Shown: positions 1-64,000 of the stretch, one piece after another
Numbering within the stretch: position 1 is the first letter of the stretch
Layout: each line of letters starts with the position of its first letter
From: Melioribacteraceae bacterium
Lineage (GTDB): Bacteria; Bacteroidota; Ignavibacteria; Ignavibacteriales; Melioribacteraceae
Direction: 5' to 3'
Assembly (NCBI GenBank): GCA_027030245.1
Contig: JALVFE010000016.1
Span: 124,001-188,000 of the forward strand
DNA length: 64,000 bases
Notes under the pieces: generated by a model
The model's input: the letters and a program-made list of their open reading frames with translations, nothing else
Told to the model about the DNA's origin: nothing
Database searches by the model: none
Translations under genes and position numbers: made by a program

Positions 1-383
1 CTGCCGGTTAATTTGGGTTTTCCGACATAACCTAATTCCTTATTAAAATATTCCGCTGTGAAAAAGCCCCTGTCAATACCTGTTAATCCAACTGCTTCAA
101 GTCCGTTTGAATTCAAGAAACCGGTTAATTTATTATTTACCAAACCGCTTTGAACAGCAGCTACAACATCCATTACATCTTTAGTGGTTTTACGTTGACC
201 GTTAATAAACTCTTTTTCCACATTCAGTTTTGCCGACCATTCACTAATAAGGTTTCCAGCCCCATGAACAATGACTACTCCGTCATAATATTTTTTTAAC
301 TTTTCAAGAAAATTTACATAGCGGATGTTCGTTGTGAACTCTTTCAATGCTTTTCCGCTTATTTTTAATACAACTATTTTCAT
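1..383 (-). CDS. argB: Acetylglutamate kinase, N-terminal part (truncated by window edge)
   Basis: The reading frame starts at the ATG at 383 and runs off the left edge, giving about 127 residues. The start reads MKIVVLKISGKAL, the phosphate-binding beginning of amino acid kinases, followed by VVIVHGAGNLI, which corresponds to the glycine-rich loop that holds the substrate. It would phosphorylate N-acetylglutamate in arginine synthesis in the cytoplasm. It follows argJ by 26 bp and argC further upstream, so an argC-argJ-argB transcription unit is likely. The C-terminal half, which would show whether the arginine feedback site is present, is outside the window. Other amino acid kinases share the fold, but the arg context makes ArgB the clear choice. 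Confidence 0.88.
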   Translation of the reverse strand, partial: MKIVVLKISGKALKEFTTNIRYVNFLEKLKKYYDGVVIVHGAGNLISEWSAKLNVEKEFINGQRKTTKDVMDVVAAVQSGLVNNKLTGFLNSNGLEAVGLTGIDRGFFTAEYFNKELGYVGKPKLTG

Positions 384-409
384 TATAAACTACCTTTTGT
401 TTTTAATTA

Positions 410-1615
410 TTACGTTCTGTAAGAAGCGTTTATTTCAATGTACTTTTCAGTAAAATCGCAAGTCCACCAAGTAGTTGACGCTTTACCTTCGTTAAGATTA
501 ACTGTTATGGAAATTTCTTTCTTAGAAAGAACGGCGGTTGCTTCTTCTTCATCAAAATCATGAGTATAATCACGACCAAGAATAACTACATCATCAAACA
601 TTATTTCAATTTTTGCGGGATTGATATTCACCCCGCTTCTGCCAACAGCGGCGATAATTCTTCCCCAATTGGGATCACTCCCGTAAATTGCGGTTTTGAA
701 AAGAGGCGAATTGGCAATTGTTTCGGCTATTTTATTTACATCATCTTCGCTTTTTCCTCCAATAACATTTAGTTCAATAAGTTTCGTAGCACCTTCCCCG
801 TCTTTTACTATTTCTTTTGCCATTTGTACAGTCATTTGTTGAAGGGCTTCGCTGAAGATTTTTTCATTTTCCGAGCCTTCCGTTATTTTAACTCCCGAAA
901 CACCGTTAGCCATCATCACAACCATATCGTTTGTACTTGTGTCTCCGTCAACAGAAATTTTGTTAAACGAATTTCCAACTGAATCCAACAGCATTTTCCG
1001 TAAAACTTTATTTCCTATTTCCGCATCTGTTGCAATGAAAGCCAACATTGTTGCCATGTTCGGCATTATCATTCCACTGCCCTTAGCAATTCCCCCGAGA
1101 GTAACTTCCCCTTCTTTCAATCTTATTTTATATGCACAATGTTTTGCTTTCGTGTCCGTTGTCATAATTGCTTTTGCGGCATCTACTCCTCCATCCGGCG
1201 ACACTTTATTAACTATCGTTTCGATTCCGTTCTTTAAAATATCCATAGGTAAATATTCTCCTATGACACCGGTGGAACTTATTATTACTTCGTTAGTGTC
1301 CATATTTAATTTTTGAGCACAAAGTTTTTGCATCTCAAGTGCATCTTTGTAACCGGTTTCTCCCGTGCAAGCATTAGCGTTTCCAGAATTAATCAATATT
1401 GCTCTAATCTTATTACCTCTATTTATAATTTTTTTTGATATTTGAAGAGGAGCGGCTTGAACTTTGTTTAACGTAAACGTTCCGGAAACACTGGCGGGAG
1501 TATCGGAAACAATTAACGCCAAATCTTTTCTTTTTCTTTTTAAACCCGCATGAATTCCGGCAGCTTTTATTCCTTTCACCGAAGTAATAGAACCTTTGTC
1601 AATAGGAACAAACAT
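410..1615 (-). CDS. argJ: Bifunctional glutamate N-acetyltransferase/ornithine acetyltransferase
   Basis: The 401-residue product matches the usual ArgJ length. The self-cleavage site is visible as KGSGMIMPNMATML; the threonine near residue 189 would become the N-terminal nucleophile of the beta chain. The C-terminus ends in ASYRT, close to the family's usual ending. It moves the acetyl group from N-acetylornithine to glutamate, recycling acetyl groups in arginine synthesis; many family members also make N-acetylglutamate from acetyl-CoA, which sequence alone cannot settle. It lies 23 bp after argC and 26 bp before argB on the same strand. The presence of ArgJ points to the cyclic acetyl pathway. 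Confidence 0.96.
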   Translation of the reverse strand: MFVPIDKGSITSVKGIKAAGIHAGLKRKRKDLALIVSDTPASVSGTFTLNKVQAAPLQISKKIINRGNKIRAILINSGNANACTGETGYKDALEMQKLCAQKLNMDTNEVIISSTGVIGEYLPMDILKNGIETIVNKVSPDGGVDAAKAIMTTDTKAKHCAYKIRLKEGEVTLGGIAKGSGMIMPNMATMLAFIATDAEIGNKVLRKMLLDSVGNSFNKISVDGDTSTNDMVVMMANGVSGVKITEGSENEKIFSEALQQMTVQMAKEIVKDGEGATKLIELNVIGGKSEDDVNKIAETIANSPLFKTAIYGSDPNWGRIIAAVGRSGVNINPAKIEIMFDDVVILGRDYTHDFDEEEATAVLSKKEISITVNLNEGKASTTWWTCDFTEKYIEINASYRT

Positions 1616-1638
1616 CTGAATAAATCCCTTTTTAATTA

Positions 1639-2643
1639 CTATTTTAATCCTGTCGAGCTATTCCAACCGTAAATATTATTTAGATTTTGAACGGCTTGTC
1701 CGGCAGCGCCTTTTATAAGATTATCTAAGGCAGAGGTTATTATCACACTATTATTTCGTACTGAAACATTTATATCACAATAATTGGTTTCAACAACCCA
1801 CTTTAATTCGGGTGGTGTTTTTCTAAGTCTGATAAATTCCGATTCATTATATTGTTTTTCATATTCGGATATAATCTCATCTTTATCGGCTTCGTTTTCC
1901 AAATAAACAGTTATTGTACTGTAGATGCCTCTTTCCACAGGTAAAAGATGCGTAGTAAAAGATAAATCCCCGTTAAAACCAATTTTTTTAAGCTCTTGTT
2001 CAATTTCCGGTTGATGTCTGTGTTTATTTACCGAATAAGCTTTTACATTACCGAACATTTCGGAAAATAATAAATCGGCTCTGGCTTTTTTCCCGGCGCC
2101 ACTTGTTCCGGAATATGATACAACACTAATATTTTTTACTTGATCGTTGAAATTTTTTATAAGCGGGTAAAGTCCTAATAATACGGAAGTCGGATAACAA
2201 CCGGGATTGGCAATAAAATCAGCTTCTTTTAGCAGTGAACCGTTAATGTCCGCCAAACCATATTGTTTTAATTTCAAATATTCCGGAAATTTATGTTCAA
2301 ATCCGTACCATTTATCGTAAAGTTCCTTGTCATCCAAACGAAAATCGCCGCCCAAATCAATAACTTTTTTATTTTTATTCAATAACGCGGGGATTAAATT
2401 CATCGACTCTCCGTGCGGTAAGGAGACAAAATAAATTTGATGTTCAAACGATATATCATTGACCGGTAAAACTGTTTTATTTTCAACAAATCCTTGGAAT
2501 GAAGGGAATAAATCATACAACTTCTTTCCGGCATTATTTTTACCGTAAACATCAAACGCATAAACATTTTTATGCTTTTGAAGAAATTTGATCAAATATT
2601 TACCTGTATAACCTGTACCGCCAATAATTCCAACTGAAATCAA
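1639..2643 (-). CDS. argC: N-acetyl-gamma-glutamyl-phosphate reductase
   Basis: The 334-residue protein opens with MISVGIIGGTGYTGKYL, a Rossmann nucleotide-binding loop for NADPH. The catalytic cysteine is in NPGCYPTS (Cys149), and SGAGKKA follows as expected for the family. It reduces N-acetylglutamyl phosphate to the semialdehyde in arginine synthesis. It is the first gene of the argC-argJ-argB run. A good Bacteroidetes-type promoter lies at 2804-2834, leaving a leader of about 150 nt that contains a short reading frame with two adjacent arginine codons. Length and motifs are normal for the family. Confidence 0.96.
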   Translation of the reverse strand: MISVGIIGGTGYTGKYLIKFLQKHKNVYAFDVYGKNNAGKKLYDLFPSFQGFVENKTVLPVNDISFEHQIYFVSLPHGESMNLIPALLNKNKKVIDLGGDFRLDDKELYDKWYGFEHKFPEYLKLKQYGLADINGSLLKEADFIANPGCYPTSVLLGLYPLIKNFNDQVKNISVVSYSGTSGAGKKARADLLFSEMFGNVKAYSVNKHRHQPEIEQELKKIGFNGDLSFTTHLLPVERGIYSTITVYLENEADKDEIISEYEKQYNESEFIRLRKTPPELKWVVETNYCDINVSVRNNSVIITSALDNLIKGAAGQAVQNLNNIYGWNSSTGLK

Positions 2644-2706
2644 TTTAATATTTCCTGTATTAATTGTTAAAGTATAATGCTATGATTTTTTGAAAACAGT
2701 TATAAT

Positions 2707-2799
2707 TTACCCCATAAGGGGGCGACGAAGATTATTTATTAGATGTACTTCGGTGGGTCCTTGGTGAAACGATATATTTGATAATAGTCCGTATTTCAT
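2707..2799 (-). other. Possible 30-codon leader ORF with tandem Arg codons upstream of argC
   Basis: An ATG at 2799 opens a 30-codon frame ending in TAA at 2707. Its last residues read NNLRRPLMG, with Arg codons CGT CGC at 2727-2722. Two small hairpins overlap its 3' part: CGAAG/CTTCG (2726-2752) and CCCC/GGGG (2710-2721). The ATG sits at the predicted transcription start, so it would have to be translated without a leader, and no run of U follows the hairpins. It may be chance. It is listed because the arg operon follows directly. Confidence 0.25.
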
Positions 2800-2803
2800 G
2801 AGC

Positions 2804-2834
2804 CAAATATAAAAAGTCAGAAATATATTGTCAA
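2804..2834 (-). promoter_or_regulatory. Bacteroidetes-type promoter of the arg operon
   Basis: On the minus strand TTG (2834-2832) is followed after exactly 20 nt by TATATTTG (2811-2804), which matches the known Bacteroidetes -33/-7 pattern TTG-N19-21-TAnnTTTG. Transcription would start near 2797, about 150 nt before argC. Confidence 0.7.
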
Positions 2835-3112
2835 CATATTTATACAAAAAATATTCTATAAGTTTAGTTTTAATGCATATTTAGAAAAGTATAGTGCATA
2901 TATATTCATTAATATTATAAAATTTATTTCTCCAAAAAATTTTGGCGTTTGAACAAAATAAGTAAAATATCTGATTTCAATTAATTTAGAAGGGAACGAA
3001 CTTTGCAATTTGTGCCGGTTTGCAAGTCAATCTTTATAAAAATTTTTTAAAAAATTAACTTTACGTATGCTCAAAACATAAAAAATTCAACATTATAAGT
3101 TTAGGCTATAAA
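2835..3112. other. AT-rich non-coding gap between accD and the arg promoter
   Basis: No reading frame, tRNA or clear terminator was recognised here. The motif TTGCAAA occurs twice on the minus strand around 3005-3030. The gap separates the end of accD from the arg promoter. Confidence 0.5.
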
Positions 3113-3952
3113 TTAACCGAGGAAATCGAGTAACAAACTTATTTTATCTTTTAACTCTTTCCGGTTTACAATCATATCTACAAAACCTTTTTCCAATAAA
3201 AATTCGGATCTTTGAAAACCTTTTGGCAAGTCCCTTCCGATTGTTTGTTTAATTACTCTTGGCCCGGCAAAACCGATTAAAGCTTTTGGTTCGGCAATGT
3301 TAATATCGCCGAGCATTGCATAGCTTGCGGTTGTTCCGCCGGTAGTCGGATCGGTTAAAATGGAAATATATGGAATATGAGCATCGGCTAAACGCGTAAG
3401 TCTTGCACTTGTTTTCGCAAGCTGCATTAAGGAAAGCGCGCCTTCCATCATTCTTGCCCCGCCGCTTTGCGAGACAATAATCAACGGGATTTTATTTTCC
3501 AAAGCTTTATCTATAATCCGGGCTATTTTTTCACCCACAACTGAGCCCATGCTTCCACCGATAAACTTGAAGTCCATTGCGGCAAACGCAACTTTCTTAC
3601 CGTTTATTTTTCCGATTCCGGTTCTTACGGCATCGTTTAATCCGGTTTTTTTCATAGATGTCTTAAGACGTTCGTTATAATCTTTGGTATCGACAAATTC
3701 AAGCGGATTAGCCGACCGCATTTTCTTTTCGGTTTCTTTAAAGGAATTTTCGTCCAACAAAATTTTTATATATTCTTCGCTGCCTATTCGAAAATGATGA
3801 TTACATTTTAAACATACCCAAGAATTTACTTCCAATTGCTTAACGTGCAATAGTTCACCGCAATCATCACATTTAACCCATTGACCATCGGGAATAACTG
3901 TTTTTTTTGTAGTAGGAGCAATATGTTTCTTTTTACGATTAAACCAACCCAT
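3113..3952 (-). CDS. accD: Acetyl-CoA carboxylase carboxyltransferase subunit beta
   Basis: About 279 residues, normal for AccD. Near the N-terminus a four-cysteine zinc ribbon is visible: CDDC, then CLKC 15 residues later. The carboxyltransferase (crotonase-like) core follows with GGSMGSVVGEK and SGGARMMEG, which form the acyl-CoA site. It transfers carboxyl from carboxybiotin to acetyl-CoA, the first step of fatty acid synthesis, with AccA, which is not in the window. I chose the ATG at 3952 (MGWFNRKKK is a typical AccD start); a GTG at 3958 overlapping the upstream stop as GTGA is an alternative. It is the last gene of the run that begins with sprA. Confidence 0.95.
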   Translation of the reverse strand: MGWFNRKKKHIAPTTKKTVIPDGQWVKCDDCGELLHVKQLEVNSWVCLKCNHHFRIGSEEYIKILLDENSFKETEKKMRSANPLEFVDTKDYNERLKTSMKKTGLNDAVRTGIGKINGKKVAFAAMDFKFIGGSMGSVVGEKIARIIDKALENKIPLIIVSQSGGARMMEGALSLMQLAKTSARLTRLADAHIPYISILTDPTTGGTTASYAMLGDINIAEPKALIGFAGPRVIKQTIGRDLPKGFQRSEFLLEKGFVDMIVNRKELKDKISLLLDFLG

Positions 3953-3954
3953 TC

Positions 3955-4668
3955 TCACTTACCCTTGATAATATTTGCAAAAAGAGTAATTACTTCAACA
4001 GGATGCCTGGGATCATTAGAATAAACGGAAACCGTCCGCGCAATTTTTCCATGCATTTTCTTGCTGTTGAATTTAACATTCAGCCAACCGGAACCACCCG
4101 GCATAATTGTTTTGTTTGTCATTAAAGCCGCAGTACATCCGCAGCTGGCAACAACTTTTTTTATCTGCAGAGGTTTTTTACCTTCGTTTATCACTTTGAC
4201 TTTAAAATCCACTACTTTTCCTTCTTGAATATTCCCCAAATTAAACCTTTTACTTGAAAGTTTAATCTTGGGCGCAAGCTCTTTACTTTTATCTTCAATA
4301 ACTTTTGCAGTAAACGTAAGTCTCAGTTCGGGCGTTTTCGGGTCGTTGGAAAAAATATAAACGTGTTTTCTCTGCAATCCTTTTCTTCTATCGGTGTTAA
4401 ACGAAACTTTTATTTTAGCCGACTCTCCCGGTTTTAATAAATCCTTTGTAGGTTTTGCGGCAGTACAACCACAAGAAGCTTTAACCTTTTTTATTACCAA
4501 ATCCGCATTACCGTTATTCATTATTGTAAATTCATGAGTAACTGTAGTATTCTGTTTTACTTCCCCAAAATCGTATTTATCGGATTGAGCGGAAATTTTA
4601 GGATTACCGAACTGCGCCAGTACCGGCAGCGAGGAAATTATTAACAAAAAGATTAATAATTTTTTCAT
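3955..4668 (-). CDS. Secreted DUF1573 protein with two Ig-like domains
   Basis: The product has 237 residues when started at the ATG at 4668, which overlaps the tsaB stop as ATGA and gives a clean signal peptide ([19 protein letters not shown]); an in-frame upstream extension would bury that signal. Two DUF1573 domains follow, each with the phrase ASCGCTAA, in which a Cys-Gly-Cys motif ends a beta-strand. DUF1573 proteins are common exported beta-sandwich proteins in Bacteroidota, with a generally unknown role. The paired CGC motifs could bind metal or form disulfides (inference). It is coupled to tsaB and overlaps or abuts accD. Confidence 0.85.
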   Translation of the reverse strand: MKKLLIFLLIISSLPVLAQFGNPKISAQSDKYDFGEVKQNTTVTHEFTIMNNGNADLVIKKVKASCGCTAAKPTKDLLKPGESAKIKVSFNTDRRKGLQRKHVYIFSNDPKTPELRLTFTAKVIEDKSKELAPKIKLSSKRFNLGNIQEGKVVDFKVKVINEGKKPLQIKKVVASCGCTAALMTNKTIMPGGSGWLNVKFNSKKMHGKIARTVSVYSNDPRHPVEVITLFANIIKGK

Positions 4669-5309
4669 TTCCCTTTCCTCGGAATAAATTTCTTTATATA
4701 ATCTGGTTCCATATAATCGAAATTGTAAGTTAATAAATCTTTTCCAAAAAAATAAGCCCACATTGCCACAAATTTTGCAGTGGGACCGGAGTTAAAAAAC
4801 TTGCCTTCTTTTTTATAATTTCCGTAAACAACACTTTTATTATCAATAAAATTCTCAAATTCTTCTTTTTTTATAATTTTTACGTCTTCAACTACATCAA
4901 ACAACTTTTCGGAAGTTTTATATTTTGAAACAAACAGTTCCGTTGTGTTTACGTTATTTGCAATTACAAACGTAGTTTCAGCGGGTAAGTACTGTGATAT
5001 TTCCAGCGCATGAGCGTAGTACGTTTTAACCGGAATAATCGGTAATCCGGCTCCAAAAGCCAATCCTTTTGCGGTCGACATTCCAATGCGTAAACCTGTA
5101 AACGAACCGGGACCGATTGACAGAGCAATTGCTTTCATGTCACTAATTTGTAAACCGCTAAAATTCGTTAGGTCGTCTATTGCCGACATTAATTTTTCGG
5201 AATGAATATTTTTTTCGGACAAGTTGATTTCAAAATAGTTGTTTTCCGATTTCAAAATTGCAACACTGCATAATTCTCCGCTTGTTTCTATAGATAATAA
5301 AGGTATCAT
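4665..5309 (-). CDS. tsaB: tRNA threonylcarbamoyladenosine biosynthesis protein TsaB
   Basis: The 214-residue protein begins [19 protein letters not shown] and has [23 protein letters not shown], the signature of the TsaB/TsaD ASKHA fold. TsaB is the partner of TsaD and TsaE in making t6A37 on tRNAs that read ANN codons. TsaB lacks the metal-binding histidines of TsaD, and none are seen here. It overlaps tsaE upstream by four bases and the DUF1573 gene downstream, so translation is probably coupled. TsaC and TsaD are not in the window. Confidence 0.94.
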
Positions 5310-5731
5310 AATCGAATAATTTCTATTTCACGTGAATTTTCATTTTTCGTTTTTATATTTACATCAAATCTATGTTGAGGAAGAATATCCGGAAATTTAT
5401 CACTCCATTCAATAAATGTTATTGCTTCCGTATCGTTCAAATATTCGTAAAAACCGATTTCCATAAGTTCTTCTTCGTTTTTCAATCTGTAAAAATCGAA
5501 ATGATAAATTTTTTTTTTACCAAAATATTCGTTTACTATTGCAAAAGTCGGACTGTTCACTTCATTTATTCCGAAGTTAACGCAAACGGCTTTTACAAAA
5601 AAAGTTTTTCCCGAACCCAAATCGCCGTTTAAGCAAACAACATCTCCCGGTTTTAGAAGTTTTGCAAATTCATCCGCAATCTTTTTTGTATTTTCTTTCG
5701 ATCCGGAAATTTCTTTTAACGGAAATTCCAC
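5306..5731 (-). CDS. tsaE: tRNA threonylcarbamoyladenosine biosynthesis ATPase TsaE
   Basis: 141 residues, usual for TsaE. The Walker A motif GDLGSGKT lies at residues 36-43, followed by SPTFAIVNEY and YHFDFYRL, both typical of the family, and FIEWSDKF near the end. TsaE hydrolyses ATP to drive the TsaB-TsaD complex. The start is a GTG at 5731 that shares bases with the TAG stop of porX (TAGTG), so re-initiation after porX is likely. Its presence directly behind a T9SS regulator is unusual outside this lineage and suggests shared transcription. Confidence 0.94.
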   Translation of the reverse strand: MEFPLKEISGSKENTKKIADEFAKLLKPGDVVCLNGDLGSGKTFFVKAVCVNFGINEVNSPTFAIVNEYFGKKKIYHFDFYRLKNEEELMEIGFYEYLNDTEAITFIEWSDKFPDILPQHRFDVNIKTKNENSREIEIIRL

Positions 5732-7290
5732 TAGGCTCTGCTCTCCATTTTAATAACCGGCAGAATCATTTCCTCCATCGAAATTCCGCCGTGCTGAAAA
5801 GTATCTTTATAATAACTTAAATATTTATGATAATCCGTGGGATAAACAAAATAATAATCTTCTTTTGCAATAATATAATTGATTGTTACTCCTCTTTCCG
5901 GAAGTTTGTATTGAAGCGGTTTTCTGATAAACAATGCATGTTTGTCATCGACTTTCAAATTCCTTCCGAACTTAAACCTAAGGTTTTTAGAAGCTTCCCT
6001 ATCGCCCAGGACTTTAGCGCCGCGATGTACACGGATACTTCCGTGATCAGTAGTAATAATTACTTTTGCATTTTTCATTGCCGCAATTTTGCGGAACGTT
6101 CCGAAAAGGGAAGAATGTAAAAACCAACTGTTGGTAAGCGAACGGTATGCCGCTTCGTCCGGAGCTATTTCTTTTAATATATCTGAATCGGAACGTCCGT
6201 GCACAAGCATGTCTAAAAAATTCACCACAACCGCCATGAAATGTGTGTTTCTATGCGAACTGACATTCTGTTCAAAGGATCTTCCGACTGCAGGATCGAT
6301 AATTTTCATATACTTCAAATCGGTACGTAATTTTATTCTATTACGGTCAAGTAAATGCTGCAACAGTTCTTTCTCATATTTATTTTGGCTGTGTTCGTCA
6401 TCCTTACCGGTTCGCCAAAGCTCGGGATGTTGTTTTTCTATTTCCGAAGGGAAAAGTCCGCTAAACAATGCATTACGTGAATATGGCGTAGCCGTGGGAA
6501 TAATCGAATAATAATAATCTTTTGTAATCAAGAAATAATCAAGCAAGTTTTTTTCAATTACTAACCATTGATCCATTCTCAGGCAATCGAGAACAAAAAA
6601 GAAAACGGGACCTTCCGCATTTTTAATTTCGTCGAAAACGTATTTGCTCATAATTTGCGGGGAAAGTATCGGCGCATCACCGGTTTCAAGCCAATCGAGA
6701 TAATTTTTTTCAACAAATTTCGAAAATTCTTTGTTGCTTTCCTTCCGTTGTTCATTCAGCATTTGCCTCAGATTTTGGTCATTATTCATATCAAGTTCCA
6801 AATCCCAATTAACCAATTCGAGGTACAAATCTATCCATTCCCTATAATTCAAATTATCCATTAGCTTTCTTGAGATTTCGTTAAACGCCTGCAAATAATC
6901 TTTAGCAAGATGTTCACCCGATATTTTTTTCTTTTCGAGCAGTTTTTTACAAACAAGTAAAACTTGAGAAGGTAAAACAGGTTTGATTAAATAATCGGCA
7001 ATTTTACTGCCGATTGCTTCGTTCATCAAAGATTCTTCCTCGCTTTTTGTAACCATTACAACCGGAACGTTCGGATTAATCTCTTTTATTTTGGAAAGTG
7101 TTTCCAAGCCGCCCATTCCCGGCATCATTTCATCAAGGAAAATCAAATCGTATTCTTTGTTTCCGATTTTCTCCAAAGCGTCATATCCGTTTGCCGATGT
7201 ATCAACATCGTAACCTTTTTCAGTAAGAAAAATTATATGCGAACGCAAAAGTTCAATTTCGTCGTCAATCCATAAAATTTTATTTTTCAT
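5731..7290 (-). CDS. porX: T9SS response regulator PorX (receiver plus PglZ phosphatase-like domain)
   Basis: 519 residues. Residues 1-125 are a receiver domain with the acidic pair DD at 9-10, phospho-acceptor Asp53 in FLDEMMPG, and a lysine in LIKP. After a helical linker, a PglZ domain (alkaline phosphatase superfamily) begins near residue 230 with VLDCLRMDQW; ITTDHGSIRVHRG later supplies probable metal ligands. In Porphyromonas gingivalis, PorX with kinase PorY controls T9SS genes, and the PglZ part acts as a zinc-dependent nucleotide phosphodiesterase. The gene sits 9 bp after sprA, a core T9SS gene, supporting the assignment. A candidate kinase partner lies at 58050-59252. Confidence 0.93.
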   Translation of the reverse strand: MKNKILWIDDEIELLRSHIIFLTEKGYDVDTSANGYDALEKIGNKEYDLIFLDEMMPGMGGLETLSKIKEINPNVPVVMVTKSEEESLMNEAIGSKIADYLIKPVLPSQVLLVCKKLLEKKKISGEHLAKDYLQAFNEISRKLMDNLNYREWIDLYLELVNWDLELDMNNDQNLRQMLNEQRKESNKEFSKFVEKNYLDWLETGDAPILSPQIMSKYVFDEIKNAEGPVFFFVLDCLRMDQWLVIEKNLLDYFLITKDYYYSIIPTATPYSRNALFSGLFPSEIEKQHPELWRTGKDDEHSQNKYEKELLQHLLDRNRIKLRTDLKYMKIIDPAVGRSFEQNVSSHRNTHFMAVVVNFLDMLVHGRSDSDILKEIAPDEAAYRSLTNSWFLHSSLFGTFRKIAAMKNAKVIITTDHGSIRVHRGAKVLGDREASKNLRFKFGRNLKVDDKHALFIRKPLQYKLPERGVTINYIIAKEDYYFVYPTDYHKYLSYYKDTFQHGGISMEEMILPVIKMESRA

Positions 7291-7299
7291 TTTGTTTCC

Positions 7300-10200
7300 T
7301 CATTGAATCGTTATGTGAACATCCAAACCCGCTTCGTTTGTTGTAGTTGGCGGAATTCTCGAAGCGCCTTCGGGTTCTACCGTAGTTCTTTTATAAAACA
7401 AAGACAAAGTAACTTTCGAACTTATGACATATTTAATTCTCGGTTCTATCGAAGTACGGATTGTTCCGTCTTGCGGTTTACCTTCTTCCGTAAAATTATC
7501 AAATTCATAAACAATTACCGAATTTCTGCTGCTGGAGTAAGAAAGAGAAATTTCCACGTCGTTTTTAAGCGATAAACCGAACATCGGAATGCTAAAACCC
7601 GATTTTGAAAAACTCGCTGTAAAGCTGATATCTCTCGTTAAAGATTCGTTAATATTTCTTGTCGATGCTCCCAAATCAAAACTCGATTTCGAAGAATATT
7701 TAACGGAAGCATTAAGATTTCCGTCCCAAATACGGTTGAATGAAAAATTAAGTCCGATTAACGGCGTAAAACCATAAGTAATTTTTTGTGTTTGAATTTG
7801 TTTCCTTCCGTCGGGGTCTATTTTCCAACCTTCCGTATAACCCGAGGTGTAAGCGTGATTTAAAGAAATATTAGAAGCAAGTCCTTTTAAGAAAGATAAT
7901 TTTTCCAGTCCCCGCCATGTTATTCTCCAATTAGGTCGGGGAATAAATTTAGCAACGTCTTTTAGAACCGGTAAATTTGAAAGGAACGGAAAACTTTCCA
8001 TCCCTTTTACAAACGCATCGGATAAATTTTTCTCGGGATCGGCGCTATAAATGTCGTATACTTCCTTCATCCCCACTTTTGAAAGAAACAAGGGGAAACT
8101 CAAAAACGAGCGGTTAATGTTTCCCGTAGAAGTAATATCGTTAATAAAAACATTACCCAATGAATCCGTTGTTAAGCGTGTTGTTTTATTTAATCCCCAT
8201 CCCACTTTCCAATTAATATCGATATTAGCGCCTTCCCAGAGCGGTCGTGACGTTTTAAAATCCAATGAATTTTTTTGAGAAAATTTATCGGAAAGATTTC
8301 CGTTCGGAGCGCGGGGTCCAATATCATGGGAAAGGCCCAACATAAAAGCTCTGCTTGGTCCATTGGCATCACTCTGTGTAAAACCCCAAAAATTGGTAAA
8401 GCCTGCATTTTCCGAACGTATTCCCGAACCCGATTGAGAATTGTTCTGATTAAAATTTATGGAAATTTGCTCGTAATCGAATAACAACCATTTGGCAGCC
8501 AATTTTAAGAAATTGAGTGCTTTACCTACTGAAAAGGAGCTTTTTTTAACAATTACTGAGTCGGCATTTTCCAAATCTTCTAAATTATTTAACGAATCGA
8601 TTTTACTAACATCGGTATTCCTCTCTTTCCCCTGTTTTATTTTAATATTTTCCGTTAAGTCTTTAATATTTTTCTTTTTAGATCGATCCCCTCTACCTCT
8701 GCGCGTTTTTCTCCCTTGTGAACGCCTTTTAACCGTATTTTTAGATGACGTATTTTTTTTCCGTGATTTAAAAAGAGGAGACATTAACGATTTAAGTTTA
8801 AGGTTAAGACTGGCACTAATACGGTTTGAGAACCCGGCACCTCGCCCAAGTTCTTTTTGATTAAAATTGTTTTGCCAATTGTAGTTTACACTATAATTAA
8901 ATCTTAAAGTAAAAAATCTGTTCAAATTCCATAAAGATGGTAATTTGGGTTTGGTTTTAATTCCAAACGATTGAGTATAACGGAAATCTTTCCCGAAAAA
9001 TTGTCCGCCGAAAATATCGTTCCAAATATCCCGTTCAGGTCTTTCTATATTATTTTTAGTTAGCAAATAAGCTAACGAGGAAGAAACATCAACATTATAA
9101 TTCAGGCTAATATTAAAAAATCCGCCTTCGGTTAATTTCCAGTTAAATTTAAAATTTCTTTTAGCCGTAAAATCCCGCTGAATATTTTCCGTAGCACTTT
9201 CGGACCTACTTAAACTTGCGGCGCGTTTCCTCGAAGCTGCAAAACCACTGGAAAAATTACTCGGCGTATAATAAACTTTAACATTTCTATAATCTTTGAA
9301 TATTTTTATAAGCTCGCCGATTACGGGAATATTCGCCGGATAAAAATAATTTTCCCTGCTGAAATTCAGCTGATATTTAGCGGATGCATTCCAAACCCAA
9401 CTTGACGAAAACACTGTTGAAGGATTCCGGCTATACGTTTTATTAAAATTGAAGCCGAACGAAAGATTGTTAATAATATCTTTTACATACCAGCTTTTTG
9501 ACGGAATCTTCAATCTAACTGATGGGACGGCCCAAGTATCGGATACGTTAAGAGTTTGAGCCGATGTTTTTAATTCGTTCGCTTCTTGTTCCGCTTCAGA
9601 TCTCGGAACTCCTTCATTCACCCGCTTATCTACTAATTGCTTTACGGCTTCATCTACATTAATATCCGTTCCGGGCAAATAAAGAGGACGCGATACTGAT
9701 TCGGTATGAGAGTAACTAACCCTTAAATTACTTCCGGAAAGATTGAATGGAATAAGTTTTAAAACATCAAAATCAACCGACGCATTCCATCTGCGTGTAT
9801 CCACTCTGTTTCCAAACCGTTGGTTTAATTTATGAAAATACGGATCTGTCTGACTCATATTAAAATTCAAATTCATCAAGTCTGCCAATTTAAATGAGGC
9901 GGAACCGCTGTATGCCCAACCCTTAGTATCGTCGGCGTTTAACACCCTGAGCTCGTTCACCCAAAGATCCCCGGAAACGGTTTGGTTCCCAATATCCGGA
10001 TTTTGCTTAGGATTTAAAATACCGAATATAAAAAAGTTTAATTTAGTAAGAGTAGGATTCCCTCTGATCCCGTAATGATGCCCTGGTTTGCCCGGCACGG
10101 GGATTTGGAAAAGAGAATCGGGATTATCGCGCAATTGTTTGATTGCCGTCAGCTCGGAAAACAAAATATCAATTTCGTGCCAGCCGGCTTTTACCGGTTG

Positions 10201-13200
10201 CCTGTATTCATAAAAGTTAGCCGTATCGGAACCAAACCGGAAATAAACCTCGGCGCCATAATTGTTTTCGTCCTCATAATTAGATATAGAACCCGGTCCT
10301 TGTTCCAAATCACCGTGAATAAACAGTTTCATTTCTTTGTAGCTAAATACGTCGAGGGGGCGAAAAAGGTATTTTACTATTTCCCTTGAATCACCATCTT
10401 CCAACTTATTTATTCTTAACAAAAGCGATTGTTCGTTTTTAAAAACTTCTTGGTCCGGCTTTGTTCTGTCCCTTTCCCTAAATACTCCGGGAGGAGATGA
10501 ATATTCGGGATTATCTTCAAAATTGATTGTAGAAACAACAAGGGTTGTGTCGTCATCTTCAACTACGCCGGGTACAATTACTTTTTGCCATTGATTACCA
10601 ACCAAATTCATTTCGGCGAATCGTAAATGTACCGATTCGCTAACTCCGGCAATCCAAAATCTGATTACTTCGATTTGCGTAAAGCTGGGATTTCCTATTT
10701 GTTCTTTAAATTCTTTCAAAGGTATTCTGAATTGATACCAATGATTATTTTTGCCCCCACCGCTTATAAACGGATTTGTTTCTTTATTCGTATCAATCGG
10801 AATTTCATAACGGTAATAACTGTTAATTTTATCAAGCGTAAAATTCCGGTTCATGTCCTCCGTATTGGGAACCCTTCCAGTATTATTATCCGTTATCGAA
10901 GCATTACCCTCCGTACCGTTTATGTTATAATAATTGAATGAACCCTCGGTAAACTGAAAATTATCGTTACTCGGGTCACTAAACTGGGTGCCATATTTAG
11001 CTCTTTCTTCGGCATCGGTCAATCCGTCAATACCGGTATCTTCGCCTTCATTAATCACATCGTTTTCATTTTTATCTTCCGTATCCAATTTATTATTAGG
11101 TATAACGTCTTCGCTAATTTGACCGAGATCTATATAAAATTTAGCGTTCGGAGGGGCTTTATCAACTTTTAACCAAAATTCTATAAATTCTATATTTTCC
11201 TCAACCAAGTTCCTTGCCGTCGAAGACAACGGACGCATCATTCCACCCCAAAGTAATGAGGGGTCTCCAAGCAGCGGATCATAATTATAAGTTCCTCTGT
11301 CTTCCGGATTAAAAACATAATCGAGCACAGCCACTCGGTCTTCTTCCCGCGCGGCTTTTTTTCTATTGCCCCAGATGTCTTTTACCGTAACACCGGATGG
11401 TGTAATGGAATACCAGTAACTTTTTGCTTTGTAGCGCATTTGTTCGGATTTATCCAAGTTGCCGATCACCGGAAGATTATTCGGGATACTCAAATCCCGC
11501 CAACCGGTGTAATGAATACCGATAGGAATAATCTTTTTTGCACCTTCAAAATCGTCGATATATGCAATACTTTTTCCTCCGTCACTGGAAATAGTGCTTT
11601 TCTTTGTATTCGGATCAGGATTTATGTATGCGAATTCCCCGCGTAATTTTAAAGACGACATTTCTTTTGTAGAAAGTAAGTAGTCCAATCCCTTTGTTAT
11701 AAAGGGAAGGTCAACTCCTGTTTGAAAATCGACACCGAGAATAGAGTTATTAAGCGGTTCTTCCCCGATTCTTACTTTATCGCTTAATGTTTTTTGGTTA
11801 AGGTTTAAAAATGAAAAACCCAATTTTGTTTTTTTATCGAAATCGTATAAACCGCGTACCCCTAATAACGTTTTGGAAGCCAGTTGGAAAAGGTCGTTTT
11901 TTTCATATGTTATTTTCAGGTTGGCTCCGGGTGCAAGTGCCGCTTCATCTCTGATAATAACTTGTCCGATATTATAATCGACTATATAATCTTGACCTTC
12001 CTTAAGAGGCCTTCCATCTAAAGTTACTTTTACTGAATTTTCAACAACATTGAAACCGATATTGTACACCGAAGATGCTAAAGCGGAATATTCTCCCACA
12101 ATAACAAATTTATCGTGTGCTTTATCTTGCTTGGCAAAAGTAACTGACGTATCATACACAGCATGATAAGCCAAATCTTTGTTTTGCAACGGGAAATCGT
12201 TCCCGAAAGGTTCCAACACCGGGAAAATAATTTCTCCGGTTTTCGGCAGAATTAAACGCCCGGGTTCCCAATCGAATTTGCCGTCGGGACCTCCGGCACC
12301 GGATTCGTCATGAGTATCGAGTTGAAACGCTTGCAATAAATTTTGTCCTTCAAAAACGTTTACCGGCTCACCACCTGCTGGTAAGTAATTAATATCAAGC
12401 TTGAAACCTTCTTTCTTTATGTCTCTTCCGCCAATAGGGTATATGTTTTTCAATTGAAGCCTCCAAGCCTGAGCATAATTTCCGCCCGGTTGCAGTTTGG
12501 GAGGTTTAACTAATTTCAATACGATGGTTGCCGATGTATCGGACCCAATCTCCCTTAAAAATTCACCGTAAAAAATATCTTGTTCGCCGGGCGGGCCTTC
12601 AATTCTGTATGCTACCGCAATAGCTTCATTATCTTGAATTTGGGTTCTGAAACTTATTACGCCGACATCCTGATTATATTCATAATCATCTTCCGTAAGA
12701 AGCACGAACCTGGAACCGATTAAAGACGTGCCCGGTTTTGTATCTTGATTAATATTTTTCCATGTCTGATCATAATCGGGTAGATTATCCGTTGTACCGT
12801 TCCGAGAAGGTAAGTTTATAAAAGCGTTTCCTTTCCTTTCTTTTTGCGGATCTACCCGGGCAGTGGTTGTTTTCCAAACTTCCAGTTCTTTAATTCTGTA
12901 TTGTTTTTCGACATCAGGGGTTGCCCTTCCGTAATATCTGTTAAACAAATTCAGATTCGGCTTTGTCGATGCGTAAACCGTATCCACAAAAAAGTGATTT
13001 TGCGAATACTCATAAGGGTGAATTTCGAATTTTTGTTTTTGGGAACCCCCGGAAACAGAAACTTCTTCCACTTCGCTTTTTTTCTGCGAGGCAATTGTTG
13101 TAAGGGTTAAAGGACCGATTTGCATTTTTGCTTTGATTCCGAACAAGGCTTCGCTACCACCTACTAACGGCGATGTTTGGAGGGAAACATTTCCGGCTTC

Positions 13201-14100
13201 TATGCTTTGAATCACTTCATCCTCATATCCCGTATATTTAAGCTTTAATTGATTTTCATATTCAAAATCCCTTTCGGTATTCCAATCCGCCGAAATATTT
13301 AGTTTATCTCCAATTGTTCCGTTCACGTTAATTTGAACTTGCTGTTTAAAGTCGGGCTCGTTTCTTGTGTTACCAAGTAATGACGCTGTTATACCTTCGG
13401 TGGTTTCGTTTCGCCAAGCACCCCGGATATCCACTGCACCGCTTATCCGGATATTTATTCTCGGAGGTCCGAAAATACTGAGGAACGAAACGCTTGGTAA
13501 AGGTATATCTATATTCGTTATATCCGAAAGTAACTGCCCTAACTCCGTCTTACCCTTTTTCAGTTCGTATTTCCTGCCCAATTTTTCCCACAGTTCCGTA
13601 TTAACCATACTTAATCTCATTTCGATATATTTTTTTATGGGAATTACTAAAGGGTTTCGGATTTCTTGATTTCCGTAATATTCTTTAATTATCACAAACT
13701 GACCCGTTGAATCGAGTTTCACTTCCCTTCTGTGGTATCTTTGCGAAGGATAAGCAAACAGACCGTATTGCCTTGGCGGGGAGAAAGGCGTATAAACCCT
13801 GTCTTTTAGTTTAAACTTAAAATGTTGAATCCTTGCCGAAGAATCGATGTATGTCGAATCGGTTAGGTATACGTTTTTAAGGCTGTCGCTTCTTAAAGAA
13901 TCCGGGTTTAGAAACGAATTGGTGGAATCGCTATATTCTGCGGCAAAGACGTCCCCGCCGAATCGAGCTTCGGATGGATAATATAATCTTTTGCTAACCT
14001 TTGCTTCCCCATCTCGCCCGGAGTAAAGCAAAAAAGCGAATAAAATAAAAAAAGAAGGAATCAGATAATGCCCGCATTCCTTCAACTTGAATTTTTTCAT
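7300..14100 (-). CDS. sprA: T9SS outer-membrane translocon SprA
   Basis: A giant 2,266-residue protein, in the range of SprA/Sov (about 2,400). An N-terminal hydrophobic segment (about residues 12-28) should act as the export signal. Two regions rich in alternating beta strands carry the SprA N-terminal family signature, including INIRISGAVDIRG and NISADWNTERDFEYEN. The middle has repeated calcium-type acidic stretches such as NKLDTEDKNENDVINEGEDT, and the rest consists of amphipathic strands as in a very large barrel. In Flavobacterium, SprA forms a 36-strand pore that passes T9SS cargo. The residues around 1695-1760 are unusually lysine- and arginine-rich (KNTVKRRSQGRKTRRGRGDR). A matching promoter is at 14184-14214; porX follows 9 bp downstream. 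Confidence 0.93.
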   Translation of the reverse strand: MKKFKLKECGHYLIPSFFILFAFLLYSGRDGEAKVSKRLYYPSEARFGGDVFAAEYSDSTNSFLNPDSLRSDSLKNVYLTDSTYIDSSARIQHFKFKLKDRVYTPFSPPRQYGLFAYPSQRYHRREVKLDSTGQFVIIKEYYGNQEIRNPLVIPIKKYIEMRLSMVNTELWEKLGRKYELKKGKTELGQLLSDITNIDIPLPSVSFLSIFGPPRINIRISGAVDIRGAWRNETTEGITASLLGNTRNEPDFKQQVQINVNGTIGDKLNISADWNTERDFEYENQLKLKYTGYEDEVIQSIEAGNVSLQTSPLVGGSEALFGIKAKMQIGPLTLTTIASQKKSEVEEVSVSGGSQKQKFEIHPYEYSQNHFFVDTVYASTKPNLNLFNRYYGRATPDVEKQYRIKELEVWKTTTARVDPQKERKGNAFINLPSRNGTTDNLPDYDQTWKNINQDTKPGTSLIGSRFVLLTEDDYEYNQDVGVISFRTQIQDNEAIAVAYRIEGPPGEQDIFYGEFLREIGSDTSATIVLKLVKPPKLQPGGNYAQAWRLQLKNIYPIGGRDIKKEGFKLDINYLPAGGEPVNVFEGQNLLQAFQLDTHDESGAGGPDGKFDWEPGRLILPKTGEIIFPVLEPFGNDFPLQNKDLAYHAVYDTSVTFAKQDKAHDKFVIVGEYSALASSVYNIGFNVVENSVKVTLDGRPLKEGQDYIVDYNIGQVIIRDEAALAPGANLKITYEKNDLFQLASKTLLGVRGLYDFDKKTKLGFSFLNLNQKTLSDKVRIGEEPLNNSILGVDFQTGVDLPFITKGLDYLLSTKEMSSLKLRGEFAYINPDPNTKKSTISSDGGKSIAYIDDFEGAKKIIPIGIHYTGWRDLSIPNNLPVIGNLDKSEQMRYKAKSYWYSITPSGVTVKDIWGNRKKAAREEDRVAVLDYVFNPEDRGTYNYDPLLGDPSLLWGGMMRPLSSTARNLVEENIEFIEFWLKVDKAPPNAKFYIDLGQISEDVIPNNKLDTEDKNENDVINEGEDTGIDGLTDAEERAKYGTQFSDPSNDNFQFTEGSFNYYNINGTEGNASITDNNTGRVPNTEDMNRNFTLDKINSYYRYEIPIDTNKETNPFISGGGKNNHWYQFRIPLKEFKEQIGNPSFTQIEVIRFWIAGVSESVHLRFAEMNLVGNQWQKVIVPGVVEDDDTTLVVSTINFEDNPEYSSPPGVFRERDRTKPDQEVFKNEQSLLLRINKLEDGDSREIVKYLFRPLDVFSYKEMKLFIHGDLEQGPGSISNYEDENNYGAEVYFRFGSDTANFYEYRQPVKAGWHEIDILFSELTAIKQLRDNPDSLFQIPVPGKPGHHYGIRGNPTLTKLNFFIFGILNPKQNPDIGNQTVSGDLWVNELRVLNADDTKGWAYSGSASFKLADLMNLNFNMSQTDPYFHKLNQRFGNRVDTRRWNASVDFDVLKLIPFNLSGSNLRVSYSHTESVSRPLYLPGTDINVDEAVKQLVDKRVNEGVPRSEAEQEANELKTSAQTLNVSDTWAVPSVRLKIPSKSWYVKDIINNLSFGFNFNKTYSRNPSTVFSSSWVWNASAKYQLNFSRENYFYPANIPVIGELIKIFKDYRNVKVYYTPSNFSSGFAASRKRAASLSRSESATENIQRDFTAKRNFKFNWKLTEGGFFNISLNYNVDVSSSLAYLLTKNNIERPERDIWNDIFGGQFFGKDFRYTQSFGIKTKPKLPSLWNLNRFFTLRFNYSVNYNWQNNFNQKELGRGAGFSNRISASLNLKLKSLMSPLFKSRKKNTSSKNTVKRRSQGRKTRRGRGDRSKKKNIKDLTENIKIKQGKERNTDVSKIDSLNNLEDLENADSVIVKKSSFSVGKALNFLKLAAKWLLFDYEQISINFNQNNSQSGSGIRSENAGFTNFWGFTQSDANGPSRAFMLGLSHDIGPRAPNGNLSDKFSQKNSLDFKTSRPLWEGANIDINWKVGWGLNKTTRLTTDSLGNVFINDITSTGNINRSFLSFPLFLSKVGMKEVYDIYSADPEKNLSDAFVKGMESFPFLSNLPVLKDVAKFIPRPNWRITWRGLEKLSFLKGLASNISLNHAYTSGYTEGWKIDPDGRKQIQTQKITYGFTPLIGLNFSFNRIWDGNLNASVKYSSKSSFDLGASTRNINESLTRDISFTASFSKSGFSIPMFGLSLKNDVEISLSYSSSRNSVIVYEFDNFTEEGKPQDGTIRTSIEPRIKYVISSKVTLSLFYKRTTVEPEGASRIPPTTTNEAGLDVHITIQ

Positions 14101-14183
14101 TAATTTTGAGATGGCTTTTCTCTAAAAAATAAACATTAACTATAGTAAAATTCGTTCTATATTTCCTCCGTTTTTGTTTGTAC

Positions 14184-14214
14184 CAAAATTATTTAATTAA
14201 CTCATATAATGCAA
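14184..14214 (-). promoter_or_regulatory. Bacteroidetes-type promoter of sprA
   Basis: On the minus strand TTG (14214-14212), a 20-nt spacer and TAATTTTG (14191-14184) fit TTG-N20-TAnnTTTG exactly. The predicted start near 14177 gives a leader of about 77 nt before sprA. This makes sprA the likely first gene of the run through porX, tsaE, tsaB, the DUF1573 gene and accD. Confidence 0.65.
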
Positions 14215-14248
14215 TGCATAAATGGATTATACCGGATTTTTGACTGTT

Positions 14249-14938
14249 TTACACCAAATCGTTCAGATTGGTTTTAACACTGAATTTTTCAATCATTTTG
14301 TTTTGTTCTATGATTACAGCGGATAACATTTTCCCCGCATAAGCACCGGTATCTATATAAATTGCATTTGCTTTTTTATCGTACCGTACATCTTTTTGCT
14401 TGGTATGCCCGACAATTTGAAGTTTACCTAAATCGAGTAATTTGGACCTGTTCCACATTACCCCGTGATCATCCGGGTAATCTTGCTCAATATATGGTTT
14501 TAGTACTTCCAAATTATTCTTGAAATCTTGCGGTAAAATTGATTTATAGTAGCTTGAAACACCTGCATGAGAGAGGAAACAATCGTCCAAATTATAATAA
14601 AGGGGTGCGGATTCAATAATTTCTATATGCTTGAAAACGGCTTCTTCGTGTTTTTCATAAGAGATCAACGTTGATTCGCTGCCGTTAAAAACCCATGAAC
14701 GTGCAAAAATTGTGGTGGGATGTTTAAAAAAATGCGCAAACATATAATCATGGTTACCCGGAGCAAATTTTATTTTTTCGTTAATAATAAATTCTACGGT
14801 TTCGTAACTGTTTTTGCCTCTGTCCACCAAATCACCGACGGAGTATATTTCAATTCCCGGATAATTTTTTCTTACCAGCTCAACCAGTTCAACAAGCGTA
14901 AAAAAACATCCGTGAATATCTCCTATAACCGCAACCAT
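14249..14938 (-). CDS. Calcineurin-like metallophosphatase (Ser/Thr phosphatase family)
   Basis: 229 residues with the full metal-binding set of the family: GDIHGC (residues 6-11), GDLVDRG, GNHDYM, and histidines in LSHAGV and IVGHTKQKDV. This places it with bacterial PrpA/PrpE-like and ApaH-like phosphatases. The substrate (phosphoprotein, diadenosine tetraphosphate or other) cannot be read from the sequence. The start ATG overlaps the stop of the CoA-transferase upstream as TGATG, so the two are translationally coupled, which hints at a role linked to metabolism rather than signalling. It ends about 150 bp before sprA. Confidence 0.85.
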   Translation of the reverse strand: MVAVIGDIHGCFFTLVELVELVRKNYPGIEIYSVGDLVDRGKNSYETVEFIINEKIKFAPGNHDYMFAHFFKHPTTIFARSWVFNGSESTLISYEKHEEAVFKHIEIIESAPLYYNLDDCFLSHAGVSSYYKSILPQDFKNNLEVLKPYIEQDYPDDHGVMWNRSKLLDLGKLQIVGHTKQKDVRYDKKANAIYIDTGAYAGKMLSAVIIEQNKMIEKFSVKTNLNDLV

Positions 14939-16290
14939 CAGATATGATAAACTTCTTTGGCAAATTTTGTTAATTCGTCTCTGAATTTGGGATGCGCAAT
15001 GTTAATTAACGCCCGCGCCCTTTCTTGAATGCTTTTCCCGAAAAGTTGAGCTACTCCGTATTCGGTAACAACATAATGAACATCTCCCCGGGTCGTAACC
15101 ACGCCCGCACCTTGTTTCAATGTAGGTACTATTCTGGAAATACTGAAATCTTTTGTTGTGGAGGGTAATGCGATTATCGGTTTTCCGCCTTCCGAATGCG
15201 CGGCGCCTCTAATGAAATCAACTTGACCACCTATACCGCTGTAAAACTTGGTTCCGATAGAATCTGCGCATACCTGACCGGTCAAATCAATTTCAATTGC
15301 CGAATTAATTGCAACCATTTTTTTGTTTTGGGCAATAATGAAAGGATCGTTTACATATTCTTGCGGGTGAAATTCTATTATAGGATTGTTATCTATAAAT
15401 TCGTAAGATTTTTTAGTTCCTAAAACAAAACCCGCAATTATTTTTCCAGGATGTAAAGTTTTTTGTTCGCCGTTTATCACGCCTTCTTGCACCAATTCAA
15501 CTATCCCATCGGAAAACATTTCTGTGTGAACACCCAAATCTTTTTTATCCCGCAAATATTTCATAACGGAATCCGGTATTGCGCCGATACCCATCTGTAA
15601 AGTGGAACCGTCTTCAATCATTTCCGCAACGTACTGACCTATTTTATCATATACATTAATAACTTCGGGCGAAGTATGAGGATCGACTTGCGGAAGTTCC
15701 ATCAACGGTTCATCATGCTCAACAATATAATCGATTTTATTAACATGAATAAAGCTGTTCCCTAAACCCCTTGGCATTTCCCTGTTAATCTGTGCAATTA
15801 CAATTTTTGCTTTTTCTGCCGGAGTTTTAATATTCCCCACATCTATTCCGTAACTGCAGAACCCGTGTTCATCGGGAGGGGATACATTAATTAAAGCAAT
15901 ATCGGGAATTAGTATTCCCCTTTTGAAAAGTAAAGTCATTTCGGAAAGAAAAATCGGGATGAATTCGGCTCTACCTTCATTTACCGCTTGACGTGTATTT
16001 TGTCCGATAAAAAATGCTTTATGCTTAAAATGTTTTTCCATTCCGGGTTTAGTGTAAGGAAGATCGCCGACGATTAAGATATGATATATTTCCACACCCA
16101 CAAGTTCATCTTTCTTACGAACCAACGCTCTGATTAATTCCATAGGAGCGGCGCAGCCGGGTTGTACAACAATCTTGTCACCCGATTTCACAACGTTCAT
16201 CGCTTCATCGGAGGTGCATAGTTTGGCGTTATATTTTTTCAGCCAAACCGCTTCGCGCATTTTACCGGATTTTATATCGTCAAGTGTCAT
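14938..16290 (-). CDS. Acetyl-CoA hydrolase/CoA-transferase family (acetate or 4-hydroxybutyrate CoA-transferase type)
   Basis: 450 residues, the usual size for the Cat1/AbfT-type single-chain CoA-transferases. The acyl-CoA loop is visible as QMGIGAIPDSVM, and the likely catalytic glutamate is Glu257 in HTEMFSDGIVEL, which forms the glutamyl-CoA thioester intermediate in this family. GIGGQVDFIRGAAHSEGG near the C-terminus is also conserved. It would exchange CoA between acyl-CoA and acetate or a related acid. Neighbours are an alanine dehydrogenase-like gene 9 bp upstream and an amino acid permease, so a place in amino acid fermentation is reasonable. The exact substrate is open. Confidence 0.88.
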   Translation of the reverse strand: MTLDDIKSGKMREAVWLKKYNAKLCTSDEAMNVVKSGDKIVVQPGCAAPMELIRALVRKKDELVGVEIYHILIVGDLPYTKPGMEKHFKHKAFFIGQNTRQAVNEGRAEFIPIFLSEMTLLFKRGILIPDIALINVSPPDEHGFCSYGIDVGNIKTPAEKAKIVIAQINREMPRGLGNSFIHVNKIDYIVEHDEPLMELPQVDPHTSPEVINVYDKIGQYVAEMIEDGSTLQMGIGAIPDSVMKYLRDKKDLGVHTEMFSDGIVELVQEGVINGEQKTLHPGKIIAGFVLGTKKSYEFIDNNPIIEFHPQEYVNDPFIIAQNKKMVAINSAIEIDLTGQVCADSIGTKFYSGIGGQVDFIRGAAHSEGGKPIIALPSTTKDFSISRIVPTLKQGAGVVTTRGDVHYVVTEYGVAQLFGKSIQERARALINIAHPKFRDELTKFAKEVYHI

Positions 16291-16299
16291 TATATTTTC

Positions 16300-17421
16300 T
16301 TAATTATTTGAGAAAAAATGTATTCTTCTGAACTCCAAATTAAACGTATCGGCAATAACTTCGTTTGTACAAGTTCCGTTATGGGTACAAATACCTTTTG
16401 CCAATCCGGTATCTCCCAATACTGCATTCATTAATCCATTATCGGCAATTTTCAATATATATTCAATAGAGGCATTTGTTAATCCGAAACTTGCCGTTCT
16501 TGAAACCAACGCCGGTAAATTAGGAACACAATAGTGAATTACACCGTGTTTAACGTAAACGGGATCGGAAATTGTAGTTGGATAGCTGGTTTCAACGCAT
16601 CCGCCTTGATCAATAGCAACATCTACGATTACCGCACCTTTTTTCATGGTTTTAACCATTTCTTCTGTTACAAGGTGTGGGATTTTTTCCACTTTTTCTC
16701 CGATAGCTCCGATAAATAAATCGGCAAATTTCACACCGCGCGCAATTGTATATGGATTTGCGGCTACCGTTGTAATGTTTTTAGTCAATGTACTTTCAAT
16801 TCTTCTTAACCTACGGATGTCTTTATCGAGTACAATAACTTGTGCACCCCTTCCGTATGCAGCACGTGCCGCATTCAAGCCTACCACACCGGCTCCGAGA
16901 ATAACAACCGCAGCCGGAGCAACACCGGAAATTCCGCCAAGCAAAATTCCTCTTCCGCCAGGGAAATCACTTCCGAGATATTTTTCACCTACTTGCACCG
17001 CAAGCTGTCCGGCAATCTCACTGACGGAATGCAAAACAGGATATTGACCGTTTTTTTCGATTAACTCGTAACTTATCGAACTGATTTTCTTTTCTAAAAG
17101 TTTTTGAATTACTTTTTTCTGCCCAACACCCAATTGCAAAAAAGAGAATAAAATTTGATTCTCGTGCAATAATTCAGTTTCCTCTTCCGTTAAAGGCGAA
17201 ACTTTGGCAATCAGCTCGGCTCTTTGATAAGCTTCTTCGGCAGTATAAACAATATTCGCACCTAATTTTCTGTATTCTTCATCCGTAAAATTACTGCCCA
17301 AACCGGCACCGCTTTGAATGTAAACCGTATGTCCGCTTTTAATCAAGGCATCTACACCTGCCGGGGCAAGTGCAATTCTTTTTTCTTCAAACAGTGTTTC
17401 TTTTGGTATTCCGATTCTCAT
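16300..17421 (-). CDS. Alanine dehydrogenase family protein with His96 replaced by Gln
   Basis: 373 residues, close to alanine dehydrogenase. The N-terminus MRIGIPKETLFEEKRIAL, the NAD loop VILGAGVVGLNAA and VDVAIDQGGCVET (catalytic Asp) are family hallmarks. Lys73 in AKVSPL fits the substrate-binding lysine. The usual YLHL motif, whose histidine (His96 in the Mycobacterium enzyme) polarises pyruvate, reads FLQLG here with Gln at residue 96. The protein may therefore act on another 2-oxo acid or with altered kinetics (inference). It could belong to an Ald/PNT-related group rather than true Ald. It sits between an amino acid permease and a CoA-transferase on the same strand. Confidence 0.8.
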   Translation of the reverse strand: MRIGIPKETLFEEKRIALAPAGVDALIKSGHTVYIQSGAGLGSNFTDEEYRKLGANIVYTAEEAYQRAELIAKVSPLTEEETELLHENQILFSFLQLGVGQKKVIQKLLEKKISSISYELIEKNGQYPVLHSVSEIAGQLAVQVGEKYLGSDFPGGRGILLGGISGVAPAAVVILGAGVVGLNAARAAYGRGAQVIVLDKDIRRLRRIESTLTKNITTVAANPYTIARGVKFADLFIGAIGEKVEKIPHLVTEEMVKTMKKGAVIVDVAIDQGGCVETSYPTTISDPVYVKHGVIHYCVPNLPALVSRTASFGLTNASIEYILKIADNGLMNAVLGDTGLAKGICTHNGTCTNEVIADTFNLEFRRIHFFSNN

Positions 17422-17493
17422 ATAACTTTTATTATTTTTATTTTAAAATTAAAAAGATATTCGGCGCTTTCAAAGGATAAAAGAATAAGCTTA

Positions 17494-19236
17494 TTAAATA
17501 ATCAACCTTACTCCTCCCAATTCTTCCAATTTGTATGGGAAACGGTCTCCCGGTGAACCGATAAACATAAAATTAATCGGTATTTTCCATTTTTCGGAAA
17601 GTTCTCTTACGAGTTTGGGACCGAATTTACCTTCAAGGGTTACGAACTCAATTTCGATCTCGGGATATTCCCTATTTAAAACATCCAAATCATTCTTGAA
17701 ATTTTCCGGTATCTTTTGCCCTTTGTCCAATACGGTTACTATTTTCAATCTGTTTGTTTGTTCGTTTTCTTTGATATATAACATTACCTTATTTAACGTT
17801 GCTATATCATCTCCTTTGGTAAAGAAAACAAATTCTTGAGAATTTATCCGGTTAATCGTGTCGATTATTTTTTTATTCAAATTTAAAACGAATCTTCTAA
17901 TCGGTTCGAAAATATAACGGATTAAGGACAGTAGAAATTTCAGAATCCAAATTCTCTTTAGCATTATAATAACAACCAACATCGTTGGGATAAAATATTG
18001 GAAAAATACGATGAGATATTTTGGATTCATTATCGCATTACCCACAATTGCAATGCCGACAGCAATGATGGCAAGCATAATAGCAATCCACGAAGCTTTT
18101 TCCGGGCGAGGAAGTTTAGAACGTTTGATTTTTAATAAAATATTTCCAATGGCAAACAAAACCATAACGGATAAAAATGAAATCGTATATACGCCGGCAA
18201 GTGCGCCTAAATGTCCTTCGGTAATGAAAAGCACTGAGATACTTAATAAGAAAAACATTATGATTATCCGGTACGAACTTCCTCTCTTATTTTTTTTCAA
18301 TAAGAATTGCGGCATCACCCTGTCGAGAGTCATTCTTTCAATCAATCCGCTTACACCCACATACGAAGTAAGAACCGCACCGCTAAGAACCAAGGCGGCG
18401 TCAACCGAAATCAAAGTGGAAAGCCAGCCACCGCCGGCAAGATTTCCCAAATAAGAAAGTAACGCTTCTTTATGTGCGTGAACATCTTGAATTCTTATAA
18501 TAGCCAATGCAAGAAAAGCCATCAACGGATTAAAAATGCTGACAACAATCCACATATTTCTTAAAGTTTTCGGGAAAACGCCGGGAGCTTGTTCCTCAAC
18601 AAAATTTGCGGAACTTTCAAACCCCGAGATTCCGAGCATCGCGGCGGAGAATCCAAAAAACAAAGCCGTCATTATTCCGCCTTTAACGGGCATCTCATAA
18701 TTTAAAAATAATGTATCAAGCCCGTTGTTAACTATAAACAAAATTGCAAAAAGGGCTAACGCCGTCAAAGAAGTCAAATGAAAAATGAAAATTACAACAG
18801 CGAACTTGGAGGATTCGCCTATACCCATAATTGTTAATCCCATAAAAAAAGCAAGTAATATTACTGTGGCTAAAATTACGGGCAGTTGATGCCATAAAGT
18901 ATGAACATAATGCATAGCTTCGCTTGCGGAAATAACCGCCGTTGCCATATACGATAAAATTGTCAATGCCGCTGCCAAAGAAGCGGTGGATTTACTGGTC
19001 GTATTAAGCAGAGCGTTATAAGCGCCGCCGTTTAATGGTAACGCTCCAACAACTTCTCCATAAATTTTTCTGAAAAGGTATAAAACTCCGGCTACCACCA
19101 AAAGAGCCAACCAAGCATATTGACCCGCATAGATTATTGACAATGCGGAAACGTATAAACAAGACGAACTTATATCGTTACCGCAAATTGCAGTTGCAGG
19201 TAATTCCTTTAATTTTTTTGTTTTAATTTTCTCCAA
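17494..19236 (-). CDS. APC-family amino acid permease with cytosolic C-terminal domain
   Basis: 580 residues. Residues 1-425 hold about twelve hydrophobic segments. The first contains GNDISSSCLY and the later LPLNGGAYNALLN, both typical of the amino acid-polyamine-organocation superfamily, and FGFSAAMLGISGFESSANFVEE marks the central helix. Residues 430-580 are soluble and alternate strands and helices (RLKIVTVLDKGQ, PINFMFIGSPGDRFPYKLEEL), like a universal-stress or other Rossmann-type regulatory domain. The substrate is unknown, but the alanine dehydrogenase-like gene 72 bp downstream suggests a small neutral amino acid. A 2-hydroxyacid dehydrogenase gene lies 22 bp upstream in the same run. 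Confidence 0.85.
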   Translation of the reverse strand: MEKIKTKKLKELPATAICGNDISSSCLYVSALSIIYAGQYAWLALLVVAGVLYLFRKIYGEVVGALPLNGGAYNALLNTTSKSTASLAAALTILSYMATAVISASEAMHYVHTLWHQLPVILATVILLAFFMGLTIMGIGESSKFAVVIFIFHLTSLTALALFAILFIVNNGLDTLFLNYEMPVKGGIMTALFFGFSAAMLGISGFESSANFVEEQAPGVFPKTLRNMWIVVSIFNPLMAFLALAIIRIQDVHAHKEALLSYLGNLAGGGWLSTLISVDAALVLSGAVLTSYVGVSGLIERMTLDRVMPQFLLKKNKRGSSYRIIIMFFLLSISVLFITEGHLGALAGVYTISFLSVMVLFAIGNILLKIKRSKLPRPEKASWIAIMLAIIAVGIAIVGNAIMNPKYLIVFFQYFIPTMLVVIIMLKRIWILKFLLSLIRYIFEPIRRFVLNLNKKIIDTINRINSQEFVFFTKGDDIATLNKVMLYIKENEQTNRLKIVTVLDKGQKIPENFKNDLDVLNREYPEIEIEFVTLEGKFGPKLVRELSEKWKIPINFMFIGSPGDRFPYKLEELGGVRLII

Positions 19237-19258
19237 TTTTATTATCCTACTTTTATTA

Positions 19259-20215
19259 CTAATTATTTACCGGCGTAAGCGGCTTTTTGCCTTTTAAAAC
19301 GTTTATCACATTCTTTGCCGCCAATTCCGCCATTTCGTTTCTGGTCTCAATCGTTGCACTGCCAATATGGGGCAGCAAAACAACGTTTTTCAATTTGAAA
19401 AGCGATTTGTTTACTTCGGGTTCATTTTCGTAAACATCGAAACCGGCACAAAATATTTTTTTCTGCCGTAATAATTTTATCAAATATTTTTCATCGACCA
19501 CTTCACCGCGTGCCGTATTTACAAAGATTGCTTGAGGTTTAAGTAATTCTAGTTTTTCTTTGTCCAACAGGTGAAAAGTTTCTTTTGTAAGCGGAAGGTG
19601 AACGGAAACCACATCTGCGGTTTTCATTAATTTATTCAGTGAAACCTTTTTAGCGCCGGTTTCCCGTTCAAATTCTGTTTTTCTTTTTCTACCGAAATAA
19701 ACTATCTTCATACCGAAAGCTTTGGCACGGAAAGCCGTTGCCATTCCTATCCTTCCTGCGCCGACTATTCCCAAAGTTTTATTTTTTAATCCTGGTCCCA
19801 AAAACAAATCCGGTTTCCATCCTTTGAATTTCCCTTCCCTCATAAATTTATCTGCTTCACAAAATCTTCTGGAACATGCAAGTATCAAACCCATTGCAAT
19901 ATCGGCGGTAGCATCGGTTAAAACATCGGGAGTATTTGTAACGACAATTCCTTTTTCAGCGGCGTATTCGATATCGATGTTGTTAAACCCTACTGCGTAA
20001 TTGGATATTACTTTTAAATTCGGAAGTTTGTCAATAACTTCACGTGTAATTCTGTTATTTAACAGAGTAATAATCCCACCGGCATTACGCGCTAGTTTTC
20101 CCAATTTTTCTGTAGTCAAAGGTGCGGACTTGGAGTAAGTCACACAATCGAAACCGTTTTTCTTTATCAATTTTTCCGCAATTTCGGGTATTTTATGAGT
20201 AATAAAAACTTTCAT
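19259..20215 (-). CDS. D-isomer-specific 2-hydroxyacid dehydrogenase (glyoxylate/hydroxypyruvate reductase type)
   Basis: 318 residues. The NAD(P) loop is GIVGAGRIGMATAFRAKAFG. The catalytic triad of the family is present: Arg236 in NTARGEVVD, Glu265 in ENEPEV and His283 in LPHIGSA. It would reduce a 2-oxo acid such as glyoxylate, hydroxypyruvate or an amino acid-derived keto acid to the D-hydroxy acid. The length is too short for SerA with ACT domain. It sits 22 bp before the permease gene and 25 bp after the SpmA/SpmB-like gene, all on one strand, consistent with a joint role in amino or organic acid metabolism. Confidence 0.9.
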   Translation of the reverse strand: MKVFITHKIPEIAEKLIKKNGFDCVTYSKSAPLTTEKLGKLARNAGGIITLLNNRITREVIDKLPNLKVISNYAVGFNNIDIEYAAEKGIVVTNTPDVLTDATADIAMGLILACSRRFCEADKFMREGKFKGWKPDLFLGPGLKNKTLGIVGAGRIGMATAFRAKAFGMKIVYFGRKRKTEFERETGAKKVSLNKLMKTADVVSVHLPLTKETFHLLDKEKLELLKPQAIFVNTARGEVVDEKYLIKLLRQKKIFCAGFDVYENEPEVNKSLFKLKNVVLLPHIGSATIETRNEMAELAAKNVINVLKGKKPLTPVNN

Positions 20216-20240
20216 CCGATAATGAATTTAATTGGGAGAA

Positions 20241-21866
20241 TTATGAACCAAAAAGAAGCTTAACAATGAACAAAGCGCCAAGAATTCCCGCCGCATCGGC
20301 AAGTAATCCCGCTACAAGCGCGTGGCGTGTTCTGCGAATATTAACCGCGCCGAAATAAACGGCTAATACATAAAAAGTTGTTTCCGTGCTTCCGAAAAAA
20401 GTTGAGACCAAAATTCCAAGAAAAGAATCGGGACCGTGAACTTTGATGATTTCTGTCATAATTCCAAGAGAACCGCTGCCTGATAAAGGTCGCATTAAAG
20501 CCATAGGTAAAGCTTCGGCAGGCATTCCTATAAAATCGGTAAACGGTTTAAGAATCATTACCAGAAAATCCATCGCCCCGCCTGCACGGAAAATGCCAAT
20601 TGCAACAAGCATTGCAACCAAGTATGGAATAATCCTTACAGCAACGTCGAAACCTTCTTTAGCGCCTTCCACAAATTTTTCATAAACTTTAACTTTTTTA
20701 ATTGCTCCGTAGCCGATAAAAATAAAAATCAACATCGGTATGGCAAGAATAGAAATAATTTGGATGACACTTTTAAATAAATCGGGAGTAACAAACCCGA
20801 ATACAGCCGAGAATATTCCGGTTGATATTGCAAGTGCCAACAGTGCAATTATTGCCAATGTAATTAAAATGTTTTTAAGGTTTTGTTTTAGATAATCAAT
20901 AAAATTGAAACCTTTTATGGAAAATTTCTCTAAAATTTTTGCTGCGGTAATTCCCGTTATCGTTGCACAGGATGCCCCGAAGATCGAAGTACCGATAATA
21001 ATTGCCGGATCGCTGCTGCCGGCTGCCGCCCTGACGGCAATAGCCGTTGCGGGAATTAGAGTTAACCCGGCGGTGTTAACGGTCAGAAACGTACACATTG
21101 CATTGGTTGCCGTACCTTTCTCCGGATTTAATTTATCGAGTTCTTCCATTGCTTTTAATCCGAAAGGTGTTGCCGCATTACCCAATCCAAGCATATTTGC
21201 AGAAATGTTCATAATCATAGCGCCCATTGCGGGATGATCTTGGGGAACATCGGGAAATAAAAATTTTGTTACCGGTTTTACGGCATTTGCAATGATTTTA
21301 ATTAATCCTGCTTCTTCGGCTACTTTCATAACTCCAAGCCAAAGCGCCATAATTCCGATTAAACCGAGAGAAATATCCACGGCAATACCGGCATAATCCA
21401 ATGCAGCTTTTGTTACCGCTTTCATCTTGGCAAAACCTATTTTTTCAAAAACAACCGCTGCTTGAACGGTAGTCGAATCGGAAAAACCTAATATTTTTAC
21501 TTCTCCGGTTAAATCATTTTCTTTTCCCGTAACTTTTGCCATTTCCCGCCAAATCGAAGGTGTATTTTCATCGGTCGTAAGAAATAAGCTTACTTTTTGA
21601 TTTTCAGGATTAAATGAAAGCTTTGCCGGTTGGTTTATCAACTTCTTTTCGTTTGTACCGTAAAAGTTATTAAAATCGCTTGGTTTAATAATCAATTTAA
21701 CTTTGTAGGATTTAGCCTCATTCTTATTAAAAGTTTCCGAAAAATTGATTTGCGTGTAAAGAGAGTCGTTGTTTCGGTATTTGTTAGTATTTTCATCAAC
21801 AATATCGGTTGTAATTGCCAGACCGATTCCCAAAACAAGAAGTGCAAGCCATACATAATTTAACAT
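20241..21866 (-). CDS. Nucleoside-recognition (GATE) membrane protein, SpmA-SpmB fusion type
   Basis: 541 residues. One N-terminal hydrophobic helix is followed by an approximately 120-residue exported domain, then two membrane halves. The first half has GLIGIMALWLGVMKVAEEAGLI and NMLGLGNAATPFGLKAMEEL, matching SpmA; the second has VAVRIIPYLVAMLVAIGIFRAGGAMD and MRPLSGSGSLG, matching SpmB. GATE domains occur in transporters of varied solutes. In non-spore-formers the fused form has no firm function. The extra N-terminal exported domain is not part of the Bacillus proteins. It is divergent from the Rrf2 gene, with 199 bp between them. Confidence 0.82.
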   Translation of the reverse strand: MLNYVWLALLVLGIGLAITTDIVDENTNKYRNNDSLYTQINFSETFNKNEAKSYKVKLIIKPSDFNNFYGTNEKKLINQPAKLSFNPENQKVSLFLTTDENTPSIWREMAKVTGKENDLTGEVKILGFSDSTTVQAAVVFEKIGFAKMKAVTKAALDYAGIAVDISLGLIGIMALWLGVMKVAEEAGLIKIIANAVKPVTKFLFPDVPQDHPAMGAMIMNISANMLGLGNAATPFGLKAMEELDKLNPEKGTATNAMCTFLTVNTAGLTLIPATAIAVRAAAGSSDPAIIIGTSIFGASCATITGITAAKILEKFSIKGFNFIDYLKQNLKNILITLAIIALLALAISTGIFSAVFGFVTPDLFKSVIQIISILAIPMLIFIFIGYGAIKKVKVYEKFVEGAKEGFDVAVRIIPYLVAMLVAIGIFRAGGAMDFLVMILKPFTDFIGMPAEALPMALMRPLSGSGSLGIMTEIIKVHGPDSFLGILVSTFFGSTETTFYVLAVYFGAVNIRRTRHALVAGLLADAAGILGALFIVKLLFGS

Positions 21867-21969
21867 ACAACAGAACCGTATCTAATCAAGGGGAAATCCA
21901 TATTAATTGAAATTAAAGTTATAAATTAAAAACAAAAAACGAAAGTAATATCTCGTATTGTTGTAAAAC

Positions 21970-21998
21970 TTGACAAAAAGTACTTATTTACCTAATTT
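21970..21998 (+). promoter_or_regulatory. Promoter and possible Rrf2 autoregulatory site
   Basis: TTGACA (21970-21975), 17 nt, then TAATTT (21993-21998) resembles a -35/-10 promoter for the Rrf2 gene. The spacer holds the palindrome AAGTACTT (21978-21985), which a dimeric repressor could bind; autoregulation is common for Rrf2/IscR proteins. A clear GAGG ribosome-binding site lies at 22053-22056. Confidence 0.5.
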
Positions 21999-22065
21999 TA
22001 TATGGGATAAAAAACTCCAATTAATCTATTTTAATTCTCGTTTCATTAATTTGAGGTAAAATTCA

Positions 22066-22494
22066 ATGATTTACACAAAAACCGGAGAATATGCTATTAG
22101 GGCTATATTGTTTCTTGCCAGGCAACCAAAAGGTACTTTGGTAATGTCTTCGGATATCGCGGAAAAAGAAGATATTCCCTCTCATTATCTTGCAAAAATT
22201 TTACAAAGAATGGCTAAATTCGGCTACGTGGATTCTTACAAAGGAAGAGGAGGCGGATTTAAGATTACAAATTTGGCAAAGAAAAGTTCGATTTTGGAAA
22301 TTGTAGAAAGAGTGGAAGGACCTGTTATTAACTTGAAATGTGTAACCGGACTAAAAGAATGTTCGGACGAATACCCTTGTCCGTTACATGAAGAATGGAC
22401 GGAATTAAGGAACAGAATTTATAATCTTATTTCCAGTCGTTCCGTACAAGAGGTCGCTGAAAAATACGCCGAAACCTTACGCGGAGGAAAGTAA
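22066..22494 (+). CDS. Rrf2-family [2Fe-2S]-type transcriptional regulator
   Basis: 142 residues beginning MIYTKTGEYAIRAILFLA, the standard Rrf2 opening, with a winged helix (IPSHYLAKILQRMAKFGYVDSYKGRGGGF). Three cysteines at 92, 99 and 105 in a C-x6-C-x5-C arrangement match the iron-sulfur cluster site of IscR, NsrR and RsrR. It therefore probably senses iron-sulfur status, nitric oxide or redox. Target genes cannot be read, though a palindrome in its own promoter suggests self-control. No isc or suf genes are nearby. A strong terminator follows at 22523. Confidence 0.9.
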   Translation: MIYTKTGEYAIRAILFLARQPKGTLVMSSDIAEKEDIPSHYLAKILQRMAKFGYVDSYKGRGGGFKITNLAKKSSILEIVERVEGPVINLKCVTGLKECSDEYPCPLHEEWTELRNRIYNLISSRSVQEVAEKYAETLRGGK

Positions 22495-22522
22495 AAATAC
22501 TTTTTACACCGGAAAAGTTTCT

Positions 22523-22551
22523 ACGGCACAGTCAATGTGCCGTGTTTTTTT
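22523..22551 (+). terminator. Rho-independent terminator after the Rrf2 gene
   Basis: A perfect 8-bp stem ACGGCACA/TGTGCCGT with loop GTCAA is followed by GTTTTTTT. It lies 28 bp after the Rrf2 stop. A run of A precedes the stem, so it could also stop transcription arriving from the minus-strand gene that ends at 22579. Confidence 0.85.
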
Positions 22552-22578
22552 ACCGTAAATTAATTTGACTTACTTATA

Positions 22579-24129
22579 TTACTCCAATAAAATCATTTTT
22601 TTCGTTTGTGCAAATTCGCCAGCGCGTAAAGTATAAAAGTAAATTCCGGAAGGTAAATTTGACGCATCGAATTTAACGGAATAACTTCCCGGCGATTGTT
22701 TTCGATTAACCAAAGTTGCCACTTCACGACCGAGAACATCGTAAACTTTAAGCGTAACAAACCCTTCCTCGGTCCTCCCCTTTGTTAAAGGGGAAGAGGT
22801 TGGTATTGTATATTCAATTGTTGTTGATGGATTAAACGGATTCGGGAAGTTCTGTGATAAATAGAATTTATTTATAATTTGATTTTCCTCGGTCGATATG
22901 TCTGTGATAAAAAGCCCGTAAAAGGCATTGAGTTGAGAGCCATAAAATTCATGTAATCTTCCGAAAGAGTCATAGAATGAAATGTCGTCGTTATAAAGTT
23001 GCCAACTATTATTTTTCCACTTTGTTGAAAGAATTTCCATAGTATTCCCATCAGCATCATATGAAAATGTTTTTCTGAATAAATTTATCCAACTTGTTCC
23101 GTCCCATTCTTGAGATAAATCTTTCGTAAGGTTTCCATTTTGATCATATTCATAAGAGAATTGCAATGTATCTACCCACTCAGTCCCATCCCAAACTTTT
23201 TTCAAAACAGAAGTTTTTTGCCCGTCAGAATTATATTTGTAATAGTTGCGCCATTTAACATCCCAACTACCATCATTCCATTGGTAATAGAAAGAAGACG
23301 AAACGGCTTTACCTACGGAAGGAATGTTCACATACAAAAATGAAGATTTACTCGTATTTAACCAGTCGTTGTCTTGCCATTCTTGATCCACATAATAATC
23401 CACATTATTGTCATCGTTGTACGAATATATTCTTTTAGTTACATTTCTCCAATTAACATCTATCCATACTTGACGTAACTCAGCAACTTTATTTCCATTG
23501 ATATCGTATGTAAAGCTTATTTTCGTTCCATTTACCCAATTATTACTTGACCCGTTTTGGTAGATTATGGTCGTCGTATCATTATTTGAGTTATATGTAT
23601 ATGTTATCCGGTATTGTTTTACCCAACTTTCATTCATCCAAATTTCTTCGATTCTTTCTATGTTATTTCCTTCTGAATCATAATCATAAAGATACCGTTC
23701 ATAATTTAACCAATTGGTCCCATCATACTCTTGAATAAGAAGCATAACATTGTTATTAACCGAATCATATTCGGCAAATGTACGCAAATATAAATACCAT
23801 GTATTATCAGTTTCGAAAATGTAAGCACTTGTACCAACAATATTACCATACGAGTCGTACGTATAAATAATTTTTCCATATGAATTACCAGAAACAGTAG
23901 CTATGGTATAGATAACACTATCGACTACGGTGGTAGAGTCAAATATTCCCAGTTTTAAGAATTTTGAAGGTGATTTTTCAACAAACGGCAAATTTTTCGT
24001 AATCGCATTCTTTTGATGTAAAGTAATTTGAATATCAAGTGTCGATTTCTGCAAAGTTTGGGCTTCAGTACTAGTTGATAAAAATAGTCCCAAAATCGCA
24101 CTAAAAAGAAATAATTTGAAAGTTTTCAT
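22579..24129 (-). CDS. T9SS-secreted protein with about eleven YD-like repeats
   Basis: 516 residues: signal peptide (1-23), a unique stretch to about 70, then about eleven tandem units of roughly 29 residues with pattern (aromatic)-x-Y-(D/N)-x-x-G-N ... W-(D/N)-x-x-W, for example [10 protein letters not shown] ending in WDGTSW. The spacing recalls YD/Rhs repeats but with a tryptophan pair in each unit. The last 85 residues are a T9SS type A sorting domain: [40 protein letters not shown] and KKMILLE. The protein should be exported through SprA and anchored or released by PorU. Inside the sorting domain, 14 residues ([13 protein letters not shown]) come from an inserted DNA palindrome. Confidence 0.85.
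22774..22799. repeat. Palindromic element inserted in frame in a coding region
   Basis: CCCCTTT GTT AAAGGGG (22777-22793) is a perfect stem of 7 bp with flanking CCT/AGG. It is translated as part of [13 protein letters not shown], between the two strands of a sorting domain that normally joins IEYTIP directly to [10 protein letters not shown]. Confidence 0.6.
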
Positions 24130-24353
24130 TATTCTCTCCGGTTAATTCGAAATCATTTATTGAGTTTTATTGCATTCAAATCATGAGACAGGACATTAAA
24201 TTAAAGCATAATAGAAAAATCAAACTTTAGAATAACAATTTTCATTCCAAACTTTTTATAGGGTAAAATAATAATTTTTTATTCGAGAGGTAATTCAATA
24301 ATATTGCTTTTCTTTAGATAAAAAATACAATTAGAAGGTCTTGAAACCAGAGC

Positions 24354-26351
24354 TCATTTCAATAAAATCATTTTGCGGGTTTCCACAAAACCGCCGGCTT
24401 TTAACCGATAAAAATAAATACCGCTGCTCAAATTTTGACCGGTGAAAGTAATTTTATGTGTTCCCACCTGCAGCCTACCGTTAAACAATTCAGCAACTTT
24501 CCTTCCCAAAATATCATACACTGATAATTTAACTTGAGCGTACCCGGTATTTTCATAATCCGGCAGACCGAATGTTATTGTTGTTGAATTATTAAACGGA
24601 TTCGGATAATTTTGCTCTAATACAAAATCCTCAGGAATTTGGGGGATGTTGGGTGGAGTTAAATTCTTATAAATATTTTCATCACCGACAATCCATATAT
24701 AAGAACCGTCTTCCGGATCCCGGTGTGCAATTCCGGAACTGTCTTCGAATTCAAACCAAAAGTCAGCCTTTCCCGCATTAAAAATTATTCCCGGGGTTTC
24801 GAAATAAAAATCTTTTTTAATCATTTCGATGGGAACAAGCATATCCGAATTTCCATATTGCGACACCAACCGCATTGTTTCGGGTTTTATTTTGAAAGTA
24901 TCGATAAAAGCTTTTCTTATAACGAATTCATGATTAACAAAAATTACATTAGGGTATGAAATAGCTTTTGCCGCAGAGATCAGCCCGTAGCCCCTATCAT
25001 TGTTGGGATTGCCCGAACTATCGGCGGTTTCGAGTAGAATATGTCTGATTTGTCTGTTGTTTAATTCGGGATAAGCGGAAAGCAACATTGCGGCAACGCC
25101 GGCTGCAATGGGCGAAGACATGGAAGTTCCCGAAGCCCAAGAATAGGAATTTCCGGAAACCGAAGCGCTATAAACCGATGTTCCCCTTGCAACCAAATCG
25201 GGTTTAATACGCCCGTCGTAAGACGGTCCGCGGGAACTAAACGATGCCACATTATTATTTGCATCTACTGCACCGATTGCCAAAGTGTTAATTCCGTCTG
25301 CCGGAGCGGTAATATAATGCCACGGTTTATTTCCTTCGTTGCCCGCCGAAGTCAAAGTGAGTATTCCTTTCGCGAAAGCCTTTTCAGCCGCTTTGGTAAC
25401 TATTGTGGTTTTACCATCCATATCCGAATAAGTATAAGAAAAAACGGAATCGTCGAACGTGCTGTAACCAAGTGAAGAAGTTGTAATATCCACACCAATC
25501 GAATCCATCCATTCGAGCGCTGCGGCGTAATTATCTTCCTCTACGTGAGTTTCGCTTCTATTGTCTTCTGTTTTTGCTAGTAAAAACGAAGCATTGAATG
25601 CCGGTCCAACAATTTTCCCATCGTCGAACCCTCCGATAATTGAAAAAACCCGAGTTCCGTGTGAATCCTGATTTGAAACATCTTCAGGTTCGTTTGCCGT
25701 AACCGAATCATGAAATATGAAATCGTATTCGGCAATTACATTTGCATTCAGTGTTGCCGGATGAACTTTCCATCTGAAACCGTTATCCAAAATTCCGATA
25801 GTAACTCCTTCACCGGTTATTCCCAAATTATGAACCTCCGGAATTTGCGAAAGCTCGTACTGTTGGAATGATGGTCCATAATTGAAAACATATTCGTCTT
25901 GAGCATCAACTTTTGAAAATACTGGTTTGTTCTCCATCTTTACCTTACCTTTGCGGATTTTAAACTTTTGCACAGGTTTTATTTCTTTTACGAACGGTAA
26001 GTTTTTAATTTCATCTATTTGTTTACTGGTTAGATAAGCACTTACGGTATTGAACCACTTTAACCGATTTATTATTTTTATTCCTTTCCGATTAAGTGAA
26101 TTAATATATTTTTCGGATATCGGTAAATCGTCGAAAGTGAGATAATTATTTCTTCCTAATGTTTTAATTCTCCTTTCGATTGCTTTGCGCGAAAGCTGTT
26201 TTTCGGCTACTTTTTTCAATTCAACTGATTTTAACAATCCGTTTTGGATTTCAAATCCCTTATCGGTTAAAAAAATCAAATATTTACTTTGGGATATACC
26301 GTTTGATGCAATCAATAATAAAAGTAAAAAGCCAAATATTATAATACGCAT
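24354..26351 (-). CDS. Subtilisin-like serine protease (S8) with T9SS sorting domain
   Basis: 665 residues. Signal peptide 1-20; residues 23-135 resemble an inhibitor-type propeptide. The S8 catalytic set is complete: Asp189 in GILDNGF, His231 in DSHGTRV, oxyanion Asn338 in TSAGNEG and Ser412 in GTSMSSPIAAG. A beta-rich domain follows, then the T9SS type A C-terminal domain with LEQNYPNPFNNSTTI, LSVYDILGRKVAEL and GIYFYRLKAGG to the end. It is therefore an extracellular protease passed through the T9SS and probably activated after propeptide removal. The 224 bp between this gene and the repeat protein hold no recognisable feature. Confidence 0.93.
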   Translation of the reverse strand: MRIIIFGFLLLLLIASNGISQSKYLIFLTDKGFEIQNGLLKSVELKKVAEKQLSRKAIERRIKTLGRNNYLTFDDLPISEKYINSLNRKGIKIINRLKWFNTVSAYLTSKQIDEIKNLPFVKEIKPVQKFKIRKGKVKMENKPVFSKVDAQDEYVFNYGPSFQQYELSQIPEVHNLGITGEGVTIGILDNGFRWKVHPATLNANVIAEYDFIFHDSVTANEPEDVSNQDSHGTRVFSIIGGFDDGKIVGPAFNASFLLAKTEDNRSETHVEEDNYAAALEWMDSIGVDITTSSLGYSTFDDSVFSYTYSDMDGKTTIVTKAAEKAFAKGILTLTSAGNEGNKPWHYITAPADGINTLAIGAVDANNNVASFSSRGPSYDGRIKPDLVARGTSVYSASVSGNSYSWASGTSMSSPIAAGVAAMLLSAYPELNNRQIRHILLETADSSGNPNNDRGYGLISAAKAISYPNVIFVNHEFVIRKAFIDTFKIKPETMRLVSQYGNSDMLVPIEMIKKDFYFETPGIIFNAGKADFWFEFEDSSGIAHRDPEDGSYIWIVGDENIYKNLTPPNIPQIPEDFVLEQNYPNPFNNSTTITFGLPDYENTGYAQVKLSVYDILGRKVAELFNGRLQVGTHKITFTGQNLSSGIYFYRLKAGGFVETRKMILLK

Positions 26352-26414
26352 AACTCTCCGGAATTTATTCGGAAGTAAATTTACTGGAAAACTTTAAAAT
26401 AAGGAAAGTAAAAA

Positions 26415-27317
26415 TCAATACACTAATTTTGCAATCCGGTTTATTCTAACGGAGCCGAGCAACCGGAAAAAGTCGGAAAAAGGAATATTCGGATTCCACG
26501 ACCAATAAATCATAAAAGCCTGACCAACAATTTTCTCGCGCGGTACGAATCCCCAATATCTGCTGTCTGCACTATCGTCGCGGTTATCGCCCATCATAAA
26601 ATAGTAGTCTTGCGGAATCGTGTAAGTATCGGCGGGTTTTCCTTCGATATAAACTTTCCCGTTTTTAACTTTCACTACTTCCTTTCCGTAATTTCTGTTT
26701 ATCAAAGTACGGTAAATTTCAATATTTTCCGGTGTTAGTTTTACCACATCCCCCTTTTTGGGAATTACAAGGGGTCCGTAATTGTCTTCGTTCCAGCCGC
26801 TGCCTTTCGGGAAAATGTCCATTCGTGCAACGCCTTTTGGTGTTATAACCGGATCGAGATATTGAATATGCGGAGGAATATGAGCCCGTTTCCCGTTAAT
26901 GTAAACCACTTTATTAATAATTTCCAAAGTATCGCCGGGAATAGCGATGCAACGTTTTACGTAATTACTGATTTCTCTCGGTTTCAGTTCATCCCTTCCG
27001 CCGGGGTATTCGAAAACCACAATATCGCCCCGTTCGGGTTCGCGTATTGCCGGCAATTGAAAATAAGGCAATGCTATGTTTGTAAACGGAATGTTTCTGG
27101 GCGACGAAGAGCCGTAAATAAATTTATTTACGAAAAGAAAATCACCTACCAAAATGGTTTTCTCCATCGAGCCGGTTGGAACCCGCGAAGTTTCTATTAA
27201 AAATGTTTTAATTAACAAAGCCGCAATGGCTGCAAAAAATAAATTTTTTAGAAATTCCAGAAATTTCTGAGTAGGTGTTTTCGCTATGTTTTTCTTTTTA
27301 GTTTTGTCCGAAGTCAT
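26415..27317 (-). CDS. lepB: Signal peptidase I
   Basis: 300 residues with one N-terminal membrane helix (about 27-44). The catalytic dyad is Ser50 in VPTGSMEKT and Lys121 in NYVKRCIAIPGDT; MMGDNRDDSADSRYWG is the conserved C-terminal box. It removes signal peptides from Sec-exported proteins, which here include SprA, PorU and both T9SS cargo proteins nearby. An insert of about 60 residues between the lysine box and the GDNRDDS box is typical for Bacteroidota/Chlorobiota enzymes. It lies 80 bp after lepA on the same strand, the classic lepA-lepB order. Confidence 0.95.
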   Translation of the reverse strand: MTSDKTKKKNIAKTPTQKFLEFLKNLFFAAIAALLIKTFLIETSRVPTGSMEKTILVGDFLFVNKFIYGSSSPRNIPFTNIALPYFQLPAIREPERGDIVVFEYPGGRDELKPREISNYVKRCIAIPGDTLEIINKVVYINGKRAHIPPHIQYLDPVITPKGVARMDIFPKGSGWNEDNYGPLVIPKKGDVVKLTPENIEIYRTLINRNYGKEVVKVKNGKVYIEGKPADTYTIPQDYYFMMGDNRDDSADSRYWGFVPREKIVGQAFMIYWSWNPNIPFSDFFRLLGSVRINRIAKLVY

Positions 27318-27397
27318 AAATTAGTTTACTCTCAATTTAATTGTCTGATTTTTTTGTTATTCCTTTATACTCTTAAAATCAAAAAATGTTTTCTTTT

Positions 27398-29191
27398 TTA
27401 ATCTTCAATTTGAAGGACGGCAAGAAATGCTTCTTGGGGAATTTCAACATTTCCGACCTGCTTCATTCTTTTTTTGCCTTCTTTTTGTTTTTCAAGAAGC
27501 TTGCGTTTTCGGGTTATGTCGCCGCCGTAACATTTTGCCAATACGTTTTTTCTTAACGCTTTAATATTGGTTCGTGCAATTACTTTATTCCCGATTGCCG
27601 CTTGAACTGCTATTTCGAACATTTGCCGCGGGATAAGTTCTTTCAGTTTGGATGTAACTTTCCTTCCCCAATCGTATGCTTTTGATTTGTGAACAATTAT
27701 TGAAAGTGCATCAACCTTTTCGCCGTTCAGCATGATATCCAGTTTAACCAAATCGGATTCTTTATATCCTATAAATTCATAATCGAAAGATGCATAACCC
27801 CTTGAAATGGATTTAAGTTTATCATAGAAATCAAAAATTATTTCCGAAAGCGGAAATTCGTATTGCACATCCGCGCGTGTAGGATCGAGATACGTAGTAT
27901 TTTTATAAACACCGCGTTTATCCATTGCCAGTTTCATTATACTGCCAAGGTATTCGCTCGGAACAACTATCTGAGCTTTAACAAACGGTTCTTCAATATG
28001 ATCGATCTCACCTACTTCCGGCATTTCCGCGGGATTATCTACAACAACTTTCTCTCCGTTTTTTTTATAAACATAATATTCCACGTTCGGCAAAGTTGTA
28101 ACGATATTCTGATTATACTCGCGCTCTAATCTTTCCTGAACGATTTCCATGTGCAGCATGCCGAGAAATCCGCAGCGGAATCCAAATCCGAGAGCTGCCG
28201 AAGTTTCCGGTACAAAAATAAGTGCTGAATCGTTTAGTTGAAGTTTTTCTATAGCATCGCGCAGACTTTCGTAATCTTCGGAATTTGAAGGATACAATCC
28301 GCTGTAAACCATAGGTTTAATTTCTTTATATCCCGGCAGCGGTTCGGCGGCTCCGTTTTTAGCGTGAGTTATCGTATCGCCAACGCGTGTTTCTTTCACA
28401 TCTTTAATTCCGGCAATCACATATCCTACGTCGCCGGCGCGCAGTTCACCGGTTTTAATTTTTTGCAAACCAAGAACCCCGACTTCTTCTGCCATATAAA
28501 TATTTTGATTCGCAAAAAACTTAATTTGATCTTTCGTTTTCAGAACACCGTTAAAAACCCGTATGTATGCAATAGCTCCGCGATATGAATCGAAAACGGA
28601 ATCGAAAATTAATGCTTGCAACGGTTTTGTGTCGTCGCCTTCGGGCGGCGGAATTCTTTCGATTATTGCATCCAAAATTTCTTCGTAGCCAATCCGCTGC
28701 TTTGCACTCGCTAATATAATTTCTTCTTCGTCGCATCCAATCAAATCAATAATTTGAGCTTTCACAGTATCAACCATTGCACTTGGCAAATCGATTTTGT
28801 TTATAACGGGAATAATTTCCAATCCGGCTTCAATTGCCAAATATACATTGCTGATTGTTTGCGCTTCAACACCCTGTGCGGCGTCCACAACCAACAAAGC
28901 TCCTTCGCAAGCGGCAAGCGAGCGGGATACTTCATAAGAAAAATCAACATGCCCGGGCGTATCGATTAAATTCAAATCATATTTCACGCCGTCTTTTGCA
29001 GTATATTGCATTTTAATTGCATGGGATTTAATCGTAATCCCACGCTCACGCTCCAGATCCATGTCATCCAGTAATTGCGACTTGGCTTCCCGCGGCGTAA
29101 TCGTGCCCGTTTTTTCGAGCAGCATATCGGCAATAGTCGATTTACCGTGATCGATATGTGCAATTATGCTGAAATTTCTTATGTTTTTCAT
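27398..29191 (-). CDS. lepA: Elongation factor 4 (LepA), ribosome back-translocation GTPase
   Basis: 597 residues, normal for LepA. The G domain starts at residue 6 with [10 protein letters not shown] (G1), then DTPGHVDF (G3) and NKIDLP (G4). The protein ends with the LepA-specific domain containing [21 protein letters not shown]4 acts on stalled or mis-translocated ribosomes and in 30S assembly. It is followed by lepB. The region upstream, 29192-29780, has a near-consensus promoter whose -33 box lies at the edge of an unusual duplicated sequence. Confidence 0.97.
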
Positions 29192-29214
29192 TTCTTAAAA
29201 TTATTATTAGCTTC

Positions 29215-29245
29215 GAAATATAAATATTGATTACAGCAATATCAA
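29215..29245 (-). promoter_or_regulatory. Probable lepA promoter
   Basis: On the minus strand TTG (29245-29243), 20 nt, then TATATTTC (29222-29215) differs from TAnnTTTG in only the last base. The -33 box falls inside the first bases of repeat copy 1. Confidence 0.45.
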
Positions 29246-29409
29246 TTTTGAGAGATTATGGTTTTCCAACATTCTTTACATGTGCATAGTTCCTAGTTCC
29301 AGGCAGGTTTATATTTTGGCACTTTCGGAATACGATTCTATTTTAAAAGCAAGTCTTGAAATGTCTGGGAAATCTTATTTAATATGGAGAGGAATGGTCC
29401 TCTCCATCA
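29239..29409 (+). repeat. Intergenic ~170-bp repeat, copy 1
   Basis: It starts ATATCAATTTTGAGAGATTA and ends at a perfect 9-bp hairpin ATGGAGAGG/CCTCTCCAT with loop AATGGT (29384-29407). The middle has diverged from copy 2, but the ends are almost identical. No reading frame of useful size was seen on either strand. Strand is nominal. Confidence 0.75.
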
Positions 29410-29467
29410 GTGAATTTTGAGAGGATTAGAACTTTTCAACAATTGAATGATTTTCTCCAGCAATGAA
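29410..29467 (+). repeat. Partial third copy of the repeat's 5' end
   Basis: TGAATTTTGAGAGGATTAGA followed by CTTTTCAACA resembles the first ~35 bases of copies 1 and 2 but stops there. It links the two full copies. Confidence 0.45.
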
Positions 29468-29636
29468 ATATCAATTTTGAGAGATTATGGTTTTCCAACA
29501 TTCTTTTATATGTGCATAGTTCCCCGTTGCTGTGGGTTTACATTTCGACACTTTCGGAATATGATTCTATTTTAATGCAAGTCATGGGGTTTTAGGAAAT
29601 CTTATTTAATATGGAGAGGAATGGTCCTCTCCATCA
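29468..29636 (+). repeat. Intergenic ~170-bp repeat, copy 2
   Basis: It shares with copy 1 the opening ATATCAATTTTGAGAGATTA, the block GACACTTTCGGAATATGATT (with two changes), and the closing hairpin with stem ATGGAGAGG/CCTCTCCAT (29611-29634). The whole 29192-29780 gap is otherwise empty of genes; 29640-29780 is the upstream region of the propeller gene. Confidence 0.75.
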
Positions 29637-29780
29637 ATAAAGTGCATAACAAGAAACTCATAAAGATAAAAATTCTGGATATCAAGCATTTGAATAAACT
29701 TAGTATTCACGAAATAAGTATATTTTAGAAATCGTTAATTTCGATTTGGGAAATAACATTTTCAAATTAAGAATTAGAGA

Positions 29781-31529
29781 ATGAAGACTTACATCTGCTT
29801 ATTAATATTTTTTCTGTTTTCCGTTTCTTCTTATCCGCAAAAATTGAATTTCATAATCATTAACGGAAACTTAAAGATTTCATCAGGGTCAAATTTCAAT
29901 TTTGAAAATACCGATTTTGTTTTACTTAGCGGTAAACCGGATTCAAAAAATTTTGAAAACGCTCAAAAGATTTTTCAAAAAGAAATTCCCGATAGTATTC
30001 CGTTTTTTGTTTTCCCTAAAATTTCCTACCGGGAATATTTGATTGAGAATTTTGTTAACGATGAAACTAATTGGATTAGAAACTTTGCATTGTGGAAAAA
30101 CAATTCCTTAATTTTTGGTCTGAACCAGATTGTAACCAACAACCCCAAAATTGAAGGGATGCCGGAAGAAGATAAAGCTAAAATTTCTTCCGTACTTTCC
30201 CAAGCCGGTTTTCCTGAGAATCTTTATATAATTTCTTTTACTTCTGAGTCAAACAATCTTAACGATTTTATCTCAACATTACCCGATTCGTTATTACCCG
30301 CGAAAATTTATTTTATTCCGTTAAATAAAATTTTTAATCTTTCCCGCAAAAGTCCTGTTATACGTGTGGAAATTAAGGGGAACAAACTGAAACTAAAAAA
30401 AGGAAAAAAATATTTTAAGAGTTTGACCATTACTGCACTACAAAAACGGAGCGGGAAGAAAAGCAAAAAGAACAGCTTCAAAATTTTATTTGAAAAAGAA
30501 AGCAATACTTTGTCATTTATACAACCCGTTTATAGAAATGGGAAATTCTATTTTGCAGGTATGAACGGTTTGGTTACTTGCATCGATTCAACGGGAAAAG
30601 AACTTTGGAAATATGACGCCGGTGCAACTCTCATTTCACCGATGCTTTACTTCCGTAACTATTTAATTTTTACAACACTCGAAGGTGATGTAATCATCTT
30701 GGATAATTCGACTGGAGAACAAATTGAATCGTTAGGGGTTGACGAAGCGATTGTAACATCACCGGTTTTGTTTACTTATAAGGGCGACAAAAACTTACTT
30801 TACGACATTCCAAAAAATAAACCTAATTCCATTGCATTCGGAACGGCTTCGGGGAAAATATTCGCCTACTCTATTCCCGCTTTTGAAGAATTATGGATTA
30901 ATCCGGACAATACTTCCAACATTGCAGGCAAATTAATTTCGGCAAATAATAAACTTCTCTTTTTCAATTCGAATGGTATTTTATTTAATTTAGACCCATT
31001 CACAGGTTGGACAAATTGGAAATGGAAATCCGGCAAGCAGAAAAACGTTTTGGCATCTGATTTATTAAGCGATAATAAATCGGTTTACTTTGTTTTGACG
31101 GATGGTAAACTTTACAAAATCGATATTCTTTTAGGCAGTAAAATATTTGGAACAAAAACGGGTATAAAAAATGCGGCAATTTCATTCGGTAAAGGTGGAA
31201 CAATTTTAGTCGGCGGGAACAAAGCGCTGAAAAAATTTTCAATTAGAAGCGGAAAAATCATCAAAACCTATAATATCGGAGAAAAACAAATTGCGTTCGG
31301 TAGTAAAGATTACGAAGGAGATGGAAAAATTTTCTTTGGAATACGGAGCGGAAATGTTTATCAATTTTCACATGGGAAAATTAATCTGTTATTTTATTCT
31401 CCGGTTAAACCTTTGCGATATGTACGACAGGCAGGAAAAAACAAATTTATAATTTTCGATATATACAATAATTACAAAATGCTGGAATTAACCGATGAGC
31501 AAATTCGAAGGATTCATTTTCGATATTGA
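29781..31529 (+). CDS. Secreted protein: degenerate phosphoesterase-like domain plus PQQ-like beta-propeller
   Basis: 582 residues with a signal peptide (1-19). Residues 22-200 resemble the calcineurin-like phosphoesterase fold in layout (FIIINGNLKI, then TDFVLLSGKPD where active enzymes have D-x-V-x-x-x-GD), but the metal ligands Asp, His and the GNHD motif are absent, so it should be inactive. From about residue 235 a PQQ-type propeller follows, with blades such as GLVTCIDSTGKELWKYDAG, EGDVIILDNSTGEQI and ASGKIFAYSIPAFEELW. It is probably a periplasmic or surface binding protein. The downstream HAD gene starts within its last 35 bases. The function is unknown, and the phosphoesterase link is inference from pattern only. 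Confidence 0.75.
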   Translation: MKTYICLLIFFLFSVSSYPQKLNFIIINGNLKISSGSNFNFENTDFVLLSGKPDSKNFENAQKIFQKEIPDSIPFFVFPKISYREYLIENFVNDETNWIRNFALWKNNSLIFGLNQIVTNNPKIEGMPEEDKAKISSVLSQAGFPENLYIISFTSESNNLNDFISTLPDSLLPAKIYFIPLNKIFNLSRKSPVIRVEIKGNKLKLKKGKKYFKSLTITALQKRSGKKSKKNSFKILFEKESNTLSFIQPVYRNGKFYFAGMNGLVTCIDSTGKELWKYDAGATLISPMLYFRNYLIFTTLEGDVIILDNSTGEQIESLGVDEAIVTSPVLFTYKGDKNLLYDIPKNKPNSIAFGTASGKIFAYSIPAFEELWINPDNTSNIAGKLISANNKLLFFNSNGILFNLDPFTGWTNWKWKSGKQKNVLASDLLSDNKSVYFVLTDGKLYKIDILLGSKIFGTKTGIKNAAISFGKGGTILVGGNKALKKFSIRSGKIIKTYNIGEKQIAFGSKDYEGDGKIFFGIRSGNVYQFSHGKINLLFYSPVKPLRYVRQAGKNKFIIFDIYNNYKMLELTDEQIRRIHFRY

Positions 31530-32154
31530 CGGAACACTCACATCTACCAACAAATTAATTTTCGCTTCATTCAACCATGTTACGAAAAAATATCTTGGTA
31601 AAACATTAACAGACGACGAAGTAATCGCGTTATTCGGTCCACCGGAAGATGTTATCTTAAAAGAATGGTTTGGCGAACAATTTGAAAATGCGAAAAAAGA
31701 TTACTATGAATTTTACGAGAATATGCATAACAAGTATGCAAAAATTTTCCCCGGAATAAAAGAAATTTTGGAGAAAATAAAAAGTGCAGGTTTACCGATT
31801 TCCATATTTACCGGCAAGGGAAGAAAAACTACTGAGATAACGCTTAAACAGCTCGGGATATACGATTTTTTCGATTTGATTGTAACCGGTGACGATGTAA
31901 AAAATCACAAACCTTCCGCCGAAGGTATACGAATGTTTTTGAACAAATATAATTTACAACCGGAAAAAGTGTTAATGATAGGAGATTCTCCTGCCGATAT
32001 AAAAGCTGCACATGAAGCCGGAGTTAAAATTGCATCGGTTCTGTGGGAGAGTTATGCAAAAGACGAAGTGTTAAAAATGCAAAGCGATTATGTTTTCCAT
32101 TCTGTTGATGAACTAAAAAGGTTTATAGTTCATGAGATAAGTCACTCATCGTAA
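31495..32154 (+). CDS. HAD-superfamily phosphatase (phosphoglycolate phosphatase-like)
   Basis: 219 residues with all HAD motifs: I, FDIDGTLTS (nucleophile and acid Asp); II, ISIFTGKG; III, the lysine in NHKPSAEGI; IV, MIGDSPADIKAA. An alpha-helical cap lies between motifs I and II, as in the Gph/PpaX subfamily. It would dephosphorylate a small metabolite such as phosphoglycolate. The start at 31495 overlaps the propeller gene by 35 bp in another frame; no later start would keep motif I, so the overlap is real. The region behind it is filled with REP palindromes, which may serve as its transcript end. Confidence 0.9.
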   Translation: MSKFEGFIFDIDGTLTSTNKLIFASFNHVTKKYLGKTLTDDEVIALFGPPEDVILKEWFGEQFENAKKDYYEFYENMHNKYAKIFPGIKEILEKIKSAGLPISIFTGKGRKTTEITLKQLGIYDFFDLIVTGDDVKNHKPSAEGIRMFLNKYNLQPEKVLMIGDSPADIKAAHEAGVKIASVLWESYAKDEVLKMQSDYVFHSVDELKRFIVHEISHSS

Positions 32155-32200
32155 AAACATTCTCGCCAATATTTGGACGGTAACGACGGTACATCATTCA

Positions 32201-32412
32201 CCTGCTGTCACCAACCTTTGCTGTCACCGACTACTCGGTGACAGGATTTAGTTTCGCCACCGTATGGACGGTGGCGACAGAGAACACAACGTTAATCTCA
32301 ATTGTTATCACCAAGCAGTCAATAACTGAGTAGTGGTGATTTGCTGTCACCGACCATTCGGTGGACTTGGGAAAGCATGCAGTGTTTCCACCGTGTGGAC
32401 GATGGCAACAAG
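32201..32412. repeat. REP palindrome cluster, left of the RAYT gene
   Basis: Two hairpin types alternate. Type A has a perfect 10-bp stem, CTGTCACCGA/TCGGTGACAG with 4-nt loop (32221-32244), with a partial half-copy just before it and a worn copy at 32344-32365. Type B has a 9-bp stem, CGCCACCGT/ACGGTGGCG with loop ATGG (32255-32276), with a worn copy at 32388-32405. A further dyad ATCACCA/TGGTGAT spans 32307-32340. The arrangement resembles a BIME. Confidence 0.85.
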
Positions 32413-32415
32413 TAA

Positions 32416-32979
32416 TTACTCAATTATAACTCCTAGCATATCTGTATTTACTTTGATGATCGAATGATCCCCATTTACATAGTTTCGCGCACTGGAATAA
32501 AGATAATCTTCGGGGCGAGCTACTAGTCCGGCTCTTACGGGATTATTATGAATATACTGAACTTTCGTCCAAAACATTTTTTGATTTCTAATAACTTGGT
32601 CATCAAATCTTTTCATCCAAAGTTTTCTTTTTCTATCTTTATACTCGCTTGCATTCTTTTCAAATATCCGGATTAAATCTTTCCTTTTCAGTTGCTCTAT
32701 TATTTCCATAATATCCCACGCACTATACTTTTTTATATCCCGCATAATGTTAGATATTGTACCTTTCGACCGATCAACTTGAACTATCCAATGGAAGTGA
32801 CTTGGCATTATTACGTAAGCGAGAATTTCAAAATTATATTTCTTTTGATAATGCTTAACATTTAAAATAAGTGCGTCACAGCATTGCGGATATTTAAATA
32901 CATTAACAAAATCAACAACGGTAGTTGTTACAAAGAAAAATGATTCATCTGTTAGTTTTGCTCTTCCTCGCAGTGCCAT
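32416..32979 (-). CDS. REP-associated tyrosine transposase (RAYT, Y1 HUH family)
   Basis: 187 residues. The HUH metal motif is HFHW at residues 61-64 within AYVIMPSHFHWIVQVD, and the probable catalytic tyrosine is Tyr85 in DIKKYSAWDI. QYIHNNPVRAGLVARPEDYLYSSARNY is the typical C-terminal part of the family. RAYTs are single-copy, IS200-like enzymes thought to nick and spread REP sequences. Palindromes of two types lie on both sides of this gene, within 4 bp of its end and 17 bp of its start, which makes a complete REP/RAYT unit. The frame is intact and the motifs are present, so it may be active. Confidence 0.92.
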   Translation of the reverse strand: MALRGRAKLTDESFFFVTTTVVDFVNVFKYPQCCDALILNVKHYQKKYNFEILAYVIMPSHFHWIVQVDRSKGTISNIMRDIKKYSAWDIMEIIEQLKRKDLIRIFEKNASEYKDRKRKLWMKRFDDQVIRNQKMFWTKVQYIHNNPVRAGLVARPEDYLYSSARNYVNGDHSIIKVNTDMLGVIIE

Positions 32980-32995
32980 TGTATTTTTGATTTTT

Positions 32996-33097
32996 TGTCA
33001 CCAACCACTCGGTGACAGGGAGTGCATTTTTCGTCCGCTTTTATTGACTACAATTTGAAAGAGCGGTTTTTCGCCACCGTATGGACGGTGGCGACAG
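32996..33097. repeat. REP palindrome pair, right of the RAYT gene
   Basis: A type A hairpin (TGTCACCAA...TCGGTGACA, 32996-33017) is followed 54 bp later by a perfect type B hairpin, CGCCACCGT/ACGGTGGCG with loop ATGG (33072-33093). The pair has the same order and orientation as on the left side. The type B hairpin ends 5 bp from the stop of the barrel gene and may end its transcript. Confidence 0.85.
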
Positions 33098-33098
33098 T

Positions 33099-34451
33099 CT
33101 AATTGCCAATATCAAACGGATAAACGAAAGAAACCCTCGGTTCAATTTTTTTCTGCGGTATAAAATCAATTACATTATCTTGTTCATCTCTTAAAGGCGT
33201 AAACGTCCAATGATATACTAATGAAACAAGTAAATATGGCATCGGTTTGTAACCGAGTTCCGCAAACAAATATGAGCGGTCGTCCAAAGTAAAGATATCC
33301 GCTTCGTCTTGAATATTGATTTTATCATATCCGGCACGTGCCACGTAAGGGAAGCCTTCTGGCGAAACATCCGTTTCCAAATGCAAAATTCCGCTTTTCG
33401 GATGCTCATCCAAACGTTGGTAAGAGCCAAGGATATCGAAACTTCCCAAAACGCGGACGAGTAATTCGCCGTAGAATCCGTTCCCAACCGACTGAAGGGT
33501 TTCCAACTCTTTAACCTTGCTCGATACTGTTCCGGTTGTTTCGTCAAATTTAAATCTTTCTATTTCGTAAAATGAATTAAAATACGCGGGCAAATAATGA
33601 TCGCCGTTTAACCTTCTTTCCAATTTAGCTTGAAGGTTCACTAAGCCCAGACCGTTTAATCTTAGCATGGCGCCAACGGTTTGCCCCTCACCGAAGTTGA
33701 CAATTTTTGCATAATCAAAATACAGCTCCAATCTGGCCAACGATGTTTTAATAATCGGTAAACCCAAATCAAATCCGTATGCTTGAACCGTACCAAAATC
33801 TTGTGAAGGTTTAAACTCGTTTGTTGCCGGATCGATGCTTCCCGCAGTAACACCGGCATATTTGTTGAAATCGGTAATGTAGGTCGCCCCAATTTCAAAA
33901 TTTCCTATGATTGGAATATCACCGGCATCCGTAAATTGCAGAGGGCGAACATAGCCACGGAATCCTACAACGCCGTCTTCCCCAAAGCTGGAATAAACTC
34001 CTTCAAAACCACCGACTCCCAAATCCAAATCGAGTTCCATTCCGACTTTACGCGTATCGTAGCTGGGACTATTATTATAAAGGTACATCAAACTTCCGTG
34101 TCCCAATGTAGCATAATCGAGAACTCCCAAGCGTGCATAAAACGGATCTCCTTTAACACCATATCGTACATATCGGATGATACTCAAATAATCGGAGAAT
34201 TCATTAAAGTTTTCCGACCTGATTTTACCATTTTGATCAAATTCAAGATTCAGATCGAGTCCGACACCAAAATTGGCAAAAGCAAGTTCCGGGAAAAGAT
34301 GAAATGTGTAATGAGGTTTATTATCAATCCACGTAACACCGAACCCACCGCCGAGAAATCCTTCGTAAGGATTCAGTCTTCTGTATTGCGCATTACTATT
34401 AACAGACAAAACGAAAAACAACAAAACCAAAAATGAGATTTTTGTTTTCAT
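33099..34451 (-). CDS. Outer-membrane beta-barrel protein downstream of PorU
   Basis: 450 residues: a signal peptide (1-21, ending SVNSNAQ) and then alternating amphipathic strands throughout, with glycine- and aromatic-rich turns, as in outer-membrane barrels. The C-terminal segment EPRVSFVYPFDIGN is plausible as a final strand. No family was recognised with certainty. It starts 22 bp after porU. In many Bacteroidota, porU is followed by porV, a FadL-family shuttle for PorU, but the NPAG motif of that family is absent here, so it is at most a positional counterpart. A role next to the sortase is inference. Confidence 0.6.
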   Translation of the reverse strand: MKTKISFLVLLFFVLSVNSNAQYRRLNPYEGFLGGGFGVTWIDNKPHYTFHLFPELAFANFGVGLDLNLEFDQNGKIRSENFNEFSDYLSIIRYVRYGVKGDPFYARLGVLDYATLGHGSLMYLYNNSPSYDTRKVGMELDLDLGVGGFEGVYSSFGEDGVVGFRGYVRPLQFTDAGDIPIIGNFEIGATYITDFNKYAGVTAGSIDPATNEFKPSQDFGTVQAYGFDLGLPIIKTSLARLELYFDYAKIVNFGEGQTVGAMLRLNGLGLVNLQAKLERRLNGDHYLPAYFNSFYEIERFKFDETTGTVSSKVKELETLQSVGNGFYGELLVRVLGSFDILGSYQRLDEHPKSGILHLETDVSPEGFPYVARAGYDKINIQDEADIFTLDDRSYLFAELGYKPMPYLLVSLVYHWTFTPLRDEQDNVIDFIPQKKIEPRVSFVYPFDIGN

Positions 34452-34473
34452 GACTATCCCCGATATTTTTGAA

Positions 34474-37400
34474 TTATCTGACTACCGCAAGTTTTTGCGT
34501 AATTTCTTGGGTTTTTCCGTTAGCATACATAATAACTTTGTAAATATACACACCGTTTGCCAATAAATCACCATCTTCGTCTCTGCCGTCCCAATAAATT
34601 CTGTTAAAATCATAATCCAATTCATTACCACTCAAACGGATTTTTTTAACGAGTCTTCCCGCAATGGTATAAACTTTAATATCAATTTCATCTGGAATCT
34701 GCGTTAATTTAAAAGTAAAATACGTTTCAGATGAAAACGGATTAGGATAATTGTATAAATTCAGAAGTTTGGTTTCATTATCAACCACAAAGGTTTTTGA
34801 GATGCCATTGGAATCCGCAATATTACCGTTTGCGTCTTTACCAAATACGGTTAGCGTGTACTCACCGTCTTTTAAGGTTGGAGTGTAGTTTACCACGACT
34901 TTAGGATTGGAATTAGAGAAAGAGATTTTTAACTCTTCTTGATTCAACGAATAATAAATTTGTTCGTCGTTAAGAAAAATCGTAACCGCAGATGTATCGT
35001 TAATCGGGACTAACGAAGGATCGTTCAGTTCAATTTTAATACGCGGCGTAGCCGAAATATATTCGCCTTCGAAAATATCTTCACCGTCGAAAGTAACATT
35101 TAAGGATGGTTTTGTTGTATCACCTTTTACATAAAAAGGTATTGAGTAAAAATTGTTATCTTCGAAAAGTTCTTGAATTTTATTTCCGGAATCGATTGTA
35201 ATATTAAATTGTCCTTCCCCTTTATAGTCAACGGTATTAAATACCACGTCAAATTTCTTTCGCTGTTCGGCTCCGATTGAATCCACTAACTGCTCAAAAA
35301 TTTGTTGTGTGGAATTATCCGGTTTAACCAAATCGACTTTAACTTTGAAACTATCTGCAGTAGATTCGCCAACATTGTAAACATAAAACGACAGATTGAT
35401 ATTTTCGCCTTGATCAACCGAGTCCTTATCAATCGATACAACTTGATAATTCGTACCAAGTTCGGGCACGCCGACATAATCCACCCCTAACGAATATAAC
35501 TTGGGTGATTGTAAATCCGCTGAAGCATTAAACTCGGCTAAAATTTTGATGTTACTATACGAAAGATTATTAAGAAATGACAAATCGGCTTCACCGTTAA
35601 CGGGCTGAACATAATCGAGAGTGTCGATTGTTGTCTCATTCCTGATTCCTAAAATCCTGTAATTAATCTTACTATCCGATGGGAGGGAATCGGAGACGGT
35701 TAGTTTGTGCCATCTACTGCTATTTCTAATTGTAGGAGTTTCGATTTCTCCGGTATCAGCAAGATAAATCATAGATGTATCAATTGTTACAGGGCCCTCT
35801 CCTTGATTCGAAAATGCCTCAGGCATAGTTCCTATTGCAGCACCTTTGCGACCAATAAGAGCCCAAGAACTACGAAACCTCACACTATCAATATATTTAC
35901 TTCCCAATGATCTTAATTGATTTTTTAGATCCTCATTTCTTGGAGTTCCTTCATCCGATATAGCGATTGCTACCAAATAATCCGAAGATAATGTATCTAA
36001 AAATTGAATATAATTATCAATATTTTCACCTCCAGCATACGTATTGAAATATTCATATTTCACAAAATTATAAGGTGGAACCGCGTTAAATAAAACAACA
36101 TGGTGACCTACCCGAGGAGTTGGGACATAATCTACTCCGTTTTTGGAAATTATTGCAGCTTGACCATCATTAAAACCAGCGGAAAAAACTTCAATTTTAA
36201 CTGATAATGAATCTATGGCTGCCCCTTTATTTGTTATAATGATGTTTTTTCTTTTTAGAAAGGAAAAACCAATACTGTCTTGAATAATGATTTTATTTTT
36301 ATTAATGTAAAAAGAAAAGGGGGAGGAATAATTTACCGATCCCTTAGTCTTCAATCTACCCCAGTATAGTTGTTTGGTACTAGGGTTTGGCAATGGAAAT
36401 TTTGTGTATAAGAGACCAAACTGTTTTGAATATTTAATAGGGGCTATGAAATTTGAATCTGTGGACATTTCCAAAATAATTTTATTAGATGCAGACAATG
36501 TCGATGGATTAAGTACTTTAATTGTATCTAAAATCCCATTAAGATTAGAATAAAATAGTAATGGACGAACTTCAGAACTTGAAACTATAAATGATATTTT
36601 AGCATTATTATCATTTTCATTGATTTCTTCATATTTATTATTTGGATCAAGAATAATTACCAGGTCATGTTTGCCCGCTTTATTTCTAATTGGGAGATTA
36701 ATGGAGACAGTATCTTCGTAAAAAGGTACCGGAGTTTTCAAGAAAACCGAATCAGCGTGCTCTTTAAATGTATGAATAATCAATATATCTAAAGAATCAT
36801 TTAATACGATACCAAAATTATTAAAAATAATTTCAAAGTTAGCGCTATCTTGTGAATCTGTTAGATAGTCTGATCGGTTATGTATATTAGGTGAACTAAT
36901 CAAAAAATTAGGTTTATCTGGTATGGGCAAATTAATAATCGGATCACCAATAAAATTATTTGTTAAAACAAAAAGCTCGGAAGTTCCAGACCCATTTTGT
37001 AATAATTCTACTTTAGCTTGTTTATGTGCTTCAGAAACATTAAAAATTTTCTCATTCAATATATTTTTATAAAATAATTTCGGAGCAGATATAGCAGTCG
37101 ATAAAAATCCTAAAGAAGAATTGCCCACATAGGCAATAGCTTGGCCGTTATCATCTAGAGTAAATAGCTCAGAAAAAGATGTTATATCAGGTTCTGCAAA
37201 CTTACCAGTTGAACAACCAAAATCCGACACGATGGGGAAACGTTGTTTATCATTTCCCAATTGTTCGGGATTTACTATAGTATTATCCCAAATTTGTGTA
37301 CCGCTATGCCCCAGATAAGAAATAAACACCCCACTTTTGTTGATCTCTTGTTCAATATATTCATGAGAATATGGTCCGAAATTTGTAGGCGGATCAATTG

Positions 37401-39777
37401 TCTTGTAAAAGTGAATTGCCTTCCCACCAATTGGCATGGGAGTTACATAATTGTCAATAACAAATTGATTGGCGTTATAAAGTGCTTCCAATTCAGATGG
37501 ATTGGCAGCATCACCACTTGAAAAAAATAAGAATCTTTTATTCCATTCATCATAACCTTGACTGACATAGGTTTTGTGTTTTTCAATATACCAATCAAGT
37601 TGTTCGTTTGTTGCAACTGGGATCCTACCGATATTCATTTGCGGGATATATGCGCCGGTTGTATCCCAAATCACAAACCAACTATCACTAACAGGGGCCC
37701 CGAAAGATGGCACATAATTAATTACCCTTTTTTTCACTGAACTTATATTTTTATATTTATTTCCATAATAATCATAAGTCGCACTTCCTATTAGAACAAC
37801 ATATTTCGGTTTTGGTGATTGCCAATACGCATGTGTAGATTGTAGAAAACTTTTTATGGCTTCGGGATTAAAAAATCCATAAGAATATTCATCATAAATA
37901 TCATTGATATTTACTACTTTAGTGTTAACATCGTAAGTTGTTGAAATAAAATCAACATAATCAGTAACCTTGTTGAGAAATTTATCATGTGTAATTGCAA
38001 TATAATCCGCTTTATTTTGAGAGCTTCTTAAATTTTTAAACTGTTTAGAATAATATATTTTAGGTGATTGTATTTTAGAATTGTCAATAAAATAGAATTT
38101 GGATTTAGCGGAAATTGAATCGGCGAAAATAATATTATTATTATCCTTAGTTACAATATACTTGGTATATCTGTCGCCGTAACGCCAAAGTGAAAAATTA
38201 TCCGTGGATACATTCGTTATTTTTATTTTTTCCGGCACTTCAGAACTATCTAAAAATGTAAAGGAAAAATTCAATGAATCGTCAAACGGAATTAGATAAC
38301 GAGGATATTCAATTTCGTACCAGTCAAAAATGCAAGCGTTTACTGTTGCATCTGTTTGAATAGAATTTATATTCAGAATATTATTACCTTCATTTAACAA
38401 ATTAGTACTTAATTCATTTTTTAATACCACTTTTTGATATTTATTTATATAAATTGAATCGCTCCAGTTTGAAGAATTTACCCCCAACGAAAGAAGATGT
38501 GCATTTTGGAAAATATTTGAGGCAAAATCTTGTAGCTTAGCAAATACCCAAAATTTTTTATCTTTCACAAAATCACTGACATTAAAGTTTTTATTATATA
38601 TTCTTACACCCAAAATATGTTCATGCCAAGTTTTATTTTCTGTCCAGAAAGGTTTTTCCCTTTCCACTAAATTTGAAGATGAAAAATCGAATGCAACATT
38701 TCTTTCATAATGATCTATTTGATGGTAATAATTTAATGTATCAATGGCGTTGTTACTCGAATTATTTTTAATCTCTACTCTTTTTCCATTTTCACCGTTC
38801 CATGTAAGCCAATACACGGTTGTATCGGTATAACGCCCTAAATATTCGTTATATGGTTGACTGTATCCGCTTACTTCCCTGTGGTGTCCGCCCATGTTTC
38901 TAATTCCAACGAATTCGATATAATCATTATTATCGAAACTCAAATCATTTTCCCCGGAAACGTAAATCGGGATTTCTACTCCTTTTAAATATAATTTAAA
39001 TGTTTTAGGATTTATCGAATTCGTAGGTATGTTGAAATTGTCCAAATCGGTTTTTGTCAAACGATATACTGCGTCTTTTGCTGTTCCAATTTTTAGATAT
39101 TCCTGATCCGGATTTACCCAATTAAATGTAGTATCATTAATTAGAATTTTATTAGTTCTAAAATGAGTAGCATATTGGTAGTTGATAATAACATTGCTTG
39201 TTCCAGAATCCGTTTCTTTAAGATCAACTTTTTTTACCAGAGACGCATTATTGATTTTTAATAATAATTTGATTTTTTGTATCTCTTTTACTTTTTTTTC
39301 TTTACCGTTATAAGAGTATTGATTAATTCTTATATGCGCACAATAAAATTCATCAATCCACAAATAACCTATTAATTCTACAATTGGCCTGTTAGAAATA
39401 TGCTTAAAATTGATTTTTTTATACGTGAAAGAGGTTGTTGAATCATTTAATAATATGGGTCTTGGATTAATTCCTAAGTCGAAATTAAATTCACGCTCTT
39501 TTAAAATTTTTTGTTGTATTATTACAGATGAACCAGGCGGTATTGCGATAAAAACATTTTTTGATGGTAACGCATATTCTCCAGGGTGGCTAACATCAAA
39601 ATATTTTCCTAATACTCCTTGGTCCTTTTCTTTTTTTAGAGAAAGCAAATTTACTTTTCCTAAACTTACAACCATTGAGATTGAGTTATCATTTTCTATG
39701 TAATCCTCTAAACGAGTTTGTGCGTTAAGTGTTATAAACATTAAAATAGACGAGAGAATAAAATAAAGTTGTTTCAT
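34474..39777 (-). CDS. porU: T9SS sortase PorU (C25 cysteine peptidase)
   Basis: 1,767 residues, longer than the ~1,150 of P. gingivalis PorU. Signal peptide 1-19. The gingipain-type (C25) catalytic pair is His824 in YLGHSGTQIW and Cys855 in SDFGCSTGKF. Ig- and CARDB-like domains follow (for example NLSFYVYNVGESTADSFKV near 1500), and the end is a sorting domain-like segment (NYPNPFSSETYFTF, KVYTIAGRLVKKI, GVYIYKVIM). PorU cuts the C-terminal signal of T9SS cargo and joins the cargo to anionic LPS. It lies 26 bp after a glycosyltransferase cluster and 22 bp before a barrel gene. Chain length and extra domains are typical of the Ignavibacteria/Chlorobiota branch. Confidence 0.9.
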   Translation of the reverse strand: MKQLYFILSSILMFITLNAQTRLEDYIENDNSISMVVSLGKVNLLSLKKEKDQGVLGKYFDVSHPGEYALPSKNVFIAIPPGSSVIIQQKILKEREFNFDLGINPRPILLNDSTTSFTYKKINFKHISNRPIVELIGYLWIDEFYCAHIRINQYSYNGKEKKVKEIQKIKLLLKINNASLVKKVDLKETDSGTSNVIINYQYATHFRTNKILINDTTFNWVNPDQEYLKIGTAKDAVYRLTKTDLDNFNIPTNSINPKTFKLYLKGVEIPIYVSGENDLSFDNNDYIEFVGIRNMGGHHREVSGYSQPYNEYLGRYTDTTVYWLTWNGENGKRVEIKNNSSNNAIDTLNYYHQIDHYERNVAFDFSSSNLVEREKPFWTENKTWHEHILGVRIYNKNFNVSDFVKDKKFWVFAKLQDFASNIFQNAHLLSLGVNSSNWSDSIYINKYQKVVLKNELSTNLLNEGNNILNINSIQTDATVNACIFDWYEIEYPRYLIPFDDSLNFSFTFLDSSEVPEKIKITNVSTDNFSLWRYGDRYTKYIVTKDNNNIIFADSISAKSKFYFIDNSKIQSPKIYYSKQFKNLRSSQNKADYIAITHDKFLNKVTDYVDFISTTYDVNTKVVNINDIYDEYSYGFFNPEAIKSFLQSTHAYWQSPKPKYVVLIGSATYDYYGNKYKNISSVKKRVINYVPSFGAPVSDSWFVIWDTTGAYIPQMNIGRIPVATNEQLDWYIEKHKTYVSQGYDEWNKRFLFFSSGDAANPSELEALYNANQFVIDNYVTPMPIGGKAIHFYKTIDPPTNFGPYSHEYIEQEINKSGVFISYLGHSGTQIWDNTIVNPEQLGNDKQRFPIVSDFGCSTGKFAEPDITSFSELFTLDDNGQAIAYVGNSSLGFLSTAISAPKLFYKNILNEKIFNVSEAHKQAKVELLQNGSGTSELFVLTNNFIGDPIINLPIPDKPNFLISSPNIHNRSDYLTDSQDSANFEIIFNNFGIVLNDSLDILIIHTFKEHADSVFLKTPVPFYEDTVSINLPIRNKAGKHDLVIILDPNNKYEEINENDNNAKISFIVSSSEVRPLLFYSNLNGILDTIKVLNPSTLSASNKIILEMSTDSNFIAPIKYSKQFGLLYTKFPLPNPSTKQLYWGRLKTKGSVNYSSPFSFYINKNKIIIQDSIGFSFLKRKNIIITNKGAAIDSLSVKIEVFSAGFNDGQAAIISKNGVDYVPTPRVGHHVVLFNAVPPYNFVKYEYFNTYAGGENIDNYIQFLDTLSSDYLVAIAISDEGTPRNEDLKNQLRSLGSKYIDSVRFRSSWALIGRKGAAIGTMPEAFSNQGEGPVTIDTSMIYLADTGEIETPTIRNSSRWHKLTVSDSLPSDSKINYRILGIRNETTIDTLDYVQPVNGEADLSFLNNLSYSNIKILAEFNASADLQSPKLYSLGVDYVGVPELGTNYQVVSIDKDSVDQGENINLSFYVYNVGESTADSFKVKVDLVKPDNSTQQIFEQLVDSIGAEQRKKFDVVFNTVDYKGEGQFNITIDSGNKIQELFEDNNFYSIPFYVKGDTTKPSLNVTFDGEDIFEGEYISATPRIKIELNDPSLVPINDTSAVTIFLNDEQIYYSLNQEELKISFSNSNPKVVVNYTPTLKDGEYTLTVFGKDANGNIADSNGISKTFVVDNETKLLNLYNYPNPFSSETYFTFKLTQIPDEIDIKVYTIAGRLVKKIRLSGNELDYDFNRIYWDGRDEDGDLLANGVYIYKVIMYANGKTQEITQKLAVVR

Positions 39778-39803
39778 ATTATTTAGGAATTATTATTAAA
39801 TAT

Positions 39804-40694
39804 TTATTTCGAGATAATTTTTTTTGTTAAATAAGCAACAGCATAAACCGGACGTATAATAATAGTTAAAAAGCTGTAGAAAAAAAATTCAATATATTTA
39901 TTAGATAAAAAACCCAATAGGACTTTTTTGTAAAAAAATTTACTTAACAACAATTTTTTTTCGAACAATCTTGTACTTTTTCCCAAAGCAAAATGGTTAT
40001 TAATAATCAAAATTTGTTTTTTAACTATTGAATTAAAGTTTTCTTGGGTAAAACTTTTTTCGGATAAACGGACACCTTGATAAATTTCGGAAAGATTAGA
40101 TAACTGTCCTAAATTTGACATCCTTAAAAAAAAACCAAGGTCAGGAACAGGATAATCTTCTGCTGAATAGTAATTAGCTTTTTGGGCACATTCCTTTCTA
40201 AACATTATGGTAGGATTAAATATCATTTGCCCATACTTCCGAATACCGCTAAGAATTACATCATTGTCCGATGGTAATTTTATTTTCCATTTTTTTTTTG
40301 CACCGGTGAAATAGTAAATAGAAGTTCCTACCAAAACAATATTTTCATTATTTTCCAAAAACGAAATTTGTTTTTCGAATCTTTCATTTGGACAAATATC
40401 ATCGCTATCCATTATCGCAATATATTTTGTGTTAGAATTTTTAATCCCAATATTCATTGCTTTTATAAGATCATTACTTTTCAAATAAATTAACCGAATG
40501 TTTTTATTTTCTCTTTCATATCTTTTCAATATTTTTTTTGACGAATCAGTGGAACCGTTTTCAATTATTATTATATCGAAATTTGAAAAAGAAGAATTCA
40601 AAACGGAATTTAAACTTGCTTCAATATATTTTTCAGCATTGTAAACAGGTATAACAACTGTCAAAAGTTTTCCTTCAGACATCCAGAATCTCAA
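39804..40694 (-). CDS. Glycosyltransferase family 2 (GT-A fold)
   Basis: 296 residues. VVIPVYNAEKYIEASLNSVL opens the nucleotide-sugar domain, IIIENGSTDSS follows, and IAIMDSDDIC carries the DxD-type metal site. RKECAQKANYYSAEDYPVPDLGFFLRM corresponds to the acceptor side. The C-terminal 60 residues are hydrophobic and basic and would tie the enzyme to the inner membrane. The donor sugar is unknown. The start overlaps the WecG-type gene by 20 bp, and porU follows after 26 bp, so it is the last enzyme of the glycan run before the sortase gene. Confidence 0.87.
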   Translation of the reverse strand: MRFWMSEGKLLTVVIPVYNAEKYIEASLNSVLNSSFSNFDIIIIENGSTDSSKKILKRYERENKNIRLIYLKSNDLIKAMNIGIKNSNTKYIAIMDSDDICPNERFEKQISFLENNENIVLVGTSIYYFTGAKKKWKIKLPSDNDVILSGIRKYGQMIFNPTIMFRKECAQKANYYSAEDYPVPDLGFFLRMSNLGQLSNLSEIYQGVRLSEKSFTQENFNSIVKKQILIINNHFALGKSTRLFEKKLLLSKFFYKKVLLGFLSNKYIEFFFYSFLTIIIRPVYAVAYLTKKIISK

Positions 40695-41385
40695 AATTTA
40701 TTTTTTTGAATACTACTCTATAGCAAAAAAACGGAAAACCAAATAAATAACGTTTCCAAACAGATTTAAACTCTTTGGTTAGTTTATAGAACCATTCCAA
40801 ATGCATTCTGCGTAAGAATAATGGTGCTCTTTTCTTATTTTCAGCCAAATATTGAAACCAGCCACCAACACTTATAATCAATTTAACATTCAACTTTTTG
40901 TAATTATTAATTATCCATTTTTCCTGTCGTGTAGCACCGAGTCCCACAAATAATACATCCGAATTACTTTTATTAATCGTTTCAATTACTTCATATTCAT
41001 TGTAAATATAACCGTTATGAAAACCTGCTAATTGTAAAGAGCCTTTTCTTTCAAGAAGAGTAATTTTTACCTTATTTAATATTTCATCCGAATCACCAAA
41101 TAGAAAAATTCTTTTACCGGAATTTGCAAGAAAATTTAAGAGGTTATGTTGTAAATCAGTACTTACTATTTTAGCAACTTTATTGTCCACAAATAATTTT
41201 AAAATAAAATAAACAGCAGTTGAATCGGGATATAGTTTAAAATTAATTGGAATTTCCAATCTGCTTTCATAAATATGATTAATTACATTAAAATCAGCAT
41301 ACATTATTACACATGGTTCAGAACCGGAATTAAATAATCCTTTTTTTATTTTATCGATATCCAAATTAGTTAGTCTTATTATCAT
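40675..41385 (-). CDS. WecG/TagA/CpsF-family glycosyltransferase
   Basis: 236 residues, the standard length. Hallmarks include RIFLFGDSDEILNKV and VLFVGLGATRQEKWI, and the end of the family motif VSVGGWFQYLAENKKRAP with RRMHLEWFYKL. Members add N-acetylmannosamine or its uronic acid to a lipid-linked sugar early in the making of teichoic acid linkage units, enterobacterial common antigen and similar glycans. That role fits a lipid-linked glycan built on the inner membrane and moved by the flippase at 46051. The start overlaps the GT9 gene stop as ATGA, and the end overlaps the next GT2 gene. Confidence 0.9.
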   Translation of the reverse strand: MIIRLTNLDIDKIKKGLFNSGSEPCVIMYADFNVINHIYESRLEIPINFKLYPDSTAVYFILKLFVDNKVAKIVSTDLQHNLLNFLANSGKRIFLFGDSDEILNKVKITLLERKGSLQLAGFHNGYIYNEYEVIETINKSNSDVLFVGLGATRQEKWIINNYKKLNVKLIISVGGWFQYLAENKKRAPLFLRRMHLEWFYKLTKEFKSVWKRYLFGFPFFCYRVVFKKINFEILDV

Positions 41386-42488
41386 TTTAGCAACTTATTA
41401 ACTTCGTTTATAACCATCTCCGGTGTAACATCAGTTAAACAATACTTTTCATTTTTAGAACATTCCCAATGACATAAAAAGCAATCCATTTCATGAAATA
41501 AAAACCGGACTTTTTCAGACTCCCGATATGGAAAAAATCTACCAAATTCACCTCCGCCTATAATAGCTATTAGAGGTATCCCTATTTTTAGAGCGATATG
41601 AGTAATCCCAGAATCTAAACCAATAAATAATTTCGAATTAGCCAATAATTTAGGGATCTCATTCAATTTTAAATTACCGGCTAAAACGGTAACGTTTTTA
41701 TTTTTACCGGCTAGTAAAGTTAATCTCTTTTTTTGATTAAGAGAACCTATTAAAATTATTTTGAATCTTGAACTTAGTTGGTCAATTATTATTTTGAAAT
41801 ATTCCGGTTTCCAATCTCGGTTTCCTGCGGAAGAAAATGGTGCAATAATAATATTATTATCCTTAATCTCAATGTTTTTTTTAATATGACCGAATAGCTG
41901 GTTAGAGTTAAAATGAAATTTACATTTTTTTTTATTTAACCATTTCATCAAAGCATAATGTTTTGCATATTCATTTAATACTTCTTCTGCTAATATGTAT
42001 GTATAATTTTTTAAAAAATATTTTCCCAAACGCGAACCTAAATATTTCACAAAATTATTAATTGTAATTAATTCTTTCGCACCGATTAAGTGAACTAATT
42101 CTTCATTTAAAATTCCTTTAGCCGCACTTAAGTGAATACATTTTTCATAACCCTTTTTTCTTAAGTTTCGAATCAAATTATATTTATATTTTATTGAATA
42201 TTTATATTTAAGATAGTTATACCCAATAAAATCTATTTTACCGGAATAATTTTGGAACAATTGCAGATATTTTTCTTTAATTAAGAAATCAACTCTTGGA
42301 TAACTTTCAAGAATTTGCGGATTTTCCAATAATATTGAAGAAACTATTAAATCACCAATTTCTCCGGTATTTACAAATAAAACAGTATTTTTTTTTATTT
42401 CCGCATTTGGTAAAATTTTTTTTAAAATAAAAAAAATACCGAATTCAAAATAATTTTTAATTTGTCTTATCGGTTTTATTAAAATCAT
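41382..42488 (-). CDS. Glycosyltransferase family 9 (heptosyltransferase-like)
   Basis: 368 residues with two Rossmann halves (GT-B). The GT9 pattern is visible: ILFVNTGEIGDLIVSS-type start, PFSSAGNRDWKPEYF in the middle and GLDSGITHIALKIGIPLIAIIGG near residue 300. GT9 enzymes usually transfer heptose to LPS inner core. A cysteine cluster near the end (FLCHWECSKNEKYC) is found in many of these enzymes and may bind metal. Whether this acts on LPS core or on the surface glycan cannot be settled. It overlaps the upstream GT2 gene by 32 bp. Confidence 0.85.
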   Translation of the reverse strand: MILIKPIRQIKNYFEFGIFFILKKILPNAEIKKNTVLFVNTGEIGDLIVSSILLENPQILESYPRVDFLIKEKYLQLFQNYSGKIDFIGYNYLKYKYSIKYKYNLIRNLRKKGYEKCIHLSAAKGILNEELVHLIGAKELITINNFVKYLGSRLGKYFLKNYTYILAEEVLNEYAKHYALMKWLNKKKCKFHFNSNQLFGHIKKNIEIKDNNIIIAPFSSAGNRDWKPEYFKIIIDQLSSRFKIILIGSLNQKKRLTLLAGKNKNVTVLAGNLKLNEIPKLLANSKLFIGLDSGITHIALKIGIPLIAIIGGGEFGRFFPYRESEKVRFLFHEMDCFLCHWECSKNEKYCLTDVTPEMVINEVNKLLK

Positions 42489-43392
42489 GCTTGCTAGGTC
42501 TTATTTGCTTGGCGAAAGTAATTCCCGAAAGAATTGAAAGAATATATTTAACGGCAAAATCGAATCTCTTCTGTAAGAATACAAGACAAAATGTATCATA
42601 AATATATGTTTTTACTAATCGCCTGAATGAAAAATTTTGATGCAGAAACCAAATAGCCATTATGTTACGAGGAAAATATTTAATCGCCAATGCATCAAGA
42701 TATTTATATTCATAAAAAAACTTTCCTTTTCCAATATATTTTTTTTCTTCTAAAGGATGATAAATAATTGCTTGTGGAATTGTAATAATATCAATACCAT
42801 TTTCAATAATTCTCAAATAATAATCATATTCATCACCATAAATAAAAAAATCTGGATTAGGATAGCCAACAATCGAAATTATTTTACTCGGTAATAAAGT
42901 ACCGTTAAAAAAACCAGCTCCGTATATAATTGATTGTTCAGCAAAATCATCCAAGCTTTTGTAAAATTTTTTACTTTTATAATCCATCAATCCAAATGCT
43001 AATTTTTCTTTTGTTATTTTATCAACAACAACAGAATTTAAAACCACTTCTTTATCCGTATCAAATGAAAGTAATGCTTCCAACGAATCATTTGCGGGCA
43101 AACCATCATCATCCATAACCCAAATCCAATCGTAACCCCTTTCGTATGCTGTCTTTATTCCTGTGTAAAACCCGCCGGCCCCTCCGAGATTTGCTTGGTG
43201 TATAACAGTTAAATCTTTTTGACTATCCAACCATTCTTTCGTACCGTCTTTACTATCATTATTAATTATAATTATTTCATCCAATTTTCTGGTCTGATTT
43301 CTTAACGCATGAACACACTCTTTTAATAGTTCCAGTCTATTATAAGTTACAACAACCGCCGCAATTTTTTCTTTTATATCTTCCATTATCAA
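42457..43392 (-). CDS. Glycosyltransferase family 2, galactofuranosyltransferase-like
   Basis: 311 residues. The start AAVVVTYNRLELLKECVHAL and the metal site WIWVMDDDGLPANDSLEAL, with a triple Asp, resemble GlfT/rhamnosyl-type GT2 enzymes. YPNPDFFIYGDEYDYYLRI gives the acceptor-side acidic residues. The gene lies 62 bp downstream of glf, the mutase that makes UDP-galactofuranose, which supports galactofuranose as donor (inference from context). C-terminal residues 240-300 contain hydrophobic and basic segments consistent with membrane contact. Confidence 0.82.
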   Translation of the reverse strand: MIMEDIKEKIAAVVVTYNRLELLKECVHALRNQTRKLDEIIIINNDSKDGTKEWLDSQKDLTVIHQANLGGAGGFYTGIKTAYERGYDWIWVMDDDGLPANDSLEALLSFDTDKEVVLNSVVVDKITKEKLAFGLMDYKSKKFYKSLDDFAEQSIIYGAGFFNGTLLPSKIISIVGYPNPDFFIYGDEYDYYLRIIENGIDIITIPQAIIYHPLEEKKYIGKGKFFYEYKYLDALAIKYFPRNIMAIWFLHQNFSFRRLVKTYIYDTFCLVFLQKRFDFAVKYILSILSGITFAKQIRPSKHDFNKTDKTN

Positions 43393-43454
43393 ATTTTCTA
43401 AGTTACTTTAAAAATTTTATAAGCAAAAAACACGGTAACGATTTTTTTAATAAT

Positions 43455-44540
43455 TTAACTGCCGAAAATTTTTAACATCTTTCCTACCACAACATCCATA
43501 TTGTAATACTTATACTCCGCAAGTCTTCCGCAGAAATAAACGTTCTTTAATTTTTCCGCTTCCCGTTTATATTGCAAATATAGTTTTTTATTTTCTTTTG
43601 TGGGAATTGGATAGAACGGGTCGCCGGTTTGCCGTGAATATTCTTTGCTGATCGTGGTTAAATTTTTTTTCTGTCCCGTAAGATATTTGTATTCGGTGAT
43701 TCTTGTATATTTTGGTTCCGGTTCAACATAGTTAACAACCGCCGCTTCCTGGTATTTTTCTTGTTCTATTGTCTCCCATTCAAATTTGAGCGACCTGTAC
43801 GGCAGTCTACCGAATTTGTAATCGAAAAAATAATCTACCGGACCGGTGTATATCATTTTTCCAAATTCAATATCATTCAAAATGTTTTTATAATCCGTGT
43901 TGAATATAATTTCTATATTCTTGTGATTCAACATCCGCTCAAACATTTTAGTATAACCGTCTTTGGGCATAAACTGGAATTTATCCGTAAAGTAACGGTC
44001 ATCGCTATTGGTTCTGACCGGAATTCGTCCGGTTACTGCCGGCGATAGTTCCTTTGGTTCAAGATTCCACTGTTTTTTTGTATAGAATTTAAAGAACTTT
44101 TCAAAAAGGTCAATGCCAATCTGATTAACAATTATATCTTCCGAATTTAAAATGGGATGTCTTTTTTCTCGTACGCTCTCATAAAATTCCTCGATTTCCT
44201 TATCCGTAGTAAAATTTTTTCCGTAGAGTTTATTTATCGTGGTTCTGTTAATCGGAATAGGATAAAGCTTTCCGTTTAATTTAGCAAGAACACGATGTTC
44301 GTAAAATCTCCATTCCGTAAATCGTGAAAGGTAATCAAAAACCTTTTTACTGTTTGTATGAAAGATGTGCGGACCGTATTTATGTATTAAAACTCCGTGT
44401 TCGTTATATTCATCGTAAGCATTGCCGCCTATGTGCGAACGTTTTTCAACGAGCAAAATTTTATTTCCACGCGAAGCCAATCTTTCAGCGGCAACTGCGC
44501 CCGCAAATCCGGCACCAACTATCAGGTAATCGTATTTCAT
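43455..44540 (-). CDS. glf: UDP-galactopyranose mutase
   Basis: 361 residues, usual length. The FAD loop is YLIVGAGFAGAVAAERLASRG; HKYGPHIFHTNSKKVFDYLSRF and YFTDKFQFMPKDGYTKMFERML are signature stretches of UGM, and CGRLAEYKYYNMDVVV closes the protein. It converts UDP-galactopyranose to UDP-galactofuranose, using reduced FAD, to supply surface glycans. The start shares bases with the stop of the AAA ATPase upstream (TAATG). It is the only gene in the window that fixes the chemistry of the cluster. Confidence 0.96.
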   Translation of the reverse strand: MKYDYLIVGAGFAGAVAAERLASRGNKILLVEKRSHIGGNAYDEYNEHGVLIHKYGPHIFHTNSKKVFDYLSRFTEWRFYEHRVLAKLNGKLYPIPINRTTINKLYGKNFTTDKEIEEFYESVREKRHPILNSEDIIVNQIGIDLFEKFFKFYTKKQWNLEPKELSPAVTGRIPVRTNSDDRYFTDKFQFMPKDGYTKMFERMLNHKNIEIIFNTDYKNILNDIEFGKMIYTGPVDYFFDYKFGRLPYRSLKFEWETIEQEKYQEAAVVNYVEPEPKYTRITEYKYLTGQKKNLTTISKEYSRQTGDPFYPIPTKENKKLYLQYKREAEKLKNVYFCGRLAEYKYYNMDVVVGKMLKIFGS

Positions 44541-45733
44541 TATTTTAAATATCCCGCTAAAAACAAAGGTCTTTTAATACCGTCGAATCTATATCCGTCG
44601 ACAAAAATTATGGATTTCTCCAAATCGATGCCTTTAAACTGTTTAATACCTTTCCCTTTACCTCCGACCTCAATTACATATTTAGAGCCTTTTTCATCAA
44701 TAATGTAATCCGGTGTTTTCTTCCCTTTTTTTGTTTTTAGATAGTTGATTTTCTTATTAGAAATTTTAATACATTCTACAAAAAAATCCTCACGTAAACC
44801 ACCTACCGCTTCTTGATATTCTTTATAAAGCAATCTGTAAGGTAAATTCATAACTATTTTAGGTTCTCTTAAAACATTTGTTCCTGCTGGAAAAAGTACA
44901 TTTAATACAAAAGCTTTTTCTAAAAGATTTATATATTGTTCCGCTTTGTATTTTGTAATATTAAGATTATTTGCAATTGCCGAATAACTGATTCCCTCAA
45001 TTTGGGATTTACCGATAAACATTACAATTTTTTTTATTATTTCCAGTTCATCTGTAGCAAGTTTGGCAACTACCGGAATATCCCGATAAATTATTTTTTC
45101 GAGAATATTTTTCTGCATAACCAAAACATCAGGTTCTTCAAGGGAAAAAGGCATCAATCCACCGGTAACATATTTGTTAAATAAACGACCTTCTCTAATG
45201 TGATTTTTGTTCCATCTTTTATCTTTTATATCCTTCAGAGTAATCGCCTTCAAATTAATATTTTCCTTAAAAAATAAATATTCACGATAACTGAACGGAT
45301 AAATTTTGAATATCTTAATTCTCCTCGATAAATCGTAAACTGAATCAAATAACGATAGCGAAACCGAACTAGTGAAAAAAATTTTAACATTTAAAAAATC
45401 ATAAATAGTTTTTAGTGCATTTTCATAATTTTTATAAAAATGAATTTCATCAAGGAAAAATATTTTGTATTTGTAAAATTCATTTAACGTTTTAATCAAC
45501 TCAAACAAATCCTCAATCTCTACCGAATCAATTGAAATATAAATCGAATCTTCTGTTTGCGCGGCAATTTGTTTAAATAATATGGTCTTACCAACTCCTC
45601 GCGCTCCAATCAATCCAACAAAATGTTTCCCTTTATCTTTTATTAATCGTTCAGCTACATATCTCTTTCGGGAATACTCACGACTTTGTTCCATTGCATT
45701 TTGATGAAATTCTAAAATTTTACTTATTTCCAT
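44540..45733 (-). CDS. AAA_14/DUF4143 ATPase
   Basis: 397 residues. Walker A is GARGVGKTILFKQ near residue 43, and Walker B is KIFFLDEIHFYKN. After the ATPase core comes a winged-helix part (ISYSAIANNLNITKYKAEQYINLLEKAFVL) and a nuclease-like DUF4143 segment ending in YVIEVGGKGKGIKQFKGI, which keeps the E-x-G and lysine spacing. Such genes move among genomes and have no agreed function; some lie close to toxin-antitoxin loci. Here the gene is inserted in a glycan cluster and coupled to glf (TAATG). Its own promoter, with repeated half-sites, lies at 45751-45795. No role in glycan synthesis is implied. Confidence 0.85.
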   Translation of the reverse strand: MEISKILEFHQNAMEQSREYSRKRYVAERLIKDKGKHFVGLIGARGVGKTILFKQIAAQTEDSIYISIDSVEIEDLFELIKTLNEFYKYKIFFLDEIHFYKNYENALKTIYDFLNVKIFFTSSVSLSLFDSVYDLSRRIKIFKIYPFSYREYLFFKENINLKAITLKDIKDKRWNKNHIREGRLFNKYVTGGLMPFSLEEPDVLVMQKNILEKIIYRDIPVVAKLATDELEIIKKIVMFIGKSQIEGISYSAIANNLNITKYKAEQYINLLEKAFVLNVLFPAGTNVLREPKIVMNLPYRLLYKEYQEAVGGLREDFFVECIKISNKKINYLKTKKGKKTPDYIIDEKGSKYVIEVGGKGKGIKQFKGIDLEKSIIFVDGYRFDGIKRPLFLAGYLK

Positions 45734-45750
45734 AACTTTCCCAATACGGT

Positions 45751-45795
45751 TATTTTGTCAAATCATTTTACAAAATAACAGGTATTTTGTCAAAT
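45751..45795 (-). promoter_or_regulatory. Promoter with three operator half-sites for the AAA/DUF4143 gene
   Basis: On the minus strand TTGACA (45793-45788), 17 nt, then TAAAAT (45770-45765) is close to consensus. Overlapping it, the plus strand carries TATTTTGTCAAAT twice (45751-45763 and 45783-45795, 32 bp apart) and an inverted half ACAAAATA (45770-45777) between them. This suggests repression by a dimeric protein. Confidence 0.6.
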
Positions 45796-46050
45796 ATTTT
45801 TCCATAATGAACTTATTATACTATTCTTATTATTTTCAAGAACAGAATTTACTTTTACCAAAAAATCCGTATTTCCTGGTTTTATTCCTAACGTTAACTG
45901 AATTTTCTTGTAATGGATTCCGGGGAAATATTATCATTGCTGATATTTTTACAACTATACTTTGCAAATTATCGGATATTCTTACAAGTATACTTTACAA
46001 ATCCTACCATTTTAGGTTTTCTTTAAGGGTTAACATCAAAATCCGAATGA
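45796..46050. other. Non-coding gap with two 33-bp tandem repeats
   Basis: No gene recognised. Two imperfect tandem units of 33 bp occur at 45941-45973 and 45974-46006, sharing GATATT-TTACAA-TATACTTT-CAAAT. The second unit contains the near-palindrome AAGTATACTT on the minus strand. They look like operator repeats without an attached gene. Confidence 0.5.
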
Positions 46051-47313
46051 TTATATCTTTATCCCTTTTTTCTTAAGGAAAAAATACATTTGGGAAGTAA
46101 CTAAAATTTCCGTGAGCAATACGGTTATTGCCGTGCCTATTTCATAAAAAACAGGGACAAGAATTAACGAAACGGCAACACTGAAAACTCCGCTTAAAAA
46201 AATTATCCGGGAAAATTCCTTTTTAAATCCCAAATTCAACATTAGTTGTATTCCGTAAATATTGCTTAATAAAATTACAAGAGGTAAAAACAATATTATT
46301 CTGAAAACGGTTATAGACGGAATATAGTTATTCCCCAATACCAAAAGAACAATATCTTCCGAAAATATAAACATAAAAAGCGTAAGGACTATTGCAACGG
46401 AAACCGTTAATCGCATATAATTTTTAACAAATTTAAATGCTTTAATTTTCGATTCGCTAAATAATTTACTGAGATACGGAAAAACCGTTTGCGCTGCATT
46501 ATTGAATAACCCTTGAACGGCGTTTTTTATCTTGTCAGCTGCGGAAAAGTAACCCACAATTTCGTTTCCGGCAAACAATCCGAGTATAAAAGTGTTAGTA
46601 GTTGTGTAAAGAGTAATTGACGCCGTTGACATAAAAACATACCAGCCTTCCGTTAGTTGTCTCTTCAGTTCCGTTAACGAAGGTTTCCGGAATTTTACTC
46701 CATATCTGATTTTAACTACTATTAATCCGGCAATCCCGATTAAAACAAACGAAGTTCCGTTTAAGATTACTAATATTAAAATATCCGCCGGATTTTTGAT
46801 CAATAAAAAAACAGCAATTACCCAAATTGCTTTAACGGTAACGGATATTACCGTAATGTAATTCATTTCTTCCATACCCTGGAAAAACCAAACCGGCGAC
46901 AAAAGAGAACCGAATACGGCTAAAAAAGAAAAAATATAAACGGGTGCATCGACATAAAATTTTGGGATTCCAAAAACCAACGACAGAAAAACCAATAATC
47001 CGATTAAAAATAAAACGGTTTTAATAACAAAAACACTTGAAAAAATTTTGTTTATTTTATCTTGATTTTTTCGATTGACTGATATTTCTTGTGTTGCGGT
47101 AAGATTAAAACCGTAGTCGGTAAAAATTGTAAAATAGGTAACAAAGGCAGCGGCAAAATTTACCAATCCGAATTTCTCTGGACCGAGAACACGCACCAAA
47201 TACGGAAATGTAATTAACGGAAAAAGATAGTTAGAAAATTGAAGAACGGAAAGCGAGGAAAAATTCCGTATTAAAATTTTGTTATTGTTGAATATTTGTC
47301 TCAGAGGCAGCAA
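46051..47313 (-). CDS. Polysaccharide flippase (Wzx/MATE-like)
   Basis: 420 residues with about twelve hydrophobic helices. The start FSNYLFPLITFPYLVRVLGPEKFGLVNFAAAF is the typical Wzx/RfbX opening, and YFSAADKIKNAVQGLFNNAAQTVFPYLS is the conserved central part. It should turn a lipid-linked glycan repeat across the inner membrane. It lies 6 bp after the EnvC-like gene, and 317 bp before the AAA ATPase gene on the same strand. No polymerase (Wzy) was seen in the window, so the glycan could be a single unit, or the polymerase lies elsewhere. Confidence 0.9.
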   Translation of the reverse strand: MLPLRQIFNNNKILIRNFSSLSVLQFSNYLFPLITFPYLVRVLGPEKFGLVNFAAAFVTYFTIFTDYGFNLTATQEISVNRKNQDKINKIFSSVFVIKTVLFLIGLLVFLSLVFGIPKFYVDAPVYIFSFLAVFGSLLSPVWFFQGMEEMNYITVISVTVKAIWVIAVFLLIKNPADILILVILNGTSFVLIGIAGLIVVKIRYGVKFRKPSLTELKRQLTEGWYVFMSTASITLYTTTNTFILGLFAGNEIVGYFSAADKIKNAVQGLFNNAAQTVFPYLSKLFSESKIKAFKFVKNYMRLTVSVAIVLTLFMFIFSEDIVLLVLGNNYIPSITVFRIILFLPLVILLSNIYGIQLMLNLGFKKEFSRIIFLSGVFSVAVSLILVPVFYEIGTAITVLLTEILVTSQMYFFLKKKGIKI

Positions 47314-47319
47314 AACCGT

Positions 47320-48534
47320 TTACCTCTTAACCAGCCATTCTTCCGGATTCTGATAATTCCGCTCATTCCAAATTTCAAAATGCAGAATGTTCCCCTCCAA
47401 ATTCTCGTTAACTTTTCCTATTATGTCACCCGCCGAAACCTTATCGCCTTCTTCAACAATTATATCGGTTAAGTGACCGTAAACGGTTCGGAAATCATTT
47501 TTGTGGGTAAGAATAACAACGCTTCCGTAACCGGGAATCCATTCTATTGCGGAAACAATACCTTCGGCAACGGCATGAACAGCAGCGTCTTTCTTTGTTT
47601 CTATATCAATTCCGTAATTTAAAGTTACCGTTTTGGTTTTCTCGTTCTCGTTTTCCCCAAAATTCCTCACGATTTTTCCTTTAAGTACCGGCCAGGCAAG
47701 TTTCCCATTCAACTCGGCAAAATTCTCAAAATTGCTGTAGTCGTAAATTTCTTCCGGCGGGATTTCTTCTCCTTTCAGTCTTCTTTCATACAGTCTTTTT
47801 TTCCTTAAACGCTCTTTCTCGATTAAATCCGCAATCAAAGTTTTTATCTTAATTTCTGCACGTCTTTTTTTAACAATTTCCTCTTCCAAGGCTTTTTTGT
47901 CTTTTTTCAACTCCGCAATTAAATCCGATTTTTCTTTTTTTCTCAATTCCAGTTTGGCTTTATCTTTAATTTTCGAAGCAAGCAGATTCTCCTTTTCCCT
48001 TTTCTCCCTTTCGGCAACTTTTTTCATTTCTTCGTAACCGGCTTTTAATTCGTTGAGTTCGTTTAAAATTTTCTCATTCTTCTCGCTTATACTTTGCAAA
48101 TATTTATATCTCAACAATGCTTGATTTACTGAATTTGCATTCGATAAAAGTTTTAAAGTTGAATTTTCCCCTTGTTTGTAAAGCCAAACGATATACTTTG
48201 AATAGTCGCTTTTAAGTCTGTTTATTTTTGCTCCCGTCTTTTCGATTTCTTTTTCCAGCGATTTGATTTTTCCCGTTTTTTCGGAAATTTGTTTATCGAG
48301 TTTTTTTATAAATTTTGCCAATAAAAGAATTTGGCGGTCGATTTGCCGCAATGTGGAAAGGGATTTTTTCTGCTCCTCGTTTTTTTTGTTGATTTCGGTT
48401 TCAAGTTTTTCGATTTGCCGCTTTATCGAATTCAGTTCGTTTTTCTTTTGAGAAATCTTTTTTTGAAACTGGGCAAACGTTATCCCGCTAAGAAGCAATG
48501 AAATTATGAAAATATTTAATAACGATTTTACCAT
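47320..48534 (-). CDS. EnvC-like murein hydrolase activator (degenerate LytM)
   Basis: 404 residues: signal peptide (1-21), a long charged coiled coil (about 25-250, with QKKISQKKNELNSIKRQIEK at the start), then a C-terminal LytM/M23 domain. In active M23 enzymes the first zinc ligand is the His in HxGxD; here it is LNYGIDIET, with Asn in its place, while YGHL and LHFEIW keep their histidines. This matches the EnvC group, which activates amidases rather than cutting peptidoglycan. It overlaps the DUF4292 gene by 7 bp and precedes the flippase. Confidence 0.88.
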   Translation of the reverse strand: MVKSLLNIFIISLLLSGITFAQFQKKISQKKNELNSIKRQIEKLETEINKKNEEQKKSLSTLRQIDRQILLLAKFIKKLDKQISEKTGKIKSLEKEIEKTGAKINRLKSDYSKYIVWLYKQGENSTLKLLSNANSVNQALLRYKYLQSISEKNEKILNELNELKAGYEEMKKVAEREKREKENLLASKIKDKAKLELRKKEKSDLIAELKKDKKALEEEIVKKRRAEIKIKTLIADLIEKERLRKKRLYERRLKGEEIPPEEIYDYSNFENFAELNGKLAWPVLKGKIVRNFGENENEKTKTVTLNYGIDIETKKDAAVHAVAEGIVSAIEWIPGYGSVVILTHKNDFRTVYGHLTDIIVEEGDKVSAGDIIGKVNENLEGNILHFEIWNERNYQNPEEWLVKR

Positions 48535-49319
48535 TCCGTTATTTTAACATCTTCTGGAATCGGGAAAGTCATTTTATCTATTTTTTTATTTACTTCTATC
48601 CTGCGATAGCTAATATCCACGGTTTGGTTCTTATCCAAATTTACAAAATGTGTATTGCGTGGAATGGGAACATTTCTTAAATAGGTTTTAAAATCGGAAA
48701 ATTTACTTTCGAAAATGTTTTTCCCGTCAAGCATCGCCAAGCGGTAACCGGTTATTGCGAGCGTATTTATCAAAACGTTGTAAATACTTTTTTTGTTGTT
48801 CAAAGAATCCAAAAACGTTAAAGTATAATATTCTTCGTTAAATGAATATTCATCCGGTTCACGCCTTAATTTATCCGTCAAGTTCACTGCGCCGGTAAAA
48901 GCATCCAACAAATCATCGAACGAAATATTAACATGAAATAATTTCCGGATTATCTCGTCGCGCAACGCACCTTTGTAAGCTTTACTTTTCAAAACATCGT
49001 AAAAAACATAATCGTTTTTGGTAACCAGCATATAAGCCAAATCAATTCCGAAAGGACCATAAATCGCAAATTGTAAAGAGTCGGGTTTTTTCAACTTCAC
49101 TTCGAAACCGGCTTTGGCGTTCAGTTTAGGACTTTCCACACTGAATACGCCTGTTCCCTTGAAAGTTTTTACTTTCCTCCTTTTAGCTTCCAATTTTTTT
49201 ATTAACCGGTCGGCGGGTAAAATTTCTTCTTCGTATGCTTCTTTCGAAGGCACACAGCTTTCAACTGCGAGCAGCGTTAGAACAAAAATCATTAAAAGAG
49301 AAATAAACTTTTTCATCAA
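48528..49319 (-). CDS. DUF4292 lipoprotein
   Basis: 263 residues. A signal sequence ends in LLAVESC, a loose lipobox, so it is probably a lipoprotein. FKGTGVFSVESPKLNAKAGFEVKLKKPDSLQFAIYGPFGID is typical of DUF4292, a beta-sheet family with a LolA/LolB-like look found in Bacteroidota. It may carry or receive lipoproteins in the periplasm (inference). The order TPR protein, DUF4292, EnvC-like protein is commonly kept in this phylum. The start at 49319 overlaps the TPR gene by 4 bp. Confidence 0.82.
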   Translation of the reverse strand: MMKKFISLLMIFVLTLLAVESCVPSKEAYEEEILPADRLIKKLEAKRRKVKTFKGTGVFSVESPKLNAKAGFEVKLKKPDSLQFAIYGPFGIDLAYMLVTKNDYVFYDVLKSKAYKGALRDEIIRKLFHVNISFDDLLDAFTGAVNLTDKLRREPDEYSFNEEYYTLTFLDSLNNKKSIYNVLINTLAITGYRLAMLDGKNIFESKFSDFKTYLRNVPIPRNTHFVNLDKNQTVDISYRRIEVNKKIDKMTFPIPEDVKITEW

Positions 49320-51121
49320 ATTTTATTACCTTCAATTTTAATTTTAATTTCCGTGTTAGTCGAATCACGTTCGTAAGCCGAACGCCACATTTCCAGCGCT
49401 TTATCTTTTTTATTCATCTTTTCGTAAATATCTCCCAAATGGTCGAGCAGTGTGGGATTGCTTTCATCCAGTTCCAATGCTTTTTTTACATACTTTTCCG
49501 CTTTTTCATAATTTCCCAATTTGAAAAAAATCCACCCGATTGTATCAAGGTATGAAGAATTATAAGGCTCCTTACTTACCGCGCTTTTAGCTAATTTAAG
49601 AGCTTCGTTAAGCTTGATTCCCCTTTCCGCTAAAGAATACGCATAGTTGTTTTGTATTAACGTGTTGGAAGAATCGATTTGTAATGCTCTTTGGTAAACG
49701 CTATCGCATTGCGCATATTTTTTTTGGGAATCGTAAATTAAGCCAAGCGTTCCGAGCGCTTGGACATTTTCGGGATCAACGTCCAAAACTTTATTTAAAT
49801 GTTTAATTGCTTTAGTTTGTTGCTTCAGTTGATTATAACTGAAAGCTATTGCCAAATTCGCATTCAAATCCGCCGGTTGTAATTTTACCGCTCTTTCCAA
49901 ATACTTCAGAGCGTCTTCATGCTTTCCGGTTTGGGCAAGCGATAATCCGAGAATCAAATTTATTCCGAAATGATGCGGAAAATTAGCCGCAATTTTTTCC
50001 AATTCTTCCGCCGCTTCTTTGTATTTACCTTGATCGAAAAGCAAACCGCCGAGTCTTGCCCAAATATCCGAATTCCACTGCGCTAATCTGGAAGCTTCGC
50101 GGAAATATTCGGTGGCAACGGAATCATTGTTTTGTTGAATTGCGATCTCGCCTAAATAAGCCTTAATCTGCCAATCGGAACTGTCGCTGTCAATTACTTC
50201 AAGCAATTCTTTTGCAACCGGAATTACACTGCTGTCTTTCATCGCTTGAGCAATAAACAAACTGCCGATACGAACCTTGGAAGCAAAAGGCATTTCCGGT
50301 TCCGTAATTAATTTTTTATACTCACCGGATGCTTCCTTCCAACGACCGGAATAAACCAAGGCATTCGCTTTTAATTCTATAAGCCGTAAATCATCGGGAA
50401 AGAGACGCATTGCATCTTCTAACATTGCAAAAGATTTATCGAAATCACCGTGTTTGTTGTAAGCATCGATTAATATTTTTTGAAGTTTCAAATCGGAAGG
50501 ATTTAATTTAAGTAATTCTTCAACGGTGGAAATTGTCTCGTCAATTTTTCCAAGCCGTTCGTTCAACTCGGCTATTTTAAGAAGAACATTCCATTCCGGG
50601 CCGGTAATTTTCAACAGCTTTTTATAAACTTCAAGGGCTTTTAGGGGTTTATTCGCTTGATAAAGACGTCCCAAATTATAATGAGCTTGTAAATCCGTTG
50701 AGTCAATCTGGATAATCCGTTCGTACATTTTTTCCGCATCGTCGAAGTTTCTGCCGTAGGAATAAATATCGCCGAGAAGGAAATAATAATCCTTATTTGT
50801 GGAATCGAGTTCTACGGCTTTTTCGGCATATTTTTTTGCGAGCGCAAGTTTATTCAATCTGAAATAATTTTTCCCCAACGCAAAGTAAACACCCGCCGAA
50901 GAATCGTACTGGAGCGCTTCTTGAAAATCCAAAATCGCTTCGGCGTAATTCCCTTTCATTTCATTCATTGTTCCGTCAACGAAATGGGAAAGGGCAAGCT
51001 TTTCCGCTTCCTTAATTTTGGTGGTTTTCTCTTTTACTAATGAAAAATCGTCTTTCGATACTTTTGCCGAACAACCGGCGATTAATACCACTAAAAATAT
51101 TTTTATAATCTTTTTCAACAT
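49316..51121 (-). CDS. Lipoprotein of tetratricopeptide repeats
   Basis: 601 residues. The signal ends in VLIAGCS, a good lipobox. About fifteen TPR units follow from residue 43 to the end, for example ALQYDSSAGVYFALGKNYFRL and ALELDESNPTLLDHLGDIYEKM, each 34 residues with the W-LG-Y-A-F-P spacing loosely kept. It should be a periplasmic scaffold, anchored to a membrane, that binds partner proteins. It heads the run that continues with DUF4292, the EnvC-like gene and the flippase. No partner can be named. Confidence 0.88.
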   Translation of the reverse strand: MLKKIIKIFLVVLIAGCSAKVSKDDFSLVKEKTTKIKEAEKLALSHFVDGTMNEMKGNYAEAILDFQEALQYDSSAGVYFALGKNYFRLNKLALAKKYAEKAVELDSTNKDYYFLLGDIYSYGRNFDDAEKMYERIIQIDSTDLQAHYNLGRLYQANKPLKALEVYKKLLKITGPEWNVLLKIAELNERLGKIDETISTVEELLKLNPSDLKLQKILIDAYNKHGDFDKSFAMLEDAMRLFPDDLRLIELKANALVYSGRWKEASGEYKKLITEPEMPFASKVRIGSLFIAQAMKDSSVIPVAKELLEVIDSDSSDWQIKAYLGEIAIQQNNDSVATEYFREASRLAQWNSDIWARLGGLLFDQGKYKEAAEELEKIAANFPHHFGINLILGLSLAQTGKHEDALKYLERAVKLQPADLNANLAIAFSYNQLKQQTKAIKHLNKVLDVDPENVQALGTLGLIYDSQKKYAQCDSVYQRALQIDSSNTLIQNNYAYSLAERGIKLNEALKLAKSAVSKEPYNSSYLDTIGWIFFKLGNYEKAEKYVKKALELDESNPTLLDHLGDIYEKMNKKDKALEMWRSAYERDSTNTEIKIKIEGNKI

Positions 51122-51220
51122 AATTAATAAATATAAGTCCTATTTTTTATAAATGCACGGAATGAAAATGCGTTGAGTTTTTTACATTTCCAAAGAAGAA
51201 CGGTTCCACTTAACAATCAG

Positions 51221-52177
51221 TTAATAACTCGGCTCATCTTCTATTGTTGCAAGAAGGTTCAAATAACTTTCGTAACGTTCAACCGAAATTTCGCCGTTTT
51301 CCACCGCTTTAACAACCGCGCAACCGGGTTCGTGGAAATGGGTGCACGAATTAAATTTACATTCATGAATAAAAGGCACAAATTCGATAAAATAATGTCC
51401 CAAATCCTGTTTTGTAATTCCGAACGGTTCGATTTCGCGAATGCCGGGAGTATCAATAATAAAAGTGTTGCCGTCTACTTTCTTCATAACGCTGGTTACC
51501 GTTGTATGTCTTCCCTTTTTCGATGCGTGACTTATTTCCCCTACTCTGAAATTTAATTCCGGGTACAACGCATTCAACAACGAAGATTTTCCCACACCGG
51601 ATTGCCCCCAAAAGATGTTAACCTTTCCCGTAAGTTCGTTTTTTAGATTTTCTATTCCCAGTTTTTCAACAACGCTGGTAAGTAAAACTTTGTAACCTAT
51701 GTTTTCGTATAAACGTTTCCATTCCGCTATTTCATTCTCCGCACTTACCAAATCCATTTTATTAATTACAATCACCGTCTCGATGCCTGCGCTTTCCGAT
51801 GCGACAAGAATTCTATCGATCAAACGGTTATTAAATTTTGGTTTATCCGCACTTGAAATTAAATAAAGGACATCTAGATTTGCGGCAATAATTTGTTCGT
51901 AACGTTCCCCTTTGTGCATCAGTCCCTTTATTTTCGGGGCTTTCCGGGAAAGATAATTTGTCCTTTCGAAAATATTATTTATCACACCGGAACCGTCGGG
52001 AAGTAAATCGAATTCAACAAAATCACCTACAACGGCAAAATCGTATGTGTAAAGTTTATTCTTTTTTATTTCCAATAATTTTTTGAATTTTCCTCTCAGC
52101 ACACAACGGACTTCCGAACCGTCATCGGTAAGAACGTAATAATTTTTACTTTCTACTCGAACTATTCTGCCTTTTAT
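51221..52177 (-). CDS. rsgA: Ribosome small-subunit biogenesis GTPase RsgA, apparent AUA start
   Basis: 318 residues when started at ATA (52177), 5 nt after a strong GGAGG (52187-52183). Translation from there gives KGRIVRVESKNYYVL, the normal RsgA N-terminus, continuing through DDGSEVRCVLRGKF. No ATG, GTG or TTG occurs in this frame before a GTG at 52102, which would remove the first OB-fold strands. The permuted G domain shows NKMDLV (G4), GQSGVGKSSLLN (G1) and DTPG (G3), and the zinc site is CKFNSCTHFHEPGC. RsgA checks 30S subunit maturation. A probable -7 box TAATTTTG (52211-52204) puts the transcript start close to the SD. Confidence 0.93.
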   Translation of the reverse strand: MKGRIVRVESKNYYVLTDDGSEVRCVLRGKFKKLLEIKKNKLYTYDFAVVGDFVEFDLLPDGSGVINNIFERTNYLSRKAPKIKGLMHKGERYEQIIAANLDVLYLISSADKPKFNNRLIDRILVASESAGIETVIVINKMDLVSAENEIAEWKRLYENIGYKVLLTSVVEKLGIENLKNELTGKVNIFWGQSGVGKSSLLNALYPELNFRVGEISHASKKGRHTTVTSVMKKVDGNTFIIDTPGIREIEPFGITKQDLGHYFIEFVPFIHECKFNSCTHFHEPGCAVVKAVENGEISVERYESYLNLLATIEDEPSY

Positions 52178-52271
52178 ACGAACCTCCGAAAATTTATTGA
52201 TTCCAAAATTAGCAATTAAAAGTTTTAGGATAAATAAAAATTTTTCTTCAATACGAAAACAACCGGATGAT

Positions 52272-52318
52272 ATAAATAAAAAAGAGAAACGGCTATCGAC
52301 AAATCAAAGCCGTTTCTC
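52272..52318 (-). terminator. Rho-independent terminator after the FadL-like gene
   Basis: Minus strand: an 11-bp perfect stem GAGAAACGGCT/AGCCGTTTCTC (52318-52308 with 52294-52284), 13-nt loop, followed by TTTTTTATTTAT. It ends the operon from 55434 to 52348. The remaining bases up to the rsgA promoter hold nothing else. Confidence 0.9.
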
Positions 52319-52347
52319 CTCATCGTGGGTTAGGGTAAGCGGGTAAA

Positions 52348-53796
52348 TTAATATTTCAACGCAAAAGAAACCAAGAACGTGTTTCTCGAAATATCTTGTA
52401 TAGTTCTGGATTCATTCACTCCGTAGTTATCGTTAAATGTTTGCCACCAGCCGTGTGCATAAGCAATATCGATTGTAAAATCGCTTTGCGGCGCTATACC
52501 GACGCCGAAAGTGGTAAACTTTTTGTTGTATTCCGGTGGATCGTTTTTATAAGGTGATTGTAAAAACATATAACCGGCTCGCAAACTGATATTCAACACG
52601 GGCACAGTATATTCGAAACCGAGACTGTAATTAACAACCGAGCGGAATAATTGTCTGATATCTTTATTATTTTGCGTAACAACATCAAGCGGTAAGCCCT
52701 CTCCGAATTCCATTTGAGTATAATCAATAAATTTTACATCGGCAGTAATTACCATTTGATTTAAGTCAATCGCTCCGCCACCGGAAAATTCGTAAGGCGT
52801 TTTAATTTTATATTCAACTCGGTTATCTATTTTAGGATCGAGGAAATAAGTTTGCCCGGTTCCGAAATTACTTTCGCCATCTACAAAATATCTTTCTTGA
52901 ATCGTGTAAAAACTCGGGAATTTTATCGCGGCACCCAATCTCATTATCGGATTCAGTTTATACAAAACTCCTAATTTCAAACCCCATCCGCTCAAATCCC
53001 AATCGAGTATATCGTTAATGTAGAACGACCGGAAATCGAATGTTGTGCTGTCTGCCGGATCGGTAAACCCTTCATAATTATTTTTTACATCTTCTTCCGT
53101 ATATTCGCGCGAACGGTTATAAGAACCGCCCAAAATATCCAACGACGCACCTACAAAAACGTTCTTAGCCATCTCAACGGAACCGGCAAGGGAAAAGGTG
53201 CTGAGATTTCCTTTCTCGATTATATCGCCCGATTGTAACAATCCGCCGTTTATAATTGTGGTATCTCTCAAATATTTATCCGAATTATCATACAACGGGT
53301 AGCTTACGCCAAGTAAATAAGGGATATCATCGTTATTCGAGGTTAGATTACTTATCATGGAACTGTTCCGGTTAAATCCCGAAAATGAATATTCGTTTGA
53401 GAAATCTTTTGTTTTACTGTAACCTAATGAAAATACCAAACTTCCTCTTACTGTAGCAACCGGAAACGTAATACCAAAGTGACTGAGTTGGGTCTTGCTA
53501 TTGTCGGTTTCCAAACCGTTACCGAAAAATTTCGTGTTATTATTTACCAAATTATAATTTAAGCCACCAAACAACGCTTTTTTCTTGACCAAACCTAAAC
53601 CGGCCGGATTGAAAAAAGCTCCGGAATAATCATTGCTCAGCGCCGTATAACTTCCACCGAGCGATAAAGCCCTCGGACTTAATACCAATCCGGGTTCGGA
53701 AAGTCTTACCGCATCGTTAAAGTTTTGTGCATTTAATAAATCATAGATTAAAAATCCGAGTAATATCGCAATGTTAATAATATGCTTGAATCTCAT
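52348..53796 (-). CDS. OmpP1/FadL-family outer-membrane protein (possible PorV-type)
   Basis: 482 residues with an N-terminal signal (about 1-23). SPRALSLGGSYTALSNDYSGAFFNPAGLG is the FadL/PorV signature, in which NPAG marks the N-terminal hatch; alternating strands follow to the end, LVSFALKY, with the terminal aromatic residue of an outer-membrane barrel. FadL relatives move hydrophobic molecules, while PorV (LptO) is a FadL-type shuttle that binds T9SS cargo. Size and strand pattern fit both. It is the third gene of an operon with two lipoproteins, 3 bp after the second, and is closed by a strong terminator. Confidence 0.8.
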   Translation of the reverse strand: MRFKHIINIAILLGFLIYDLLNAQNFNDAVRLSEPGLVLSPRALSLGGSYTALSNDYSGAFFNPAGLGLVKKKALFGGLNYNLVNNNTKFFGNGLETDNSKTQLSHFGITFPVATVRGSLVFSLGYSKTKDFSNEYSFSGFNRNSSMISNLTSNNDDIPYLLGVSYPLYDNSDKYLRDTTIINGGLLQSGDIIEKGNLSTFSLAGSVEMAKNVFVGASLDILGGSYNRSREYTEEDVKNNYEGFTDPADSTTFDFRSFYINDILDWDLSGWGLKLGVLYKLNPIMRLGAAIKFPSFYTIQERYFVDGESNFGTGQTYFLDPKIDNRVEYKIKTPYEFSGGGAIDLNQMVITADVKFIDYTQMEFGEGLPLDVVTQNNKDIRQLFRSVVNYSLGFEYTVPVLNISLRAGYMFLQSPYKNDPPEYNKKFTTFGVGIAPQSDFTIDIAYAHGWWQTFNDNYGVNESRTIQDISRNTFLVSFALKY

Positions 53797-53799
53797 GTT

Positions 53800-54192
53800 T
53801 TATCTCCTGTGCTTTCTTTCATGTCGGTCTAAACTGCGTCTTGTTGAAGTAGAAGTGGAATTTGAATTACTGTGTCTGCCGGACGAATTTCTTAAACTTG
53901 TGTTTTTTCCACTTCTGCTTTTTACACTCCCGCTGCTTTTTCTGATTTTTATTTTTGGGGGCGGAACCGGATCATCTACCACCGGCGGCGGATCATCAAC
54001 TACAGGTGGTGGATCATTAATTATAACAGGCGGTGGGACATTGATATCTTCTTCGTCAGCAGAAGAATCGTCACCATAATTTACATATATATCAATATAA
54101 CCAATGGATGATATTAAGTCTTTTACGAAGCATCCTTGTAAAGAAGAAAGAGATATAAAAATAATTCCAAGCATTAATTTCTTTTTTAACAT
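53800..54192 (-). CDS. Small lipoprotein with Pro-rich repeats and basic Ser-rich tail
   Basis: 130 residues. The signal ends in SLQGCF, a lipobox. An acidic stretch (GDDSSADEEDIN) leads into PPPVIINDPPPVVDDPPPVV, encoded by a 21-bp tandem repeat at about 53955-54035. The last 50 residues are rich in Ser, Arg and Asn (SSGRHSNSNSTSTSTRR) and highly basic. No family recognised. It lies 3 bp after the larger lipoprotein and 3 bp before the FadL-like gene, so the three should be made together. The layout (acidic, proline-rich, basic) suggests a wall- or surface-binding stalk (inference). Confidence 0.72.
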   Translation of the reverse strand: MLKKKLMLGIIFISLSSLQGCFVKDLISSIGYIDIYVNYGDDSSADEEDINVPPPVIINDPPPVVDDPPPVVDDPVPPPKIKIRKSSGSVKSRSGKNTSLRNSSGRHSNSNSTSTSTRRSLDRHERKHRR

Positions 54193-54195
54193 TTT

Positions 54196-55434
54196 TTATC
54201 TTCTCCTGCTTCTTCCACTGCTTCTGCCACTACTTCTGCCGGAAGAACTTCCTCTCGAGGAACTTCGTGGAGTGGAGTAATTTCTCCACGAAGAACTCCT
54301 AGGAGCAGAATAGCTCCTGCTCGAAGATCGTCTGGGTGCAGAATAACTACGGGAAGAAGACCTGCTTTTAGGTTTTGAATAACTTTTGGAACTTCTACTC
54401 GATTTACTTCTCGGTTTATAACTTCGTGATTTCGAACGTGTTTTCGGTTTCGTATATCTTTTGGAGCTCGAAGATTCTTTACGTGGTTTATATTTACGTA
54501 AAGGCGACCTGAATGATTTATTTTTGACTTTATATTTTGTTTTTTTCTTATAAACCTTTTTAGGACTTTCGGTTTTTCTTTTCGGTGATTTGTATATTTC
54601 ACGCGAATTTCTTTTAGTATTTTTGTTTATATATTTTTTTGAACTTCTGTCAGCTCTTTTTTTGTCCCTTTTAATTTCTTGTTTATTTCTTTTATTAATT
54701 ACTTGATTTCTCGAATGTGATCTCCCGGAGTTTCTCAGTGTTTTTCCCGAACGGACTTCATTTCTGTTGGTTGCACGAATAGCTTTATCTTTGTTTAAAT
54801 TTCTTCCCGCAGACCTTGTGTATGCAGAACTTTTTGACGCTCTATCCACATCCAGCGTTCCGTGACGAACTCTGCTTCTAGCGTAACTTCTACCACCGGT
54901 ATTTCTTAAACTTGTGAAATAATTGGTTCTATACTTTGTTTTTCCGAAACCATAATAAACGTAAGGTCTCCAATATGGATTGTGAATTCCTGCCCACGGA
55001 TAGTAAAAGTTATAACTAATAAAAGTTGGATACCAAGGGTTCCAATACCAAGCATAGTAAGGATCGTAGAAGTAATAATCCCACTCCCACGGATCATAAA
55101 TTCCTACCGAGAAAAAGCCGCCGAAACTCGGATAATAACCGAAGTAAAATCTTCTATGGCTCGGGTAAAATCCGTAATTGTTATATTCATTTATATAAAT
55201 ATCGTAGTCCCTTACTCCGTCGTTTTCCTCTTCATCTCCGTCGTAGGCATATTCCGTTGTATCTCGATACGCATATTCTTCATATTCTTCGTTAGACGTA
55301 TCGGCATATTCTATTTTTGTTTTCTCCACACGCTCCTTATATTCCGCGTAATCGTCATCGGTTGCCAATTGCGTATAGCAACCCGAAAGCGATACGCCCA
55401 GGATCAATGCCAATATCAAACTTTTTAATTTCAT
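54196..55434 (-). CDS. Lipoprotein with acidic, Tyr/Trp-rich and Arg-Ser-rich parts
   Basis: 412 residues from the ATG at 55434, which has GGAGG 8 nt upstream; an in-frame ATG eight codons earlier is less likely. The signal ends in SLSGCY (lipobox). Residues 22-75 are acidic, with many EYA/EEY repeats. Residues 85-165 are packed with Tyr, Trp, Phe, Pro and Gly (YDPWEWDYYFYDPYYAWYW). From about 175 the chain is nearly all Arg, Lys, Ser and Pro, ending in SSGRSSGRSSGRSRRR with SRSYSAPR repeats. No known family was recognised; aromatic-rich lipoproteins of this style occur in Bacteroidota. It is first in an operon with another basic lipoprotein and a FadL-like barrel. Confidence 0.75.
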   Translation of the reverse strand: MKLKSLILALILGVSLSGCYTQLATDDDYAEYKERVEKTKIEYADTSNEEYEEYAYRDTTEYAYDGDEEENDGVRDYDIYINEYNNYGFYPSHRRFYFGYYPSFGGFFSVGIYDPWEWDYYFYDPYYAWYWNPWYPTFISYNFYYPWAGIHNPYWRPYVYYGFGKTKYRTNYFTSLRNTGGRSYARSRVRHGTLDVDRASKSSAYTRSAGRNLNKDKAIRATNRNEVRSGKTLRNSGRSHSRNQVINKRNKQEIKRDKKRADRSSKKYINKNTKRNSREIYKSPKRKTESPKKVYKKKTKYKVKNKSFRSPLRKYKPRKESSSSKRYTKPKTRSKSRSYKPRSKSSRSSKSYSKPKSRSSSRSYSAPRRSSSRSYSAPRSSSWRNYSTPRSSSRGSSSGRSSGRSSGRSRRR

Positions 55435-55530
55435 TTTTACACCTCCGCTGATTTCCAATTCTTTTTAATCAAATTGTATGCCCGGAAATAACAGCCCGTT
55501 TTCAACATTTTGGGTAATAAATCAAAAAAT

Positions 55531-55544
55531 TATTGTATACAATA
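55531..55544. promoter_or_regulatory. Perfect 14-bp palindrome upstream of the lipoprotein operon
   Basis: TATTGTATACAATA is its own complement and lies about 100 bp before the start at 55434, followed by another ACAAT half. It is a candidate operator. The rest of 55459-55648 shows no gene. Confidence 0.4.
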
Positions 55545-55648
55545 CAATATTTACTGTTCAAATTAATATACACTAACGGAATGAGCCGGGTTCCCGGCGG
55601 AAAACCCGTATTTTTGGTTGGAAAATTTGTGGCGTGATTACTCCGGAG

Positions 55649-56425
55649 TTAAAAAATACCTTTTACATATTCGACAAATATCGCGCGGTCCACGGCTTTG
55701 AATTCCTTTAATTTCTTATTTCCCAAAATGTTTCTTAAATCCATTCCGATTGTAAACCCGCTGCCAACCGACCAACGGATTCCAACATTTAGATATCCGT
55801 TGCCTTCCCCGAATGCAACGCCGCTGTTATCGTTAGATGCCAAATCGTATTCGGCAATGAGGGAAATCTGCGGACCCAATGTTTTTTCGACGCCGACCGC
55901 CAAATCTATATCTTTATCGCCGTCTTCGTTTTCGAGTGAATAATTTAAAATTCCGTGCAAACTCAAGTAACCGAAAATCTCGAAATTCTTTGCAGCAGCA
56001 ATGTAAAAACCGGGAGATTTTATTTCATAACGTTTCAAATCATCGAAATATAGACCTTTCCCTTGCGAATCGAATCCCAAAGTTATAGAAGGAACCGCAA
56101 GCTGCTCGTCAATCATTTTGAATTTAACGTTAATGCCGGGCAGTTTATACCATTGCGGATCGCCGGTACCGATTAAATTTGCCGCACCGTATGAAATTCC
56201 GAAACTGAAATTCTCGAAAACACCTACTTCAATTTTGGAAATGACAACTCCCATCGGAAGCATATCGAGCGAAACACCGACAAATCCCTTCTCCAAGATT
56301 CCTGCGGAAGGTTTATCGATTAACGTTCGGAATTCGTATTTTGCATTTGAACCTGCAGTGCCTTGAGCAAATGTAAAGCGTGCCGCTAAAGTCAGCATCA
56401 AAATTATGTATATTCCTTTTTTCAT
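55649..56425 (-). CDS. Outer-membrane beta-barrel protein (YjbH-like)
   Basis: 258 residues with signal peptide MKKGIYIILMLTLAARFTFAQ. The rest is amphipathic strands with turns such as EVGVFENFSFGISYG and GYLNVGIRWSVGSGFTIGMDLRN, the latter resembling YjbH-type barrels, and it ends in FVEYVKGIF with a terminal Phe. The small size suggests an 8- to 12-strand barrel. The function is unknown. It is 19 bp downstream of cysS on the same strand and may be co-transcribed, though no link in function is apparent. Confidence 0.65.
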   Translation of the reverse strand: MKKGIYIILMLTLAARFTFAQGTAGSNAKYEFRTLIDKPSAGILEKGFVGVSLDMLPMGVVISKIEVGVFENFSFGISYGAANLIGTGDPQWYKLPGINVKFKMIDEQLAVPSITLGFDSQGKGLYFDDLKRYEIKSPGFYIAAAKNFEIFGYLSLHGILNYSLENEDGDKDIDLAVGVEKTLGPQISLIAEYDLASNDNSGVAFGEGNGYLNVGIRWSVGSGFTIGMDLRNILGNKKLKEFKAVDRAIFVEYVKGIF

Positions 56426-56444
56426 AGTAACCGGATTTTTATTA

Positions 56445-57857
56445 TTAAACTTTCTTTTTAATTACGGTTCCGTCTTTTGTGTCTTGTAAAATATACCCGA
56501 GTTTGCCGAGCTCATCTCTGATTAAATCTGCAATTTCATAATTTTTGTTTTTCTTGGCTTCGCTTCTGATTTTTACAAATAGGTTCAGTAACTCATCGAT
56601 TTTCCCGGTAGAAGATTCCGCCGGTGTTTCATCGACTTTTACGATTCCCAACACGCCTTCGGCTGTTTTATCCATAAACCCGATAACATCCCGGTAAAAT
56701 TCCTTACTGTAATCGGTATTTTCGGAAATAAGTTTGTTTACTACTTTTATAAAATCATAAATTACCGCAACCGCTTTGGGTGTATTGAAATCGTCATCCA
56801 TGGCATTTTCGAAATCGGCATAATATTTTTTGATATCGAAATCAGGATAACCCCCCGTTTCTTTTGTTTTTTCTTCGAGTCCGGTAACCGTTTGATAAAA
56901 GTTCGTAATTTTTTCCAAACCTTTGTTAACGGAATTAAGCAATTCTTCGCTAAAATTAAGCGGGCTTGCATAATGCGTTTGACTGAATAATAATCTTATT
57001 GTTTCCGGTGGATATTTTTTTAAGATTTCCCGCGCGGTGAAAAAATTACCGAGCGATTTGGACATTTTCTCGTCGCGGATATTCAAAAATCCGAAATGTA
57101 TCCAATATTTTACAAACGGTTTTCCCGTAGCGCCTTCGCTTTGTGCAATTTCGTTTTCGTGATGCGGGAAAATCAAATCGTGTCCGCCCGCATGAATATC
57201 GAAAGTTTCGCCAAGGTGTTTCATGCTCATTGCCGAACATTCGATATGCCAACCCGGTCTTCCTTCGCCCCAAGGACTTTCCCAATGCGGTTCGGTAGGT
57301 TTGGCGCTTTTCCACAAAGCAAAATCGAGCGGGTTGTGTTTTTTTTCGTTTATTTCCACCCGCGCTCCGGATTCCAGCTCGTCGATTTTCTTTCCGCTCA
57401 GTTTACCGTATTCGTCGAATTTCAAAACATCGTAAAACACGTCTCCGTTTGTGCGATAAGCAATTCCCTTGTTTTCCAACTTTTTAATTAATTCAACTAT
57501 CTCGGTAATGTGTTCCGTCGCTTTCGGATAAACATCGGCTTTCCGCACTTTTAATTTCCCGATATCTTCAAAAAACGCTTGCGAAAACCTTTCGGCTATT
57601 TCTTTTGCGTCAACGCCTTCTTCATTGGCTTTTTTGATTATCTTATCGTCCACATCGGTTAAATTCATTACAAACTTAACTTTGAAACCTTTGTATCTTA
57701 AATAACGCTGAATTATATCCGCCATAACAAAAGAACGGGCGTTTCCGATGTGGAAATAATCGTAAACCGTGGGACCGCAAACATAAATTCCGACATTCGG
57801 CGGATTTATCGGAACGAATTCTTCTTTTTTCTTTGTAAGCGTGTTGTAAATTTTCAT
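56445..57857 (-). CDS. cysS: Cysteinyl-tRNA synthetase
   Basis: 470 residues from the ATG at 57857 (MKIYNTLTKKKEEF), which has GGGAAA upstream; an in-frame extension with ATG at 57911 is not family-like. The zinc site starts at YVCGPTVYDY, the class I HIGH motif is FHIGNARS, and the KMSKS motif is intact (DEKMSKSLGNF). WHIECSAMSMKHLGETFDIHAGGHDLIFPHHENEIAQ is the diagnostic central stretch with the other zinc ligands. It charges tRNA-Cys. Nothing unusual in length. The neighbouring kinase gene starts about 190 bp away on the opposite strand. Confidence 0.97.
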   Translation of the reverse strand: MKIYNTLTKKKEEFVPINPPNVGIYVCGPTVYDYFHIGNARSFVMADIIQRYLRYKGFKVKFVMNLTDVDDKIIKKANEEGVDAKEIAERFSQAFFEDIGKLKVRKADVYPKATEHITEIVELIKKLENKGIAYRTNGDVFYDVLKFDEYGKLSGKKIDELESGARVEINEKKHNPLDFALWKSAKPTEPHWESPWGEGRPGWHIECSAMSMKHLGETFDIHAGGHDLIFPHHENEIAQSEGATGKPFVKYWIHFGFLNIRDEKMSKSLGNFFTAREILKKYPPETIRLLFSQTHYASPLNFSEELLNSVNKGLEKITNFYQTVTGLEEKTKETGGYPDFDIKKYYADFENAMDDDFNTPKAVAVIYDFIKVVNKLISENTDYSKEFYRDVIGFMDKTAEGVLGIVKVDETPAESSTGKIDELLNLFVKIRSEAKKNKNYEIADLIRDELGKLGYILQDTKDGTVIKKKV

Positions 57858-58049
57858 CATTTTCCCGTTATTAAAACATCGAAAAATACAAAGAGGCATT
57901 ACCATTAGCAAACTTTAAGCTTATACCGTATCTCATTTAGGAAGTTTCCGAAACCGAATTTTGTAAATAAACCCCTATGCGGGAAATATTTTAAGTATCT
58001 TTTCACAGAAAAGCTTAAATTTTGTTTATTAACTAATTCGATCTGAAGC

Positions 58050-59252
58050 ATGCACGGCTCTGCGTTATCAAAAAACATAAAACTGACACTCTTATTAATC
58101 GCCTTAATTATTTCTGCGGGCACGGTAATTTATACCCAGAGTTTGGTAAAAGATTTGGAAAAACGCGAGCGGCAAGTGGTTGAACTGTTTGCTAAAGGAC
58201 TTGAATTTATTGCCCAGGCATCACCGGATAAAAGTCAGGATTTCACCTTCATTTTCGAAAACATAGTTAAAAGAATTGATTTCCCACTGATTTTAACCGA
58301 TTCGCTCGGACAAATCAATTATTACAAAGGCGGAATAGGCGTAAAAAACATCGAAATCGATTCCACTTTATCAACCGAACAAATTCAAAAATTCTTGGAA
58401 GAAAAAGTCCGGGAATTGGGGGAGTTACACGAGCCGATTCTTGTAATTATAAATAATAAAACATTAAATAAAATTTATTACGGAAATTCAGATTTAATAA
58501 ACAGATTAAAATATTACCCTTATCTGCAAATATTGTTCGCAATGTTGTTCATATTGATTGCTTACGTGAGTTTTAGTTATTTGAAGAGGACGGAGCAATC
58601 CAACATTTGGGTTGGCATGGCAAAAGAAACAGCTCATCAATTGGGAACCCCAATTTCAAGTCTTATGGGCTGGGTGGAAATTCTGCGTCTTCATTACAAA
58701 GACCCAGATAAAGTTTTGGATGTGGCAGACGAAATGGAAAACGATCTTGAAAGGTTAAACAAAATAACCAAACGTTTTTCGAAAATCGGGTCCAAGCCCG
58801 AACTTAAAAAAACTAACGTTCGTGAAATAATTGAATCTGCGGTAAAATATTATCAAAAGAGGATTCCGCAAAAAGGAATGAATGTTGAAATCAATATTCA
58901 AGGCGATGCCAAACCGGAAGCGCGGATTAATCCCGAGCTATTTGAATGGGTAATAGAAAATCTGATTAAAAATGCTTTGGATGCCATCGGCACAAGGAAC
59001 GGGAAAATTGATTTTAAAATTTCGCAAGACGAAGATGTAGTTAAAATTGAGGTAACGGATTCCGGCAAAGGAATTCACGCGAAAAAGAAAAAAGACGTTT
59101 TCCGCCCAGGATACAGCACTAAAAAAAGAGGCTGGGGACTCGGACTAAGTCTTTCCAAAAGAATAATAGAAAGTTACCACAAGGGTAAAATTTACGTTAA
59201 AAATACAACTGTGAATGTCGGGACGACATTCGAAATTATCTTGAAAAAATAA
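58050..59252 (+). CDS. Orphan sensor histidine kinase, candidate PorY-type partner of PorX
   Basis: 400 residues. Transmembrane helix 1 at 10-30, an exported domain of about 125 residues, helix 2 at 158-177, then a cytosolic kinase. The phospho-acceptor is His196 in MAKETAHQLGTPISSLMGW. The ATPase has N box NLIKNALDAI, G1 TDSGKGIHAKKKK and G2 RGWGLGLSLSKRIIESYHKG. No response regulator gene is adjacent. Architecture and H-box are like the Bacteroidota orphan kinases that include PorY, which acts with PorX on T9SS genes; porX is in this window, 51 kb away. The pairing is inference. A 16-bp palindrome and the deaminase gene follow. Confidence 0.85.
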   Translation: MHGSALSKNIKLTLLLIALIISAGTVIYTQSLVKDLEKRERQVVELFAKGLEFIAQASPDKSQDFTFIFENIVKRIDFPLILTDSLGQINYYKGGIGVKNIEIDSTLSTEQIQKFLEEKVRELGELHEPILVIINNKTLNKIYYGNSDLINRLKYYPYLQILFAMLFILIAYVSFSYLKRTEQSNIWVGMAKETAHQLGTPISSLMGWVEILRLHYKDPDKVLDVADEMENDLERLNKITKRFSKIGSKPELKKTNVREIIESAVKYYQKRIPQKGMNVEINIQGDAKPEARINPELFEWVIENLIKNALDAIGTRNGKIDFKISQDEDVVKIEVTDSGKGIHAKKKKDVFRPGYSTKKRGWGLGLSLSKRIIESYHKGKIYVKNTTVNVGTTFEIILKK

Positions 59253-59345
59253 AATCTTTCTACCGGCTTGAATTTCACGTCTGTATTTTACATAATTGTT
59301 TAGAACTCAGGACACAAAAAAGCGGACAAATTTTACAAAAGTTCG

Positions 59346-59361
59346 TTATCTTTAAAGATAA
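59346..59361. promoter_or_regulatory. Perfect 16-bp palindrome upstream of the dCMP deaminase gene
   Basis: TTATCTTTAAAGATAA is fully self-complementary and lies 29 bp before the deaminase start, where a repressor could block transcription. Not followed by a T run, so it is not a terminator. Confidence 0.4.
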
Positions 59362-59389
59362 TATTCAACCGAACAAAAACGGAGCTTTA

Positions 59390-59887
59390 ATGAGCAAAAG
59401 ACCTGCTTGGGACCAATATTTTTTGAAAGTAGCAATGTTAGTTTCCGAACGGGCAACATGTCCGCGTATGCATGTGGGTTGTGTTCTTGTTAAAGACAAA
59501 AGAATTTTGGCTACGGGATACAACGGATCGATTCCCGGCGACGACCACTGCGAAGACGTAGGATGCATGATAGAAGATAACCATTGCATACGAACCATTC
59601 ATGCCGAGATGAATGCATTGCTTCAGTGTGCAATTCATGGTGTAAGCACCAAAGGCGCAACTGCTTACGTTACAAATATGCCGTGCACAAACTGTGCGAA
59701 AGCCTTAATCGGTGCGGGAATTAAGGAAATTGTTATTTTTTCGGATTATCATAACACTCAAGCGGATTATTTTTTAGACAGAGCCGGAGTGAAGGTTCGC
59801 AGATTACCGATGCCTGAAAAGGATATAAATTACGATTTGGACAGTTACACTTCCGCAGTAAAAATAGAACATAAAACGGACGAATAA
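59390..59887 (+). CDS. dCMP deaminase (ComEB-like)
   Basis: 165 residues. The zinc site is complete: HAE at 71-73 and PCTNC with Cys99 and Cys102. CPRMHVGCVLVKDKRILATGYNGSIPGDDHC is the dCMP-deaminase type opening, with extra His and Cys residues for the second metal site. It converts dCMP to dUMP, the precursor for thymidylate. A GGAG site lies shortly before the start. The stop is directly followed by the ppk ATG with no gap, so the two are cotranslated. Confidence 0.9.
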   Translation: MSKRPAWDQYFLKVAMLVSERATCPRMHVGCVLVKDKRILATGYNGSIPGDDHCEDVGCMIEDNHCIRTIHAEMNALLQCAIHGVSTKGATAYVTNMPCTNCAKALIGAGIKEIVIFSDYHNTQADYFLDRAGVKVRRLPMPEKDINYDLDSYTSAVKIEHKTDE

Positions 59888-62026
59888 ATGCTTAAACGGG
59901 CAACGCTTTCCAAATACTTTAAGCCGGAAAACTTTTTTAACCGGGAATTGAGCTGGCTGGAATTCAACCGCAGAGTTTTGGATGAAGCATTATCTCCCGA
60001 TTTGCCTTTGCTCGACAGGGTTAAATTTATTTCCATTTTCTTTTCGAACTTAGATGAATTTTACATGATTCGCGTTGCCGGAATTAAGGAACAGTTACGT
60101 GCAAAAATTATCGAACCGAAAATAGACGGACTTACGCCTTACGAAGAACTCCGCTTGATTGAGAAAGAAGTAAAAGAAATGATGGATTTGGTTTATGATT
60201 TTTGGCATAAAACCATAGTTCCCCAGTTACACGAAAACAATATCAAACTGGTCAAGATGAACGATTTAACCGAAGAGGAAAAAGTTCATCTGAACAAATA
60301 TTTTAAGAAAGAAATTTATCCGGTGCTTACCCCCCTAGCGTTCGATCCCGGCAGACCTTTCCCGTATATTTCCAATTTGAGTTTAAGTTTTGCGATATTG
60401 GTAAAGAAACCAAGCGGCGAGAAAAGCTTTGCCAGGGTTAAAATTCCGAGTATTCTTCCGCGATTGCTGCGCATCGAGAAAATCATCAATCCCAAATTGG
60501 ATAAAGACAACGGTAAATTCTGCGCTAAATTTGTTTGGTTGGACGATTTAATTAAAAGCAACCTTTCGCGGTTATTCCCCGGTGTGGAAATTTTACAAGC
60601 CCATCAATTCCGGATCACGCGCGATACCGATTTGGAAATTCAAGAAGACGAAGCCGACGATTTGCTCGAGATAATCGAAGAAAATATTAAACGCCGCAGA
60701 TTCGGCTCGGTTGTTAGATTGGAAGTTGAAAAAGACATGCCGCAGTTTATGATTAAAACTTTAACGGAAAATCTCGAGATCAAAGCGACGGACGTTCATG
60801 TTTTGGAAGGACCGCTAGGCTTGAGCGATGTAATGAGTTTATATTCGCTACCCCTTCATCACCTTAAAGAAAAACCTTTTCACCCGTTTAATCAAAATTT
60901 ATTCAAAGAAGAAGAAGGCGTTTTTCCGCTTATCGCAAAAAACGATATTCTGCTTCATCATCCTTATGATTCATTTGCACCCGTAATCGATTTTATTAAA
61001 GAAGCATCGCGCGATCCAAATGTTCTTGCAATCAAACAAACTTTATACCGCGTTGGACCCAATTCGCCAATTGTTAAATATTTAATTGAAGCGGCAGAAA
61101 GAAAAAAACAAGTGGCAGTGCTCGTTGAACTTAAGGCAAGGTTCGATGAGGAGAATAATATTTTTTGGGCCCGCGAACTCGAAAAAGCCGGGGTTCATGT
61201 AGTTTACGGTCTTGTTGGATTGAAAACCCATGCTAAAATGACTTTGGTCGTCCGGAAAGAATCCAACAGCGTAAAGAGATATGTTCATTTGAGCACCGGA
61301 AACTATAACGCATCAACCGCAAAGCTTTATACGGACATCGGATTATTCACGGCGAATAAGAAAATCTGCGCCGATGTTTCGGAAATATTCAATTACCTTA
61401 CCGGTTACTCCGAACAAAAGGAATTCAGGAAATTATTTGTTTCGCCAATCAACACACGTTCTAAATTTATTTCCCTTATCGAACGTGAAATTAAAAACAA
61501 CAAGAAATATGGTAACGGAAGGCTAATCTTTAAATTCAATTCCCTTGTTGATCCGGATTTAATCGCCGCTCTTTACGAAGCATCGAACCAAGGAGTAAAA
61601 ATCGATTTGATAGTAAGAGGAATAAGCTGCCTGATACCCCTTAAACCCGGATTGAGCGAAAATATTAAAGTTAAAAGTATTGTAGGAAGATTTTTAGAGC
61701 ACAGCAGAATTTTCTATTTCTATAATAACGGAAAAGAAGATGTGTATTTGAGCAGCGCCGATTTAATGCAAAGAAATCTTGACAGACGAATAGAAGTTAC
61801 ATTCCCGATTGAAGATAAAAAAATTAAAGATGTTGTTGTAAATTATATTTTGAAGTATACTTTGAACGATAATTTGAAATCGAGGATATTGTTACCGAAC
61901 GGTAATTATGTTTTGGACCACCCGGTTTACATTGAACCGAAAATTTCCGTGCAAGAATGGTTGATGAAACATAATCTGCATTCCGAAGAGAAAAAGATAA
62001 TTCAAAAAACATACAAAGAAGTTTAA
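59888..62026 (+). CDS. ppk1: Polyphosphate kinase 1
   Basis: 712 residues, normal for PPK1. The N domain begins FFNRELSWLEFNRRVLDEA, the head and tail domains carry LYRVGPNSPIVKYLIEAAE and LVELKARFDEENN, the autophosphorylated histidine is in YVHLSTGNYNAST, and the second conserved histidine in FLEHSRIFYF. It makes long polyphosphate chains from ATP, a phosphate and energy store. It starts immediately after the dCMP deaminase stop. The end is one base away from the convergent feoB gene, so there is no room for a terminator between them. Confidence 0.97.
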   Translation: MLKRATLSKYFKPENFFNRELSWLEFNRRVLDEALSPDLPLLDRVKFISIFFSNLDEFYMIRVAGIKEQLRAKIIEPKIDGLTPYEELRLIEKEVKEMMDLVYDFWHKTIVPQLHENNIKLVKMNDLTEEEKVHLNKYFKKEIYPVLTPLAFDPGRPFPYISNLSLSFAILVKKPSGEKSFARVKIPSILPRLLRIEKIINPKLDKDNGKFCAKFVWLDDLIKSNLSRLFPGVEILQAHQFRITRDTDLEIQEDEADDLLEIIEENIKRRRFGSVVRLEVEKDMPQFMIKTLTENLEIKATDVHVLEGPLGLSDVMSLYSLPLHHLKEKPFHPFNQNLFKEEEGVFPLIAKNDILLHHPYDSFAPVIDFIKEASRDPNVLAIKQTLYRVGPNSPIVKYLIEAAERKKQVAVLVELKARFDEENNIFWARELEKAGVHVVYGLVGLKTHAKMTLVVRKESNSVKRYVHLSTGNYNASTAKLYTDIGLFTANKKICADVSEIFNYLTGYSEQKEFRKLFVSPINTRSKFISLIEREIKNNKKYGNGRLIFKFNSLVDPDLIAALYEASNQGVKIDLIVRGISCLIPLKPGLSENIKVKSIVGRFLEHSRIFYFYNNGKEDVYLSSADLMQRNLDRRIEVTFPIEDKKIKDVVVNYILKYTLNDNLKSRILLPNGNYVLDHPVYIEPKISVQEWLMKHNLHSEEKKIIQKTYKEV

Positions 62027-62027
62027 C

Positions 62028-63440
62028 CTAAAGTAATAACCACAACTGAGTTACCAAAAAGCAAACCGTAAACCCCATTGCTATGGGTAACAATGCCGAA
62101 ATTACAGTCCACTTTAAACTTCCGGTTTCTTTGTAGATTGTAAACAAAGTTGTTGAACACGGATTATGCAAAAGGCTGAAAAGCATAAGATTAATACCCG
62201 TAAGCACAGTCCATCCCCCGGCTTCCAGAATTTGTTTTGTTACTTCCATTGAACCGGTTTCGAACATAACTCCGGCTTGAGCACCGCTTATTTGCAACCC
62301 GAAATGTGTAACGGTCAACATTAAAATCGTAGGTATAACAATTTCGTTTGCGGGTATGGCAACAACATAAGCAAGAAGAATTATTCCGTTAAGTCCTACG
62401 AGCATAGCGAAAGGGTCGGTATAGTTAATAAAATAATCCGCCAGACTAACGCCTTCAATAGTAATGTTGGATATCGACCAGATTACCAAACCCGCGGGGA
62501 AAGCAAAAACCACGGCACGCCACAATACAATTAACGTCCTATCGATAAACGATGTGTAAAGCGTTTGCAATATTCTGGGCGGTCTGTAAGGAGGAAGTTC
62601 CAAATTGAACGTCGAGGCTTCGCCTTTTAAGATAGTTTTGGAAAGGAACCACGATGTAACAAGACTGAAAACAATTCCCAAAACCGCAATGCCCACAACC
62701 GCCCCGGCAGATACCAATCCAGCCAAATGCGCCGGGACTAAACTTCCTATAAAAATTGTGGCAATTAAAATTTGAGTGGGCCACCTTCCGTTGCACAATG
62801 AAAAATTATTCGTAATTATTGCGATTAACCTTTCGCGCGGACTATCGATTATTCTGGTAGCAACAACACCGGCGGCATTACATCCGAATCCCATGCTCAT
62901 TGTTAACGCTTGCTTACCGTGAGCTCCCACTTTCCGGAATAAACTGTCCATGTTAAAAGCCACGCGCGGTAAATATCCGAAATCTTCCAACAAAGTAAAA
63001 AGCGGGAAAAATATTGCCATCGGCGGAAGCATCACGGAAATGACCCAAGCCATTGCCAAATAACCACCGTCTACAACCAAACCGGTTATCCAGCCGGGAA
63101 TATTAAGAGAAATAAAAGCAGATTTAAGAAAGCCGTAAAGATCGCCGACTAATAAACCGGAGAGAAGTTCGGACGGATAATTTGCCCCTTGCACGGTAAT
63201 CCAAAAAACCAGAGCCAACAGTATAAACATTATGGGAAAACCCGTCCATTTATTTGTAACGATTTTATCGATTTTCCGGTCGAGTGAAAAGGCAAATTCC
63301 CCGCCTTTTTTCCGGACGGTTTTCTTAACTATTTCCGATGCTTCCTTATACAACGATTCCATCAACGAATCGTGAAAATTTCCGCCCACTTCCCAGCGTA
63401 ATCTGTTTGCAAGTGCAATTATTTCGTCGCGTTCGGTCAT
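62028..63440 (-). CDS. feoB: FeoB permease part (split FeoB, C-terminal gene)
   Basis: 470 residues holding only the membrane part of FeoB: an N-terminal helical linker, then the first membrane helix after [22 protein letters not shown], the GATE (nucleoside-recognition) domains with [22 protein letters not shown] and the [14 protein letters not shown] motif, and [25 protein letters not shown] in the second half. It moves Fe(II) across the inner membrane. The G domain is encoded by the separate gene at 63437-64000; the start ATG overlaps that stop as ATGA. Usual FeoB is one chain of about 700 residues, so this is a split form. Neither half looks decayed. Confidence 0.9.
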
Positions 63441-64000
63441 TGCTTGATTTCCCCGGAATAAGATTCACGATTAATGCTTGTTGCAGATGATTGAAGAATC
63501 TTTCCGATTTCACCGGACTTAACGGCTTTAATAATTTCTTGATCGCCTTCCAGCAACCGCAAAGCCACCCATTCCAAATTAGGCAAATCGGGAAAAACTT
63601 TATTCAATTTATATTTCAAAACTTCAATTGCCTGCCGTAGTTTTTTATCCCTTTTTTTAATTCTTCTCGGTTTGCATACATATTTTCCGGTTGCAACTTC
63701 GTCAATGTATTTTAACAATTCCGTAATTCCCTTTTTTTCCCTTGCAACGGTGGGCACAACCGGAACGCCCAATTCTTTCGATAAAGTTCTAACATCTATT
63801 TCGATGCCGTTTCTTTCTGCTTCGTCAATTAAATTCAAGCAAACTACCGCCCGGTCGGTTATTTCAAAAACTTGCAATACGAGATTGAGATTTCTTTCGA
63901 GCCTTGTTGCATCAACAACAATAACGGTTACGTCGGGTTGACCGAACAGAATGAAATTCCTTGCCACTTCTTCGTCTGTGCTGATTGACAGCAAAGAATA
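63437..64000 (-). CDS. feoB: FeoB GTPase part (split FeoB; N-terminus beyond window)
   Basis: About 187 residues are visible, ending at 63437 in a true stop. The frame stays open to the right edge, reading [16 protein letters not shown], the switch region of the FeoB G domain; the P-loop lies outside. [17 protein letters not shown] and [17 protein letters not shown] contain the G4 motif (NLID for the usual NxxD), and [14 protein letters not shown] corresponds to G5. A helical regulatory domain follows to the end. The gene overlaps the permease gene by 4 bp, so the two products should be made in equal amounts. Any feoA would lie upstream, beyond the window. Confidence 0.88.

Follow-up and report, generated by a model that had tools for sequence, protein, structure and literature searches.

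The window, i.e. the whole 64,000-nucleotide stretch analysed here (positions 124,001-188,000 of contig C16, JALVFE010000016.1, in a 3.8 Mb assembly of 40 contigs), contains a gene for a peptidase of family C25 at the end of a group of glycan biosynthesis genes. In the initial annotation, this gene was named porU, the sortase gene of the type IX secretion system (T9SS), and the neighbouring genes were proposed to make the glycan to which PorU attaches its cargo, with cargo, sortase and anchor synthesis on a common transcript. The locus thereby raises the question of which C25 enzyme is encoded here and what the glycan genes mean for it. To our knowledge, the chemical nature of a T9SS cargo anchor is known only for Porphyromonas gingivalis. 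The earlier observation proved to be largely right, and the gene name was wrong.

Gene content of the locus

The minus-strand genes follow in the order TPR, DUF4292, M23 (EnvC-like), Wzx flippase, AAA_14/DUF4143 ATPase, Glf, GlfT1-like GT2, GT9, WecG/TagA, GT2, C25 protein and outer-membrane barrel (Table 1). The spacings from Glf to the last GT2 ranged from -32 to +62 bp, and overlaps of 32, 4 and 20 bp connect GT2, GT9, WecG and GT2. As had been reported, the last GT2 is followed by the C25 gene after 26 bp. The description of a one-strand glycan cluster was accurate with respect to the gene set, the strand and the close spacing between Glf and the last GT2; it omitted the ATPase gene and a 317-bp gap that follows the flippase on its Glf side. 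Of the other genes in the interval, TPR, DUF4292 and M23 belong to the fixed flanks and not to the glycan genes. The ATPase is probably not part of the function of the cluster: a counterpart with 75% identity adjoins Glf in one other locus (L053), and the gene is missing from most of the others.

Table 1. Features of the locus with their coordinates in the window (residue numbers refer to the C25 protein).
Feature	Position	Strand	Evidence
M23 (EnvC-like) peptidase, fixed upstream flank	47320-48534	-	PF01551; retained in module-free genomes
Wzx-type flippase	46051-47313	-	PF01943, 223 bits
AAA_14/DUF4143 ATPase	44540-45733	-	PF13173 + PF13635
Glf, UDP-galactopyranose mutase	43455-44540	-	TIGR00031, 378 bits, cut-off 303.75
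GlfT1-like GT2, candidate galactofuranosyltransferase	42457-43392	-	NF050113, 133 bits, under cut-off 330
GT9 (heptosyltransferase-like)	41382-42488	-	PF01075, 65.5 bits
WecG/TagA/CpsF-family glycosyltransferase, conserved PorU2 partner	40675-41385	-	PF03808, 145 bits
GT2 glycosyltransferase	39804-40694	-	PF00535, 122 bits
PorU2-like C25 protein, 1767 aa	34474-39777	-	Pfam + NCBIfam; His/Cys invariance; tree placement apart from canonical PorU
C25 domain	residues 592-950 (His824/Cys855)		Pfam
ILEI domain	residues 1224-1313; encoding stretch 35758-36210	-	PF15711, 63.3 bits, cut-off 27
CARDB	residues 1448-1545		Pfam
FlgD-type T9SS C-terminal domain	residues about 1677-1767
Outer-membrane beta-barrel, fixed downstream flank	33099-34451	-	signal peptide + strands; retained in empty site (L194)

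Neither a ligase nor an initiating transferase was found within the cluster. Wzy_C-type and Glycos_transf_4 genes are present elsewhere in the genome. The barrel was considered as a ligase or polymerase and rejected, being a generic outer-membrane barrel (Foldseek matched generic porins). No terminator-like site was detected on the minus strand at 39778-39803, where promoter-like sites were only as frequent as in shuffled sequences, and the Rfam search gave no match.

The C25 gene encodes a PorU2-like paralogue of PorU

With the peptidase C25 model PF01364, a score of 186 bits (cut-off 23) was determined for the C25 gene. The scores with the canonical PorU model NF033707 and the putative PorU2 model NF052324 were 274 and 418 bits, respectively, with cut-offs of 420 and 450. 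NF052324 was the best-scoring model, matching nearly the full length, and the matches to both models span a long N-terminal part beyond the C25 domain alone. Since the curated cut-off of NF052324 was missed, the gene is referred to as PorU2-like only (hereafter PorU2) and is not filed as a member; none of the 149 genomes of the class reached this cut-off.

A full-length canonical PorU (NF033707, 967.5 bits) was found on another contig, C9, followed by porV (PF19572, 109 bits). The neighbours of the window C25 gene are the GT2 and barrel genes and not porV. All 20 relatives examined carry exactly one canonical PorU with adjoining porV, and the stretches fetched around these genes contained no WecG. 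In the C25 tree (137 rows; built with FastTree, therefore only the main forks were used), the 21 canonical PorU sequences grouped in a single clade with full support. The window gene was placed among other long C25 proteins. The gene is thus a second, PorU2-like paralogue and not the housekeeping porU. PorZ was present once per genome in 14 of 14 genomes examined, with or without PorU2, and a second PorZ serving PorU2 was therefore rejected. Canonical PorU and PorZ were found in every genome examined for them. A partial literature search returned no report on PorU2 and none on a link between PorU and WecG.

Domain structure and the ILEI domain

The N-terminus of PorU2 resembles a signal peptide, and its C-terminal T9SS sorting domain scored above the cut-off of TIGR04183 (25.2 bits, cut-off 23). 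The catalytic His824 and Cys855 are invariant across 23 relatives. The ILEI domain was detected by Pfam in all 23 of them. A family HMM detected it in 71 of 73 Ignavibacteria-type sequences, the remaining two being short fragments, in 10 of 11 sequences of the 1620-aa type, in 15 of 35 Bacteroidia relatives and in none of the 21 canonical PorUs.

The ILEI domain matched the stem of POMGnT1 (5ggj) by phmmer with an E-value of 1.4e-7, and FAM3 proteins were likewise matched by sequence. The domain model had a pLDDT of 93.5 and resulted in Foldseek matches to FAM3 and the POMGnT1 stem with E-values of 5e-9 to 9e-8 and TM scores of 0.73-0.80 at best. In the POMGnT1 stem, GlcNAc is contacted by Arg129, Asp179 and Arg207 (PMC9802357). 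When positions are counted in the printed alignment and the chain offset is deduced from these three contact residues, Asp179 and Arg207 correspond to D1275 (D in 18/23) and R1302 (R in 20/23), respectively, and the Arg129 equivalent was not conserved among the 23 relatives compared. As two of the three contacts are mostly kept in a common fold, sugar binding by the ILEI domain is plausible. In contrast to the POMGnT1 stem and FAM3, the ILEI domain of the window is fused to a bacterial sortase-type protein, and its sugar binding is putative.

Linkage of PorU2 and WecG across the class

Matches of at least 340 bits were regarded as strong PorU2 and, among the sampled genomes of the class, were obtained in 48 genomes of 12 families. 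In 40 of these genomes, a WecG-family gene was located at most 3.5 kb from PorU2, compared with about 0.24 pairs expected by chance; in 43, the distance was at most 15 kb. Adjacency was seen in 9 of the 12 families; the eight genomes with no WecG within 3.5 kb are partly explained by contig ends. Anywhere in the genome, WecG was present in 45/48 strong-PorU2 genomes vs 24/91 others (p about 1e-15; 46 and 23 genomes, respectively, when the G088 fragment is counted), the genomes being phylogenetically related so that counts and p are not independent. In one comparison, all 31 PorU2-positive genomes had WecG vs 4 of 28 PorU2-free genomes.

In the fetched loci, WecG lies immediately upstream of PorU2 on the same strand in 31 cases, with overlap in 15; in 7 further loci it is adjacent and reversed. 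The other glycosyltransferases vary, most of them being GT4, GT2 and GT9. In families f1, f2 and f12, these variable genes sit between fixed TPR-DUF4292-M23 and barrel flanks; the other families have different flanks and WecG is still beside PorU2. The linkage of the C25 sortase-type gene with a glycan cluster is strongly conserved. The expected synteny of porU with glycan genes accordingly holds for the PorU2-like paralogue, the canonical PorU being located beside porV instead.

No WecG was found alongside the Bacteroidia PorU2-like genes. These are often immediately preceded by a PorV-like gene instead; of three such neighbours scanned, one passed the PorV cut-off and two were weak matches. 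This neighbourhood supports a T9SS-processing role for PorU2 and indicates that the glycan linkage is lineage-specific.

Empty sites and remnants of the block

In G086, a genome of the window's own family (f1) that has no PorU2, M23 is followed by the barrel after 56 bp, and downstream of the barrel the HAD, PQQ, LepA, signal peptidase and S8 genes are arranged as in the window. This is the window arrangement minus the flippase-to-PorU2 block. In G135, two remnants that align with the C-terminal 47-63 residues of PorU2 (60-66% identity) were detected between M23 and the barrel. The empty site and the relics together demonstrate that the flippase-to-PorU2 block has been gained or lost as one unit. 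In another module-free genome, G145, the barrel is missing too. Together with the synteny in nine families, this block-wise behaviour supports the original idea that the sortase-type gene and the glycan cluster belong together.

Glf and galactofuranose

The Glf gene of the cluster is the only copy in the window genome. In families f1 and f2, Glf was detected in 11/12 PorU2-positive and 0/8 PorU2-negative genomes (p 7e-5), and those 11 carry it within the PorU2 locus. Among 39 genomes, 14 had Glf. In 13 of them it is part of the PorU2 locus, and in the remaining one (G021) this locus is interrupted by a contig end. Many other PorU2 loci have no Glf, and galactofuranose was therefore rejected as a defining feature of the PorU2 system. 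This distribution ties galactofuranose to the PorU2 locus in this lineage and not to PorU2 loci in general; the label of a galactofuranose-type cluster is appropriate only to that extent.

Cargo

The initial annotation had placed the genes of an S8 protease (24354) and a repeat protein (22579) on the cluster transcript as cargo. Between these two genes and the cluster lie genes on the plus strand (29781-32154), which rules out a common transcript. The S8 gene moreover persists in module-free genomes, which makes it independent of the block. In eight distinct relatives, a small gene for an FnIII-like protein lies directly downstream of PorU2, and the single one subjected to a Pfam scan has a T9SS domain above cut-off at its C-terminal end. 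The FnIII-like protein is a candidate for a dedicated cargo; its gene is not present in the window.

Proposed function and alternatives

There is about an even chance, in our estimation, that the locus is an exchangeable module in which a second, PorU2-like T9SS sortase is combined with its own glycan genes and anchors some of the proteins with a C-terminal sorting domain. The glycosyltransferases, including WecG, would assemble a glycan, with galactofuranose in the present case, on a lipid carrier. Wzx would flip the lipid-linked glycan, which would then arrive at the cell surface on a lipid, this lipid end being a presumed part of the scheme. PorU2, exported through the T9SS by its own C-terminal domain, might bind the glycan via ILEI. 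Its His/Cys C25 centre would cut the C-terminal domain off some, as yet putative, T9SS cargo proteins, whose new C-terminus it would link to an assumed acceptor sugar of the glycan by transpeptidation. Judged from the sequences, the glycan as anchor for PorU2 cargo is the leading explanation.

In P. gingivalis, PorZ delivers A-LPS to PorU (PMC8545088). Since one PorZ per genome is found regardless of PorU2, the ILEI domain could replace the delivery by PorZ in the case of PorU2. We tentatively propose, at somewhat less than even probability, that PorU2 represents a second class of T9SS sortase which carries its own glycan-binding domain (ILEI) and forms an exchangeable cassette with the Wzx, WecG and glycosyltransferase genes. 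Alongside the housekeeping PorU-PorV-PorZ, this cassette would anchor private cargo to a variable glycan that is lineage-specific and, in the present case, contains galactofuranose. If this is true, lineage-specific anchors would be numerous, and they could be read off from the genes present at the respective loci.

Alternatively, PorU2 might be a glycan-guided surface peptidase, tethered by ILEI to the cluster glycan, that trims or releases surface proteins and is no transpeptidase. The C25 family includes plain proteases such as gingipains, the His/Cys pair is retained, and canonical PorU and PorZ are already present in all genomes examined. However, the sortase models PorU2 and PorU are the best matches across the long N-terminal part, and the PorV-like neighbour in Bacteroidia likewise argues against this explanation, which we consider unlikely. 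A somewhat lower probability is given to PorU2 being itself a glycan-bound or glycan-assembling surface protein that holds or organises the cluster polysaccharide at the outer membrane, with the peptidase centre used for maturation only. This would agree with its own T9SS domain, the ILEI domain of sugar-binding type and the loss of PorU2 along with the glycan genes, but the active-site pair is unchanged among very diverged copies and the N-terminal region is sortase-type.

It is improbable that the linkage reflects a shared insertion hot spot or co-transfer with PorU2 as a passenger. The fixed flanks around variable glycosyltransferases in f1, f2 and f12 could be understood in this way, whereas WecG stays beside PorU2 even in families with other flanks, is adjacent even if inverted, frequently overlaps PorU2 and co-occurs with it genome-wide. 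A housekeeping PorU, its anchor glycan and cargo on one transcript, as suggested by the C25 and T9SS domains beside glycan genes, can practically be dismissed because the canonical PorU is next to porV on C9, the cargo genes lie past opposite-strand genes and the S8 gene is kept where the module is missing.

Comparison with known systems

The proposed anchoring module resembles the PorU/A-LPS system of P. gingivalis in the C25 His/Cys enzyme, the enzyme's own T9SS C-terminal domain and the functionally linked glycan pathway. In P. gingivalis, the cargo is joined by PorU to a glycan whose SAGA linker is made by WbaP, GtfC, GtfF and VimF (PMC13086638). The window enzyme differs in being a PorU2-like paralogue with a separate canonical PorU, in its ILEI domain and in its clustered glycan genes, and the locus has WecG and galactofuranose genes in place of the SAGA linker genes. 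No Wbp or Vim genes (SAGA sugar) were among the Pfam matches of the cluster. With respect to NF052324 (putative PorU2), the window gene stays below the cut-off, and the Bacteroidia relatives found in this analysis are often flanked by a PorV-like gene, with no WecG alongside.

The pairing also recalls that of exosortase and exopolysaccharide genes, arrived at by an unrelated enzyme. In the exosortase/PEP-CTERM system, a sorting enzyme is similarly encoded with polysaccharide genes and is sporadically distributed; the likeness is by analogy only, as exosortase is an unrelated membrane enzyme with a different signal (PMC1569441). Among the genomes with a PorU2 locus of the kind described here, Stygiobacter electus is a cultured member (L097).

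Neighbours of the PorU2-like genes

About 107 T9SS C-terminal domains were counted in the whole Melioribacteraceae genome, and T9SS export is therefore heavily used by this bacterium. In Bacteroidia, the PorU2-like gene is often directly preceded by a PorV-like gene of about 360–400 aa (relatives' loci L134–L168; example in the table), an order detected in Rufibacter, Algoriphagus, Chitinophagaceae and others, which suggests that the two genes constitute a second shuttle-sortase pair in these organisms.

On the 3' side, PorU2 is directly followed by a small FnIII-like protein of about 210–260 aa in L050, L056, L068, L077, L078, L091, L114 and L116. A T9SS domain was present in the single copy of this protein that was scanned, and the protein is a candidate dedicated cargo.

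Other arrangements of C25 genes were observed in two families of genomes. L060, L062 and L064 of family f2 encode long C25 proteins of yet another, third type, which measure about 1910–1930 aa and are devoid of ILEI; in all three genomes the gene is followed by that of a 610-aa protein. In L066 and L067 of family f13, WecG is directly followed by two tandem PorU2-like genes.

ATPase and transposase genes

The AAA_14/DUF4143 ATPase gene inside the glycan cluster shares 75% identity with its counterpart at the equivalent place in L053, whereas the adjoining genes of that locus share only 24–71% with theirs. Judged by these sequence identities, the ATPase gene may have moved recently as a cassette. 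The top promoter-like site of the region lies immediately 5' of it.

The small Y1 transposase gene is flanked by repeated hairpins, e.g. CTGTCACCGACTACTCGGTGACAG, and together they look like a REP-associated transposase with its own repeats.

Coordinates of the features (window positions unless a locus is named)
Feature	Position	Strand	Location
PorV-like gene	L137:8744-9877		upstream of C25 gene
Y1 transposase gene	32416-32979	minus	within 32160-33110
Transposase gene with repeated hairpins	32160-33110		hairpins on both flanks of the gene
AAA_14/DUF4143 ATPase gene	44540-45733		glycan cluster
Promoter-like site	45793-45765		5' of ATPase gene
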